Source: Sabellastarte sp. h YS-2021 (Eukaryota > Annelida > Polychaeta > Sabellida > Sabellidae). From it: 64,000 nucleotides of DNA. The stretch is from assembly GCA_964017235.1 (NCBI GenBank), contig OZ024938.1:48396332-48460331 (forward strand), in the 5' to 3' direction. The translations under genes and the position numbers were made by a program. The notes under the pieces are model-generated. The model was not told the DNA's origin and made no database searches. It worked only from the letters and a program-made list of their open reading frames with translations. This document shows positions 1 through 64,000 of this stretch, in pieces; the stretch's first letter is position 1, and each line of letters begins with the position of its first letter.

Positions 1-1191
1 ATATAACATTATATTTGGGGTATATCTTATACCTTTTTAACACAACCCTCTCTGCACCCTTCGAGAATCCTGGTCTGTCATTATAACCTACATCAAGGAT
101 GCAATCACTGGATTCTACGGGATAGAATTATATCAAATTTTCCAGGTCTAAAAAATAAACCAATTTAATTTTGTGAATAATCAGCAGCTATTTCTGGATA
201 CAGGAGTTTTCAATTTATTTCCTATTTATAAGCAAAAGTAGCTCTAGGTGTTAGGCCTTGCTGGAGGTATGCACTCGCCGGGTACTCTTGTGTATTATTT
301 GAAACCACTAAGAAGTTATTTGACCAATGTTCAGAGTTAAATATCCATTAGGTTTCAAATATTTATCAGTTGAAGTGATTTTTGAGTATTCTGACAAATT
401 ATTACAAATGTGTTTGTACTTTTATTAGTATACAAAAATACTAGTATAACTTTATTGCAGCAACCATTTAATAATCATCTGTGTTGAATGTTTCAGTCAG
501 AATTAATAGTTTAAAATGGAAACCCAATTATAGCTTTGTTAAAATCATTCAGCATTCATTCATAACTTTATCACAAAGAGTGGATAATAGAAGATAGCAA
601 CTATGAAGACAAACTGGAATATAAAGTGGAAAGGCTGAAACTAGACTAACAAATTTCAAGGGACACAGAACACAGGGATTTAATAACCTCAAGCGATTGG
701 GATGAATGACAAAGTGCTATATAAAACTATGTACAAGTAATTTGTATTGAACATAAAAGATGAACTGGTTGGAAAGTTTTATTTATCCAAGCCACAACAC
801 AATCAGTGTAGTCACAGTTCTTTCGGAGGAAAATAGAATATCAATGTCTATCATGTGTCATTTAATTGAAAAGAATACTTATAAATCTTTCAAAAAGAAT
901 ATTATTACAGTGAATAAAGAAACCCACACAGCACATATTGATAGCCCAAAACGTCATTCTGAAAATGTTTAAAAGCTATAAAATAGTTCTAGTAAATTTT
1001 GAAAGTTGCAAAATATCACAATTGTAAGCGAGCTATTATTGCTCAATGTTATCATGTTTTGAGATATTCATTTTAAAGTTACAATCACCAATATATACGA
1101 TAGTTAGCATGCAGTTAATTAGCTTCTCTTTATAGCCATTTATGGATACCCAATATTTCACATGATTGCAATTAAATGCATCTAGTTTTAA
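1..1191. other. downstream flank of the unknown gene
   Basis: AT-rich sequence. I see no supported exon, RNA gene or repeat structure. A short open frame at 760-972 has no splice context or family motif. Confidence 0.5.
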
Positions 1192-1280
1192 CTAGTCTCC
1201 AAGAATGCTTTCAACATCTGACACACCATATCCAAGTGTCTCGTCTGTGTTAGAGGTCGATGCTTCACTAGGGTCATCTT
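1192..1280 (-). CDS. unknown gene, exon 4 (stop)
   Basis: Residues 275-303, KDDPSEASTSNTDETLGYG then VESILGD and TAG. Acceptor AGTTACAG. This is a short acidic tail too small to be found as an open frame by itself. The preceding intron carries a truncated SINE. Confidence 0.68.
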
Positions 1281-4200
1281 CTGTAACTGTAATGTCATAT
1301 AAATTACTCAACTAAATGTCATACCTTTAATTTCATTTATATATGATGGTATTCCAGAAAGATGAAAATGTGATTTTTACAATAGTGGGTTTAAAATAAT
1401 ATGTTTCAGTTTTAAACAGCAGATACTTGGGTAAGAGGTCTCTTGAAAATGCCAAATTACAAGTATGTAAGCACGAAGAACCCTTGACAGTGCCATGCAT
1501 TGTATCTTTATTTAGTGTTTTATGTCACCCTAGTACCCTAGCAGTTATATTATGAAGGGTAGTTAGAAGGGCAGATGAAACCAGTATACACAGTTGGTCA
1601 AGGTTCTGTACTGTAAAACTGCAAACCAACGGCAAGCAACTACCAGGCTTTCAATTATGGTTCAACTTAAAAGTATTTCATGAAAACATGAACAAAAAAA
1701 TCAAACAATTTGCAATGTTTGAATACCAGTTTATAGGGTACAAAAATTCTTCAGTCATATGAACTAAGCTATGCTAAAAGCTTGTGTTACTTTTAAATTA
1801 ATAAACTTCAAATGTCTTACTTGTTGGGCTGAGGGGCTGTGTTTCCCTTGCAGATTTTTTATGCCATTCTGCCGTTCGCATATTTTCGATGTTGAAATCT
1901 GTTGCTTCCTGGATAACATTGCTGTCGTCCAGTAAGTACTTAGTCACTGAAAAGCACACTGGGATACCATATCTAGGGTTGTTTCCCCACCCTGACTCTG
2001 TCAAGTACTTCAGTTCTAGCTTCTCACCCTCCGGTATGAAAACTTTTAATGAGCCAGTGATCTTCTCACATACCCAGATTTTATCAATGACAAAGACCGT
2101 CTGACACTCTGCAGAATCTGAATAGAAAGGTTGTTTGGAATTCTTGAATACAGAACATAAATCACATGGCTGCTAGTTTTGGAAGTCACAGAGAAAACAC
2201 AAGACTCATCATATAACAGATGTATCAGTAATGTATTAAACTTGGCAAAATTCATTTCTTACTACCCTGCGTGTCTGTATTGTGTTCATGATTGAGCTTA
2301 AATGTTTTGAGTGTCAATTATTGATAAGCAACCACATTTTTCTTGTCCACTGTGACATTACAATGCATCGCATCACTTAAAGGTCACAAATTAAAAAATT
2401 TTAATCAGTTAAATGTAGCTTTTATAAGCTACAAAGCTTACCATGTGGAACTGAATGCTTTCTCAGGAGGCCGCAGCCATCCGGCCAACGTCCAAGAGAA
2501 ATAGACTTCTAGTATTGACCGAATCCCTCTGTCCTGAGAGTGTACCATAGCAGTGTAATCCCGCACATCATCCTTCTTCTCTCATTGTAAATTTAGTCCA
2601 TACCCCCTCAGCTGGAATACAGCGGGGAGGCAGGGTGGGACTCTCTTCAGCTCCACATGGTAAGCTTGTAGGTTATAAAATCTACATTTAAGTATTTAAA
2701 ATTTTCAATTTTATTGTTCTACAATAACTTACCATGTAGAACTGAATGCTGAATCCAACTGTCCGGTGGAGGGATTAGATCCGAGACTGGAAGTATCGTC
2801 AATTTTTCTTGGATTTGAATTAATAAATAAATAGAATGAATATTGAAAAAACCAGTCTGAGTCCCGCTTACAGAGCCCCAATTCTGAAAATCGGACCTGT
2901 AAGAAGACAAAAACCAGAAGATTAATGAATGACAGTACGGATACTTTCTGGATGTTTTGAAAGAAGGATTAAGTGCAGCCATGCTCACTTATGCAGGTAT
3001 AGAGCCAAGGGCTTCACTGCGATGAATACAAGCCCTGGGCTTGAAATCTCGTTAACTTGCCACCCTAAATATGATATTATGGTGCACTGGGTAAAACTTA
3101 CTACAAAAATACATTTACAGTTAAATATAGTAATGATAGATGAAAAGATCTTACCCTAACAAAAAGACCTTACCCTAACATCCTGAGGAGGTAACCAAAT
3201 ACCTAGACCCTGGGATTAGACTCCTGACGACATGGCTGCAGCGGGTGTGCCCCTCCCTCTTTTCTTTCTGAGGATGAGTAGTCTGAGGGGAAGGGTCTAG
3301 GACTTGTTATGCTGCTACTACTAGTCTGAGATACATATTGTTGTCGTTGTCTGACCAAGTAAGGTCTTTTAAGTAAAAATTTGTAAATGTTTGGATGATT
3401 TGGTCCACCGATACCCCGTCACAAACTACACTGGCTCCCCGATATTTTATTCAAGTACAATCTCCTTACTTATAAAGCAATACATTTCAGCCAACATCCA
3501 TATCTTTCCTCTCTGATTAGGCGGAGTGATCTCACACGGGGCAATCGCCTATCAATTTCCTCATCGAAACCAAAGAAACGCTCAGGGCTGCGCAGCTTCA
3601 TAGTAGGGGCTCCCACAGAGTGGAACAAGCTTCCTCAAGCCATTAGAACCATAGAAAGCATTTCTAGTTTCAGAAAACAGTTGAAAACATACCTTTTCAG
3701 ATTAGCTTATCCTCCACCATAGCCTATCTCCCCTTTCGGATGCTAATATGGAAACAGACCTCATTCTGGAACTGGGCTATCCTTTTTTGCACATCAGCGC
3801 CTTAGAGGATGTCTACATCAATTTTGGCACTATATAAGTGTTTCTTACTTACTTTGTAAAAGGCCTTAGAGGCCGCAAAGGCCCTAATGTCATGCGCTTT
3901 GTCTTGGACCAGGTCCAAGGCTTGATCTGCTTGTTTGTAACGAAGTAGGATAGTTTGTTTTAGCCAAGAAGAGAGTGTAGCGGGTCTGATGTCTGAGGAA
4001 TGTCATTTCTTAAAGAAGATAAAGAGAAGCGATCAAGACCCTCTTAGGTCTTTGGTTCGATCCAAATAGTACCTTAGGGCCTGCACCAGACACAAGGTCC
4101 GGTCTTCTTTGAATCGTCTATCTACAGTGGTAGTTAGAGCAGGAATAGTCACCGGAGACACACTTTGAGAACCTTCTCTTGCTAGTTGGTTTTTGGCTAT

Positions 4201-5891
4201 GAAATCTGAAGAAGGGAACAAAGCAAGCTTTTCCCATTGGCTAGAATAGCGGATACCTTTAGCTTCCTAACATATCTACATCTGTGCTTTATTTTAATAA
4301 GCTGTTCTTCAATAAAATCAGAGCAAATATCGCACGGCTTTTCATTGGTAACACAAGAGTCATCCCATTTTCCAGCTTCTCTGCAAGTTGGATAGTAGTT
4401 ATGTGTATCAAAAATGAAGCAAAAATGTTTGCATTTGGATGATCTAGGCTTGTTAGAACTCGTTTGGTGGGAGGACATTTTTACGCAATATATCCTAGCA
4501 GTACGTACTGGAACTCTCACAACAATGAAAAAATTAAAGAAATACTTATCCTGCAGAATTCAAAGTTTAACAGAATAAGCTATGATATATAATAAACCAA
4601 ATAGCTGAATGGTAGCATCCAACAATACGTATATCCTGAGAAAACAGTGAAATAAAATAAACTTATTTTAAATGCTTGCTAGTCACGCAGCCAATGAGAG
4701 AAGGATGATGTGCAGGATTACACTCCTATGGTACACTCTCAGGACAGAGGGATTCGGTCAGTACTAAACGTCTATTTTTCTTGGACGTTGGCCGGATGCC
4801 TGCGGCCACCCGAGAAAGCATTCAGTTCTACATGGTAAGCTATATCGCAATAAAAATGTGGTGTCTCAGTGTATATTTGTGACCTACAGATAAAAACTGT
4901 GGCAGGCACATATTTGTGATGTCTCATTTTTTTTGCATTGTGAAAGTTTCAACATAATTAAAGCGTCAGAGATCATTTGATGACAAAGCATGATATTATT
5001 ACATCATTACAGAATCTATACCTGCAGGGAGAAGTAATTTTAATCCTGTCAGATTTGTTCTCAACAGGTAGACCTTTGGTTTAAAAAAGGTGTAATGAAG
5101 CTCATACTGGTCTCCTTCCTCAATGCTGTTATGATGTACTCCTATCAGTGAATTTACATTATAATTGTGTTCTTTCTGGATTCTAAACTGAGACACGTCG
5201 TCTTTGCAGTCTGTTAGTGTGAATACTGATGGCTGAATGATATAGCTATCATCTGGAGTGGAGACAGAGGACCTCTCCTTTGTATGTGCACAGTTTACTT
5301 GGTTGGTGACACAGGCAGAGAGTTCATAATGGTTGGCATCTGTCAGATAGGGTACTGGTATAGTTACCTCATCTAAGAAAAAAGATAAAAGTCTGGTTTG
5401 ATTTCTCAATTTCAAGGCTATGCACAAGAAAATGGCACATTTCAGCTAGGTCATATATGTGAGCACATTCATAAAACTGTTGATAATTTAACAAGAAATT
5501 AACATGCACTTTAGCGCTACTTTTAAGCATGTTTGTGTAGGCCAACTCAAATACCCCTGCTACAAATACTAGATAGGTTTGGCATTTTAATTTTCATAGA
5601 TGATGTTATTTATACCCATATACTCTCTGCGGAAATTTATTTATGGAATAACGTCAAATGTGCATATTTTATGGGAGGGAATAGAATGACCCAAAAATAC
5701 AGGTAATGCTACAAACTTGATATAAAATCTTTGTCCTGAGAACTCTGAACAAACTGATCAGCTATCAGGACCTTCTGAACTTCCCATGCCGCATTCCAAT
5801 AATCCTCTTCAGTTTCTACTTTTGAAATATCAAAGGGAGGCAGCTTACTACACTTGTCCGATGGAAGGCGATTTTTAGTTGATTTCATCAT
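1192..5891 (-). CDS. conserved-looking four-exon gene of unknown function
   Basis: Exons 5717-5891, 5022-5372, 1821-2117 and 1192-1280 join with three phase-1 GT-AG introns into 912 nt, 303 residues. The start is the first ATG of an ATGATG pair; the same frame has a TGA just upstream. I do not recognise the family. The N-terminal part is polar (KVETEEDYWNAAWEVQKVL). The middle is beta-strand-like with scattered cysteines (YELSACVTNQVNC, FTLTDCKDD, FKPKVYLLRTN, VIDKIWVCEKI, NNPRYGIPVCFSV). The tail is rich in Asp, Glu, Ser and Thr. No signal peptide or membrane segment is visible, which suggests a cytoplasmic or nuclear protein. Phase consistency across four exons is the main evidence that it is real. 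It lies 5.4 kb below the POLR1B stop, same strand. Confidence 0.72.
1281..1820 (-). mobile_element. intron with 5'-truncated tRNA-SINE body
   Basis: About 1500-1660 matches the body of the SINEs at 27657 and 37844 in minus orientation: TTTTATGTCACC, AGGGTAGTTAGAAGGGCAGA, AACCAGTATACACAGTTGGT and AACGGCAAGCAACTACCAG. The tRNA-like head with A and B boxes is missing, which fits 5' truncation or decay. The rest of the intron is unremarkable. Confidence 0.7.
1821..2117 (-). CDS. unknown gene, exon 3
   Basis: Residues 176-274. Acceptor TTCTATTCAG, donor ACAA|GTAAGA. Contains VFVIDKIWVCEKITGSLKVF. The preceding intron holds the DIRS remains. Confidence 0.75.
2440..4850 (-). mobile_element. DIRS-type retroelement remains with inverted ends
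   Basis: The ends are inverted copies of about 140 bp: 2443-2590 (ACCATGTGGAACTGAATGC, GGCCGCAG, CTGTCCTGAGAGTGTACC) and 4690-4840 (GGTACACTCTCAGGACAG, CTGCGGCC, GCATTCAGTTCTACATGG). Inside, on the minus strand, are a cysteine-rich gag-like segment (4230-4520: CREAG, CDICSDF, IEEQLIKIKHRCRYVRK) and the C-terminal part of a tyrosine recombinase (3845-4221: DRTLCLVQALRYYLDRTKDL and KAHDIRAFAASKAFYK). Inverted repeats plus a YR identify the DIRS order. RT and RNase H are absent. The gag and YR pieces abut, so this is an internal-deletion derivative. It sits in intron 2 of the unknown gene. Confidence 0.72.
3400..3850 (+). mobile_element. LINE 3' end nested in the DIRS element
   Basis: The plus strand encodes a decayed C-terminus, KLHWLPDILFKYNLLTYKAI then [23 protein letters not shown] and [11 protein letters not shown]. 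It matches the C-terminus of the LINE at 31304-33037. The 3' tail also matches: TTAGAGGATGT, ATCAATTTTG and CTATATAA in the same order. The insertion interrupts the YR coding region of the DIRS remains, so it is younger than that element. Confidence 0.8.
5022..5372 (-). CDS. unknown gene, exon 2
   Basis: Residues 59-175. The acceptor TTTTTTCTTAG is strong and the donor GCAG|GTATAG is good. The exon is 351 nt and leaves phase unchanged. Confidence 0.75.
5717..5891 (-). CDS. unknown gene, exon 1
   Basis: Residues 1-58 plus one base. Starts MMKSTKNRLPSDKC. The donor TCAA|GTTTGT is weak, but it is the one that leaves phase 1, as exon 2 requires. Confidence 0.62.
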
Positions 5892-6561
5892 ACTACCTCT
5901 CACTCATAGGAAGTATTGTAAACTGAACAACAACATATTTAACCTCACATTTTTAATGCTTGAAAATTCGCGTAAGCTTAACGTTGCCCGGAGAGAGAGA
6001 CAAGACTTTATGACGGCATTAATCTTCTGTTTCGTCATATAAATGTGCTGACGTTTCACTCCATGTGATGATGCAATTTTTACTCCTCAACCTGTTACGT
6101 CTACGGCATACTCTGACGTCAGGGTGACGTTTTCAGTACAACTTTCGCAATGCGCATGCTCTGATGACGTATTTCCTTTCCAGGGTAAACAAACGTACCG
6201 TTTCAGAAAATGAGACGTTTAAGTTTTTGAATGCTATGATTTCTGTGTATTTCTTCTACATATATTCGTTATCCTCAAAGGTTTGTTATGTATTTATATG
6301 TGGTTTGTAAACGTTTTTAGTACCGAAGTCTCATATTACAATCAGATTTAAACATGATGACCTATTTTCGCCCAGTGCATTTTCAGTACTTTATACTGTT
6401 TCTGTGACAGGGGGTTGTAAAATTCAAATAAAAGCCAAAAGGAAGTTAATTTGTAAGTTATCTAAAGCTTTATTGTATGAATTTTAATATTAATTTTAAC
6501 TCCTGAGTGGCAAACCTTAATTATTACACAACTTGCTAGTCAGATGTTATACTCTCACTGT
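5892..6561. promoter_or_regulatory. upstream flank of the unknown gene
   Basis: Presumed 5' flank and promoter of the minus-strand gene, because its ATG is at 5891. It has CpG-containing and CRE-like TGACGTCA/TGACG motifs around 6070-6175 (GACGTCAG, GTGACG, GATGACG), more than surrounding sequence. Promoter function is inferred from position only. Confidence 0.3.
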
Positions 6562-6720
6562 AGTAATAAATACTGAGTGTGAGGGCGTTTGTTACAGGAT
6601 ATACGCCCGGCAAAAATTCCAAATAATGCCAGAGCGCCGTTAGGCGCGAGGGCATTATTAAGGAATTTTTGCCGGGCGTATATCCTGTAACAAACGCCCG
6701 AGCATGAGGTATTTATTACT
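6562..6720. mobile_element. palindromic MITE
   Basis: Near-perfect palindrome with arms of about 70 bp. The left arm reads AATAAATAC..GTGTGAGGGCGTTTG and GGATATACGCCCGGC; the right arm is its reverse complement ending GTATTTATTACT. The loop contains GCGCCGTTAGGCGC. Partial copies are at 21369-21430 and 47461-47545. No coding potential. Confidence 0.8.
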
Positions 6721-6976
6721 ATTATAAAGACCAGCCTACCTGGTTGAAAGAAATATCTATTTATTTTTACGAGGTGACACGAACAAGGACGCCGCCATAT
6801 TGTTTTGAATGCATGATCGCTCTCGTAAAAGCAGACAATTTTACAATGGACATACAATCGAGCAATCGAAACAGCACTTCCGTTTCTAAGCGGGCCGTTA
6901 TTGGAGGTTTTACTCCTTGCTAATTCTATGCGCACAGACGGATTTTCGTTCACTGCGCACTTCCGGTCTTTATAAT
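6721..6976. mobile_element. TIR element abutting the palindrome
   Basis: Begins ATTATAAAGACC and ends GGTCTTTATAAT, inverted ends of 12 bp, about 255 bp long. The right end (CACTTCCGGTCTTTATAAT) also follows the palindrome fragment at 47545-47562, so the two pieces travel together or form one larger element. Confidence 0.5.
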
Positions 6977-9900
6977 GAGATATAAAGACATTTTGTGCGG
7001 AAAAATGGGTGTTAGTTATGACAATGTTTATAAGAGCTCTCCAGGGAGAAAATCCAGGGGTACACATAGACAAAGCTGTACTGTCTCACCCAGAAATGGA
7101 GACCCATCCAATAATTATAGCCTGAAAAATCGAAGCATGCCCATCAACATTTTGACAGATGAAAATCAGACAATAAATAATTACATGTATCTGCTGAATG
7201 GAAATACAAACTTGCCTTAAATCGTTGATACCGACAAGGTTGACTAATGGAATTCTGCTCAACCAAATTATTCGCTGAATGAAGTTGAAGATTGAACCTT
7301 GGTTATACCTTGCCAAATATTCAACCATATCTTGGTAAAAAATACAATTATCAATTATGTCTGCATCATAATTATGTCCGATTTTTATTGGTGTTTATTT
7401 TTAAAATGTTGGAATCAGAATTTTGAATATTTTTTCGAATTATTCCCTTTGTGATTAATTTTATTTCATGTAAAATTTAAAAATTGAATCAAACCGCCAA
7501 GTTGAGTACCTTCAAGTCTGGTAAAAATTTAAAGGACACAATTATGACTTGGACATAATTGTGACCACCCGTGTACAAGTATTAATGTTTTCATGGATTG
7601 TGGTATTGCTCTGTGATTTAGTGGCCTGTATTTTATACTTTTTTTCCTCACACTTGGCCATCGCTGGCCCATTTAATGATATTGCTACACATTTGAGCAG
7701 CCACAATTAACAGTGTGGGCTCCATCTATAGTACTTTGTCAGCAATTCACAGGTATTGCCTGAACTGTATAGCAATTAAGTAACTTACGCATTGACCTAT
7801 GCATTAGGACACAAGATCCCATGTAACAATACAGTTGTTTTAGTTTCATATTTATATGTTCTGTAATACTGCCAATAAGCAGCTTGATAGTAACTAAAAT
7901 AAATTATATATATTTATCATTGCCATAGCAACAATTAGGATTGCAATTGTATTTTAATGTTTAATTGTGAACAGCTATTAAATCTAGTACTTATGCATAA
8001 CTTGTTAAATGCAGTAAGTTGATTCACTTAAACTAACATACCATGTTGCTATGTAGCTTTAGAAATGTAATTTGTTAACCTTACTTCTAACAATAAAATT
8101 TTATTCCACAAGACCACAACCATAGCTTATTTATGTATACCCCAAAACTTATTTTGTCACATCTCTCTTTGCTGGGAACACTGGGCTTGGGACTGTAACA
8201 AGGCTGACTAATGCAAGGCCACACTACAAAATTAGCTACTGAATTAAGTTGAAGACAGAACCTTGGTTTCCCATACAACAGAAGATACACCATGTGTGTG
8301 CAGTGTGCACACACATTCAAGCTAATTAATTTCAAATTTGGTGACACAACATTACATTATGTTTCTGTGTGAAAATGGCTCAATAATATCAATTATAAAA
8401 CTTACACAGTTCATTTTTACCATGAACTGTAGATGGAATTTTTTGTGTGAGTTTGAAAATTCATAGAGATTTTTAAACTTTATAAACTCAATGACAGCTG
8501 ATGGACAAATTTATACAATGAATAGTTGAACACTGTACTAAAACATTTCTAAAATGCTTAGAAAGGGTATTTGGTTGGATGTATATCAATCCTCAGATTA
8601 TCTGAGAGGTAATTATAAAATATGTGAAACTAGATGGCACTCAGTAGTCCATACAAATTTCAAGAATTACTAATGTTAATAATTTTGATAAGATGATAAT
8701 GATAAATATTGAGATGAGTGAGATGATAAATATTGAAGATAAAAAAAGCTTATTGGATAAGAGATATAGCTACAGTAATTCTTTTTTTTTGTCTTCACTT
8801 CAAAACTATTTTCAAAATAGGTGATTTTAATGCCGTGTAAGACTGTTCCTTTTTGTGTGGGAATGAGATCTCCTAAAATTTTTAAATATTATTTATTCAG
8901 GGTATATCCTTAAGTTCATTGCTTATGTTACCTTTGCTCGCTTTTGTTGGACAAATGTATGCTGTATATATTATAGTATACAATGATATATTAAACATAA
9001 TACAAAGCAATATTTCTGGAGTTTGTTGTTGTAAAATTAGTCTTAGAAGAAGAGATGCTATCATGACAGAAAATTGTCCTCACAATATGAACATGACACA
9101 CCAAATTAAAATACTGATGTTTTTTTAGTCTATTCAAGTTTTAATGACTGTACAATTATGGAATAAACCATCGGAAGAGAATTTCACAGTTTTTTTCTCA
9201 AAGTTTGCTTTGGTGCTATTTTTGTACTTTTAAGAAATAAGCTTGTTACATTTGTTATCTAATCTGGCTAGAGTTATTAATTTGAAGTTCATGATCAGAT
9301 GCAAAAGTCGTTGGTTTTACATCCAAACTCAAGGTCAACTCAGTATGAACAAACAGCCATTTCAATGAAAATCTTCCTCATTCTCTTGCAGTCAACGTAT
9401 GTATTGACCTTGTATTTACAGCCCAATATCAGCTCATTCAGCTGCAAACAGTTTGCTTAAGAACTTTCACATATTACTGGTTATTTCAGAATTTACTGGA
9501 TGTTACTGGATATAATGTTTTTAATTTGAAGAGTATCCACTTGGATATTGTGGGTTTATCCATTTTCAATGTAACAAATGCATTGAACATGAGAACACTA
9601 TTTAAAAAGATATACTGTTTCGTACACAGTTATGTTTTCTAAAATATCTTAAAACATAGCTAAAATGATGTAACTTGTACAAAATCTGTAGAATATATCT
9701 TAAACTTTTAGAGCAGAGGTGAGACTTCCAAATTCTGGAAAAATCATGTAACTGGTAACAGTATGCCTCAGTATGCCTTGATATATGCATTTTCATTTTC
9801 AAATATGATGCCTTTATTGTTGGTAATGCATTTTGCCTTGGTGAGTGACTGGAAAAAATAACTTCTAACAATTCCATTTAGTACTAGTTTTACACTGCCC

Positions 9901-10186
9901 ATCCAATACTGCACAGACCTGAGGCATCTAACTTGGTTCATAAAGAGTGATAAAGTTGATAAACAGTGGAGGGTACTAAAATAGAATATAAAACAGGGTC
10001 CAGCATATACATCTGTAACTGAATTTACAAACTATTGTTTTGTTAAAGAAAATATAAAGAATTAAAGTTTGTGACATCATAAACTGTACATATATTTGCA
10101 TGTTATATAGGTACTAGGTAGTTATTTACATAAAAATTTGCAATAATATTGCGGAAGGGATACTGTATGTTGTGAAAAGGGGTGGT
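6977..10186. other. intergenic, mostly featureless
   Basis: AT-rich sequence between the two genes. There is a weak similarity between 7230-7330 and 8180-8290 (AAGTTGAAGA..GAACCTTGGTT, GACTAATG), probably an old dispersed repeat. No exon with splice support was found. Confidence 0.4.
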
Positions 10187-10396
10187 TCAAACAAAGAGTT
10201 TGAGGTACAAACAGGACAGTATCAATTCTGTTAAAACACTTAAATTGGAAAATGCGTAATGACAATTATTATAAAAGGCAGCCCACAGGTCCAATAGTGA
10301 GAGCAACTGCCTTAAATTACCTTTGTCAATTGAAATAGAGATATCATGAAATGAGGATAAGGCAAAATGTACATTGAAATCCCCCACAAATGTCAA
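10187..10396 (-). pseudogene. possible LINE endonuclease scrap
   Basis: The minus strand reads TFVGDFNVHFALSS followed by RQLLSLLDLWAAF. GDFNVH resembles the catalytic GDFN/GDLN motif of exonuclease-endonuclease-phosphatase domains in LINEs. The fragment is short and isolated. Confidence 0.3.
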
Positions 10397-10584
10397 TCTA
10401 GTTTAAATTATAGCTGCCAGATGAAATTTTTTCCTGTTCAATATTTGGTAAAATGCCAACTATATCCTGTCTCTTTCAAGACACTACAGTTTATATATTA
10501 GAAGCAATATTACTCCTTAAAATCCTTCATCTGCACTGCATTGGATTTTATCCTATCGGATGAACATAAACTATAACAGGGCCA

Positions 10585-10745
10585 AAAGGTTTCGGTCTAC
10601 TAGCGCGAGCTGCAAAGCCATCAGAGACATGAGTAGTGCACTGAAGCAGTCATCCATCCCAGTACTAACATAGCCCATTGCCGCTTAACTTTAGTGAAGA
10701 GACAGATACTCATCACGCCACACCACCAGCTCGCACTTAAAAAAG
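10585..10745 (-). repeat. 5S-rRNA-derived SINE-like repeat, copy 1
   Basis: On the minus strand it reads GTGGTGTGGCGTGATGAG, AAAGTTAAGCGGCAATGGGC and TTAGTACTGGGATGGATGAC. These follow the order of 5S rRNA box A (AAGCTAAGC), intermediate element and box C (TTAGTACTTGGATGGGAGAC). A downstream ACTACTCATGTCTCTGATGG is shared with the copy at 41840. It is not a functional 5S gene. Confidence 0.65.
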
Positions 10746-10933
10746 GCTAACAGAAAAGTGACATTTTATTCAACAAACATACATGTGTTTTTACTATAAC
10801 AGGAACAAATGCATTGATATGAAAACAACAAAGTTATCCTTGAAGGTTTATCATGGAAAAGCTTTGTAGTCACCTTAAATTTTCATTCAGGGCCTGGCCA
10901 GGAGATTCCCATGAGACATAACTATATGTCTGT

Positions 10934-10939
10934 TTATTT
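10934..10939 (-). terminator. candidate POLR1B polyadenylation signal
   Basis: The plus strand reads TTTATT, i.e. AATAAA on the minus strand, about 325 nt after the stop codon. It is the nearest canonical hexamer I found below 11262. Position and motif are the only support. Confidence 0.3.
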
Positions 10940-11261
10940 TCCTATTTTGCCCAAATACCTCTGAGACCTGAGCTCTGTGTTGTTAATTTTACACAGCTGA
11001 ATTCCACAGGTCATCAAAACTGTATGAATGGATTGGTCTGGGATTAATGTAGAAAGATGAAGAAGCAGTCTCTGTGGTATCTTGCACTCACATCTCCAAC
11101 TTGTCCATTGTATATTGATAGAATTAGCCCAGTACTTCGGTATCAATGATCCCCTTATCAAGGAATGAAAACCTAACCATATCCCTGGGGCAAAGGTTAG
11201 AATCAACAATAAATTATAAACAAATATTGCAACAAATATGACAGTGATAGTCTATAGCCCA

Positions 11262-11486
11262 CTATTTCTGTCGTATGTCTACTTCTAGTTTAATATTCAT
11301 AGCAGCGAGTTCAGCACACATGTATTTGAACACATAAGGCACGGCAATCTGTTCTATGGTGTTGGGTATTCTACACACTGTGCACATCCACTGTTTTCTA
11401 CTGAAGAAAGACGCAGCCGCAGTTTCACTGCTCGGCTTCTCAAGGAAGGGGGAGAAAATACTGCCACACTTTTTACATACATGGCA
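11262..11486 (-). CDS. POLR1B: POLR1B exon 28 (zinc ribbon and stop)
   Basis: Residues 1062-1135. Cysteines CxxCxxCG (1062, 1065, 1068) and CTVC (1096, 1099) form the C-terminal zinc ribbon, followed by [20 protein letters not shown], a near-exact match to the vertebrate C-terminus. The acceptor is TTTTCAG and the stop is TAG at 11262. A possible polyadenylation signal AATAAA (minus strand) is at 10934-10939. Confidence 0.97.
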   Translation of the reverse strand, partial: CHVCKKCGSIFSPFLEKPSSETAAASFFSRKQWMCTVCRIPNTIEQIAVPYVFKYMCAELAAMNIKLEVDIRQK

Positions 11487-14400
11487 CTGAAAATACAAGA
11501 AATAGGTCAAAGGTCAGATGGTGTAGATTCACTGCTGGGCTTCTCAAGGACGGGTAAGATGCTACCACACTGGTTACAAACATAACACCATGAAAAGACG
11601 TTAAACAGGTCAAAGGTTAGAGGTTACAGAGTCACAGCTGGGTTTCTTCAGAAAGAAGTGATACTGTCACACTGCTTATATAGATACCACTGTGAAAAGA
11701 AAAGAAATAGGTTAAAGGTCCAGAGGTTGCAGAATTACTGCTGGGATTCCTAAGGTAGGGAGAAAACTGTACTGCCATACTGTTTAGATGCAGGACCAAG
11801 AGAAGAAATTGGTCAAAGATCACATTGCATGGTTTGTTAATGTTTCATCATCAACACATGGTAAAGGTTATACCACAATCAGCAAAGTAGAACAATAAAG
11901 CATTTCATATTTGATGGTCAAGATTCTGCCCAATAAACCTCCAAATGGCCCTACAATAACATTACTTACATTATTAAATTATTACATTGTGACATAATTC
12001 ATGTCACGTCCATATTTAGGATAGACAAGGAATATGCACCATATAATCAGGAGTACAACTTTTAGTTATACTTGTCAAAAACAATGGAAAATATTACAAA
12101 ACCAAGGTTTCACACCCAACATTTAACTAGAAATCGGCCGCCCTGTTGATAGTAGATGCGAATAGAAACAGGATAGCATAGAAGAACACACATTATCATG
12201 TGTAATGTCCACCCATGAACCTTTTGCCCAAATTGTACAGTAGTCTTACAAGACCCTGTTTCATTTGTAAAATATATCAATGATGCTTAAATATTTGTTA
12301 GTGTAGATGTAAATTATTTCAGCTTCATGCCTTTTTGCATTGGTTGGGTTGAAAATTTTGACGAAATCACTCTATCTGGCATGGTTAAGAAGATAGAAGC
12401 AAATTCCTGTTTTTCTATTTTTGGCAAAAATTTGAAAATTCAAAATGGCCGCCATTTTTGGGAAAAGGAAATTTTTTTGAAAATTGCCAAGAGCACATTT
12501 TCTAGATACCCTATGGGTCGAAAATTTCAACGAAATAACTCTATTTGGCACGGTTAAGGCCAGTTTGTGTTTTTCCATTTTGGGCAAAAATTCGAAAATT
12601 CAAAATGGCTGCCATTTTTGGGGAGGGGAAAATTTTTTGAAAATTGCAAAGATTACATTCCTTAGATACCCCATGGGTTGAAAATTTCGACGAAATCGCT
12701 CTATCTCGCATGGTTAAGGAGATAGAAGCAAATTTGTGTTTTGCCATTTTTGACAAAAATTTGAAAATTCAAAATGGCCGCCATTTTAGGGGACGGGAAA
12801 TTTTTTTTTAAATTGCCAAGAATACAATGCTGAAATACCTGTGGGTCGAAAATTTTGACGAAATCGCTCTATCTCGCACGGTTAAGGAGATAGAAGCAAA
12901 TTTGTGTTTTGCCATTTTTGGCAAAAATTCGAAAATTCAAAATGGCCGCCATTTTTGGGGAGGGGAAAATTTTTTGGAAAATTGCAAAGATTGCATTCCT
13001 TAGATACCCTGTGGGTCGAAAATTTCGACGAAATCGCTCTATCTCGCACGGTTAAGGAGATAGAAGCAAATTTGTGTTTTGCCATTTTTGGGAAAAATTC
13101 GAAAATTCAAAATGGCCGCCATTTTTGGGGAGGGGAAAATTTTTGGAAAATTGCAAAGATTGCATTCCTTAGATACCCTGTGGGTCGAAAATTTCGACGA
13201 AATCACTCTATCTCGCACGGTTAAGGAGATAGAAGCAAATTAGTGTTTTGCCATTTTTGGCAAAAATTCGAAAATTCAAAATGGCCGCCATTTTTGGGGA
13301 GGGGAAAATTTTTTAAAAATTACCAAGAGTACAATGCTCAGATACCCTGTGGGTCGAAAATTTTGACGAAATCACTCTATCTGGCACGGTTAAGGAGATA
13401 GAAGGAAATTTGTGTTTTGCCATTTTTGGCAAAAATTCGAAAATTCAAAATGGCCGCCATTTTGGGGGAGGGGAAAATTTTTGGAAAATTGCAAAGATTG
13501 CATTCCTTAGATACCCTGTGGGTCGAAAATTTCGACGAAATCGCTCTATCTCGCACGGTTAAGGAGATAGAAGGAAATTTGTGTTTTGCCATTTTTGGCA
13601 AAAATTCGAAAATTCAAAATGGCCGCCATTTTTGGGGAGGGGAAAATTTTTGGAAAATTGCAAAGATTACATTCCTTAGATACCCTGTGGGTCGAAAATT
13701 TCGACGAAATCGCTCTATCTCGCACGGTTAAGGAGATAGAAGCAAATTAGTGTTTTGCCATTTTTGGCAAAAATTCGAAAATTCAAAATGGCCGCCATTT
13801 TTGGGGAGGGGAAAATTTTTGGAAAAATTACCAAGAGCACAATGCTCAGATACCCTGTGGGTCGAAAATTTTGACGAAATCGCTCTATCTGGCACGGTTA
13901 AGGAGATAGAAGCAAATTGGTGTTTTGCCATTTTTGGCAAAAATTCGAAAATTCAAAATGGCCGCCATTTTTGGGGAGGGGAAAATTTTTTGAAAATTGC
14001 AAAGATTGCATTCCTTAGATACCCTGTGGGTCGAAAATTTCGACGAAATCGCTCTATCTCGCACGGTTAAGGAGATAGAAGCAAATTAGTGTTTTGCCAT
14101 TTTTGGCAAAAATTCGAAAATTCAAAATGGCCGCCATTTTTGGGGAGGGGAAAATTTTTTAAAAATTACCAAGAGTACAATGCTCAGATACCCAGTGGGT
14201 CGAAAATTTTGACGAAATCGCTCTATCTGGCACGGTTAAGGAGATAGAAGCAAATTGGTGTTTTGCCATTTTTGGCAAAAATTCGAAAATTCAAAATGGC
14301 CGCCATTTTTGGGGAGGGGAAAATTTTTTGAAAATTGCAAAGATTGCATTCCTTAGATACCCTGTGGGTCGAAAATTTCGACGAAATCGCTCTATCTCGC

Positions 14401-17400
14401 ACGGTTAAGGAGATAGAAGCAAATTTGTGTTTTGCCATTTTTGGCAAAAATTCGAAAATTCAAAATGGCCGCCATTTTTGGGGAGGGGAAAATTTTTTGA
14501 AAATTGCAAATATTACATTCCTTAGATACCCTGTGGGTCGAAAATTTCGACGAAATCGCTCTATCTCGCACGGTTAAGGAGATAGAAGCAAATTAGTGTT
14601 TTGCCATTTTTGGCAAAAATTCGAAAATTCAAAATGGCCGCCATTTTTGGGGAGGGGAAAATTTTGTTAAAATTACCAAGAGCACAATGCTCAGATACCC
14701 TGTGGGTCGAAAATTTTGACGAAATCGCTCTATCTGGCACGGTTATGGAGATAGAAGCAAATTTGTGTTTTGCCATTTTTGGCAAAAATTCGAAAATTCA
14801 AAATGGCCGCCATTTTTGGGGAGGGGAAAATTTTGTTAAAATTACCAAGAGCACAATGCTCAGATACCCTGTGGGTCGAAAATTTTGACGAAATCGCTCT
14901 ATCTGGCACGGTTAAGGAGATAGAAGCAAATTTGTGTTTTGCCATTTTTGGCAAAAATTCGAAAATTCAAAATGGCCGCCATTTTTGGGGAGGGGAAAAT
15001 TTTTTGAAAATTGCAAAGATTGCATTCCTTAGATACCCTGTGGGTCGAAAATTTCGACGAAATCACTCTATCTCGCACGGTTAAGGAGATAGAAGCAAAT
15101 TAGTGTTTTGCCATTTTTGGCAAAAATTCGAAAATTCAAAATGGCCGCCATTTTTGGGGAGGGGAAAATTTTTTGAAAATTACCAAGAGTACAATGCTCA
15201 GATACCCTGTGGGTCGAAAATTTTGACGAAATCACTCTATCTGGCACGGTTAAGGAGATAGAAGGAAATTTGTGTTTTGCCATTTTTGGCAAAAATTCGA
15301 AAATTCAAAATGGCCGCCATTTTGGGGGAGGGGAAAATTTTTTGAAAATTGCAAAGATTGCATTCCTTAGATACCCTGTGGGTCGAAAATTTCGACGAAA
15401 TCGCTCTATCTCGCACGGTTAAGGAGATAGAAGGAAATTTGTGTTTTGCCATTTTTGGCAAAAATTCGAAAATTCAAAATGGCCGCCATTTTTGGGGAGG
15501 GGAAAATTTTTTAAAAATTACCAAGAGTACAATGCTCAGATACCCTGTGGGTCGAAAATTTTGACGAAATCACTCTATCTGGCACGGTTAAGGAGATAGA
15601 AGGAAATTTGTGTTTTGCCATTTTTGGCAAAAATTCGAAAATTCAAAATGGCCGCCATTTTGGGGGAGGGGAAAATTTTTGGAAAATTGCAAAGATTGCA
15701 TTCCTTAGATACCCTGTGGGTCGAAAATTTCGACGAAATCGCTCTATCTCGCACGGTTAAGGAGATAGAAGGAAATTTGTGTTTTGCCATTTTTGGCAAA
15801 AATTCGAAAATTCAAAATGGCCGCCATTTTTGGGGAGGGGAAAATTTTTGGAAAATTGCAAAGATTACATTCCTTAGATACCCTGTGGGTCGAAAATTTC
15901 GACGAAATCGCTCTATCTCGCACGGTTAAGGAGATAGAAGCAAATTAGTGTTTTGCCATTTTTGGCAAAAATTCGAAAATTCAAAATGGCCGCCATTTTT
16001 GGGGAGGGGAAAATTTTTGGAAAAATTACCAAGAGCACAATGCTCAGATACCCTGTGGGTCGAAAATTTTGACGAAATCGCTCTATCTGGCACGGTTAAG
16101 GAGATAGAAGCAAATTGGTGTTTTGCCATTTTTGGCAAAAATTCGAAAATTCAAAATGGCCGCCATTTTTGGGGAGGGGAAAATTTTTTGAAAATTGCAA
16201 AGATTGCATTCCTTAGATACCCTGTGGGTCGAAAATTTCGACGAAATCGCTCTATCTCGCACGGTTAAGGAGATAGAAGCAAATTTGTGTTTTGCCATTT
16301 TTGGCAAAAATTCGAAAATTCAAAATGGCCGCCATTTTTGGGGAGGGGAAAATTTTTTGAAAATTGCAAATATTACATTCCTTAGATACCCTGTGGGTCG
16401 AAAATTTCGACGAAATCGCTCTATCTCGCACGGTTAAGGAGATAGAAGCAAATTAGTGTTTTGCCATTTTTGGCAAAAATTCGAAAATTCAAAATGGCCG
16501 CCATTTTTGGGGAGGGGAAAATTTTTTAAAAATTACCAAGAGTACAATGCTCAGATACCCAGTGGGTCGAAAATTTTGACGAAATCGCTCTATCTGGCAC
16601 GGTTAAGGAGATAGAAGCAAATTGGTGTTTTGCCATTTTTGGCGAAAATTCAAAATGGCCGCCATTTTTGGGGAGGGGAAAATTTTTGGAAAATTGCAAA
16701 GATTGCATTCCTTAGATACCCTGTGGGTCGAAAATTTCGACGAAATCACTCTATCTCGCACGGTTAAGGAGATAGAAGCAAATTAGTGTTTTGCCATTTT
16801 TGGCAAAAATTCGAAAATTCAAAATGGCCGCCATTTTTGGGGAGGGGAAAATTTTTGGAAAATTGTAGATTGCATTCCTTAAATACCCTGTGGGTCGAAA
16901 ATTTCGACGAAATCGCTCTATCTCACACGGTTAAGGAGATAGAAGCAAATTTGTGTTTTGCCATTTTTGGCAAAAATTCGAAAATTCAAAATGGCCGCCA
17001 TTTTTGGGGAGGGGAAAATTTTTTGAAAATTGCAAATATTACATTCCTTAGATACCCTGTGGGTCGAAAATTTCGACGAAATCGCTCTATCTCTTACGGT
17101 TTCTGAGATATTAGCAAATTACTCAAAAGTAGTACTGAAAATACACAATGAAGTACCTAAATGGCTATTACTCATGTACTGACAAAGCTATCAGTCCCAA
17201 ATGCAATACCAAGCGAGCTATGGACATAACAATCTTGTATTCAAAATTGTAGTAAAATATCTTTAATTATTTTGGCTTAAATGCACGGAAACCAATGGGT
17301 ACTGAAAATAGCTGTACTTAAGTATTACTCAGTAAGCAAAAGAGGTACAACAGCCAAAAGCAATCCCAAGCAAGCTACTGACCCAATAAGCCTGCATACC

Positions 17401-20400
17401 AAATTTGGTGACAATAGCTCTAATACTTTTCCTTTAAATGAGCGGAAACCATGCGTGACGCCGGACATCGGACGCCGGACGCCGGACGCCGGACATCGGA
17501 CATCGGACGGCGAAAAAAGCAAAAATAATATATCCACCCCCCAGGGGGGTGGACATAATAATACTCACGGCAGACTTATCTGAACAGTTGAGTAGTCTGT
17601 CCTGTAACAAGAAAGAAGTTCCATGTGCTAGCAAGGCATCTCGCTCCATTTCACCAAAACGTATTCCTCCACCTCTTTTCCTACCTTTGATGGGTTGATG
17701 AGTGACTTGGTCTACTGGACCTGTTGTTCTAACCTGCAAGAAAAGTTGTATTAGAAATTTCATGAGCTGTCATCTTAAGGCAGACAGTATCATAGATGGG
17801 ATGAATCTATGAATAACTAACAGTAGTTTAAGATTTCTTGAAATTTATCAAAGGTTGTAACTGCAATTGCATTTACTTGAATTTTTTATACATTACTCCA
17901 AACCTGACAAAGAATTATGTCAGTCCCATACTCCTCTCATGGGATGTAAAACACTGTGTCAGTTGAAATTTTGGCTAGGCATTAATTTTAACTATTTTAG
18001 CTAATGAGCCTGGATAGTGAAAATTACTTCCCAGTGAAATTTTAAATCTATATAAATATCACAAAAAAAAAAAAAACTAGACCTAGCGCATCGGAGAACC
18101 GATGCAAATTGTATCCACCGTAAAGGCAATGCACCAAAACCTCTAGGACCAATAATAAGCGAGTTATAAGCACTTTCAGTTTTGGCTATCCTCATTTGAC
18201 CTTGAAGGAGGGGCCCAAGGTCAAATCCGACCACACCAGAAGATTCCCAGCCAATGATTTTCTATATGCTGGTTTACCATCCCAAACCTCTAGGACCAAT
18301 AATAAGCGAGTTATAAGCACTTTTAAGTTTGGCTGTCCTCGTTTGACCTTGAAGAAGGGGTCCAAGGTCAAATCCGACCACGCCAGATGATTCCCAGCCC
18401 AAGATTTCCTATATGTTGGGTTACCATCCCAAATCTCTAGGACCAATAATAAGCAAGTTATAAGCACTTTTAAGTTTGGCTATCCTCATTTGACCTTGAA
18501 GGAGTGGTCCAAGGTCAAATCCGACCACGCCAGAAGATTCCCAGCCCATGATTTCCTATAAGTTGGTTTACCATCCCAAACCTCTAGGACCAATAATAAG
18601 CAAGTTATAAGCACTTTTAAGTTTGGCTGTCCTCATTTGACCTTGAAGGAGGCGCCCAAGGTCAAATCGGGCCACACCAGAAGATTCCAAGCGCATCATT
18701 CCCTATATGTTGGTTTACCATCCCAAACCTCTACGACCAATAATAAGTGAGTTATAAGCACTTTTGCCTTTGGCTGTCCTCGTTTGACCTTGAATGAGGG
18801 GCCCAAGGTCAAATCCGACCACATAAGAAGATTCCCAGCCCATGATTTTCTATAGGTTGGTTTACCATCCCCAACCTCTAGGACCAATAATAAGCGAGTT
18901 ATAGGCACTTTTACCTTTGGCTATCCTCGTTTGACCTTGAAAGAGGGGCCCAAGGTCAAATCCGACCACACCAGAAGATTCCCAGCCCATGATTTTCTAT
19001 ATGCTGGTTTACCATCCCAAACCTCTAGGACCAATAATAAGCGAGTTATAAGCATTTTTAAGTTTGGCTATCCTCATTTGACCTTGAAGGAGGGTCCCAA
19101 GGTCAAATCCGTCCACACCAGAAGATTCCCAGCCCATGATTTCCTGTATGTTGGTTTACCATCCCAAACCTCTACGACCAATAATGAGCGAGTTATAAGC
19201 ACTTTTAAGTTTGGCTGTCCTCCTTTGACCTTCAATGAGGGGCCCAAGGTCAAATCCGACCTCACCAGAAGATTCCCAGCCCATGATTTTCTATATGTTG
19301 GTTTACCATCCCAAACCTCTACGACCAATAATAAGCGAGTTATAGGCACTTTTACCTTTGGCTATCCTCGTTTGACCTTGAAAGAGGGGCCCAAGGTCAA
19401 ATCCGACCACACCAGAAGATTCCCAGCCAATGATTTTCTATATGCTGGTTTACCATCCCAAACCTCTAGGACCAATAATAAGCCAGTTATAAGCACTTTT
19501 AAGTTTGGCTATCCTCATTTGACCTTGAAGGAGGGGCCCAAGGTCAAATCCGTCCACACCAGAAGATTCCCAGCGCATGATTTCCTATATGTTGGTTTAC
19601 CATCCCAAACCTCTAGGACCAATAATAAGCGAGTTATAAGCACTTTCAGTTTTGGCTATCCTCATTTGACCTTGAAGGAGGGGCCCAAGGTCAAATCCGA
19701 CCACACCAGAAGATTCCCAGCCAATGATTTTCTATATGCTGGTTTACCATCCCAAACCTCTAGGACCAATAATAAGCGAGTTATAAGCACTTTTAAGTTT
19801 GGCTGTCCTCGTTTGACCTTGAAGGAGGGGCCCCAAGGTCAAATCCAACCACGCCAGAAGATTCCCAGCCCATGATTTCCTATATGTTGGTTTACCATCC
19901 CAAACCTCTAGGATCGATAATAAGCGAGTTATAAGCACTTTTAAGTTCTGCTATCCTCGTTTGACCTTGAAGGAGGGGTCCAAGGTCAAATCTGACCACA
20001 TCAGAAGATTCGCAGCACATGATTTCCTATAGCTTGGCTTCACATTGCAAACCTCTAGGACCAATAATAAGGGAGATATAGGCACTTTTAAAGTCCGCTA
20101 TGTGGGTTACTTCGGCACTCCGTGGATGACCTTGAATTAGGAGCTTCAAGGTCAAATGTGTGCAAGGTTGTAGGGGACATGTATATGTGTCATACATATC
20201 ACCTATGAAGAGATTCAACCTTCTATCTATGAGGAACAGCCAGTAGAAAAATGTAGATTATTTTCAAAGAAATGCCTGTGGCGGCCATCTTGTTTTTCAG
20301 AATGAGGCTATTTTCCTTCCCAGAGAAGCTTACCCCCCAATGAAGATATCCTGCAAATTTGGTGAACCTAGCTGCTGTTGTTTTCATCTTAGAGCGTTAA

Positions 20401-23400
20401 CGTCGAAAATCTCTCTACGCGCGGCGGCAGCGGCGTAGCGGACGCTAAACCAAAGTATCCACCGGATGCTTCCGGTGGATACAACAAGCCATTAGTGAAA
20501 ATTAATTCTGGTGAATTTTTTAATGATGAAGTCTGAGTCAAATTTTCTTTTCTAGCTGAAATTTCTACTCATACGGTACCTATGGCAGATACTTGCCAGA
20601 AAATTACTGACACCACTTGTAAGAAGCAAGTGGGTGACTTGAAATTTATCAGACAATACTTTTTAAAATTATCCTGAGACATGCAATTTGAGGTCATATT
20701 TTTGACACGTCACTTACTTGGAACTTATCTGAGACCATGTGTCTGAGTCTTTGATAATACACCACTCCAATGAAGATGTCTGCTTCAAACTCACGTCCAT
20801 ACATCCCACTGTACAGCCGCTCTGTGCCATAGTAGTTGTAACCAGCTGCAAAAAAGTAAGGGAATCCACCTCTATCGTATCTACAGAATAATCTCATCTC
20901 CTTCTTTGTAAGCACAATATCTTCCCCACAAGAGGGAACTCGGTGTGTTAAATTAACAAAAGAATTGACAAAAGGGGTAGTCAAAGATGTTTGGGATCAA
21001 TAATTCAAATCTAGGTTTTGGGCCACACTCCCAAGTACTTTGTGCATCTTGTTTAACCCACAGTTATGTCAAAATTACGTATGTAATGCTGTTAGTTAGA
21101 CAGGACACAAGAACTGTGGAATAGGTTTAACTTCACATCTGTTTAGCAGTATCACATCACCGTCTAGGCTGAAAACAGCTCTCAAATACTATGTGCATCT
21201 TGTATATATAATAATTATGTGAATTGTTCAGCTGAAGTGCTGTACTTTGGATAAGACATCATGAAGTTGGAACTAATAATGCAAGAATATGATTCAGCAA
21301 GAATGTGATAAATCTTTTTCAACCTGAGCTGGTGGCAGCACTCCTAATATTATGCACATCTTGGTTGTAGTAATAAATACCGATTGTGAGGGTGTTTGTT
21401 ACAGGATATATGCCAGCAAAAATTGGGACTTCATGTACATTCACACAGCAAGTGTGTCTTTTTCACTCCATAATCAGGTTAAACATGCATCTGTAATGCT
21501 TAAATTTGGACAGGATATAATGAAGATGACACTACTAATTGTGGAATATCAGCTTTTTATCTAACCTGTAAATCATGTCACTCCTTGTGTAGAGGAACAG
21601 AGCCAGATACCAAGTTAACCTTGATTACTCCACTTTTGTCTCAAAAGGTCATCTGTAATTCTTTACTTTGGACAGAATATGAAGAAGGTGGCACTAATCC
21701 ATCCAAAAAAAGGCTTCATATTTATAAGTGCTGAAGTTATTACCTCTCTCTTGGAGAATCATGTTTAATAACATAATATATTAAGCCTGTAGAGTCATTT
21801 CACCCATTCAGTTGCGGGCCAAATTGAAATACTGTATGCATCTTGTTTACCTCATAACTGTATCAAAAAACCCATCGGTATTGCTATTATTTTAACATGA
21901 TATAAGAAGTGTGATCCTGAAATAAGTTTCAGCCATACCACTATATTTAAAATGTGCTAATATCTTCAAAGAAAAGCCTATTGTTGGGTTCATAAGACTA
22001 CCCAACTTAAGGGACCAACTTATGAAATCAGTAGTTGAATACCCAAAAGATCATCAGATTTCAAAGGAAATAACCCCCAAAATTTGCACCAGATTAGGAA
22101 AATGTACATATTGCCCATTAATAAATAAAATTAATGAAACAAAATGTAGTTTCACAAAACAAACTTATAGGTGCAAAAACCTCCCAAAACACATTACTTG
22201 TGAAATAGAAGATATAATTTATCAAATATCTTGTACCAAATGCCAAAAAGTATACGTAGGAGAGACAGGGAGACCATTTAGAAGAAGAATGTATGAACAT
22301 ATAGCTTCAGTAAAAAATAACTCTAAGACTACACCAGTATCTAGACATTTTTTTCACTGAAGGTCACTCACACAAACACATGAAATTCTCAGTGATAAGA
22401 GTGGTGCAAAACACAACGTGAAAGTGCAGCCACATCCAGGCGTAGAAGAATTGAGCTTGGTTGGATTTTCAAGTTGCACTCTCTTCACCCAATTGGCATC
22501 AACCAATTTGTGTGAAATACTAGGCATTTCAGTCATCACACACTCAGAGACTGGCCCTTTCCATTTTACATTTAAAATCGTGTCACCATCTTGCAGTATA
22601 TATTACGAACACATGAAAATATTGCAAACTGAGCCCTTGAACAGACGGAAACCAACCAGAAAAAGAAGATACTACTGAACAACAAAAAGCCGCGACTGGG
22701 AAGATTGGAAACAATGAATAACAGGACACCTAGATCAACAAACAAGAAAAGCAGAAACTAAACCATTGAGGAATCAGATTTTAACAGGAAACCAATGAAC
22801 AAAAACCATCAAATTTAAGAACATACATGATCACCAAATAGGAAGAAAAAAATTGTATAAAAATTTCACAAATTATACTATCATTATTAGGGGGTGATTC
22901 CTGCAATAATTGTCATGAATATAAACACTAATAATTGTGCCCATAAACCACCAAATACAAGGTTGAATCTAACTGATTCTAAACACTTTCCAACAATATT
23001 TCTTTAAATATATCTCCAGCTCTGTTTCTTGAGTTTGTCATTTATTATTATTTTAGAGATCATTAAATTCTTAGTAATCACTTAATTATAGACAGAGTTA
23101 GCTTAAATACTTTCTATGAGGGTTATTTATTAAGGGACAAGCTGATGAATATTACCCCATATCTACTGAATATATATGCCAAAATCAAAGGTATAGGGCT
23201 TTAGCATTAAATAAGACATAAAAGGCTTACTTTTTCCAAAATACTAGTATACAGGTAAGGTACTGGTTCAAGTATCCAAGCACTAGTTAAGTACTACAAA
23301 ACTGAAGCTTAACAACTTTTCTATGAACACCCTCAATTCATACTAGTTTTTAAGTTATTCTCAAGACAAAATAGAAACAACAGATGTTTCATATAAACAG

Positions 23401-26400
23401 ATCATCAATCACTGGCCAATCAGTCATTTATGATCCAACTCAGATGAAAAAAAAACACCTTGGATTGGGATACGAATGTCATTAATATTAGATGTCAAAT
23501 TCGGTAGACGTATCATAGTTTCTGAGACAAGAAGTCAAAAGCAAGGGTAAGTCATGTGACCTTAAGATAAATCAAAGGTCAAGTTTAAGGTAATTATACA
23601 TTTTCGCACAGCCAAAGAAGATACCAGTACATGTCAAAAATTATTTCCAATTTTTTCTTTAAACTTAAGCAAACATTAAAGTGAGACCGTCAGGTGACAG
23701 TGGTCACAAGAAAACTTGACCCAAAACCAGATAAGCACCCTTTTAAAGGAGACTTAAATAGGTTGCCAGCAGGACAACACATGTACTTACCTTTGGTGAG
23801 TAACCTTCCAAAGTAATCAATGGCTGGCTCATCCTCTGAGAAGCTAAAGGGTGTGGCATCATGGACCAGACCATGCATGGCAGCAGACTTACCTGCCATA
23901 CTCTCTATCATCATACCTAATTCAAAAAAAGTTGTATAAGGGTATGAAGAACTAAGAAATAACAAATAGTCATATACCTATAAAACTCAATAAAGTAGGT
24001 CGAGACTGGTCAGCAATATGATCCCAGATAAACCAGATGGTTCCTAATCTGATAAGATGGATTAAATTTTTCCTACCAATTTGCTATTATTCTATGGAGA
24101 ATCTTGCCAATTTTAAATTCAGGGTCTTGAATATGAAACCAGGAGAGATAAGTATCAGATTATGAGAGGTTTGTTTCCACTGAAATTTATCCACATATCC
24201 CTTAAGTTCAAGTGTATATTTCCAAGTACCACAAAGGATTAGAAAACATACTCAAACCCAAAGCCTATTACTGTTGCATGATATCTTGCCTTATTCAGTG
24301 GTAACCCAAGAGAGTATAGATCAAAGTAAAGGAAAGTAGGTGAATAGCATGCATTTGGTATGTATCAAAGAGGTTTCCACTGTTTGAAGAATGTTTACAT
24401 TAAGAATGATACTATAAAATGTATAAATGTAGATACAATATACTGCTAGCAATATTCTGTTTTACATGAACGTTAATGTGTAAACCTGCCAACCCCACAT
24501 TTTCAAGATTTTGGGATTTACAATTTATTATATTGGCTCCCAAAATTAAAGTGAGGCTTAATGGGGTTCTTCTAGTGCACGCGCATGCGCGGTCATGTGT
24601 ATACATACTGGTACTGACAAGAATATTTATTTTAAAAATATTCCGGTTTGGTCGCCCATGTTTGCTCCCGCCAACATGTAAGCACTAGTGAGGATAAGGT
24701 AAGGGTATTTTACGCAATAAAAATTCTGTTTTACATGAACGTTAATGTGTAAACCTTCAAGGAAAACCTCCCCTACTAGATGTGCATTACACATATTTAA
24801 TGTTTAACAAAAATATTATGTCTATTTGTGCTAATTCATTATATGTTTGACACATCTTACCAATGGTCATTCTTGATGGGAAGCCGTGAGGATTAAACAA
24901 GATGTCAGGTTGCATTCCACTCTCTGTGAATGGCATGTCTGCAATTGGCCACTTCTTGCTGTAAAAGTAAATAGTCCAATTAATGGTCTTTGCCTTAATC
25001 TGTCACAACATGAAAACCAAATCATTTTATTTCTTTGTCATAAGTGTTGTAAAAACATTTTTTCATAAAATATATACAGCTACATGTTCAAGTTATAAAT
25101 GTACTGGACCCACAAAGAAAACACATCAGTTAACCTTCAACAGTGCTTTTCAAAGGAAGATGATAATTTCTACTCGAAATCAGTGCATCAAATTGGCACA
25201 GAACTGGGAATCTGCATTTAATTCCAGAATATTTACTTCATATCTCTTATTTTTCTCCTTTAAACTTAAGTTTCACAAAGCCTCATTACAAAAGGTGTTT
25301 CCTTGAAACTTAAAGAGGGAGTAAGAATTATTAAACATTCTTTGAAGGATATTTCCTTAAATTTAAGGTTGGCCTTTTGCTTTCTTAAAATTTAAGGTAG
25401 TTTCCTTGAAATTTCAAGGGCTTGTTTAAAGAAGAAGACTTTGTGAAAGAGTTTCGTTATAAGAGGGAGACATTCAAGAATATCCTTAAATTTAAGGTGA
25501 CCTTTATTTCTTTATTTTAAGGAGGCTTTCTGAAACTGGGCCCTTTTATTAAGTTCTAGTTAGTAAAGAAATTCCATGTAGAGGATTTCTATACAAAAAG
25601 AAGTTTGTATTTACTTACCTGCAGATGCCTTTCTGTCCATGTCTACTGGCAAACTTGTCCCCTATGATAGGGTTCCTGTTGATTCGCAGTACAATACAGG
25701 CCTGTGTGAAGGGTCCCCTGCCCATCCCATCACCCAAAGCCTTCACCTGGTCCACATAGGCCGGCTCCTGAGACTTGTACTTCACTATCTTCACTTGTCC
25801 TGTGGTCACATTGACAGTACTGGAAAAAATAGTTTAAATTGTGAAACTGATACAACAAAATAAGAAAACTTAGATATTTAATGAATGCATGATAACCTCC
25901 AGGGACATCATGGACAGGATCAATAGAAGGAGTCAATACGGTGGAGGAAAATAGTGCAAACAATTTGGTTAAGATTTTTTTTTTTTTTTTTGTAAATTAT
26001 AAGTTCAACTGTTTATATTTTTCACCAACAATCAATAGTATTCCTCTTCCATTATGCTTGTGGGCTTACTAATGAAAACTGACTGAAAGTATTTAATCAT
26101 TTACCATACTCCTGTACTGTTAACATTAAAAGGTCAAAAGTCAGGGTTTACGTCCTTTGCAACAGCTAAGATCATATTCTAACATGATGGCGAAGTAACA
26201 AAGTTTCTAATTGGCTAATCGAACAAAAATACCATGCTAAATATAATCACAAAGTTGTGGCTGTTACATCCAGACCCAGTTATCATTTAGCCTCCTAAAA
26301 ATGTAAAAGTTATCACAAAAAAGTAATAAAAATATTTTATTATGGACATATCATGTTAGAATAGGGTACCCCGTTGTGATATAAACCCAGAATTCATGCT

Positions 26401-29400
26401 ATAAATTTGCGTAGAGTATGGACTTTTATGGCATATCCCTATATCAGAACACACCCTGAGTATAATCCCACAATTATCTATAAACTGGGTTTGAACCCAT
26501 GACCACAGAGATGGGAGCCTAAGCTAATGAAGTTTGATATATATTATCCCTGAAACACTTACCCATAGAATGGGTCGCCGTCTTTTAATAAAGTACCTAT
26601 TGGTGGAAATCCATCAGCATCCAGAGCTGGTTCATAAGTTTTCTGGTCTTGGCCATTGCCTAGAAAGCAGTTCAAAAATCTACCATAGAGTACCAACAAG
26701 TAACACCACATATTAATAATTATCAAATTATAATCTCCCATATCAATTTACAAATGCAGAACAATGAAGACTCCTGAAGTTGAGTAATTAAAGAATGTTG
26801 GTTTATAAAAGCATATGCACTATATCACTCTACTAAAACCTATATTATCAGAAATTCTATTATTTAAATATGTAACATTATTAATTTCCTTCTATTCTCA
26901 TAAATATTGTCTTTAAATTTCATGAATATTTGGTCATTCCAATGAAATCTTCTTATCCCAACTTGCTCACATAAAAAATAGTAGATACTGAATGTAATGA
27001 CCCAAGTCTGGATCAAGTTTCTTTTGTATTTTTCTAGATGCAATGGATCTCAACTTACCAAATATGCAGGATGCCTGTGATTCCCTGCCTTCCTTCAGAT
27101 TAATTCTCTGAGATTTAATCACAGTACCATGACAAAACCCTCGTTCGTACGATCCTTTGTTCAATATCATGGCATCTTCCATGTCATATCCCTAGAGAAA
27201 GTACCAATCTCTTACAGTATTTCAGTTAGAGTTGAAAGGGATATTCGCATTATTCGTTCTCCGCTCTGCATTTTCCGTATTCGACTTTGATCATGAGCAA
27301 ACAAATATTCGGTATATGTATAGAAATTAGGCATCAAAACGCAAAATAGCGCAATTAACTATGATTTTTGTCAAATAACATAATAATTCATTAGAAATTA
27401 GTAAAATATACCTCGTTTACTTATGTTTTTATGACAACTTTCATTTGGGTATTTCGACAAAATAAATGGACAGTGCTAAAACACACCAAACGAATATTTG
27501 AAAATTTCCGAATTCCGGGATGCGGATATTCGACCACGATTTTTGTCTTCTCTTTCAGCTCTAATTTCAGTATATTAAGCTTATTATTTAGTTTCAAGAA
27601 ATGGCACCAGTTGTGCATTTTGCATTCGTCAATTATTCTATTTACTTAGAGAATGGGGGCCATGGTGACAGAGTGGTAACACTCTCACCTCCCACCTCTG
27701 AGATCGGGGTTCGGTTCCTGGCCCGACCGCAAGTGGGAAAACTGGTAGTTGCTTGCCGTTGGTCGGCAGTTTACAGTATAGAACCTTGACCAACTGCATG
27801 TACTGGTTTCCTCTGCCCTCCCAACTACCTGTCGTGATATGACCTGTACAGTGTTGAAAGCGACAGTAAAATCCCAAATAAATTAATAGAGAATGGAGAC
27901 ATAAAAACAACATAAACATTTTACAGGTAAATTTGACAATATGAAGCCATCAAAGATGTATCTTACAATCTGAATGTTATTTGAAAATCAATTAATACAC
28001 AAAGCCATAGAAGAGTTTGATGCTGTATTCCCTGCCCTATTCAAAGGATTAGATAAAATAGCCACAATGTGGTTTATTTTAAGGAGTATCCCAGGAAGTG
28101 AATATCAAACTTGCTGAAATCACAAACGAACAGCATAGGATAGAATACTCGCTATTGCATAGGTAAATGACATGCTATGGTACAGTTCACATTTGAATTC
28201 ATTTATATGGAACATAATCATATTCTTGTTCGGATAAAATGTCAGAGCCTCTTTACATTTGGGAGAAAAAGCTTTCAACATCACTGGGTTTATTCTATGG
28301 AATAGTCTGCCTGACAATATCAAAACTGCTGTCAATACACGACACTTAAACATTAAAGAAGATTCTGAAAAAAAAAAAAAAAATTTCAAAGTTGCATATA
28401 ATATACAGTATACATCATTTATTGAGTTGTTAAGATAAAGTGCAATTTCAGTGACTTTTTAATAATAAGACCTACAGTTGAATGTACTCACAGTATATGA
28501 TATAACAGCCACTACTGCATTGGTACCCTGTGGGTAGTTGTCAGCACCATAGTAATCATGTAGTGCCGGCCTCACTATGGGTGTCTGTGGGGTCTGTATC
28601 CTGTAGAGCTTGTTGTCACTTCTGTGCTTTAATGCATGGCAGGGTGTACCCATAGTTTGCTTGCCCATCTGAAACCATGGTAAAGTGTTGAGATTATTTC
28701 ATTTGTGTCACATGAAACAGACCTTACTTTTGTAGAAAACACATTACATTCTCTGTTAAATACTCCTCTTGGCAAGTAACAATTAGGTCTGATAACAGAA
28801 AGGTCAGATAATAGAAAGACTAAAATAACAGGTTTAAATAGAGTTGAGAGAGTGGATTTGAGGTTGGATAATTGAAAATTTGGATAAAAGAGGGTCAGAT
28901 AAGAGGTTCTACTGCATTTCTTCAGGTAAAATTAACTGTATGACTTTTGACTTAAGGTCAGGCCTAAGATCCATACCTCTGACCTGCATAGTGAGGAAAC
29001 CCCCTCCTATATGGGATTTCCATGATTATATTAGACCTTGGATTTTAGCTAATGCAAAATTGGCACAAATTTTGATTATATTTGTCCCACTTGTAAAGAA
29101 TGCTTCCAAGTTGTGAGTTTTCCAATCAACTGGTGTCGTTCACATGATTTCTTAATCAAACTTTGTTCACCTGCAATTTATGTCATGGTATTCTTTTTCA
29201 ATATAATCCCCTGGTCTTTTGGAGTTAATTGATTCAGACACCACAGTATATAGACACAAAAGTACAGCCACCCTTACCTGACACTGATACATATTCCTTG
29301 GACTCTGATTGAAGTCTGAGAAAGGTGTGAGGTTTGCAATCATGGACAGCATGCTGTATTCTGTCTTCTCCTGATGGGTTGTTACCTGGATAATATATTT

Positions 29401-32400
29401 AATGATTTGTGTTGAGGAAACCATTTGATCATTTAAAGTAAGACAGTATTGAAAATATATACAAATAAACCAAACTAAGTCTGCAAAATCAAAGGTGTCA
29501 GTTTGTGTTTTATGTCTCATACAATAGAAGGATCATATTGGTACAACCCCTAAGTCTTGCCACTTGTGGGAGTCAAACCCACACCATGGTAACAGTCGGT
29601 GATTACATGCCAAACTTGCTAATCACTAGGCCATCAAAGACATACATGTAACTTAAAAGCTCTTGCCAGAAGGAACCACTTGAGATTACTATTGAGAAAG
29701 AACAGTACAGACACGAGTAATATTGTGTAATGGATGTGTGTGATAAGAATGGCCAAGGATGTGCATTGTATATGAAATTTGATATTTTCATCAAAACAAT
29801 TAAAACGTACTATATTTAAAAGAGACGTTTAATTTAGATGATGGCCTTTTGTGATCCCAGAAGATCCTCAACTAATCTATTCACAAACTCCTTCAATATC
29901 TTCTTCTTGTATGACATACATTATCAAAGCTTTCAATCAGCTTCAATTTATTCTAAGGATTGATAACTGATAGTAGTTTTAAACTGAATATAAAATTTTA
30001 ATTGCTGTTTGTATGTCAATCAATACCGAAACATCACATGACATACCTTGTCTATTTGAATTCAACAAATAACTAAAGCAATGATATAACAAGTCATTGC
30101 TAGCTGTGTCTGGTCACTTCTATAATCTTGTAAGACATGACCCCAAATAAGGATTTGTGTAACTAATCTCACATACCCCTTCAACGGCCTCCTCTGGTAT
30201 AACACAAATGTCCATGTAGACCTGTTCAAAGCTTCCAATCATCTCTGTACATTTGTATGCTAGGTTTGTGACTGGTCTCATCATACGGGCTGGAGTGGTA
30301 AACAGGAACAGACCAGGATACTGAGATGCTTCTTCAGTCTTGGGGACTAAACACACTTCCAACTTGGATGGAACCTGTACAAAATTTAAGTTGGGGAAAT
30401 ACACCCCTTTCAACAGCTAATGGACCAGTTTCACTGTGACAAGTTATCCTCCTAAATGCCCCAAGTTTATGGTCTGTAGCCAAATCATGGGGTACGTATG
30501 ACACCCATTCACATGAGCACTGTTTCTGTCCTTAGTAGTCACGACTGAACTTTCTCATTTCAACTAATTTAAGACAAAGCCTGAGGCTGCTACTACTTGT
30601 CATAGGGTGTTGTGACAAATCAGTAGGCTGTTACAACAAAACATAATTAAAAATATATAATGTGTTTTGTCACAAAGGTAACTTTATTATATGTGTATTT
30701 GTGGCATTATACTATTGTAATGTAAATTAAAACTTATATTTCAAAAATCAAATGAGCTTTCTCATCAAAAGGCTGGTGTGTTAACAAAACCCTATCTCTG
30801 AAGTACTTTTTGGAAAGTGCAATTGCAACCAATCTTCTACATTTCTCCACTAAAATGGATCTAAGAAATCTTGACCAATGAGAAGATCAGCTGTGCAAAG
30901 TTCATCAATTAATCTTTTCTACGGCCGGTTAGTGATTGTGACTTGATGCTTTCACTTATCATAATGAATTGTAGCAGTTAGGGGCAGGTTATAAGACTGA
31001 TCTTTTCAATCATTTGACTGATCTTCCCCTTGGGTAAAAAACATGTTCTGTCAGTTTTCCTGCCCCTTTTTACATAGAATCAGTTGTAGCAGTCTTCAGA
31101 GTTATAAATCAGTTTTTACAATAAGTCTTGGAAGTGAAACTAAGGCCAGAGGTGAGATCTGGGGCTGTATTATAGAATAGAATAGAAACATTTATATAGC
31201 GCAAAATTGATGCAACATCCTCTAATGCGCTTGAAATCAAAAAGGGAAAGTCGAGGGACGTTCGAGGTCATGATCCAAGGTTAGCGCCCGCCAGGGAGAT
31301 GTACTATGGTGGAGGATATGCTAATCTAAACAAGTAGGTCTTTAGCTGGCTACGGAAACCTGTTATTGTTTGTTGTGATCGTACTGATTGTGGGAGTCTG
31401 TTCCATTCTATGGGGGAAGCCACTGCAAAACCTCTCCTACCGATGGCCTTTTTGTGAGAGGCTGAGGAAAGAGAAAGACGATTTCCACGTGTTAGACAAC
31501 TGGTTTTGATCAAGGATGATAGGTATATGGGTTGAGAGAAATTTATAGCCTTGAAAGTAATTAGATTGTACTTAAACAATATACGGTAAGTGATAGGAAG
31601 CCAGTGTAGTTTTTGAAGAAAAGGAGTGACATGGCTAGTTCTATCAAGTCTAAAAACAATTCTACAAAGGGCATTTTGTATCTTTTGGAGTTTAGCAACA
31701 TTGTACTTACTGATGCCATAAAGTAGGGAATTGCAGTAGTCAAGTCGACTACTGATCATTGAGTTTGCAAGCAAGGCTGCAGTTTCCACACTGAGGAATT
31801 TACGGATACGTCTTAGGTCCTTAAGGTGGTAGTAGCAGGCTCGACACATATTAGTTATGTGGTTGGAAAAGGTGTTTCCAGAGTCAAAAATTACACCCAG
31901 GTTCTTGACTGTATCAGTAGGGGAAATAGAATTTCCGAGAAGTTGAGTAGGGAATTTATTTATGAGGGACTCTCTGGCTTGTCTATCACCTATTATAATA
32001 AATTCAGTTTTCTCGGGATTGAGTTTCAATTTCACGCCAGCCATCCAGTTTTGGATACATGTGAGACACTCTGTAAGCTCAGCGAAACTGGAATCAAAAT
32101 TCCTATTGTCCAATGCTAGATATATTTGGGTGTCATCAGCATATAGATGGTGGGTGACATTGAAATTGGAAGCGATATTACTGAGAGGGGTTGTGTAAAG
32201 GGTAAAAAGGAGGGGGCCCAGGACAGAGCCCTGAGGCACACCATACGGAAGTGAGAACACATCTGAAAAGCTATTTCCTAATTTAACCTTCTGTTTCCGG
32301 TTTGAGAGATAGGATCTGATCCACCTCAACACAGTGCCATCAACCCCAAACCAATCTCTTAGGGAATTAAAAAGAATGTCATGGTCGATAGTGTCGAATG

Positions 32401-35400
32401 CCGCTGAGAGGTCCAGCAGTGTGAGTGCGACAGCCTTACCAGAGTCCAACGAAGCAGCAATGTCATTCTGGATTTTCAACAGCGCTGTTTCTGTGGAATG
32501 GAGTCTCCTGTAAGCGGATTGGTTGACATTGGAGAGCCCCTCGCTATCGATATAATTATTTAACTGTTTGGCAACTACTTTTTCGATCAGTTTGGATAAG
32601 AAACTAAGGTTGGATACCGGTCTATAGTTTTTTAGGAGATTTCTGTCTAAGTTTGGTTTCTTGAGAAGAGGGGTGACATATGCTGTTTTGAAACAGTTTG
32701 GGAAACTCCCTTCTTTGAGTGAATAGTTTATAATATTGGTGATTGGAGTGACCAAAATGTCTGCACACTCTTTGACTAGTGCGGTAGGTATTGGGTCCAG
32801 GTCGGATGATTTGGTGTTGGATGACCTTAGGATTTTGAGGATGTCATCCTCAGATACAGGCTCAAAAGAGGTCAGGGCACTGCTATTACTCTTCGGTATT
32901 GTGAGGGAAACAGGCACTGATGACTCTAAAGCAACTCTGATTTTCACAATTTTGTCACTGAAAAAATGACCGAAAGTGTTAGCTAAATGAGTAGGACTAA
33001 TATGATCGGGTAGGATGATAGTTGAGGTTTTGTGCAAGATTTTCTTGAAAGTGTTCCACAGAGCCTTGGGGTTACCATTATTTTCAGCAATGACAGTGGA
33101 ATAGTGCCTGCGTCTTGATTGTTCCAGTAGGAAATTGTAGCGATTGACAGCAGCTCGATATCTTCTCCGGTTGATTGCAGAGTTGTTTTACTGCGCCATA
33201 CTCGCTCACACTTGCGCTTCAGACGCTTTGCTGAGAGGATGTCTGAATTCACAAAGCCTTTGTCGGGGTGCACTGGAGCCATTTTCCTCTTTATTGGGGC
33301 ATGATTGTCTAGAATGCTGCGCAAGGTGTTGAAATATTGGTGACTGAGCAAACTGGCTGTTCTGTGAGGATGCTTGATTAGATCAGAATTCAGGATGTCC
33401 TCTTTAAAATCCGTGATGTTTATCTTGTGAATTTTCCGGGTATTAACTTGTCTAAATTTGCAGGGAACCTCAATAGGTATATTGACCGAAAAAGTGATGG
33501 CAAGATGGTCAGATAGCCCAGCTATAACCTTAGCGCAGAGTGCCTTTGAAAAGGTGTCCCTCACACATATGACATCTAATATATGGCCATGAATGTGTGT
33601 TGGGGAATCAATAATTTTGGTGAAATTATATTGGCAGAGGGAATCATTGAATTTCTGCGACCAACCGTCCTGTTTATCCAGGTGTAGATTTAAATCACCT
33701 AATATTACATTTTCACAACATGATAAGGCAGCACCTTCGACAAAGGAACTGAAATCCTCAATGAAATTGGCTTTGGAAACATTGGGAGGCCTATACACAG
33801 TATGGAAAACAATATCCTGAGCATTGCCATTTCTTAGATTATACAATACTTAGATCATTTCTAACTTAGATTTCAAGTATTTCTTAGATTTTAAGTAAGA
33901 AATTATGAAACTGAACATTCCTAACTTTTGTTTTGTGAATACAAAGTGCAAGAAAAACTTAAGTGGAAAACCTTCCCTTACATAGATCTAAGGTCACCTT
34001 ATCTAAGTATTGTTACAGAATACAGCCCAAGGGCTGGCCATCAGTGAATCCCAAATGTTGCCATAACTTGGATTTTAAAGCCCACAGCCACAAAGTTAAG
34101 TGCTAACTGATCAATTAGCAAATTCAATTATGGTCTTGTCAACCAATCAGTCAGTGATAACCTGGGAACCTGAACAAGTACATTGAAGGATAGTTATAAG
34201 GTTTAAATTTTGAAACAAATTTTCTTTCTATGTTAACCTTTTATGTATGTAATAATAAAGCAGAAATTCCAGAAACCAAGTTAAACTGCAATGGACAAAA
34301 AGTACTGTGTGGAAGGAACAGGCATTTGCTTCTGCTGAAAAGGTAATTCCAGTGAACAAGTTTCAACAGTACTGTCATATGGTACTTGTACTTTCTTTTC
34401 CATTAATTTTTGTATTCTATAGAGTTTCTCTATTGAGACTGCTATACTGTGATATTTTACTTTGTCTACTCTGCTTTAAAAGTGTTAATTCACATCTAAA
34501 GGGAAAATAAATTCTACTAAAACAGGATCAACATTGTTTCATAATTGTATATCACTGACCCCAACTTTCTAACCTATTTACTGTATATACTAATGCCTAA
34601 CTCAGAATAACAGGATCCAGGGTAAATGGGTAGATGAATCCACTATGTAACAAATTTGATAATTTAATTCTAGTAAATAAGTTTTAACTATAATGTGGTT
34701 CTCCCACTTTCGAAACCATGATTTTTAAACCTTATTTCTCTCCTAAGAATGCTATATTTTGATCTATAATTCAGTCTCTTTAATAGAAAATTCTGTTGAA
34801 TTCTACATGAACAGATTAAGGCGCTACTCACATTTTCCAAACCATTTACTTTCATACATCTGATCTGCTGTTCCACCGAGTCTGCTGTGCTGTGATGGAC
34901 CCATCCCACCATCTGACCATCCATCATGACGGGGTAATAATCAGTAGCAGCCCCAGTTAGAGGGCTGTTATAAGGTATAACTCCCTGGCTGTACAGTAAC
35001 TTAGTCATGTGACCACACTGGTAGATATCATTAACTATCTGAAAACCCAAACAGAAACTGAAGAAGAAAGCTATTATGCTACTGACTACTTACATGGCAT
35101 TTTCTTTTCATTTTGGAATGATTTTGAATTTTTTCACCATATTGTAAAATTTGTATAGAGTTTGTATTTTAGTGCATCCTATTGTATTGGATAAGTTTTC
35201 TGCATACAGGCCTCAATAAGGTATTACTTGATATGTCTCCACACTCAGACAAAGATAAGTACAATTTAATATTCTAACATGACACGGCTGTGTCCGCGAT
35301 TCTGATTGGCTAAGACGCGAAAAGTTGCTCTGTAAAACCCCGCATAACATCCCCTGTTCTATTTTATCGCTCACAATGCCGCTCCGCAAAAAGAAAACTT

Positions 35401-38400
35401 CAAGTAACAGCTTGGATTTTTGTTATTAAATAAACAAATAATGGTAAATACGACATTTATGGATTCTTACATTTGAAAATAGAATATACTGATATGAATG
35501 TACAAAATTTTAAGGAGGTTTAACAAAGAAAGGGTTATTTTATTTGTGGCTCTTCCAATATTTCAACTGCACCATTTGATAAATAATCTTTATAGAATAT
35601 TCGTATATTTTTGTACAAAATAGCTTCAAAACTAATTTTTATGAGATAATTTTAAAATGTCATGTTAGAATAGAAATAGACAACTCCGAGCTCGGTGTTA
35701 TAGGAGATTTTACAACGATTAGCGCATTAGAATCACTCAGGCTTCGCCTTCGTGATCCTAATATCGCTAATCGTTGTAAAATCTCCTATAACACCTCGCT
35801 CGTCGTTGTCTATTTCTATATTATATTGAAGTTGAAAGTTATTACATCTCTGGCTACTCACATGGCATGTAGCAGTCATGTGATTGAGTAGACCACAAGG
35901 TGTCCCATCTGGCGTGTGTACTGGACAGAGAAACCCTGAAATTGTGCAAATATTATAACAGTTGATTAACCATGGAAAGGTACAAGTCATAATGACAATG
36001 AGTTTCTGTCCCATCGCACATTACTGTAGGTATTTCTGACGGTACGCAATGGCGAGGGACAGAGCTCACATGTACTTGTTTTCTGTGTAAATTTTGAACT
36101 GCGAAAAATTACTGCATTAACTTTCAAAAATCCTTGATATGTCTACATAACTGTATCTAGTTTACAATATATATGTTGATCTCTGTCCCTCACCACTGCG
36201 TACCATCAGCATATCAATAGCAGTTGGCGACGGGACAGAAACTCAATCTAAATGACATCACTACTTTCCTGAGATGTTCTTCAAATCTATTGGACAATCA
36301 AGCACGGGCATATTAGTTACCACATTTTCAAGCCATAACTAGCACAATCATGCTCAAATAAAGCATACAGTTTAAGTCGTTAACAATAATTTGTAGATTG
36401 AAATAATGTTTAAAATCAGGCTACTTTACATTTTAAAATGAAAGGACTGAAAATCTACGTATGTTGTAAAAACCTGATAGGTCAATTTTTACACTTTATT
36501 TTATCACTGTATGCATAGAAGTTCAAAATGTTTGAAAGTCTGTGGATTCTCCTGTGGCTCAACCTATAACAGCAATGATATTTATGATGTGGCTTCACGA
36601 CAGCATGGTTCTTTATATGCATGTGCATATTACATTAAGGAATATAAAAACTGACAGAGTATGTGAAATTGGACACTGGCAGCACCCTTTTAGGGTAAGG
36701 CAAAATAACAAACCTTTAGGTTAATTTTTATTTCAGGGGCGATCAGGGGCCACATACTATCTCAAAAGACACAAACCTGTGATGAGTTTCTCACAAGTCA
36801 AGGAAATAGAAGTAGGGTTCCTTCCTGTCAATACCTCAATACCATGGCGAAGCTCTCATTTCTTTAAATGTATTTTTTTTGTATTTGTACCCAGCAAAAT
36901 ATCTCCATGTACTACAGGACTCAAAGCGCTATATGACCCATCCAACTGCACAAGTACAGCCCAAGCTCTCAAGTGACTGACATTCCCCTAACTGAAAGAC
37001 AGAGGCTCAAGGATGACCATTTATCAACATCCTTGAGGTTCTTTAGCCTGCCACTGGGGATAGGACCGAATGATAGAGGACTGCTATTTTAAGTGGTCAT
37101 CCAAGCCACTATGTATCTGCCTTTACCTGGGTTTGAACCCAGGTTGTCTGTGTTCCTAGGTGAGTATGTGACCCACTAGGCCACAGTGGCAGATTTATAC
37201 TTTTAAGTAATTACATAGAGACACTAATATGCTATGAAAACCCACCCCAGGCATCGGGAAGCAGTTTTCTCACTGATGTAGTTCTCATTTCTTGAAAGAA
37301 GGAGCCTCTGTGTATGCAGCGAAAATGTGACAAGTAACGGTAAAAATTCAGTTTATCAGCCAGTACTACAAAGCCTGTGGCCTGAAACAAACAAAAGAAA
37401 CTATATAAATTACTGATATTGAGCAGGTGAAATAACTCACAAGGCAATCCCTTAAATTCAGAAAATTATTAAATAAATTAGGTAAAACTACCAAAATATG
37501 ACAAGAACATCCCATAGTTTAAGTTACATGCTAAAATGGCTTCCTCTAAGATAAAGTGACAAATACCAGATATTTTAGACTTTGCATAAACAGCTACAGC
37601 TAAGAATCAAAAGTGCCTAACTTAATTATATTTTTATTCCATTCCTACAGTAGACCCCTACACCATCAGTGGGCAATACTCAAATGTATCAAAGAAAATT
37701 CAGGCACAAAGAGTGTGCAGGCAGTTTAAACTGTTAAAACAGGTACCACGGAATTTCTTCACCATCCATAATGTCCTTGTACATAATATTTTACGCAATG
37801 TACTTCAGTTTACCAAGAGATTAAATTCCACAGTGCTGATGAATTTATTTATTTGGGGTTTTATGTCACTTTCAACACTATACAGGTCATATCACGAGGG
37901 GTAGTTGGAAGGGCAGAGGAAACCAGTACATACAGTTTGTTAGGGTTCTGTACTGTAAACTGCCGACCAACGGCAAGCAACTACCAGCTTTCCCACTTGA
38001 GGCCATGCCGGGGATCGAACCCCGGCCTAAGAGGTGGGAGGCGAGAGTTTTACCACTCTGCCACCGTGGCCCCCACAGTGCTAATGAAAAGTAAAATAAC
38101 CATAATCATGTGGGTGCTACCCGCTAGTCTACAGACATTGCACTTATGAATACAATATACTGTAGACTGCTGTTTGACACACAAGGTCCTTAAACCCTAT
38201 TAATTAAAATGGAGGGCAACTAAAACATAATTGATTTAGTTTTATATTAATACTGGTTTCAGTGGCGCATAATAGAAACAGAAATCATCAGATAAATCAT
38301 TAGTCTGTTTGCGTCTAGAACCTGAAGTTACAGTATGTGAGCCCAGTAATGGGCAAAATATCTCGCATTTAACTTCTGTGAGACATTTCACCCAATGGCT

Positions 38401-41400
38401 CCAGTTACGACAAAGGATTGATTAATTTAACACAAAACTGAATACAGTATGCAGGCTTTAATTTTGTTAGTTGTGTCACAATTAAAGACAAGTTTGGTTA
38501 GTAAACAAACAAAAGAAAAAACAAAGTCTAAATTTATTTAGTTATTCCCTCAATCATTCTCCATTCATTTATAAAAAATCAAATTCTTATCCAATGATAT
38601 TACCTCTATCTAACACATGATATGAAAGAGTTTGAGAACTAATATATAAGTATGTACACATGCATGACTTCTGAAGTAATTAAGCAGGGATTGGAGAATC
38701 AAAACAGCAGAAGTACTGGTATATCCGTAATGTACAGATGTGCAAAATTTAAATAACTTGCTACATTTCTAAATCTACCATGTTGTAATATATTTACTGT
38801 GAAACAACACTTTGTAAACCTTGAAAACAACTTAATTGCTTTGCAATTTACAGCAACTGAAGTAATAAAAGATTGCAGATCCTTTATTGTGATAGCTTGA
38901 GAAAATTTTTGTAACTCGGAAAGAAATCACAAAGGTGTAAAAATTTTTTCATTGTCAAGAAAATAGAAGGGAATTTTCTCACTGATGAACTTGACATTGT
39001 ACTCTATTTCCTTGTGAAATGTCATACTTGTGTTAATCTCCAGTAGAAAACTAACCATCTGTAAAAATAAACTCTTGTAAGTTTTTAAACCTTGAGAAGT
39101 AGTGATTTTTTTTGTCCTAGCTAACATTCTTGTTAAAACAGTACGTCACCCTATCATATCCCCCCCCCCCCCCCCAAAAAAAAAAAAATAAAAAAATAAA
39201 AAAAGGCTCATATGTTAATTATTTTCAAACACCAATGCACAAGTCTCAAGGCATTACAAAAGTGATACAAGTTGCATTATCAGTATTTTATAATCCACTT
39301 AATATTATTTAATACAAAGTAACAGCAGACCTGCATTAGTCCGAGGCCAGTTCTTGAGACAAGGTTGCCAGTAGCCAACAGGTATTCAATGGCATACGTC
39401 ACCTCCTTGGCATACTTTGATGCATTGTTAAGTGCTCCTATGCACACACAAAAACAAAGAGAACACTGAAGTGTCAACGTGACACTGGGAACTAACTGGG
39501 AACATTTCCCATAACTGTACAATAAACACATGTTTGTAGCTTCAAAAGGTTGAGGCTATTAAAGGAACAACACCTAGTTGGCTGCTGAATGTAAAACCCT
39601 AACTTTGAAAGTTCACAAATGGTCCACTGAATCACGTCCTAGCTATAGATACTTTCTATTAGTCAACCTTCTGCTTATCCTACATTTTACACTAAAAATG
39701 TTTGGGATATAAAACTTACTTTTCCTTCAGCCATATTCTGGATAACTCTACTTATAACATTAACTTTTTTACATACCAAATATACTGTACCTCATTTGAT
39801 TGTCACGATTGAATGGAATGATGTGCCATCTAATATATCCATTGGATACATTCGGACTTAAAATCAGAAATTTTCCTATTTATAACACACTAAACACAAG
39901 TCTGGATAGGTATCTACTATCTACTAGATATAGTAGCATAAGGTACAGGGGATGAATGTGACAGCTTAAGTAAATTTGGAAACCGGGTTGCAAATACAGA
40001 AATTTGATGGAAATTGGATTCTTTGAATTAGTATACACCAAACTGTAAAATCTTCTATGCGTGTACTTGAAACATAACCACAACTACAATGCGGTTTATT
40101 TCTGTTTCTTTTTGTGATGTTTTGGATACTAACTGGGTGTTTGTTTGTTTTTGTTTTTCTTTTGACAAAACATAACCCAAGTAAACATTATTAAGCATTT
40201 CTGCGGAATATTTTAAACTTTCGATGTGAAATATGTGGCTTTCCGGGAACTGGTTTTTGGACACCTATAAGCAGATTTAGTTTACATTTATATGAATCAA
40301 ATAGAAACCAACTACCCAGTTTGCCACCTTCATCACTACAGGAGATTTTCACACAAAGTAAGCTCACTGTAACTTTTTAATTACGTACTACAGCCTTGAC
40401 TTTCAACTTCTGAGTTACTTACCAGTATCCAGTACAAAATCAGGACCTTTCTTTTTGGCCATCCTTTCAATAGTCACCCTCACTGAAGTTAACCAGGCCT
40501 CTATTTTTTCCTGCACAATAAAATAACAAAATTTTACATTTAAACTGTGTTGCATCAATTAGATAATTGAGGTGAATCTTGCAAAAAGGTAATTTTATTT
40601 GTCCCTCTAAGGACGTGATTGTCATTTGAATTTAAATGTAATTCTACTGAACACAGTTCTATTTAAAGAGGTTTAAATAGTTAGAATTCTCTTCGTCCTA
40701 AAACATTCTTGCCACGAAACATTTAAATGCAAATTGTGCACATCTGAAAAAAAATACACACATTGTAATAGAAAGTGAACATATTTCAATATAGAGTCAG
40801 TGAGGCTTTGTTGTTAGGGTGTGCAACTTTCAGGGTTAAATCCTTGGATTGGATGATTGACACTGTGTCTCTTGACAAGCTACTTCACACATGTTTCTCT
40901 CTCTTTAGCCAAGACTACATATTAGTGATGGGAATCGCCTCCAATTTGCACGGACACTTAATCGTCCATTTTTCCTAACAATGATCAAGCCATAATCGAC
41001 TCCATTGTTGGTTTTTTCATGAAACACATTCCGGGATGAAGTGTATGTCGATGAGGTAGGAATAACGGTGTTCCAACATTTAGAATCAACCAAAACTCTT
41101 CCTGTAAATATGGTGGTAGATATAAACAAACCGAAATTTGTGAGAAATCTGTCAAAACTGCCCGAAAATATTTTAACAACATGTGGATGTTTAGACACAT
41201 AATTTAACGGTAAGGTAACAAAATATTATGGAATTATCAGCAATTAATGATGAATCGATAGGCACTACTTCCAGACTGATCATCGCTACTAATGTGAATT
41301 TCGGCCAACCTTTCGATGTCTGTAGACAATCGTTCTATCACTGCTACATATGGGTACCATCACTTGTTGGGGAGGTGAACCTAAACTGCAACGGACTGGC

Positions 41401-44400
41401 ATCCTGTTCAGGGGAGCAGCAATTTTCTGAGTTGCTTCATGCCGAAGAAACCAGAAATAAGTAGTGGCCATATTCAGCTCTAGGCCCGAGATGGTAACTT
41501 CAACTTACATTATTTTACATATTTTAAGACAACATGTGTGGACATTATAACAAATAATGTACACATCTTAATGGTAAGTGTAAACATTTTAAAGTGTTTT
41601 CACATTTCAATACAAAGTAGGTACGTTTAAACACAAATATACACACAAGTAAACACTTACCTTGAGTACAATCTGGTAGAGGTGTCCAGGTAACAGCACT
41701 TCCTGAAGCATGGGGCTATCACCACTCTCTGCAGCACATTCACCCTTTGCAAAGCTAAACAGCTTCCTTGTCATGTAACTGCAAAACATAGAGAAGTTAT
41801 CATGATATAATTGTGTGATAAAGATACTTATATATTTTTAAGCACGAGCTCTAGCAAGGTTCACGCTTCTAGAGATCACTATTCCCCGGTTTTTTTTTGT
41901 CTCCAGACTTTCATGAATAGTGGCGTAGCATGATGAGTACCTTTCTCATCACTAAAGTTAAGCAGCAATGGGCTACGTTAGTACTTGGGGATGGGTGATC
42001 ACCTCAGTGCACTACTCATGTCTCTGATGGCTTTGCGGCTTGCACAAGTAGACCGAAACCCCTTTCAGCCTAGTTTGTATTATTTCTCCAATCCGGTTGT
42101 ATTGCATACAATCATGTATATATGCAATGTTAATATTTACACATAACGAATATTTTTTAAATTCTTGTAATTGTAGAATCATAATTAATGTTACATGGAA
42201 TATTTAAAAGCTAAAAGTCATACTATAATAACACTTTTTTTCTCACATTTTTCTCTTTCAGTGACAGGGATTACAAACAAGAAATCAGTGACCGTATATT
42301 GGTCACGTCTCTGGACTTTGGCACAGATCTTGATGACTGATGAAGTAAGTAGCACAATTAATTTCCAATTATTATAGGAGAAAATGACAATATAATTGCA
42401 GTTAAAACACTGATATTACAGTTGGGTTATGAAGTAGTTATGACCAACAATAGTTAATTCAGTTCAATGTGACAACTGCCAAACACAGTTTATGAAGACA
42501 TTTAGAACTTTTTGACAGGACATGCACACAGATTTCATTCAGATCTGGTACATTTTTTTTTTCTAAAGAGATGAATGTCTATATGCATAATGGATACCAT
42601 AATTAAGATATCAAAATTTTGAAAATATACTCACAATAACCTTATGATTTATAATAAATGAGTTAGACAAAATGAAGGTGAATACTTACACTAGAATGTC
42701 AAACTTTTGCATGTTAGAGTCTAAATGGATGCAAATTGATTCTCTGAAAATGAAAACCAAATAAAATATATCACTATACTGCACTCATATAATGCATTTT
42801 CTGACCTAATAACAAGTAAAAACATTTACATATTTTTTTCTGCATTTACATATATGCTGGGGGTAAAACATTCTAATGACAAACAAATAGACAAAATCAA
42901 ATGCAAGCTTAACCTTTATAAAAGTTAATACTGAACTGAACTAATTTAAAAAACTTAACATTCTAAATGAATTCAAATCTGAACTCAACTTCAACAAGAA
43001 TTTCAAACACGGGTAACAGCAATTATCATCAAATTCAAATTCACATTTTGTTCATAATATATATGTGTTGTGACAGAACTTCCAATTTGACAGATTTTGA
43101 AATTCTGTCGACAGAACTTCCAATTGGAAGTTCTCTCGACAGAAGTTCCAATCCTTGTATTTGATTTGTTTAAATGGATTTGAATTTCTGTCGACAGAAT
43201 GTCAAATTCTGCTGACAGAAATTCAAATCCTGTTGTAATGTTAAAAATGTTAAAAGAATGTACATTTAAACTTTATTCAGGACACATAAAGACTTTTAAA
43301 GTTACATACATGATATAACTAAGAATACACTTTACATTAACATTAATATCACATTTATAACTTATTTTAGCACATGTAGCATGTAGCACATAAGTGTTGT
43401 GTATAAGAATTCTACACTGATATACATAAAATTACCACAATAACAGAAATATGACATTTATAATTTATACTCACAGAAATGAAACACCAGTGCTTATGAA
43501 TTGAATATCAAACCTTGGGGGGTATTGCTCTGAGGTCCGAAATTGGATTGGAAGTTCTGTCAAGAAATATTGACAGGATTTGAAATTCTGTCGACAGAAC
43601 TTCAAATCCATTTAAACAAATCAAATACAAGGATTGGAACATCTGTCGACAGAACTTCAAATCCATTTAAACAAATCTAATTCAAGGATTGGAACTTCTG
43701 CCGACAGAATTTAAATTCTGTCAAACTGGAAGTTCTGTCACGACATATACATATATATGTGTGTTTTGAACAATTTGCACGATCTAAAAAAATTAACCAA
43801 AACTTAAGTTTAGAACATAAACCATTCACTAAACTCACTTTAACAAGAACTCGGCCACTTCTTCATCAGTTTTCCAGGCAGGAAGTGGTAGTCTGACCCT
43901 GAACTTTGACCCAATAAATGTCAAAATTTCACGTTGTGATGTCATTCCTTCCGCCTGAGCCAGACGCAGCATGTTGGCAATGCACCTGAAAAAACATGAA
44001 AGTAGGAAATGTGAAAGCCTCTGAGATCACCCATTTTACTTTATTTATTATCGGAAATTTTTATTATATTTACGATTTTTCTGATTATTTCAGTCAATTT
44101 TATTTTATCTCGTGATCAAAATTTCGATGTTTAATTTAGAGATCAACTTTTCAATAACTCAGGGGCCATTGTGTAACAGTATTTTCTTGATTTTCACACT
44201 TTAAAGTTAAATATAAACACTGCATCAAAATGTCAACAAAGTTTCTTAGTGATAAGTTACCATAATGTTAATGTTATAATTTCAACAGAGTGCCTTCAAC
44301 ATTCTCACAGAAGTATGTTTTGAAACAGAAACAAATCTACACAGAAACTCCAAAGAATTGTGGGAACCACATGTGTGTTATGTTTAATTTTTATTATAAA

Positions 44401-47400
44401 TATTGCCATGTTGTTCTTTTAAATCAAATTATCAACATATTATTCATAAACATATATTATATCTTTGGGTTTACTATATTTTATAACAAGTTCATTTATT
44501 TTTACCTCATTCAAGTAAATATATTCAGTAGTGCGTGGGTGTACAGTATAGGCCAAAGACACTAGGATTTCAAAAACAATATCTCATGAGTTAATCATGT
44601 GTAACATTGGTCTGTGTTAAAGTTTCAAGTCAAATGACAACTGTCTCAGGTGATGCATTTGGGAATTCCAACTACAGAGGCAATTTTAATTTAAATATAG
44701 AGAATAATACTGACATTTTATATATGTTTATTTTTGGTATTCTACAAAATTACAGCAATCATTTGTGTACATATGGGAGTCACAACACACTCACCCTTTA
44801 TAGAATGAATTCTCCTCTTTTCCTTTGATTAACTCCTGATAAATATACTGGTCTGGCATGTTTACTAAAGCCTAGAAACAAAAGACAATATCATGGAACA
44901 GAAGTTACTGCTGGCTCTCATTATAACGTAAACAAATGGGTCACATGTTCCTTTCCACAGCTAAGATCATATCAGAAACGGTCACTCAGAGACTAAAATG
45001 TGTCACAATGCACTGAATTTATACTTGTGTAGGGACTGAAATGCAATTTCAATATCAAAATTAAACTCTAAATTGACTTTACATAATAAATGATATAGGA
45101 ACACCACACTGTAAAATACACTATTTTACACCTACTGATCGTTCAGTTATCAAAAACTGTTTTGTCAACATATAAGATATACAAAACTAAAAATAAAATT
45201 TAATACAAGTTGGTTCCACAATCAATTAAATTTTATGAAAAATCTCAGAATAAATCTTCTTATGTATGATTATATTGATGATCAAACAAAGTACAGGGAA
45301 CTGATAAATTAAAAAAATATTTTGAACATTCTTACTAGCAAGTGTGGCAATGATATTGAAATTAACACTTTTAGTATCAATATTGAAATTACAAAAGTTT
45401 TATCAATGGATATTGAAATATCGATACATGGTCCCTTCACTAATTTTAACCCACAACCGCAAAGGTTAAAAACTATATGATTAAATGCCAAACTTGTCAC
45501 TGAAACCTCCAAAAGGGGCCTGAGTTAAGGTTTCATATTGCAGCTGGGTCCCTTAAAGCAAAACAATATAAAGACTAGTGCTGCAACAATGTTTGTAGAA
45601 GTTCGATATTTCACTCGTTTACTGCCCCAAATGTCTGAAATTCAGACTTTGCAAAATGTTAAGATATCACCCAAATCACACCACATCCCAAAGATCCCAT
45701 TTCCGCCCATCTATAAAACTTGTGTTTTATTGAAAATATATGGCAAAATTTATTTAAAATGTCTATGGATTTTATATTTTTACCATATTGTCAGCAACGT
45801 TACAAGATTTTAAGTTAGATTTCTGTGTTTTAACTGGTTTTGAAATCGCTGTTTCGATGATCATACTAGATTGAAGTTCACTGGCTTGTACAGATACCAA
45901 ACATTGAACCCAAAATTCTTAATGATTTCTCAGCACTAGTACAGACAGAGTTCCCTGTTAAGTTGAAATAGATAGATGCTCTCAAATTTATACTGTTATC
46001 TGAAACACCTGGTTAGTTAAATATATTCTCAATATTATTATACATGATATTTCACATGGTACAGCCTAGAAAAATATATGACTGTTAAAATCTGATATTT
46101 CAAAATTTATTGGTACACTTTTATAAAAATTTTAAAAAGAATTTTTAAAAATATTTTTGGCAGATTAATTATATCACTATTCTTTTTGTAAATATCTCCT
46201 GTTTTTTTAAATAGCCCCAAATTGTTGAATGTACAAAATAAGTCTTTACCTTCAGTATTAAAATCACAGGTACAAAGAACTGTTCTTTTCTGTAGCTGAA
46301 GCACACATTAGCTGAACCACTGGTCAAGTAATGCAGTGTGATGTTCTGCAGAATAAAGCAAATAGAATGAAAAACAAGGGCGTAATTTGTTTTTGGCTAC
46401 ATGAGCAAGTTGTAAGGCAATAAGAGACACAAGCAGTGTACTAGAGTAGTGCACAATTCTTGAAAGTTTGGAGACAAAATAATAGTGAAAAGTCTTCCAA
46501 TTTACAGGTGAGAGCTCTAATGTCATCAGAAAGAAACACGAGTAGCGCTCACTGGAAGGGTAGATTCCTTACTGGAAGCGCATATTGTTAGATGACCGTT
46601 TTCAAAAAAAAAAAGAAAAAAAAAAAAAGTGATCTCTAGAAGCGAAGGCCTATTTTGACATCTGTGGTATAATCGTTTACAAAAATCAAATCTGATTTTC
46701 TGAGCAAGCTTGAAACAAACAAATGTTAAATTTGTTTAACTGCACTGGGTTGGTGATGCATAGAACTAATATTATGCAAAAAAATACTGGAGAAAAATGT
46801 TAGAATATCCTAATGATTATTGTACATTTTCCTCAGTCTTTTGTGTGAAAAATGAAAGAGGCCAGATTACATGCAACCACATTAAAGAAAAACTATGTTT
46901 TAACTATCTCAGGAGTTCTTTGTTGTAGTATTCTAAAATGGTACGCTGCGCAGTGACCTTGGACACTTCTTTTGCGCAATGCTGGAATTGCGAATATAGA
47001 ATGGTAAATAAAACAATTCTGTTAAATTCTGCGTGCATCATCCTTTGCATACAAATGTAAACAACTAGGGGTAAAATAAAACGTAAATTATATCCAGCAA
47101 ATATGAAGTCAAATAATTCAGTGGGGATTTTTATCAATATTCCATTTAAAGATCAACTACTCATTAATATTTATGAGATCACAGAATTCTGTTGGGAATT
47201 TCCTAACAATAATTTAACCAAAAGGCTGTTTTCACATCCATCACTATGCATGTTTAGTTAATGGAACAGCCAACATGGCATTGGATTTGTTTTGATTTTA
47301 GCATAAGATTTACCCCTTATTTTGAACAAAATATCAATGTAACCATTTTAGAATAGGAATAAAAGACAAATTCTCATGCTTTCGGGCTTCGTGGCTTTAA

Positions 47401-50400
47401 TATTCAGCCGATCGATAGTTTAAAACCATCATAAAGCACTCGAATATGTCTTTTATTCCTATAATAAATACCGATTGTGAGGGCGATTGTTGCAGGATAT
47501 ACGCCCGGCAAAAATTCCAAATAATGCCAGAGCGCCGTTAGCACTTCCGGTCTTTATAATCTCCAACAAAACAACACAAACGTCAACCTATCCATACTCT
47601 TCTGAAGTGTTAAAATCGAATTAAAAATTTCTTCAAACATTACACGTGAAACATAAAGCTTCATCAATTCGGTGAATTTCTGTTACAACTTTTCCTAACA
47701 AAACTAAGAAGGTTAAAATATGGTATTCCAGCAGATAGATAGCCTTTTATCACCTTTAATAATATTTGCTTGAAAACATAAAAGAACCTTGCACAGCAAT
47801 TTATATTTATTCGTGGATGCAACAACTGGTTTTCAAAAGTTTACAACTGTTTGCTCGTTTTTATGACAAAAACCAAACAGTAAACTGATGTTTAGCATTT
47901 ACAACTTTAATGTTTTACAAACGCTCGGTAGTTGTACTTACAGTAGTAGTCTGGTCATCCTTCACACATCTCATCTGCACACCAAACTCTGTGTACTGTG
48001 GTCCTCTCTTACTCCATGAACTCCGGACCATGGCCATGGGCTAACACACAAACAGAAGCCCTATGGTAGGAACTTCACCTGTCCTTTTTTCTTCACCCGT
48101 ATCCGTGTCTGTTATTGCCCGTATCTGTGATACCCTAGATCTTTTGGTATAAAACAGTGAACTCATCCGTGTCCGTGATTAGGAAGGAACAATTCGTTCT
48201 TCATGGACACGGGCAGCTAGTACACATTTTTTTTGTACCAAAAGATCTAGGGTATCACAGATACAGGCAATAACGGATACGGGTGAAGAAAAAAGGACAG
48301 GTGAAGTTCCTACTTATCAGTATTGTCAATTTACTTACTAATTATTTTTTTATTTATTGTTATAACTATTTTATTACTAATTTGGTACATTTGATAGATG
48401 AATTATGTTTCTTCTACTTTTTATACACATTTAAGTAAGAGGTAAAACACTAAAGCATTTTAATAATTTGTTGTTATTTTAATAAATATTCACTGTAAGC
48501 ATTGATTAATTTATACAGTTTTTATACATTATCATAATATTATTAACTTTTGACCTATTTGATGGAAGCAAAACATAATTCAAAACTGTTAGTTCAGATG
48601 ATTTGTGTATTATTATTATACTTATTCATATGAGTTTATTGATTAATTCATGCACTTATTTTCATAACAATACTGAAACTTTTTAGCATATTGGATTTAC
48701 AAGTATAATAAAAAAGATCTTCCCTTATAGTTTCTGGGGCATATCTCCACTTAACAAATGAAACAATGATAAAACACAAACAACTGTAACAACAGCCTTT
48801 ATAAATGTTTTAGTAAATAAAGTAAAACTATGCATATTACACATACACCTGAATAATATTAAGTTAAATCCACAAGGGCCAGACAAATACTCTAACTTAA
48901 AACCAGGATTTTCACAAAACGTTAGCTCAAGGCTCAAATCTACTTCAGAAGAAATTCCAGTTTAGAGGGCAAACTTATAAAATCAAGGCACTAAGAACTT
49001 ACATAATTGCGTCGAGGCATGATGAGCATTCTGACGAGTTTCTCATTGCCATTGACAATGAAGTATCCTCCCCATTCCTCTGCCTCCTCACCCCTCTGTA
49101 TAAGCTCAGCGGGACTTAGTTTGTGTAAGTTACAAACAGTGGACTAAAAATAAATAACATAACACAAAGTAATAAGTGTTTGAAATATAAGGCACGCTCA
49201 CTTATTTGTGAACTTTTTTATGCAATATAGTTTTTTTATCAATACTTAACAATTTTAAAGCTTTATTTATAGTTTACATAATTTATTTTGAGATATAGAG
49301 TAAGAAATCCAAACTTCGCCACATATTTGAAATTCGCCACATGTGGAAATACTAATAAAATAAATGAATTGACGTGAGATTTGTTGAATGTATAGTAAAT
49401 CAAGGCTATTTGAACTAAAATATATAAGGTTTTAAGACAAAGCATCATTTTCTTCATGGAATTAACTAAGGTTTTAGAGGTGGCGAATTTTAGATTTCTG
49501 GCGAATTTTAGATTTCTTACTCTAATTTGATGCATCCGAGTTTCATTGTGATTTTTTTTACATTGAGAAAGGATGTTTCAATACCGATTTATATGAAAAG
49601 CCAAATTAATGTTTGGATATCAACACTGTATTTTCAGTTAACTACCAACATTAATTGAAATGTACTTCATTTAAGAAACTCCCCACCTTCACCATAACTG
49701 GCACTTCTCCTATGACTTTGGTTAGAGGTCCGTGTCTCTTTCCATTCACAGTCCAGTACAGCTGCACTTGCAACTGTCCCTTATATGTAGAGGCTCTTTC
49801 TCGGCACTGAAATCAAGAATTACTAACTCTTTATTTCACCAGTGTAAATAATGCAGAGTTTTAACACTGAGCACACAGCGGTGTGCTTATTTTATTTTGC
49901 TCTTCTCAGTTCTTCAAAAATTGACAAGTCATATTGCCTTGAAAAAAATTTAAATGTTTGAACATTGCTTACAAATTTTCAGAAAAATACTAATATTTAA
50001 ATGTAAAACTCAGAGTCCCCCATTTCTTAAATCTATAAGCCACCAGAATCTATTAATCTACTCTTTAGCATATTTTCAGGTATACAATTTTGATTTTTGT
50101 GGGCTTAAATATAGAATATCTTTAAAGATATAGCTATTAGTCATACTTGAAACCTGTTTAGTGAAATGGATTTATTTTGTCTAAATAGGGAATAATCAAT
50201 ACAATGTGAAATTAAATCAGTACATGAGACACTGAATCAATACAATGAGAAACTCAACTCCTAAATCTAATATTGTTAAACAAAAATACTTCTATTTTTT
50301 ACCAGGCATTCCAGATAACAGCGTAATCTTCAACTTGCCATTTATTTCTACTTGGAAAGTTTAGATTTATCAGAATTATATTGAATAGTTTCAACAATAA

Positions 50401-53400
50401 TTATTACTTTGGTGAAGAACTCACCTCAGCAGGGTATACCTTGAGAGTATTTGCATATTGGTTCCCTGAGCTAATAACTGGCGATCCAATATCAGCATCC
50501 TGTAGAATAAACTAATTACTGCTTATATTCTATAAAATTAAATATAAAAAAAAACATTTAAACAGCACAGATATCTATGAAGAGCAACATCCAACAATAT
50601 CTCCTTTATTACAGTATTTACAGTGCCAGAATAGCCTGTCTCACAGTACTGATAAATTTTTCAAATTCTCACAAAGATTCAAGGGTAGCGAGACTGCACA
50701 TATCACCTGTAACAAATACTTTTCTGTAACATAAACATAATATTTTGCTTCAATATTTTATTTACATTTTGTCAAAAAATCGTTTCACTTTCTCTTTAGA
50801 CCTTTTTCTTTAAATATTAGGTACAGAAAATATAGCCATTACAGTCAGGGCAGTATCACAAACTTGAGAAATTAGATGGGTAAACTGAAAACACACAAAC
50901 TTTGGTGAAGAAAGTTTTGTTTCTTTACTACATACTTCCATAAAAAATTGAGTGACATGCTTTTGTTTATGCTATGATAACCAGCTTCATAAAAATCATA
51001 TAGACAAGTATTCTATAAGCTTTGCACTGGACACACAGTCTTTCTTGGGCCACACAAGAGAACAACTTGCGTGATGTGGAATTGATTACATAACCAAAGA
51101 TCCTGCGAGAGTATGGGAGGATGAGACTGATAAAATTTCTGAGGTTTCACAATAACTAGATGAGATTTGGGTTCACTCTAATTTTATTAGTCACTAATAT
51201 GTTAGGCATACAAACGGGGAATTACAGAACAAAGAGGGATAAATCTGAACCCCCAAACCCCAATTAGAGCATTTATATTAAGGATTTGGCCAAATTTTGA
51301 AGGGCAAGGTGAACGTGCTAAAACTGAGAGGTAGAATCAGAAATATGAGACCAAGGGCGTCGCTGTGCCAGACTCCATGCATTTTAATAGACATGCTTTT
51401 GTATATAATATAATAATTAACTTGATAAAAATTACATAGACAAATATTCTATATATTTGGCACTGGACACATTTAATAACTCAGTTTGTGCATGATTAGT
51501 TAATCAAGCATAACCATAAAAATTTCTATTTCACTAATAAGTGTTTTCTAATTTTTTTCGGTTTATTCAAACTTACATGGACATAAAGTGATATCCTCTG
51601 TCTATTTGGAAGCTCAAATTCCACTGGTGTGATATTCTGAAACAGATTTTATCTGTTTAATGTTAAACATAAACAATATTGCATTGGTAACAAAAAAATC
51701 TCAGTTTTTGAGATATACCTCAATCTTTAAGACACTGAAAAAACACTAAAAAGGCACATGGCCACAAAAAATAACAATGGAGAAAACTACACTTTTGCAT
51801 TTCATGATGATAATTATGCAGAATTTATACATTTTGTTATACAATTAAGTGGAAAAATCATGTTAAAATTAATGCGTGAATTTGATTTTTACAAGGAAAA
51901 AATAATCTTTTATGTTATAGATTGACAAATGAAAAAACAAAGTGCTACCTTCACAGACTTGGATAACCCTTCACGCAAAAAGTAGTTGAATGAATCTACA
52001 TGTGGCCTCGAAATTTCCTGCATAGACTGTAACAAGAAATAACATCTACAAAATAACTGTATTTGACTTATAAACCTCACTTTCAACACATCACAGACTA
52101 TATCAGTTGTACCTTAGGGGATGATTACCTAAATTCCGTGCTTTGATTATTATTTTTTAAGGCAGTTAGTTAAATAACTAGGAAAAAATAGTGCATGCCA
52201 CTATTTACTCAAGCTTCTAAATTGAAAGCAATTGGCATTGGCAAAAACCAACCTTTTCAAAAAAAAAGCTGAGGGCTTAGAACCAATGTAGCCCATTGCC
52301 ACTTAACTTCAATGAAGAGACAGATACTCCCCACACTACACCACAATTCATGAAAGTCCGGAGACAAAAAAAAAATGTGAGGCCTGGAAGTGCGAGCCTC
52401 AGTAGAGCTCGCGTTTAGAAATATTTCTAGGAATACATTATAACTGTTTAAAAGAGACAGAGACTGAGCAAACTCAAGGTATAAAAAAGCTTCTGGAGAC
52501 TGATACACCCAATAACAATTTATTTAGTGAGGGGGATTTCAGAAAATAACTTTATTGTAATATTGTGACTAAAGTATTTTTCAAGAATTAAAAGTTTAGG
52601 TACACTGGTGGGATACGTTCTTAACATCTGAAATTTCAAAATTTAGGTCATGCTATAGCCAAGAAAAACCTTTTTATAACTTAAAGTTTCCTGTATACTT
52701 TAAATCCCTCTACCTAAGACTTTATATTTATGCTTTGAATGATAATTATGAAACAGAAGAATGATCTGGTACATCTAACTACCGGTATTACAAAGTAATA
52801 GTTTGCTCAGTTTTTGAAACAACATATTATAATTTTCTTCACACTGGTTTTCCCCAAGTATTTGGCTCCATATATCTCTTTGTACAGCAGATTGCAAACT
52901 GGAAATATCAGTGAAAACCCATTTTGCAGATATATAATAGCATTGTCCTTGACCTCTTACAAAGAAATATAAGGTGGACATTCACTGGTAGAGGGGCACT
53001 TAACTGGTGGAAAGCCATTAACACATTTTAGGAAATATTGCACAGTTATTCCAAGTATCAATTGTAGTGCATGATTTTTGACAATTTGATTGTATATGAA
53101 TACAATATGGAGCTAGTATTATAATTTAAAATCAAAATATTAATCAGAGCATGGGCATTTACTGGTTGAATGTCACTATACTGAGGTAAATATACTTGCA
53201 GTATAGAAGTGTAATTATAGTGCTAAATGTGCCAGCATTAAATTAAAATATATATATATATTGAAAAGCATCACAAAAATGAATCATTGTAACTCTGTGT
53301 AATTTTGCGCATACAAGAAATCAAAAGTATCAAGAATAGAACATAAATGTTCCTGTACACGGGGTGACAGCGATTGGGCCGTGACAGCGATTGGGCCTTT

Positions 53401-55323
53401 TTTTCTAAAATACTTTTGACAATATTTAAAGTGAAATTTTAAACTTTAGAATTAACTTGTTATGCAAGATCAATGCATTATACAATTTTAGCCTATTTTA
53501 TTTCACTCATAAACGTTTTTGAGAATAAAAACTAATCGATGTAAAAATAGTACACATAGGATTTCCCAAAAACTTCCATGATGACGTCATCCTGACAACA
53601 GTGGCTATGGTAACTTTTTTATTCATGTTTAAAAATACTCGGTGGAGAAAGCAACTTTTACTTTTGAATATTTTTTAAATTGAAATATTCCAGCTGCATT
53701 AATTACAATAATACTTCATCCACAAAATAAGAAGGAAATCACAAAATATTTTGATATTTTTTTTATTTATTACATTGTCTTTGTTCTATTTTTTCTATTG
53801 AGTTTTTAATAACCACAGCTGTATTTGCCAGTGTAGGTGATTTGTGTTAGATCATGTTAGCTTTAAAAAGATACACTATTTGTAAAAACCAGGCAATAAA
53901 TAAGAATTTCATAATTTATTTTACTGATTCCCTTTTTGTACCGCAAAACCTTCTGATGATGGGGTTAGCATAGCCTGGTCTATTTTTAGGTACCCATGTC
54001 ATTGAAATTTTTAAGTTTTATTTTTATGTAAAACCCCCTTTTAAGATAAAAAATTGATAGAAATGTATGCTATATATTAAATACGTAGACAGATTTTAAA
54101 AAATCATATTTATATTGTGTTATATTGGGGGCCCAATTGCTGTCGCATTTTCAATAATTTTCTCATTTTGCATTATTCAAAAAAAAAGTTCTGTTAAACT
54201 GATAAAATATTTATTTTTGTTTTAGTTACTGGTTTATTTTATAAATATATTTGTTAGACGACTTTATATATGTTTTCTTATCCAACACCTTGCAACTACG
54301 AATCACGGCTTATAAAACTTGTATGGTGATCCATGGTGTTTTCGTGTTAGAAAATAATTAATCATGATTTCTGATGGTTTTACAAAAGTACTTTGATTTT
54401 TGATACTTAAAATGTATAAAATAGCTGGATTTAAACAAATATATTTGTTAAGAATGAATATTTTCATCAATAAGATTATATTTGTGGAATGTCATTCAGA
54501 GTATTTACTGTGGAGTTTTCATGCTACATGATCTTGGTCTCAATAAAAGATGCTTCATTATTGTTGAAAACATAAAAACCCTTGGAAGACATGTAAAAAC
54601 ATTAATTATGCTAGAAAATAATTAAAATGTAACACTTGTTCTATTTATGTACTGCCTTGCTACCAATTATCGCCGGGTACCAATTACCGCCAGGCAAAAT
54701 TCAGATAGACACAACTTGTCAAATAGTACCTTCCAAGTGTAGTAAATACAGTATAACTATTTCCAAACTGATTCAAACAAATACACATCAAAAGACTTTG
54801 AAGATATTTAGCTGCTAATGAAATATGAACATTTTATTTCTTGGTGGCGGTAATTGGTACCCGGCGATAATTGGTAGCAAGGCAGTATCTATTTTTGCCA
54901 GTTAACTGAGATATATAGTCTCTAAAACTTGAAAGACAATAAATATTTTGCTAGAAATTTCAAATAGCATTTATTTTTGCTTCTCAAGAAAATTCAGGCA
55001 TCAAAACAAATTAAAATCGCATTTTTCATCAAAATGCAATAATATATGGCAGTATTTGATCATAAACCTATGGTAAATAGAAGAAATAGCTGTAGCACTA
55101 AAACTCCACAGACATGAAAACTCCACAGATGACCATATTTGGTGGCCCAATCGCTGTCGCCCCGTGTATTCCACGTTTTGGGCGATAATATAAGGATAAC
55201 TAAATATACGATAAAATAGGTAGGTAAACAACGATCATAGAGCAAAACCTGTAATTGAAACTTGCTAGGTCGTCCAAAATCTTTAGAGGTAATATTTTTC
55301 AATGAGGGTTCCTTTTTAAACAT
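11262..55323 (-). CDS. POLR1B: DNA-directed RNA polymerase I subunit RPA2 (28 coding exons)
   Basis: This is the second-largest, beta-like subunit of nucleolar RNA polymerase I, which makes the large rRNA precursor. Joined exons 55249-55323, 51949-52026, 51577-51636, 50425-50499, 49687-49806, 49003-49143, 47942-48040, 46250-46345, 44795-44871, 43839-43985, 42690-42743, 41661-41778, 40423-40510, 39331-39437, 37246-37381, 35862-35935, 34832-35038, 30177-30374, 29278-29385, 28492-28668, 27059-27191, 26563-26659, 25619-25819, 24861-24958, 23791-23916, 20718-20845, 17569-17733 and 11262-11486 give 1135 residues. All introns are GT-AG and all phases agree. Family landmarks are [10 protein letters not shown] (about 493), KQTMG (689), [11 protein letters not shown] (746, acidic pair E750/D751), [12 protein letters not shown] (875, lysines K877 and K885 matching the active-site lysines of RPB2), [10 protein letters not shown] (1029) and a C-terminal zinc ribbon. 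No stop or frameshift was seen, so the gene looks functional. Confidence 0.96.
11521..11823 (-). repeat. three decayed copies of the POLR1B exon-28 start
   Basis: Units at about 11521-11620, 11623-11723 and 11725-11823, period about 101 bp, are tandem with 11418-11518, which covers the intron end and the first coding bases of exon 28. The copy nearest the exon still encodes [20 protein letters not shown] on the minus strand. The second keeps an acceptor-like TTTTCACAG but reaches a stop after 13 codons. Confidence 0.75.
11824..12339. other. intron sequence, nothing recognised
   Basis: Part of POLR1B intron 27 between the exon-derived repeats and the satellite. No motif, repeat or coding signal was seen. 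Confidence 0.4.
12340..17105 (+). repeat. 169-bp satellite array, about 28 monomers
   Basis: Each monomer runs from a GTGGGTCGAAAATTT segment through GGAGATAGAAGCAAATT, CCATTTTTGGCAAAAATTCG, AAAATGGCCGCCATTTTTGG and GAGGGGAAAATTTTT. The first four or so monomers are diverged, the rest are more than 95% alike. Two types recur: one with GCAAAGATTGCATTCCTTAG, the other with ACCAAGAGCACAATGCTCAG. 169 is not a multiple of three, so the overlapping open frames of 60-106 codons are by-products. Every monomer has GCCGCCATTTT, the YY1 consensus on the opposite strand. The array lies in POLR1B intron 27. Confidence 0.95.
17106..17454. repeat. unique flank between the satellite and its GC-rich end
   Basis: Non-tandem sequence such as CAATCCCAAGCAAGCTACTG and TTTGGTGACAATAGC that leads to the GC-rich tail. 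It contains two related halves (17125-17290 and 17297-17445: ACTGAAAATA, GCAA..CAAGC.AGCTA). Probably part of the element carrying the array. Confidence 0.5.
17455..17562 (+). mobile_element. GC-rich tail and terminal hairpin of the satellite element
   Basis: 17458-17513 is an imperfect GGACGCC/GGACATC minisatellite. After a short A-rich stretch comes a hairpin, TCCACCCCCC-A-GGGGGGTGGA, at about 17533-17553. The layout equals the ends of the elements at 20400-20482 and 62126-62192. The hairpin lies just below exon 27. Confidence 0.7.
17569..17733 (-). CDS. POLR1B: POLR1B exon 27 (hybrid-binding region)
   Basis: Residues 1007-1061, [20 protein letters not shown] then [16 protein letters not shown] and [10 protein letters not shown]. 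Donor GCC|GTGAGT lies only 6 bp above the hairpin that ends the 169-bp satellite element. Confidence 0.98.
17734..18074. other. intron sequence, nothing recognised
   Basis: POLR1B intron 26 next to exon 27. It ends in an A-run at 18063-18075 where the tandem-core element begins. Confidence 0.4.
18075..20482 (+). mobile_element. hairpin-ended element with 147-bp tandem core, copy 1
   Basis: The left end CTAGACCTAGCGCATCGG carries a 7-bp hairpin GCATCGG-AGAA-CCGATGC. The core, about 18140-20100, has about 14 units of 147 bp (CCTCTAGGACCAATAATAAG, TTATAAGCACTTTTAAGTTT, TTTGACCTTGAAGGAGGGGC, CAGAAGATTCCCAGCCCATG). A conserved right flank follows, with GCGGCCATCTTGTTTTTCAG and a GCGGCGGCAGCGGCG block. 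The right end, 20455-20482, is a perfect hairpin with stem GTATCCACCGGA, loop TGCT. No transposase is present. The architecture resembles non-autonomous Helentron-type elements and bivalve tandem-core elements. It lies in POLR1B intron 26. Confidence 0.85.
20718..20845 (-). CDS. POLR1B: POLR1B exon 26
   Basis: Residues about 964-1006, [16 protein letters not shown] then [19 protein letters not shown]. Donor CAA|GTAAGT. The same frame runs into intron sequence beyond the acceptor, so the exon is bounded at TTTGCAG. Confidence 0.98.
20846..21964. repeat. degenerate tandem repeats in intron 25
   Basis: About five diverged units share ATGTGCATCTTGT (about 21049, 21199, 21354, 21838) followed by CATCTGTAATGCTT and CTTTGGACAGGATAT..GAAG. 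Unit length varies between about 150 and 250 bp. A fragment of the 6562 palindrome (AATAAATACCGATTGTGAGG) is inserted at 21369-21430. Confidence 0.5.
21965..22440 (+). mobile_element. Penelope-like element fragment, GIY-YIG endonuclease
   Basis: The plus strand encodes [15 protein letters not shown], then cysteine pairs CTYC and [15 protein letters not shown], then [18 protein letters not shown] and PVSRHFF. This is the linker and GIY-YIG domain at the C-terminus of Penelope-like retroelements (VYVGETG is the YIG motif, R and H follow). A frameshift after HFFH moves the reading to [19 protein letters not shown]. No reverse transcriptase precedes it. A dead fragment in POLR1B intron 25. Confidence 0.85.
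22441..23790. other. intron sequence, nothing recognised
   Basis: AT-rich remainder of POLR1B intron 25 after the Penelope-like fragment. No exon-like or repeat structure was recognised. Confidence 0.4.
23791..23916 (-). CDS. POLR1B: POLR1B exon 25
   Basis: Residues about 922-964, [20 protein letters not shown] then [12 protein letters not shown]. Donor G|GTAAGT, phase 1. Confidence 0.97.
24454..24757. repeat. insert between perfect 34-bp direct repeats
   Basis: The same 34 bp (beginning ATTCTGTTTTACATGAACG) occur at 24454-24487 and 24724-24757. The 236 bp between them end GTGAGGATAAGG..AAGG.TATTTTA.GCAATAAAAA, also the end of an element at 59140-59175. Either an insertion with a long target-site duplication or a tandem duplication. 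In POLR1B intron 24. Confidence 0.7.
24861..24958 (-). CDS. POLR1B: POLR1B exon 24
   Basis: Residues about 889-922, [20 protein letters not shown] then PSRMTIG, nearly identical to vertebrate RPA2. Ends in phase 1. Confidence 0.97.
25316..25550. repeat. AAATTTAAGG-iterated self-complementary repeat
   Basis: The palindrome-like CCTTAAATTTAAGG and variants recur at least four times (about 25350, 25385, 25490, 25520). The segment ends CTGAAACTGGGCCC. In POLR1B intron 23. Confidence 0.5.
25619..25819 (-). CDS. POLR1B: POLR1B exon 23 (active-site lysines)
   Basis: Residues about 822-889, ending [20 protein letters not shown]877 and K885 match the conserved active-site lysines of beta subunits. 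Donor AG|GTAAGT, phase 2. Confidence 0.97.
26177..26361. mobile_element. TA-flanked MITE, TIR TTCTAACATGAT
   Basis: TA precedes TTCTAACATGAT and follows ATCATGTTAGAA; inverted ends of 12 bp, 185 bp long, no coding. An imperfect palindrome (about 26364-26455: GATATAAACCC..CATGC and GGCATATCCCTATATC) follows at once. In POLR1B intron 22. Confidence 0.75.
26563..26659 (-). CDS. POLR1B: POLR1B exon 22
   Basis: Residues about 790-822, [20 protein letters not shown], matching [20 protein letters not shown]. Phases 1 and 2 fit both neighbours. Confidence 0.94.
27059..27191 (-). CDS. POLR1B: POLR1B exon 21 (active-site acidic pair)
   Basis: Residues 746 to about 790, [19 protein letters not shown]750/D751 sit where the RPB2 acidic residues near the active site lie. 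Ends in phase 1 at G|GTAAGT. Confidence 0.98.
27657..27886 (+). mobile_element. tRNA-derived SINE with 10-bp TSD
   Basis: A tRNA-like head has an A box (TGACAGAGTGG) and a B box (GGTTCGGTTCC), followed by a body (GGTAGTTGCTTGCCGTTGG, GTCGTGATATGACCTGTACA) and an AAAT-type tail. It is flanked by TAGAGAATGG at 27647-27656 and 27887-27896, a perfect target-site duplication. In POLR1B intron 20. Confidence 0.92.
28492..28668 (-). CDS. POLR1B: POLR1B exon 20
   Basis: Residues 687-745, starting MGKQTMG, then [17 protein letters not shown] and [12 protein letters not shown]. Donor ACT|GTGAGT, phase 0. Confidence 0.97.
29278..29385 (-). CDS. POLR1B: POLR1B exon 19
   Basis: Residues 651-686, [26 protein letters not shown]; a near-identical block occurs in vertebrate RPA2. 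Donor CAG|GTAAGG, phase 0. Confidence 0.98.
29546..29635 (-). repeat. tRNA-like SINE head
   Basis: On the minus strand an A-box-like TGGCCTAGTGATTAG is followed by a B-box-like GGTTTGACTCCC. It does not fold into a convincing tRNA, so it is taken as a SINE head, a family different from the one at 27657. Confidence 0.45.
30177..30374 (-). CDS. POLR1B: POLR1B exon 18
   Basis: Residues 585-650, [20 protein letters not shown] then [11 protein letters not shown], matching [20 protein letters not shown]. The donor is GGG|GTATGT, chosen because it keeps the family's G-V junction. Confidence 0.96.
30375..31150. other. intron sequence before the LINE
   Basis: POLR1B intron 17, AT-rich. Near 31152-31170 GGGGCTGTATTATAGAATA mirrors GTTACAGAATACAGCCCA at 34012-34029, so the LINE may have inserted into an older inverted-repeat element. 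Confidence 0.35.
31170..33846 (-). mobile_element. 5'-truncated CR1/jockey-like LINE, ORF2 broken
   Basis: A non-LTR retrotransposon in POLR1B intron 17. The minus strand begins inside an endonuclease domain (33846: [28 protein letters not shown]). After a frameshift near 33180-33190 it continues into a reverse transcriptase (31304 to about 33180) with [54 protein letters not shown] and [12 protein letters not shown]. The C-terminus ends FRLAYPPP. No ORF1 and no endonuclease N-terminus remain, so it was 5'-truncated on insertion. The 3' end is ATTCTATTC-like instead of poly-A. Apart from the frameshift the RT is open for 577 codons, which suggests a fairly recent copy. Confidence 0.93.
33847..34030. 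repeat. TTAGATTT/AAATCTAA-iterated repeat beside the LINE
   Basis: Iterates CTTAGAT, TTCAAG, TTTTAAG and their complements and ends GTTACAGAATACAGCCC, much like the ends of the repeats at 25316 and 57750. Confidence 0.4.
34832..35038 (-). CDS. POLR1B: POLR1B exon 17
   Basis: Residues 516-584, with [16 protein letters not shown], matching CYPVLLDGVMVGWVDK. Donor AAT|GTGAGT. The intron that follows is 4.5 kb and carries the LINE. Confidence 0.95.
35272..35670. mobile_element. TA-flanked MITE, TIR TTCTAACATGAC
   Basis: TA at 35270-35271 and 35671-35672 flanks inverted ends TTCTAACATGAC and GTCATGTTAGAA; 399 bp. Same family ends as 26177. In POLR1B intron 16. Confidence 0.8.
35673..35816. mobile_element. 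palindromic hairpin element
   Basis: Near-perfect palindrome of 144 bp: GAAATAGACAAC at the left, GTTGTCTATTTC at the right, inner arms GTGTTATAGGAGATTTTACA and complement, loop GGCTTCGCC. TA on both sides, the left TA shared with the preceding MITE. It ends 45 bp below exon 16. Confidence 0.85.
35862..35935 (-). CDS. POLR1B: POLR1B exon 16
   Basis: Residues about 491-515, [19 protein letters not shown], one of the most diagnostic blocks of the family. Donor CAT|GTGAGT. Confidence 0.98.
35999..36245. mobile_element. TIR element, ends TGAGTTTCTGTCCC
   Basis: Inverted ends of 14 bp continue as imperfect arms of about 60 bp (ATCGCACATTAC.., GACGGTACGCAATGGCGAGG and complement). 247 bp, no coding. 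In POLR1B intron 15. Confidence 0.75.
37000..37195 (-). repeat. tRNA-headed SINE-like repeat
   Basis: On the minus strand CTGCCACTGTGGCCTAGTGG gives an A box and CTGGGTTCAAACCCAGG gives a perfect B box about 45 bp later. The body continues down to about 37000. It differs from the 27657 family. It ends about 50 bp before the exon-15 donor. Confidence 0.6.
37246..37381 (-). CDS. POLR1B: POLR1B exon 15
   Basis: Residues 446 to about 491, [20 protein letters not shown] through [14 protein letters not shown]. This is the fork region of beta-like subunits. Donor TGGG|GTGGGT, phase 1. Confidence 0.97.
37844..38072 (-). mobile_element. tRNA-derived SINE with 16-bp TSD
   Basis: Same family as 27657, opposite orientation: A box and B box (GGGGTTCGATCCCCGG on the minus strand) near 38070-38000 and an ATAAAT tail at 37844. 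It is flanked by CCACAGTGCTGATGAA at 37828-37843 and CCACAGTGCTAATGAA at 38073-38088, one mismatch. In POLR1B intron 14. Confidence 0.9.
38089..39330. other. intron sequence with a C16/A13 tract
   Basis: AT-rich intron 14. 39160-39188 is 16 C followed by 13 A and an A/T tail. Nothing else recognised. Confidence 0.5.
39331..39437 (-). CDS. POLR1B: POLR1B exon 14
   Basis: Residues about 410-445, with [20 protein letters not shown], matching FEYLFATGNLRSKTGLGLLQ. The donor CAG|GTCTGC is unusually weak. Confidence 0.95.
39438..41660. other. introns 12-13, nothing recognised outside exon 13
   Basis: Apart from POLR1B exon 13 I see no repeat or coding signal that I can name. 40905-41470 has overlapping open frames on both strands and balanced composition, but no splice-supported exon or family motif. 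Confidence 0.35.
40423..40510 (-). CDS. POLR1B: POLR1B exon 13
   Basis: Residues 381 to about 410, [20 protein letters not shown], matching EKLEGWLVSIKIAFDKKAQK. Ends in phase 1 at G|GTAAGT. Confidence 0.93.
41661..41778 (-). CDS. POLR1B: POLR1B exon 12
   Basis: Residues about 341-380, [14 protein letters not shown] then [12 protein letters not shown], matching LMTRKLFALAKGEC. Donor AAG|GTAAGT. Confidence 0.96.
41840..42065 (+). repeat. 5S-rRNA-derived SINE-like repeat, copy 2
   Basis: The best 5S match in the window: AGTGGCGTAGCATGATGAG, then AAAGTTAAGCAGCAATGGGC, then TTAGTACTTGGGGATGGGTG and ATCACCT. A leader GCTTCTAGAGATCAC and GTCTCCAGACTTTCATGAAT precedes it, and ACTACTCATGTCTCTGATGG follows. 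In POLR1B intron 11. Confidence 0.7.
42690..42743 (-). CDS. POLR1B: POLR1B exon 11
   Basis: The shortest exon, 54 nt, residues about 323-341. It encodes [17 protein letters not shown], matching QCICIHLKSNTEKFYML. Phase 2 at both ends; donor GT|GTAAGT. Confidence 0.92.
43055..43760. mobile_element. foldback element with TCTGTCGACAGA palindromes
   Basis: Left arm 43055-43235 and right arm 43500-43760 are inverted copies: TGTCGTGACAGAACTTCC-type ends and a perfect inverted CAAATACAAGGATTGG / CCAATCCTTGTATTTG. Within the arms the palindrome TTCTGTCGACAGAA recurs about seven times. The middle 270 bp are AT-rich. In POLR1B intron 10. Confidence 0.8.
43839..43985 (-). CDS. POLR1B: POLR1B exon 10
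   Basis: Residues about 274-323, containing [15 protein letters not shown] and VAEFLL, matching YLGECFRVKL and AAEFLF. Phase 2 at both ends. A large foldback element starts about 80 bp below it, in intron 10. Confidence 0.95.
43986..44794. other. intron 9, nothing recognised
   Basis: AT-rich sequence without repeats or exon signals that I can name. Confidence 0.4.
44795..44871 (-). CDS. POLR1B: POLR1B exon 9
   Basis: Residues 249-274, [20 protein letters not shown], matching [20 protein letters not shown]. It ends in phase 2 at donor GG|GTGAGT. Confidence 0.94.
44872..46249. other. intron 8, nothing recognised
   Basis: AT-rich. A short stretch near 45340-45425 repeats TATTGAAAT several times. 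No exon was seen. Confidence 0.4.
46250..46345 (-). CDS. POLR1B: POLR1B exon 8
   Basis: Residues 217-248, [13 protein letters not shown] then [10 protein letters not shown], matching NLHYLENGTV and YRKELFFLPL of vertebrates. Acceptor CTGCAG, donor AAG|GTAAAG. Confidence 0.94.
46375..46650 (-). repeat. degenerate 5S-SINE-like fragment
   Basis: The minus strand of 46380-46480 reads TTTTGTCTCCAAACTTTCAA and GAATTGTGCACTACTCTAGTA, similar to the leader of the copies at 41840 and 52262. GGCCTTCGCTTCTAGAGATC (minus, about 46630-46650) is also shared. The 5S core is not recognisable here. Confidence 0.4.
46931..47353. mobile_element. TA-flanked MITE, TIR TTCTAAAATGG
   Basis: TA at 46929-46930 and 47354-47355 flanks TTCTAAAATGG and CCATTTTAGAA; 423 bp, no coding. 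The ends are close to the TTCTAACATGA ends at 26177 and 35272. In POLR1B intron 7. Confidence 0.75.
47356..47459. mobile_element. hairpin element abutting the MITE
   Basis: GGAATAAAAGACA at the left and TGTCTTTTATTCC at the right, TA on each side, 104 bp, imperfect inner arms, centre GGGCTTCGTGGC. Followed directly by a truncated copy of the 6562 palindrome (47461-47562). Confidence 0.7.
47942..48040 (-). CDS. POLR1B: POLR1B exon 7
   Basis: Residues 184-216, starting [20 protein letters not shown], matching PIAMIRPKWKTRGPGYTQYG. It lies 28 bp below the start of an inverted-repeat element at 48069. Confidence 0.95.
48069..48310. mobile_element. long-TIR MITE, ends GGAACTTCACCTGTCC
   Basis: TA-flanked, arms of about 85 bp (TCTTCACCCGTATCCGTGTC, ATACCCTAGATCTTTTGGTA and complements), 242 bp. 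It lies 28 bp above exon 7. A second, diverged copy is at 57014-57373. Confidence 0.85.
48311..49002. other. intron 6, nothing recognised
   Basis: Very AT-rich. No exon, RNA gene or inverted repeat that I can name. Confidence 0.4.
49003..49143 (-). CDS. POLR1B: POLR1B exon 6
   Basis: Residues 137-183, including [17 protein letters not shown] and [10 protein letters not shown], a very conserved block of the protrusion domain. Donor TAT|GTAAGT. Confidence 0.97.
49687..49806 (-). CDS. POLR1B: POLR1B exon 5
   Basis: Residues 97-136. It begins [10 protein letters not shown] and ends VPVMVK, matching CRGRRSTYRG and VPIMVK of vertebrates. The donor AAG|GTGGGG is non-optimal, but phase and protein continuity support it. 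Confidence 0.94.
49807..51576. other. introns 3-4, nothing recognised outside exon 4
   Basis: AT-rich. A pair of similar stretches at 50935-51070 and 51390-51500 (GACATGCTTTTGT, ATAGACAAGTATTCTATA, TTTGCACTGGACACA) suggests an old local duplication of about 450 bp offset. Confidence 0.4.
50425..50499 (-). CDS. POLR1B: POLR1B exon 4
   Basis: Residues 72-96, ending in KVYPAE, equal to the vertebrate NVYPAECR junction. Acceptor CTACAG and donor GAG|GTGAGT, phase 0. Confidence 0.92.
51577..51636 (-). CDS. POLR1B: POLR1B exon 3
   Basis: Residues 52-71, [20 protein letters not shown], matching the vertebrate PPFEFAFKDERIS region. Acceptor TTTCAG and donor CAT|GTAAGT, phase 0 on both sides. Confidence 0.92.
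51949..52026 (-). CDS. POLR1B: POLR1B exon 2
   Basis: Residues 26-51, containing [15 protein letters not shown], the conserved N-terminal helix of beta-like subunits (vertebrate RAHVESFNY). The acceptor is TTACAG and the donor AAG|GTAGCA, both phase 0. Confidence 0.95.
52262..52440 (-). repeat. 5S-rRNA-derived SINE-like repeat, copy 3
   Basis: The minus strand reads GCTCGCACTTCCAGGCC, a T-run, GTCTCCGGACTTTCATGAAT, GTGGTGTAGTGTGGGGAG and GAAGTTAAGTGGCAATGGGC. It stops inside the 5S-like part, so the 3' portion is missing. In POLR1B intron 1. Confidence 0.6.
53358..55166. mobile_element. 1.8-kb TA-flanked inverted-repeat element
   Basis: TA precedes CACGGGGTGACAGCGATTGG (53358) and follows its inverse CCAATCGCTGTCGCCCCGTG (ending 55166); 23-bp ends, one mismatch. 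A 17-bp part of the left end is duplicated at once (GTGACAGCGATTGGGCC), and a third, diverged copy GGCCCAATTGCTGTCGC is internal near 54131. No transposase frame remains. A second element is nested at 54652. In POLR1B intron 1, 82 bp from the exon-1 donor. Confidence 0.82.
54652..54885. mobile_element. nested MITE with perfect 41-bp TIRs
   Basis: 54652-54692 and 54845-54885 are perfect inverted copies of 41 bp, starting CTGCCTTGCTACCAATTATC. TA lies on each side, 234 bp in all. The identity of the ends suggests recent insertion into the larger element. Confidence 0.92.
55249..55323 (-). CDS. POLR1B: POLR1B exon 1 (start codon)
   Basis: Residues 1-25. It opens at the ATG at 55323 ([17 protein letters not shown]), which resembles the vertebrate SLKHLT..SYG start. 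The donor CAG|GTTTTG is weak but phase 0, matching exon 2. No upstream untranslated exon was identified. Confidence 0.85.
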
Positions 55324-56640
55324 TTTATGTTTGAGTTGTTTACATGAGGATGAGTTGTTTACTAACTTTTATACAATTCTAATAAAAAGCGATTTAAATG
55401 CAGCCGTTTAAATAATGATCCATAAATGTGCTTAACAATTTTTGAGTAACGAATATAAATAGCTAGAATCAAAATGAAAAGGCCCGGAAAAGTTTGTTAT
55501 TAAATCCAAGAGGTTACATGTGATTTTATACTAAGGAAGCACCAATAACAGCAATGATTTTTTTTATTATACCCCAATTAATTTGCAGCCAATCAGTATT
55601 GCAGTATTTGCAGGCAATGTGACGTGATGTTGCGCATTTAGGACAAAAAATATCAGTCTGGTGCCCTTTTCATCTTGGAATGTAAACAAATTAGATGATG
55701 TTTACTAGATATGTCATTATCATGTCACATAATGATGTTATTTAGTATTTGTAAGCGAGGGGTGATATTGATTTTCTTCAGTGTCTTTGTAAGAACTGTG
55801 TAGTGACTTAAGTAAATCAAATTGGCATCACATGACATCATATTTCATTGTTTTGAAAAAGACTCTTTACAAACATTCTACTCTCTTCTCCTATACTTTT
55901 ATAGCGCCTATTCTCTGCAATGACAGACTATTTTACCTTTGTATACTATTACTGCAACATAAAAAAGACAAAAAATAAATATGTCCGGAATAATACACAG
56001 AATAAAACACCTGTAAAACATGGACCTATCAGCCCTTGGGCAATATCACTTGCCCTCGTTCTTCATAAATCACAATATTGCCCAGAAAGAAGTTTTTTAT
56101 TCTGTAAATATTAAGTGCCAAAAATCTAAGAAAAAATCATTAACTACATATTTCCTGCCAGTTGGAATTATTTCATATTTATTTCTTTTTGATTAGTAAC
56201 AAAAAAGACAAATCAGAAGTAAACATTTTAATGCACACTTGGGCAAATTACAATAATTGTACAAAAAACTAAAATGTGTTTATTTGGTAAATTTCCATGA
56301 ATTAGGATGCTGTAGGTTGGTTATTATTATTCAATATTTTACCTTTAAGATATGACAGAAATCTTCAACTTATATAGTTGCATGGTACATGCAAACTTAT
56401 GGCTAAAAATGTGAATAATACCTTGAACATTTTAACATTGAACTATTAGAGTATTAAAATAGTGAATGTTCCTTTATTTGGCGGCTGATTTATTGACACA
56501 TTATTTAATGAGGTACAGCAGTATGTAAACAACTCTGCTGAAAGTTTGAACTTATGCTATTTGTCTGTTTAGCAACAAAAAATGCTTCTTCGTTTACATT
56601 ATAATCTATTGATAATAAAATATCCTTCAAACGACCCATA
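55324..56640. promoter_or_regulatory. upstream flank of POLR1B
   Basis: Presumed 5' UTR and promoter side of POLR1B, by position only. AT-rich; I see no CpG island, TATA arrangement or other element I can support. Confidence 0.3.
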
Positions 56641-56726
56641 AATTGTTATGTGACTCTGTAACAGAACAGTATTTAGGAGGAGCACATCCCTGGGAGTATC
56701 ACCTACACTGCATGGTCAGTGATATA

Positions 56727-56728
56727 CA

Positions 56729-56762
<34 letters not shown>

Positions 56763-57003
56763 GGGGGGTGTCACGTTAGCGAACTGGACATCCATAGCGA
56801 ACGGCAATCTGTCATAACATTTAAAAGATAGATAGCAGGGGCACAGGGTTCCAACACCCACTTATTTCAATATATGAATAAATAAATGATCATCTAACCA
56901 CTGCATGGTGATCGAACCCTATCCCCCTCCTGTCTATTGTTTTAAATGTCATGGTAGATTGCCGTTCGCTATGGCTGTCCTGTTCGCTAACGTGACCCCC
57001 CCT
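56727..57003. mobile_element. long-TIR MITE with an expanded G-run
   Basis: Arms of about 90 bp: GTGTCACGTTAGCGAAC, CATAGCGAACGGCAATCT and the complements at 56955-57000. The left end carries 33 consecutive G (56729-56761) before AGGGGGG, while the matching right end has only 7 C. Confidence 0.8.
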
Positions 57004-57013
57004 TATATAAGCA

Positions 57014-57373
57014 AGAACTTCACCTGTCCTTGCCCGTGATTTCAATCCGTGTCCTTGTCAGTGATAGCGACTACACCTATATATATCCTTATTTCTGTCC
57101 CTGTTTTTCAATTCAGATTGTTCTGTTGAGGACACGGTTGGGGAGGGGGAAATTGATTTTTGTGTAATCCTCAAGCAATGTTGAAGTTAATTCTGCCCCC
57201 CCCCCCCCCCTCATCCATGTCCGATGAGAAACCATCCCCTACGTCAACTGACACGGGTATTACAAGTAACTTTCAAGTAAGGACAGGTGTAGTTAGCTGT
57301 GATACTTTGATTGGTTTTATTCTTTTCACGGATACGGACACGGGTACTGACAAACAAGGACAGGTGAAGTTCC
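57014..57373. mobile_element. MITE related to 48069
   Basis: AGAACTTCACCTGTCC at the left and GGACAGGTGAAGTTCC at the right, with CACGGATACGGACACGGGTA inside. It contains a run of 15 C at 57196-57210. Less symmetric than the copy at 48069. Confidence 0.7.
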
Positions 57374-57749
57374 TACCATATAGTCACTACCTACACAGGT
57401 GGTCACTGAGATGAACGGTCTTCAGAAATTATCACACCAAAAATGTTTAAAGGGTTTAATAATGATATAACTCAAAGCGAATGTCAGGATAAGCGTTGTT
57501 TAAATATATTTTGTCACTCATGCAGTTTGTGCAGTTTTGTTATTTACACCACTTAGATGTGAAAGGTTTGAAGGCCATTTATCTCTATGACCGTTTATCT
57601 TTGTGACCACCCGGGTACATGAAACAGAAGTAAGGTACTTTTGATACCAAAGTTTGGGCTATCCGTTTACAAAAGTTTAGGCCAAGTATTATACATGTTA
57701 CTATACATTAAGCCATAAAAAGTAAAAACATGAATCTCAGTTACGGTGA

Positions 57750-57960
57750 AATAATGCTTGAGACTTTTATCAAAATATTTGAGACAACTGTATGCCAGTC
57801 TTAAGTTTGAGACCAAATCTGAGACTAAATTTGGTCTCAACTATTTTGTGAATAGCTAACAAGTCTGAGACCAAAAACAATCTCAGATTTGAAACCAAAA
57901 CTTGAGACTTGAGACAAAATTTGGTCTCAGGAAGTTTTATGAATACCGGCCCAGGATTTC
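57750..57960. repeat. GAGACCAAA-iterated self-complementary repeat
   Basis: TTTGAGACC, GGTCTCA, TTTGGTCTCA and CTTGAGAC recur more than ten times in both orientations. Ends TATGAATACCGGCCCA. Confidence 0.55.
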
Positions 57961-58074
57961 TACTGTGTAACCAAGAGAAAATTAAGGTGCAACAGGTTTA
58001 CACAAGTGAAATCACCCCAGAATCAGGTTTGAGAAATTAAACATTCTAATACAAGAAAAAATTAAATTTTACAG

Positions 58075-58200
58075 GGGTGGACTCTAAGGTATAAACAACA
58101 AAATTGCATAAGCTAACTAAAAAAAACCATTTAAACAAAGGTAATCATGACATTTGTTACAAGGTTTGTGCAATTTTGTTGTTTATAACACTAAGACATA
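58075..58200. repeat. short inverted repeat
   Basis: GTATAAACAACAAAATTGCA near 58090 and its near-complement TGCAATTTTGTTGTTTATAA near 58168. A diverged relative of the right half is at 57528-57620 (TGTGCAGTTTTGTTATTTAC, GTTTATCTTTGTGACCACCC). Confidence 0.45.
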
Positions 58201-58274
58201 CAAATCTCTGAACACTGTTTATCTTTGTGTCCAGTTTATCTTTGTGTCCACCCATGTAGAGCTTAATTTCTTAC

Positions 58275-58371
58275 CATTACATGTTTTATTACATATGACA
58301 CACACATCATACAAATTAAGACACCCATTGCAATTATAGAAATGATTGGGGGTATCCTTATATTCTTCCAG
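58275..58371 (-). CDS. candidate orphan exon with UBR-box-like cysteines
   Basis: An acceptor TTATTACAG and donor ATG|GTAAGA bound 97 nt encoding YKDTPNHFYNCNGC and VCVICNKTCNG. The pattern F-x-x-C-x2-C-x6-C-x2-C-x3-C resembles the middle of UBR-box zinc fingers of N-degron E3 ligases and FBXO11. I found no neighbouring exon on the minus strand down to POLR1B, so it may be part of a gene with long introns, or chance. Confidence 0.3.
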
Positions 58372-58938
58372 CTGTAATAAAAATATATACATATATATTA
58401 TTAAATTGTCCCAGATAATCAACAGGATTAACAATTAAAGTGGATAGTCAATACCAAAGGTAACACATATGGAGGAAACTGTGGCCATATGATTAAACCC
58501 TTAGCCAATCAAATCTGTTCTTTATAGAGCCCCACCCCACCCCAAAGAGATTAACAGTGATTTTGAAATCAGTTCTTTTTGAAACTGAGATACTACTCAT
58601 TTCATGGTTACTCGTGCATTGCAGTCTTAATTTGAACTAATGATCTAATCTTTGTGTCAGTTCTTTAAAAGATCAAGTTTGTGGCCATTTTGTGAGTCAT
58701 TACATGTATTAAATTTTACTACTGTTTTATCTACAGAACGATTTTGTTGCAATTTCAGGTGGCATTGAAAAATTAGAAAAAGTTTATTATTGAATTTATA
58801 CTACTGTTGACTTGAAAAGACTCCACTGTATTTTTTTATTGTGGAGTCTTATTGTGACCAGCTAATCTGAAAATCTTTCAAGTGATATATTGTAAAAACT
58901 TTAAATTGTAACTTAATTTTTTCTAAGTTAAATATATA

Positions 58939-59175
58939 CCTTATCCTCACATGGATAAGCCCACCCTACCTCCCTACATTTGTTTTGCTGGGGACCCAAA
59001 AATACAGTGAAGAATTCTCAACAACTTTTTGCAGACTATGATCACTGCGCAAGTGTGGAGATGCACAGACAAGAGGTCACCCCTGAAAAGAATAATTTTT
59101 TAAAAAAATTTTGTTTTTGCTCCACAAAACTAAACAATTGTGAGGATAAGGCAAGGCTATTTTATGCAATAAAAA
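58939..59175. mobile_element. element with 12-bp inverted ends
   Basis: CCTTATCCTCAC at 58939-58950 and GTGAGGATAAGG at 59140-59151, followed by AAGGCTATTTTATGCAATAA. The tail matches the insert at 24454-24757. Confidence 0.5.
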
Positions 59176-59854
59176 TATTTATACACCAAATTAAATTTGA
59201 AAAAAAGAAACATGTGTTTTCTTCTTTCAGATGATGAAATTGCGTTCCCAGTCCTGCACCTTCCTAGTACTGTTTGGTGGATCTTTCCTTTTTGCAGTAC
59301 TAGTATACCTGCCATTTTTTAATTTACGAAGTATGTGGCTTTTGGTGCCTTTTGAGAGGATCCAAGTCTTTAAAGAGTAAAGTGATAAATTATTTGGAGT
59401 GTATAATTCAGAAAAGGAAATTATTTTTTTCTAAAACAGTAGTTTGTAAATTCACATAAACTTTGTTATTAAAGTCAGCATATTTGTAACATTCATTGTT
59501 ACATTTCTCTGTATTTTGTGGTTAAAATGGTAATACTCTGACATCATTTCAGTATTGTATAATTCTTCTTGATTTTGAATCACTTTGCTTAGTTGATGAT
59601 ATTGATGGAAACCATACAGTGATTATATCAGACTGTCTAGCATCAAAATAGCATTGTGTTATTGAATGCACAAACTGAGTTGGATGTATCTTGATATCCG
59701 TACATTATGTTCTATTCATATTTGGAGTGTCATATAAAATTACAAAAAGATAAAACAATAAAAAACTTTGGCTCTGCCGGAATATGTTATATTGCCACAC
59801 TTAAGACATATTTCTCCTGTCACAAAGCTATATGGATTGCTGCAACTGATTATT
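59176..59854. other. intergenic, nothing recognised
   Basis: AT-rich sequence without exon or repeat signals that I can name. Confidence 0.4.
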
Positions 59855-62103
59855 GTATCCACCAGAAGCATCCGGTGGATACTTTGGTTTAGTGTTCGCT
59901 ACGTTGCCACCGCGTGTAGAGAGATTTTCGGCGTTAACGCTCTAAGAGGAAAACTACACCAGCTAGGTTCACCAAATTTGCAGAATATCTTCATTGGGGG
60001 GTAGGCTTCTTTGGGAATGAAAATAGCCTCATTCTGAAAAACAAGATGGCCACCGCGGGCATTTCTTTGAAAATAATCTACATTTTTCTACTGGCTGTTT
60101 CTCATAGGTAGAAGGTTGAATCTCTTCATAGGTGATATGTATAACAGATATACCTGTCCTCTACAACCTTGCACACATTTGACCTTGAAGCTCTTAATTT
60201 AAGGTCAACCACAGAGTGCCAAAGTAACCCACATAGCGGACTTTAAAAGTGCCTATATCTCCCTTATTATTGGTCCTAGAGGTTTGCAATGTGAAACCAA
60301 CCTATAGGAAATCATGTGCTGCGAATCTACTGATGTTGTCAGATTTGACCTTGGACCCCTCCTTCAAGGTCAAACGAGGATAGCCATACTTAAGATGCTT
60401 ATAACTCGCTTATTATCGGTCCTAGAGGTTTGGGATGGTAAACCAACATAAAGGAAATCATGGGCTGGGAATCTTCTGGTATGGTCGGATTTGACCTTGG
60501 GGCCCCTCTTTCAAGGTCAAATGAGGATAGCCAAACTTAAAACTGCTTATAACTCGCATATTATTGGTCCTAGAGGTTTGGGATGGTAAACCAACCTATA
60601 GGAAATCATTGGCTGGGAATCTTCTGGTGTGGTCGGATTTGACCTTGGGCCCCTCCTTCAAGGTCAAACGAGGATAGCCAAACTTAAAACTGCTTATAAT
60701 TCACTTATTATTGGTCACAGAGGTTTGGGATGGTAAACCAACTTATAGAAACTCATGGGCTGGGAATCTGTTTGTGTGGTCAGATTTGGCCTTGGTCCCC
60801 TTGTTCAAGGTCAAACGAGGATAGCCAAACTTAAAAGTGCTTATAACTCGCTTATTATTGGTCGTAGAGGTTTGGGATAGTAAACTGACCCATAGGAAAT
60901 CATGAGCTAGGAATCTTTTGGTGTGGTCAGATTTGACCTTGGGCCCCTCCTTCAAGGTCAAACGAGGATAGCCAAACTTAAAACTGCTTATAACTCGCTT
61001 ATTATTGATCCTAGAGGTTTGGGATGGTAACCAACATATAGGAAATCATCGGCTGGGAATCATTTGGTTTGGTCAGATTTGACCTTGGGCCCCTTGTTCA
61101 AGGTCAAACGAGGATAGCCAAACTTAAAAGTACTTATAACTCGCTTATTATTGGTCCTCGAGGTTTGGGATTGTAAACCAACCTATAGGAAATCATGGGC
61201 TGGGAATCTTTTGGTGTGGTCAGATTTGACCTTGGGCCCCTCCTTCAAGGTCAAACGAGGATAGCCAAACTTAAAACTGCTTATAACTCGCTTATTATTG
61301 ATCCTACAGGTTTGGGATGGTAACCAACATATAGGAAATCATCGGCTGGGAATCATTTGGTTTGGTCAGATTTGACCTTGGGCCCCTTGTTCAAGGTCAA
61401 ACGAGGATAGCCAAACTTAAAAGTACTTATAACTCGCTTATTATTGGTCCTCGAGGTTTGGGATTGTAAACCAACCTATAGGAAATCATGGGCTGGGAAT
61501 CTTTTGGTGGTCGGATTTGACCTTGGGCCCCTCCTTCAAGGTCAAACGAGGATAGCAAAGCTTAAAAGTGTTTATAACTTGCTTATTATTGGTCCTAGAG
61601 GTTTGGGATGGTAAACCAGCCTATAGAAAATCATGGGCAGGGAATCTTTTGGTGTGGTCAGATTTGACCTTGGGTTCCTCCTTCAAGGTCAAACGAGGAT
61701 AGCCAAACTTAAAAGTGCTTATAACTCGCTTATTATTGGTCCTAGAGGTTTGGGATGGTAAATAACTCGCTTATTATTGGTCCTAGAGGTTTGGGATGGT
61801 AAACCAACCTATAGGAACTCATGAGCTGGGAATCTTTTGGTGTGGTTGGATTTGACCTTGGGCCCCTCCTTCAAGGTCAAACAAGGATAGCCAAACTTAA
61901 AACTGCTTATAACTCGCTTATTATTGATCCTAGAGGTTTACAGTACGAAACCAACTCATACGAAATCTTGGGCTAGGAATCTTCTGATGTTAGATTTAAC
62001 CTTTGGCCCCCTCCTTCAAGGTCAAACGATGGTTCACTGGCTTTGGTGAGTTGTCTTTCCAGTGGATAGAAATTTGCATCAGTTCTCCGATGCATAGGTC
62101 TAG
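59855..62103 (-). mobile_element. hairpin-ended element with 147-bp tandem core, copy 2
   Basis: Inverted relative to copy 1 at 18075-20482. The hairpin end is 59855-59882 (GTATCCACC..GGTGGATAC, one mismatch), then the conserved flank (about 59890-60190), then about 13 tandem units (60190-62030), then the other end with GCATCAGTTCTCCGATGC and CTAGACCTA (minus). Units here differ from copy 1 by scattered changes, and one short partial unit is duplicated near 61750-61800. Confidence 0.85.
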
Positions 62104-62125
62104 TTATATTTACTTTTAACTAATT

Positions 62126-64000
62126 ATATCCCCAGACGAAAGTCGGGGATATATTGGATTCAGGTCCGTCGCGCCGCCGCCGCCGCCGCCGTAGAAATTT
62201 CCTTGTGGACGCGATAACTCAAAAACAAATTAATATTTTTTTTTCAAACTTGGTACACATGTTAAGGGTGCCCAAAGGAAGATCCCTATTTTAAGGTGAC
62301 CTTAAACTCCCAGTAAAAAAGAACTTATGGCCACCTTAAGGTCAGAAATTGCACTTTTGGCCACTTAGAGCCCTGTAGGTCACAAACTATGATGCTCAGC
62401 TGGCTGAAATTTTACCTGACAACACATTAATATGTTCTTAGTACATGTGCCGAAAATCATGACTTTAAGTTGAGGAGAAAATTGTGTTTGAGGCCCATAA
62501 ATACCCCCACTTAGGGATTTTTTGCTATACTTTTCACATATTTTGCCCTATAATTTGGAAGTGATAATTCTGATGAGTCTCAAACTGCGCTAGGTATAAC
62601 TTTGATATGTAATCCTTGTCTGTAGAAAATTTTAGGGCTGTAGGTTTACCCAAAGGGGTCGACTTAAGGTCTCAAAAGTGCCCACAGAGACCCAATTTAT
62701 GCACTTTTTGTCACTTTCAAGCACTGTAGCTTTCAAACTATGTCTCTCATCTAAGTTAAATATCATCTGGGAATATATCTATGTGTTTTCTTATATGTGC
62801 CCCAACATTTAGGCCTTTAATAGACAGTTAACCTGTGTATCAGGACCATAAACACCCACCCGAGTGACCCTTATAAGACATTTTTCACATCTTTTTCCCT
62901 GTAACTTGGAAATGGTAAGTCTGAGAAGTTTCAAACTGTATTAGATATATATTCTGTGTGTAATCTTAGTATGTAACAGATTTTAAGTCTGAAGCATTAA
63001 TTTTGAAGGTCAAATTGAGGTCTCTAAAAGGCTCCCAAAGACCCAATATTTGGACTTTTTGCTACTTTTAAGCCCTGTGACTGTCAAACTATGTGACTGA
63101 TAGAGCTCAAATCCTATCTGAGAAGATATTAGTATGTTATTTTTATATGTGCCAAAAATTAAGGCTTTAAGAAGACATTTAACCTGTGTATGAGGACCAT
63201 AAATCCCCACCCGAGTGACCATTTTTAGACATTTTTCACATATTTTTCCCTGTAACTTGGAAATGGTAAGTCTAAGAAGTTTCAAACTGTATTAGATGCA
63301 TATTCTATGTGTAATCTTAGTATGTGACAAATTTTAAGTTTGAAGCTTTAATTTGAAGGCCACATTTAGGTCTCTAGAAGGCCCCATAAAGACCCAGTAT
63401 TTGGACTTTTTGCCAATTTTAAGGCCTGTGACTGTTAAACTATGTGACTGATAGAGCTGAAATCTCATCTGGGAATACATTGTTATGTTCTTTTTACATG
63501 TGCCAAAAATCAAGGCTTCAAGTAGACATTTAACCTGTGTATGAGGACCTTAAACACCCACCTGAGTGACCCTTTTAAGACATTTTTCACATATTTTGCT
63601 CTGTAACTTGGAAGTGGTAAGTCTGAGAAGTTTCAAACTTTATTAGATACATATTCTATGTGTAATCTTAGTATGTAACAAATTTTAAGTCTGAAGCTTT
63701 AATTTGAAAGCCACATCGAGATCTCTAAAAGGCCCACAGAGACCCAATATTTGGACTTTTTACCACCTTTAAGCCCTGTAACTGTTAAACTATGTGATTG
63801 ATGGAGCTGAAATCCCATCTGGGAATGCATTATTATGTCCTTTTTACATATGCCGAAAATCAAGGTTTTTAGTAGACATTTAACCTGTGTATGAGGGCCA
63901 TAGACACTCGCCCAAGTGCCTTTTTTGACATTTTTTCCGTATTTTGCCCTGTTATTTGGAAATGCTTAGTGTGACAAGTCTTAAACTGTATTATATATAA
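62126..64000 (+). mobile_element. hairpin-ended element with about 350-bp tandem core (partial)
   Basis: Hairpin ATATCCCC..GGGGATAT at 62126-62152, a GCC-triplet run at 62170-62192, then about five units of 340-353 bp marked by GACCCAATATTTGGACTTTT (about 62690, 63042, 63394, 63740), AAGCCCTGTGACTGT, ACATTTAACCTGTGTATGAG and TTTTTCACATATTTTGCCCT. It runs off the window. Confidence 0.8.

Follow-up and report, generated by a model that had tools for sequence, protein, structure and literature searches.

Four tandem-array copies in a 64-kb window are probably HINEs, non-autonomous Helentron-type elements

The window, by which we mean the whole 64-kb stretch of DNA analysed, contains four array-bearing copies that are probably HINEs, that is, non-autonomous Helentron-type rolling-circle elements (probability about 0.92, judged from sequence features). 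Five HINE features were found, namely subterminal inverted repeats (subTIRs) at both ends, an inverted repeat (IR) at the 5′ end, a 3′ palindrome, insertion into T-rich sequence, and non-coding content, some of them weakly in single copies. The arrays, called with Tandem Repeats Finder (TRF) over the whole 64-kb window, belong to a 169-bp family (n = 1), a 147-bp family (n = 2) and a 351-bp family (n = 1); the element with the 169-bp array is referred to as E1, the two with 147-bp arrays as E2a and E2b, and the one with the 351-bp array as E3 (Table 1). E3 is placed among the putative HINEs by its 5′ end alone and is called HINE-like.

Table 1. Positions of the putative elements and of their parts in the window
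Feature	Position	Strand	Remark
E1, putative HINE with 169-bp array	12127..17556	-	5′ end 17556; 3′ end tentative, CTAG 12127-12130
E1 5′ subTIR + IR hairpin, ATGTCCACCCCCC / GGGGGGTGGATAT	17530..17556	-	
E1 CpG-rich microsatellite, GGCGTCC / GATGTCC units	17457..17512	-	
E1 leader: module homologous to E2 leader + two diverged repeat copies	17121..17456	-	
E1 169-bp tandem array, 28.4 copies	12345..17120	-	TRF
E1 3′ subTIR, GGGTGGACAT, exact inverse of the 10-nt start of E1	12205..12214	-	
E1 3′ palindrome, ACACAT-GATA-ATGTGT	12188..12203	-	z -1.06
E2a, putative HINE with 147-bp array	18077..20482	-	
E2a 5′ subTIR + IR hairpin, 12-bp perfect stem	20455..20482	-	
E2a CpG-rich block	20414..20445	-	
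E2a 147-bp array, 13.3 copies	18137..20091	-	TRF
E2a 3′ subTIR, CGGTGGATAC, exact inverse of the 10-nt start of E2a	18111..18120	-	
E2a 3′ palindrome, GCATCGG-TTCT-CCGATGC	18088..18105	-	z -4.53
E2b, second putative HINE of the 147-bp family	59855..62103	+	
E2b 5′ subTIR + IR hairpin, one mismatch	59855..59882	+	
E2b eroded GC-rich block	59896..59918	+	GC 0.61
E2b 147-bp array	60243..61939	+	TRF 60243-61762 (10.4 copies) + further row to 61939
E2b array, exact 41-bp tandem duplication	61721-61803	+	
E2b 3′ subTIR, decayed	62060..62069	+	3/10 mismatches
E2b 3′ palindrome, one mismatch	62076..62093	+	z -2.11; then GGTCTAG 62097-62103
E3, HINE-like element with 351-bp array	62126..64000	+	3′ end beyond window
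E3 5′ subTIR + IR hairpin, ATATCCCC...GGGGATAT, one bulge	62126..62152	+	
E3 CpG-rich (GCC)n microsatellite	62167..62192	+	
E3 351-bp array, 4.5 copies to window end	62424..63997	+	TRF

Array layout and 5′ ends

The same order, array, flank, CpG-rich block and hairpin, was seen in all four copies, with 272-410 bp between hairpin and array; within the 147-bp family this spacing is 364 bp in one copy and 361 bp in the other. Read in the opposite direction, the order is that of a HINE left module, in which TT is followed by an RTRTCC subTIR with its IR (the hairpin), a microsatellite, a leader and the array. The first-pass annotation had described arrays ending in core, flank, GC-rich block and hairpin, and TRF, the folding z-scores and the 5′ signature bear this out in 4/4 copies; the random hairpin-to-array distances that it had named as evidence against its proposal were not seen in the two 147-bp copies, where the distance is nearly equal.

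Each of the four copies has a 5′ subTIR with its inverted repeat, and TT stands directly before the 5′ end, with RTRTCC next. Searching for TTRTRTCC, 6-30 nt and GGAYAY returned four matches in 64 kb, 4/4 at the array-side hairpins, compared to a mean of 0.22 and a maximum of 2 in 100 dinucleotide shuffles; the signature was derived from these four ends themselves and so demonstrates specificity only, not an independent discovery. Compared to shuffles, folding is better for each of the four 5′ hairpins (z = -3.3, -7.0, -5.5 and -4.1). Array ends are not the only places with hairpins. Perfect stems of at least 8 bp with at least 4 G/C were found at seven places in the window, two being 5′ ends (E1 and E2a), one lying in the E2a flank and four elsewhere; E2b and E3 are absent from this list because of a mismatch and a bulge, respectively. 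Stems of 8 bp with at least 5 G/C occupied 5 bins in the window compared to 0-1 in 10 shuffles, the array ends being only part of these. The three top CpG peaks of the window (scored in 30-nt windows) coincide with the E3, E2a and E1 blocks, and the GC-rich block of E2b is eroded.

3′ ends and element boundaries

On the far side of the array, which is visible in E1, E2a and E2b, a second subTIR is followed by a separate palindrome. The 3′ subTIR matches the inverse of the element's own first 10 nt at 10/10 positions in E1 and E2a, and for each of them 0/2000 random 260-nt stretches of the window, taken with element ends excluded, contained such a match. The subTIR pairs are family-specific, ATGTCC being paired with GGACAT and GTATCC with GGATAC. 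The decayed 3′ subTIR of E2b agrees with its own 5′ end at 7/10 positions, a level equalled or bettered by 0.351 of random stretches and alone not above chance. A subTIR-like motif, loosened so as to admit E2b, gave 11 matches in the window; a hairpin follows 3 of the 11, all at array far ends. The palindrome lies near the 3′ end in 3/3 copies with a visible 3′ end. Compared to shuffles, its folding reached z = -4.53 in E2a and -2.11 in E2b, whereas shuffles folded as well as the palindrome region of E1 (z = -1.06 and -0.90).

Both copies of the 147-bp family terminate in CTAG followed by TT. E2a and E2b resemble each other from the TT before GTATCC (start TTGTATCC) to the TT after CTAG; the blastn match extends a few nt into either flank, by at most 14 nt past CTAG, and the agreement there is T-rich sequence only. 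The 5′ flank of E2b is about 92% identical to that of E2a. These copies bear on the reading that the arrays are ordinary dispersed satellites, close to hairpins and GC-rich DNA by coincidence and not part of any mobile unit. Such a reading could accommodate the 169-bp and 351-bp families, each found once in the window, but in the two 147-bp copies the flanks on either side are shared as far as structured boundaries, and the 5′ signature occurs at array ends and nowhere else in the window; we regard this reading as extremely improbable.

E1 also has the TCTAGTT of E2 on the same side, and its 3′ boundary is tentatively set at this CTAG; the placement is tentative because the shared TCTAGTT is its sole basis and because CTAG lies 78 nt from the 3′ subTIR in E1 compared to 34 nt in E2a and E2b. 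Between palindrome and CTAG there are 61 nt in E1 and 10-11 nt in E2. With the end of E1 assumed there, TT follows CTAG in 3/3 copies. The 25-nt flanks are T-rich at either end, and inspection of them revealed no target duplication.

The inverted similarity between the two ends of an element could also be that of cut-and-paste MITEs with tandem repeats, moved by a TIR transposase acting on both ends, as Pearl was first described; indeed, Pearl was called a MITE before it was re-categorised as a non-autonomous Helentron, according to the account given of it in the oyster study (PMC7492417). However, the ends are asymmetric, the 3′ side of E2 continuing for 34 nt past the subTIR and having a palindrome of its own, and the T-rich flanks lack a visible duplication, so that cut-and-paste movement seems most unlikely. 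Single-end recognition, in which the adjacent array is carried by read-through, comes close to the wording of the first-pass annotation and would fit the finding that conservation is highest in the 5′ layout. We consider it very unlikely, given that the far side is bounded by a subTIR-like motif and a palindrome in 3/3 visible copies and that both 147-bp copies terminate at the same place.

Since structured ends enclose the arrays at both sides in the three copies where both are visible, the arrays look like internal cargo, and the earlier proposal of a machinery that carries whatever array adjoins the hairpin is not supported. The hairpin that it took as the defining end is present as one of two structured ends, the far one having gone unmentioned. 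Its Helentron-type assignment gains support from features that it did not contain: subTIRs at both ends, the 3′ palindrome and TT beside the ends.

Structured, family-specific ends together with T-rich flanks are the basis for regarding the HINE candidates as units, and we infer that their ends may be recognised by one Rep/helicase. The strand-transfer steps that would follow are drawn from what is established about Helentrons. A Helentron Rep/helicase encoded elsewhere would act in trans and nick at the 5′ end; starting there, displacement of one strand would proceed through the array and stop at the 3′ palindrome, and the strand would join a T-rich target without duplicating the target. The role of a hairpin near the 3′ end as transposition terminator is experimental for the Helitron Helraiser (PMC4778049), not for the Helentron-type elements here.

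Relations among families, coding content and genomic setting

Monomers, one sampled per family and compared in both orientations, showed no similarity clearly above chance, their scores being reached by 144, 21 and 46 of 300 mononucleotide shuffles; to the extent of these samples, the cores show no clear similarity, as previously stated. After the microsatellite, E1 and E2 have homologous 90-nt leaders, with 0/3000 random 90-nt stretches reaching the score, and the result is the same with E2a or E2b and with a global or local score. The E3 leader was not distinguishable from random stretches in comparisons with E1, E2a and E2b, where the score was reached by a fraction of 0.10-0.27, 0.08-0.35 and 0.19-0.71 of them, respectively. 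In a comparison with 300 shuffles, the E1/E2 score was reached by 5 and the E1/E3 score by 220. A local match between E2 and E3 beat 300/300 shuffles, but it sits in GC-rich microsatellite sequence and was not taken as homology. An independent origin of all leaders is rejected for E1 and E2 by the homology of their leaders. The families, previously described as unrelated, are so in their sampled monomers but not in the 90-nt leaders of E1 and E2.

These comparisons suggest that different arrays came to sit under related leaders in E1 and E2. Between its leader and the 169-bp array, E1 carries two diverged repeat copies about 157 bp apart, with 73.7% identity over 99 nt, which may represent an older array or what is left of it. 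Because E1 (169 bp) and E2 (147 bp) have a leader in common but no monomer, and E1 keeps the two diverged copies, the 5′ module of hairpin, CpG microsatellite and 90-nt leader could be the unit of inheritance beneath which arrays are replaced. The diverged copies of E1 would then represent the older repeat, and one Rep/helicase could serve families with diverged subTIRs and co-varying ends. We put this forward tentatively, at somewhat less than even odds.

Pfam was run on every window ORF of at least 100 aa, 36 in all, and found no Rep/helicase. Eleven of the ORFs of this size belong to the elements, 10 in arrays and 1 mostly in the E1 leader, and 10/11 had no Pfam family at E 0.01. A 339-aa ORF across the E2a array matched RFX5_N with 26.6 bits summed, compared to a cut-off of 25, and no single repeat stretch passes; we take this score as a repeat artefact. 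The elements are without coding capacity, E3 being seen in part only. Other mobile-element domains in the window are a reverse transcriptase, a GIY-YIG domain and, in an overlapping frame, an endonuclease domain that scored below threshold; none of them is a Rep or helicase, and there is thus no autonomous element among the ORFs scanned. Pattern scans of viral and prokaryote contig records and of a phage collection found no copies, which says little because these collections hold viral and prokaryote records. An inverted TCCACCC pair (58075/58247) was considered as a further HINE candidate and rejected, as no HINE-like hairpin was seen on reading. Searches of the window for tRNAs and for Rfam matches at gathering score found none.

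The window also contains minus-strand exons of the second-largest subunit of RNA polymerase I (Pfam Rpb2_6 and Rpb2_7, with an Rpa2_4 match below cut-off in the same gene), for which the best-matching solved chains are RPA2. E2a sits between the Rpb2_6 and Rpb2_7 exons. E1 starts 12 nt past the point where the Rpb2_7 exon probably ends, placed from the sequence and from where similarity stops, and the intron opens with GTGAGTATTATT (17568-17557). E1 and E2a have the orientation of the polymerase gene. E3 follows E2b head to tail, CTAG and ATATCC being 22 nt apart.

Comparison with known systems

Canonical Helitrons are described as having 5′ TC and 3′ CTRR ends and as inserting between A and T (PMC4067079). 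The CTAG of E2a and E2b fits CTRR; this class was rejected, as RTRTCC comes after TT in 4/4 copies and the element is preceded by T instead of A. In the same source, HINE / DINE-1 elements are characterised by subTIRs that are palindromic or have an IR near the 5′ one, by a 3′ palindrome and by T-rich insertion, and some carry a microsatellite or tandem repeats (PMC4067079). The copies described here resemble them in their subTIRs, 5′ IR, 3′ palindrome, T-rich insertion and microsatellite or tandem repeats. For mite HINEs, the distances given are 38-60 nt from the 3′ subTIR to the end and 8-35 nt from the palindrome to the end (PMC4067079). The subTIR-CTAG distances of both E2 and E1 fall outside the first range; the palindrome-CTAG distance of E1 exceeds the second, and that of E2 lies at 10-11 nt.

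The closest likeness in layout that we describe is with Crassostrea gigas, for which the oyster study reports 11 Cg_HINEs, with unrelated arrays in different families, and gives a scheme of subTIR, IR, microsatellite, array, 3′ subTIR, palindrome and TT target (PMC7492417). E1-E3 share the left module of subTIR, IR and microsatellite followed by the array, and the TT target; a right module of subTIR and palindrome is likewise shared by E1, E2a and E2b. The likeness is one of layout. In that study, Cg_HINE_3 and Cg_HINE_6 have related flanks and unrelated arrays, and two elements have double arrays (PMC7492417); E1 is similar in having flanks related to those of E2 with an unrelated array, and perhaps in its second, diverged repeat. 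Its 28.4 monomers are close to the longest C. gigas array, of 29.3, whereas the 351-bp monomer of E3 is longer than those of the 13 tabulated C. gigas clusters, at 138-181 bp (PMC7492417). The authors state that none of 10 autonomous elements could be related to the Cg_HINEs (PMC7492417). The Pearl elements of Crassostrea virginica (e.g. CvA, CvE and CvG) are described as having different sequences, one structure and central repeats of about 160 bp (PMC7492417, PMC11136912), and the present copies, set beside them by description only, are alike in unlike sequences under one structure and in central repeats of about that length. The general phenomenon was already published for oyster in 2020 (PMC7492417), and the elements of this window would add a clear case of satellite-dispersing elements that hold unlike arrays under a related leader near the exons of a housekeeping gene.

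Domains of mobile-element type

A Pfam search of the ORFs in the window identified a reverse transcriptase domain (E 3.4e-36) and, in an overlapping frame, a sub-threshold endonuclease domain (23.3 bits vs the cut-off of 27.4), both inside the span of the RNA polymerase I second-largest subunit gene. Together, these domains are the remains of a non-LTR retrotransposon. Another ORF encodes a GIY-YIG domain exceeding the Pfam cut-off (E 1.8e-5), and it is possibly a fragment of a Penelope-like element.

Coordinates of the features in the window
Feature	Position	Strand	Complementarity (%)
Reverse transcriptase and endonuclease domains	31307-33849	-	
GIY-YIG ORF	21926-22357	+	
150-nt inverted repeat	2428-4848		91
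63-nt inverted repeat and adjoining G run	56729-57002		90
Inverted repeat, 43-nt arms	54650-54887		100
Inverted repeat, 41-nt arms	48066-48313		100
Palindromic cluster	43057-43754		
Inverted pair in 147-bp monomers	18137-20154		
Inverted pair in 147-bp monomers	60170-62030		
Perfect 10-bp hairpin	20127-20154		
Exact 41-bp tandem duplication	61721-61803		

Inverted repeats and palindromes

The 63-nt inverted repeat adjoins a run of approximately 40 G and looks like a MITE, and the two with fully complementary arms are possibly young MITEs. The arms of the 150-nt repeat are separated by 2.1 kb. The palindromic cluster is complex, with direct and inverted repeats nested around CTGTCGACAGAA.

Motifs and register of the 147-bp arrays

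In E2b, one of two copies of a non-autonomous Helentron-type element carrying the 147-bp array, the register is broken at the 41-bp duplication. Reading by eye revealed an inverted pair, TTTGACCTTGA...CAAGGTCAAA, within the monomers, and the hairpin in the flank of E2a, the other copy, is of the same kind. The monomer pair resembles nuclear-receptor half sites.
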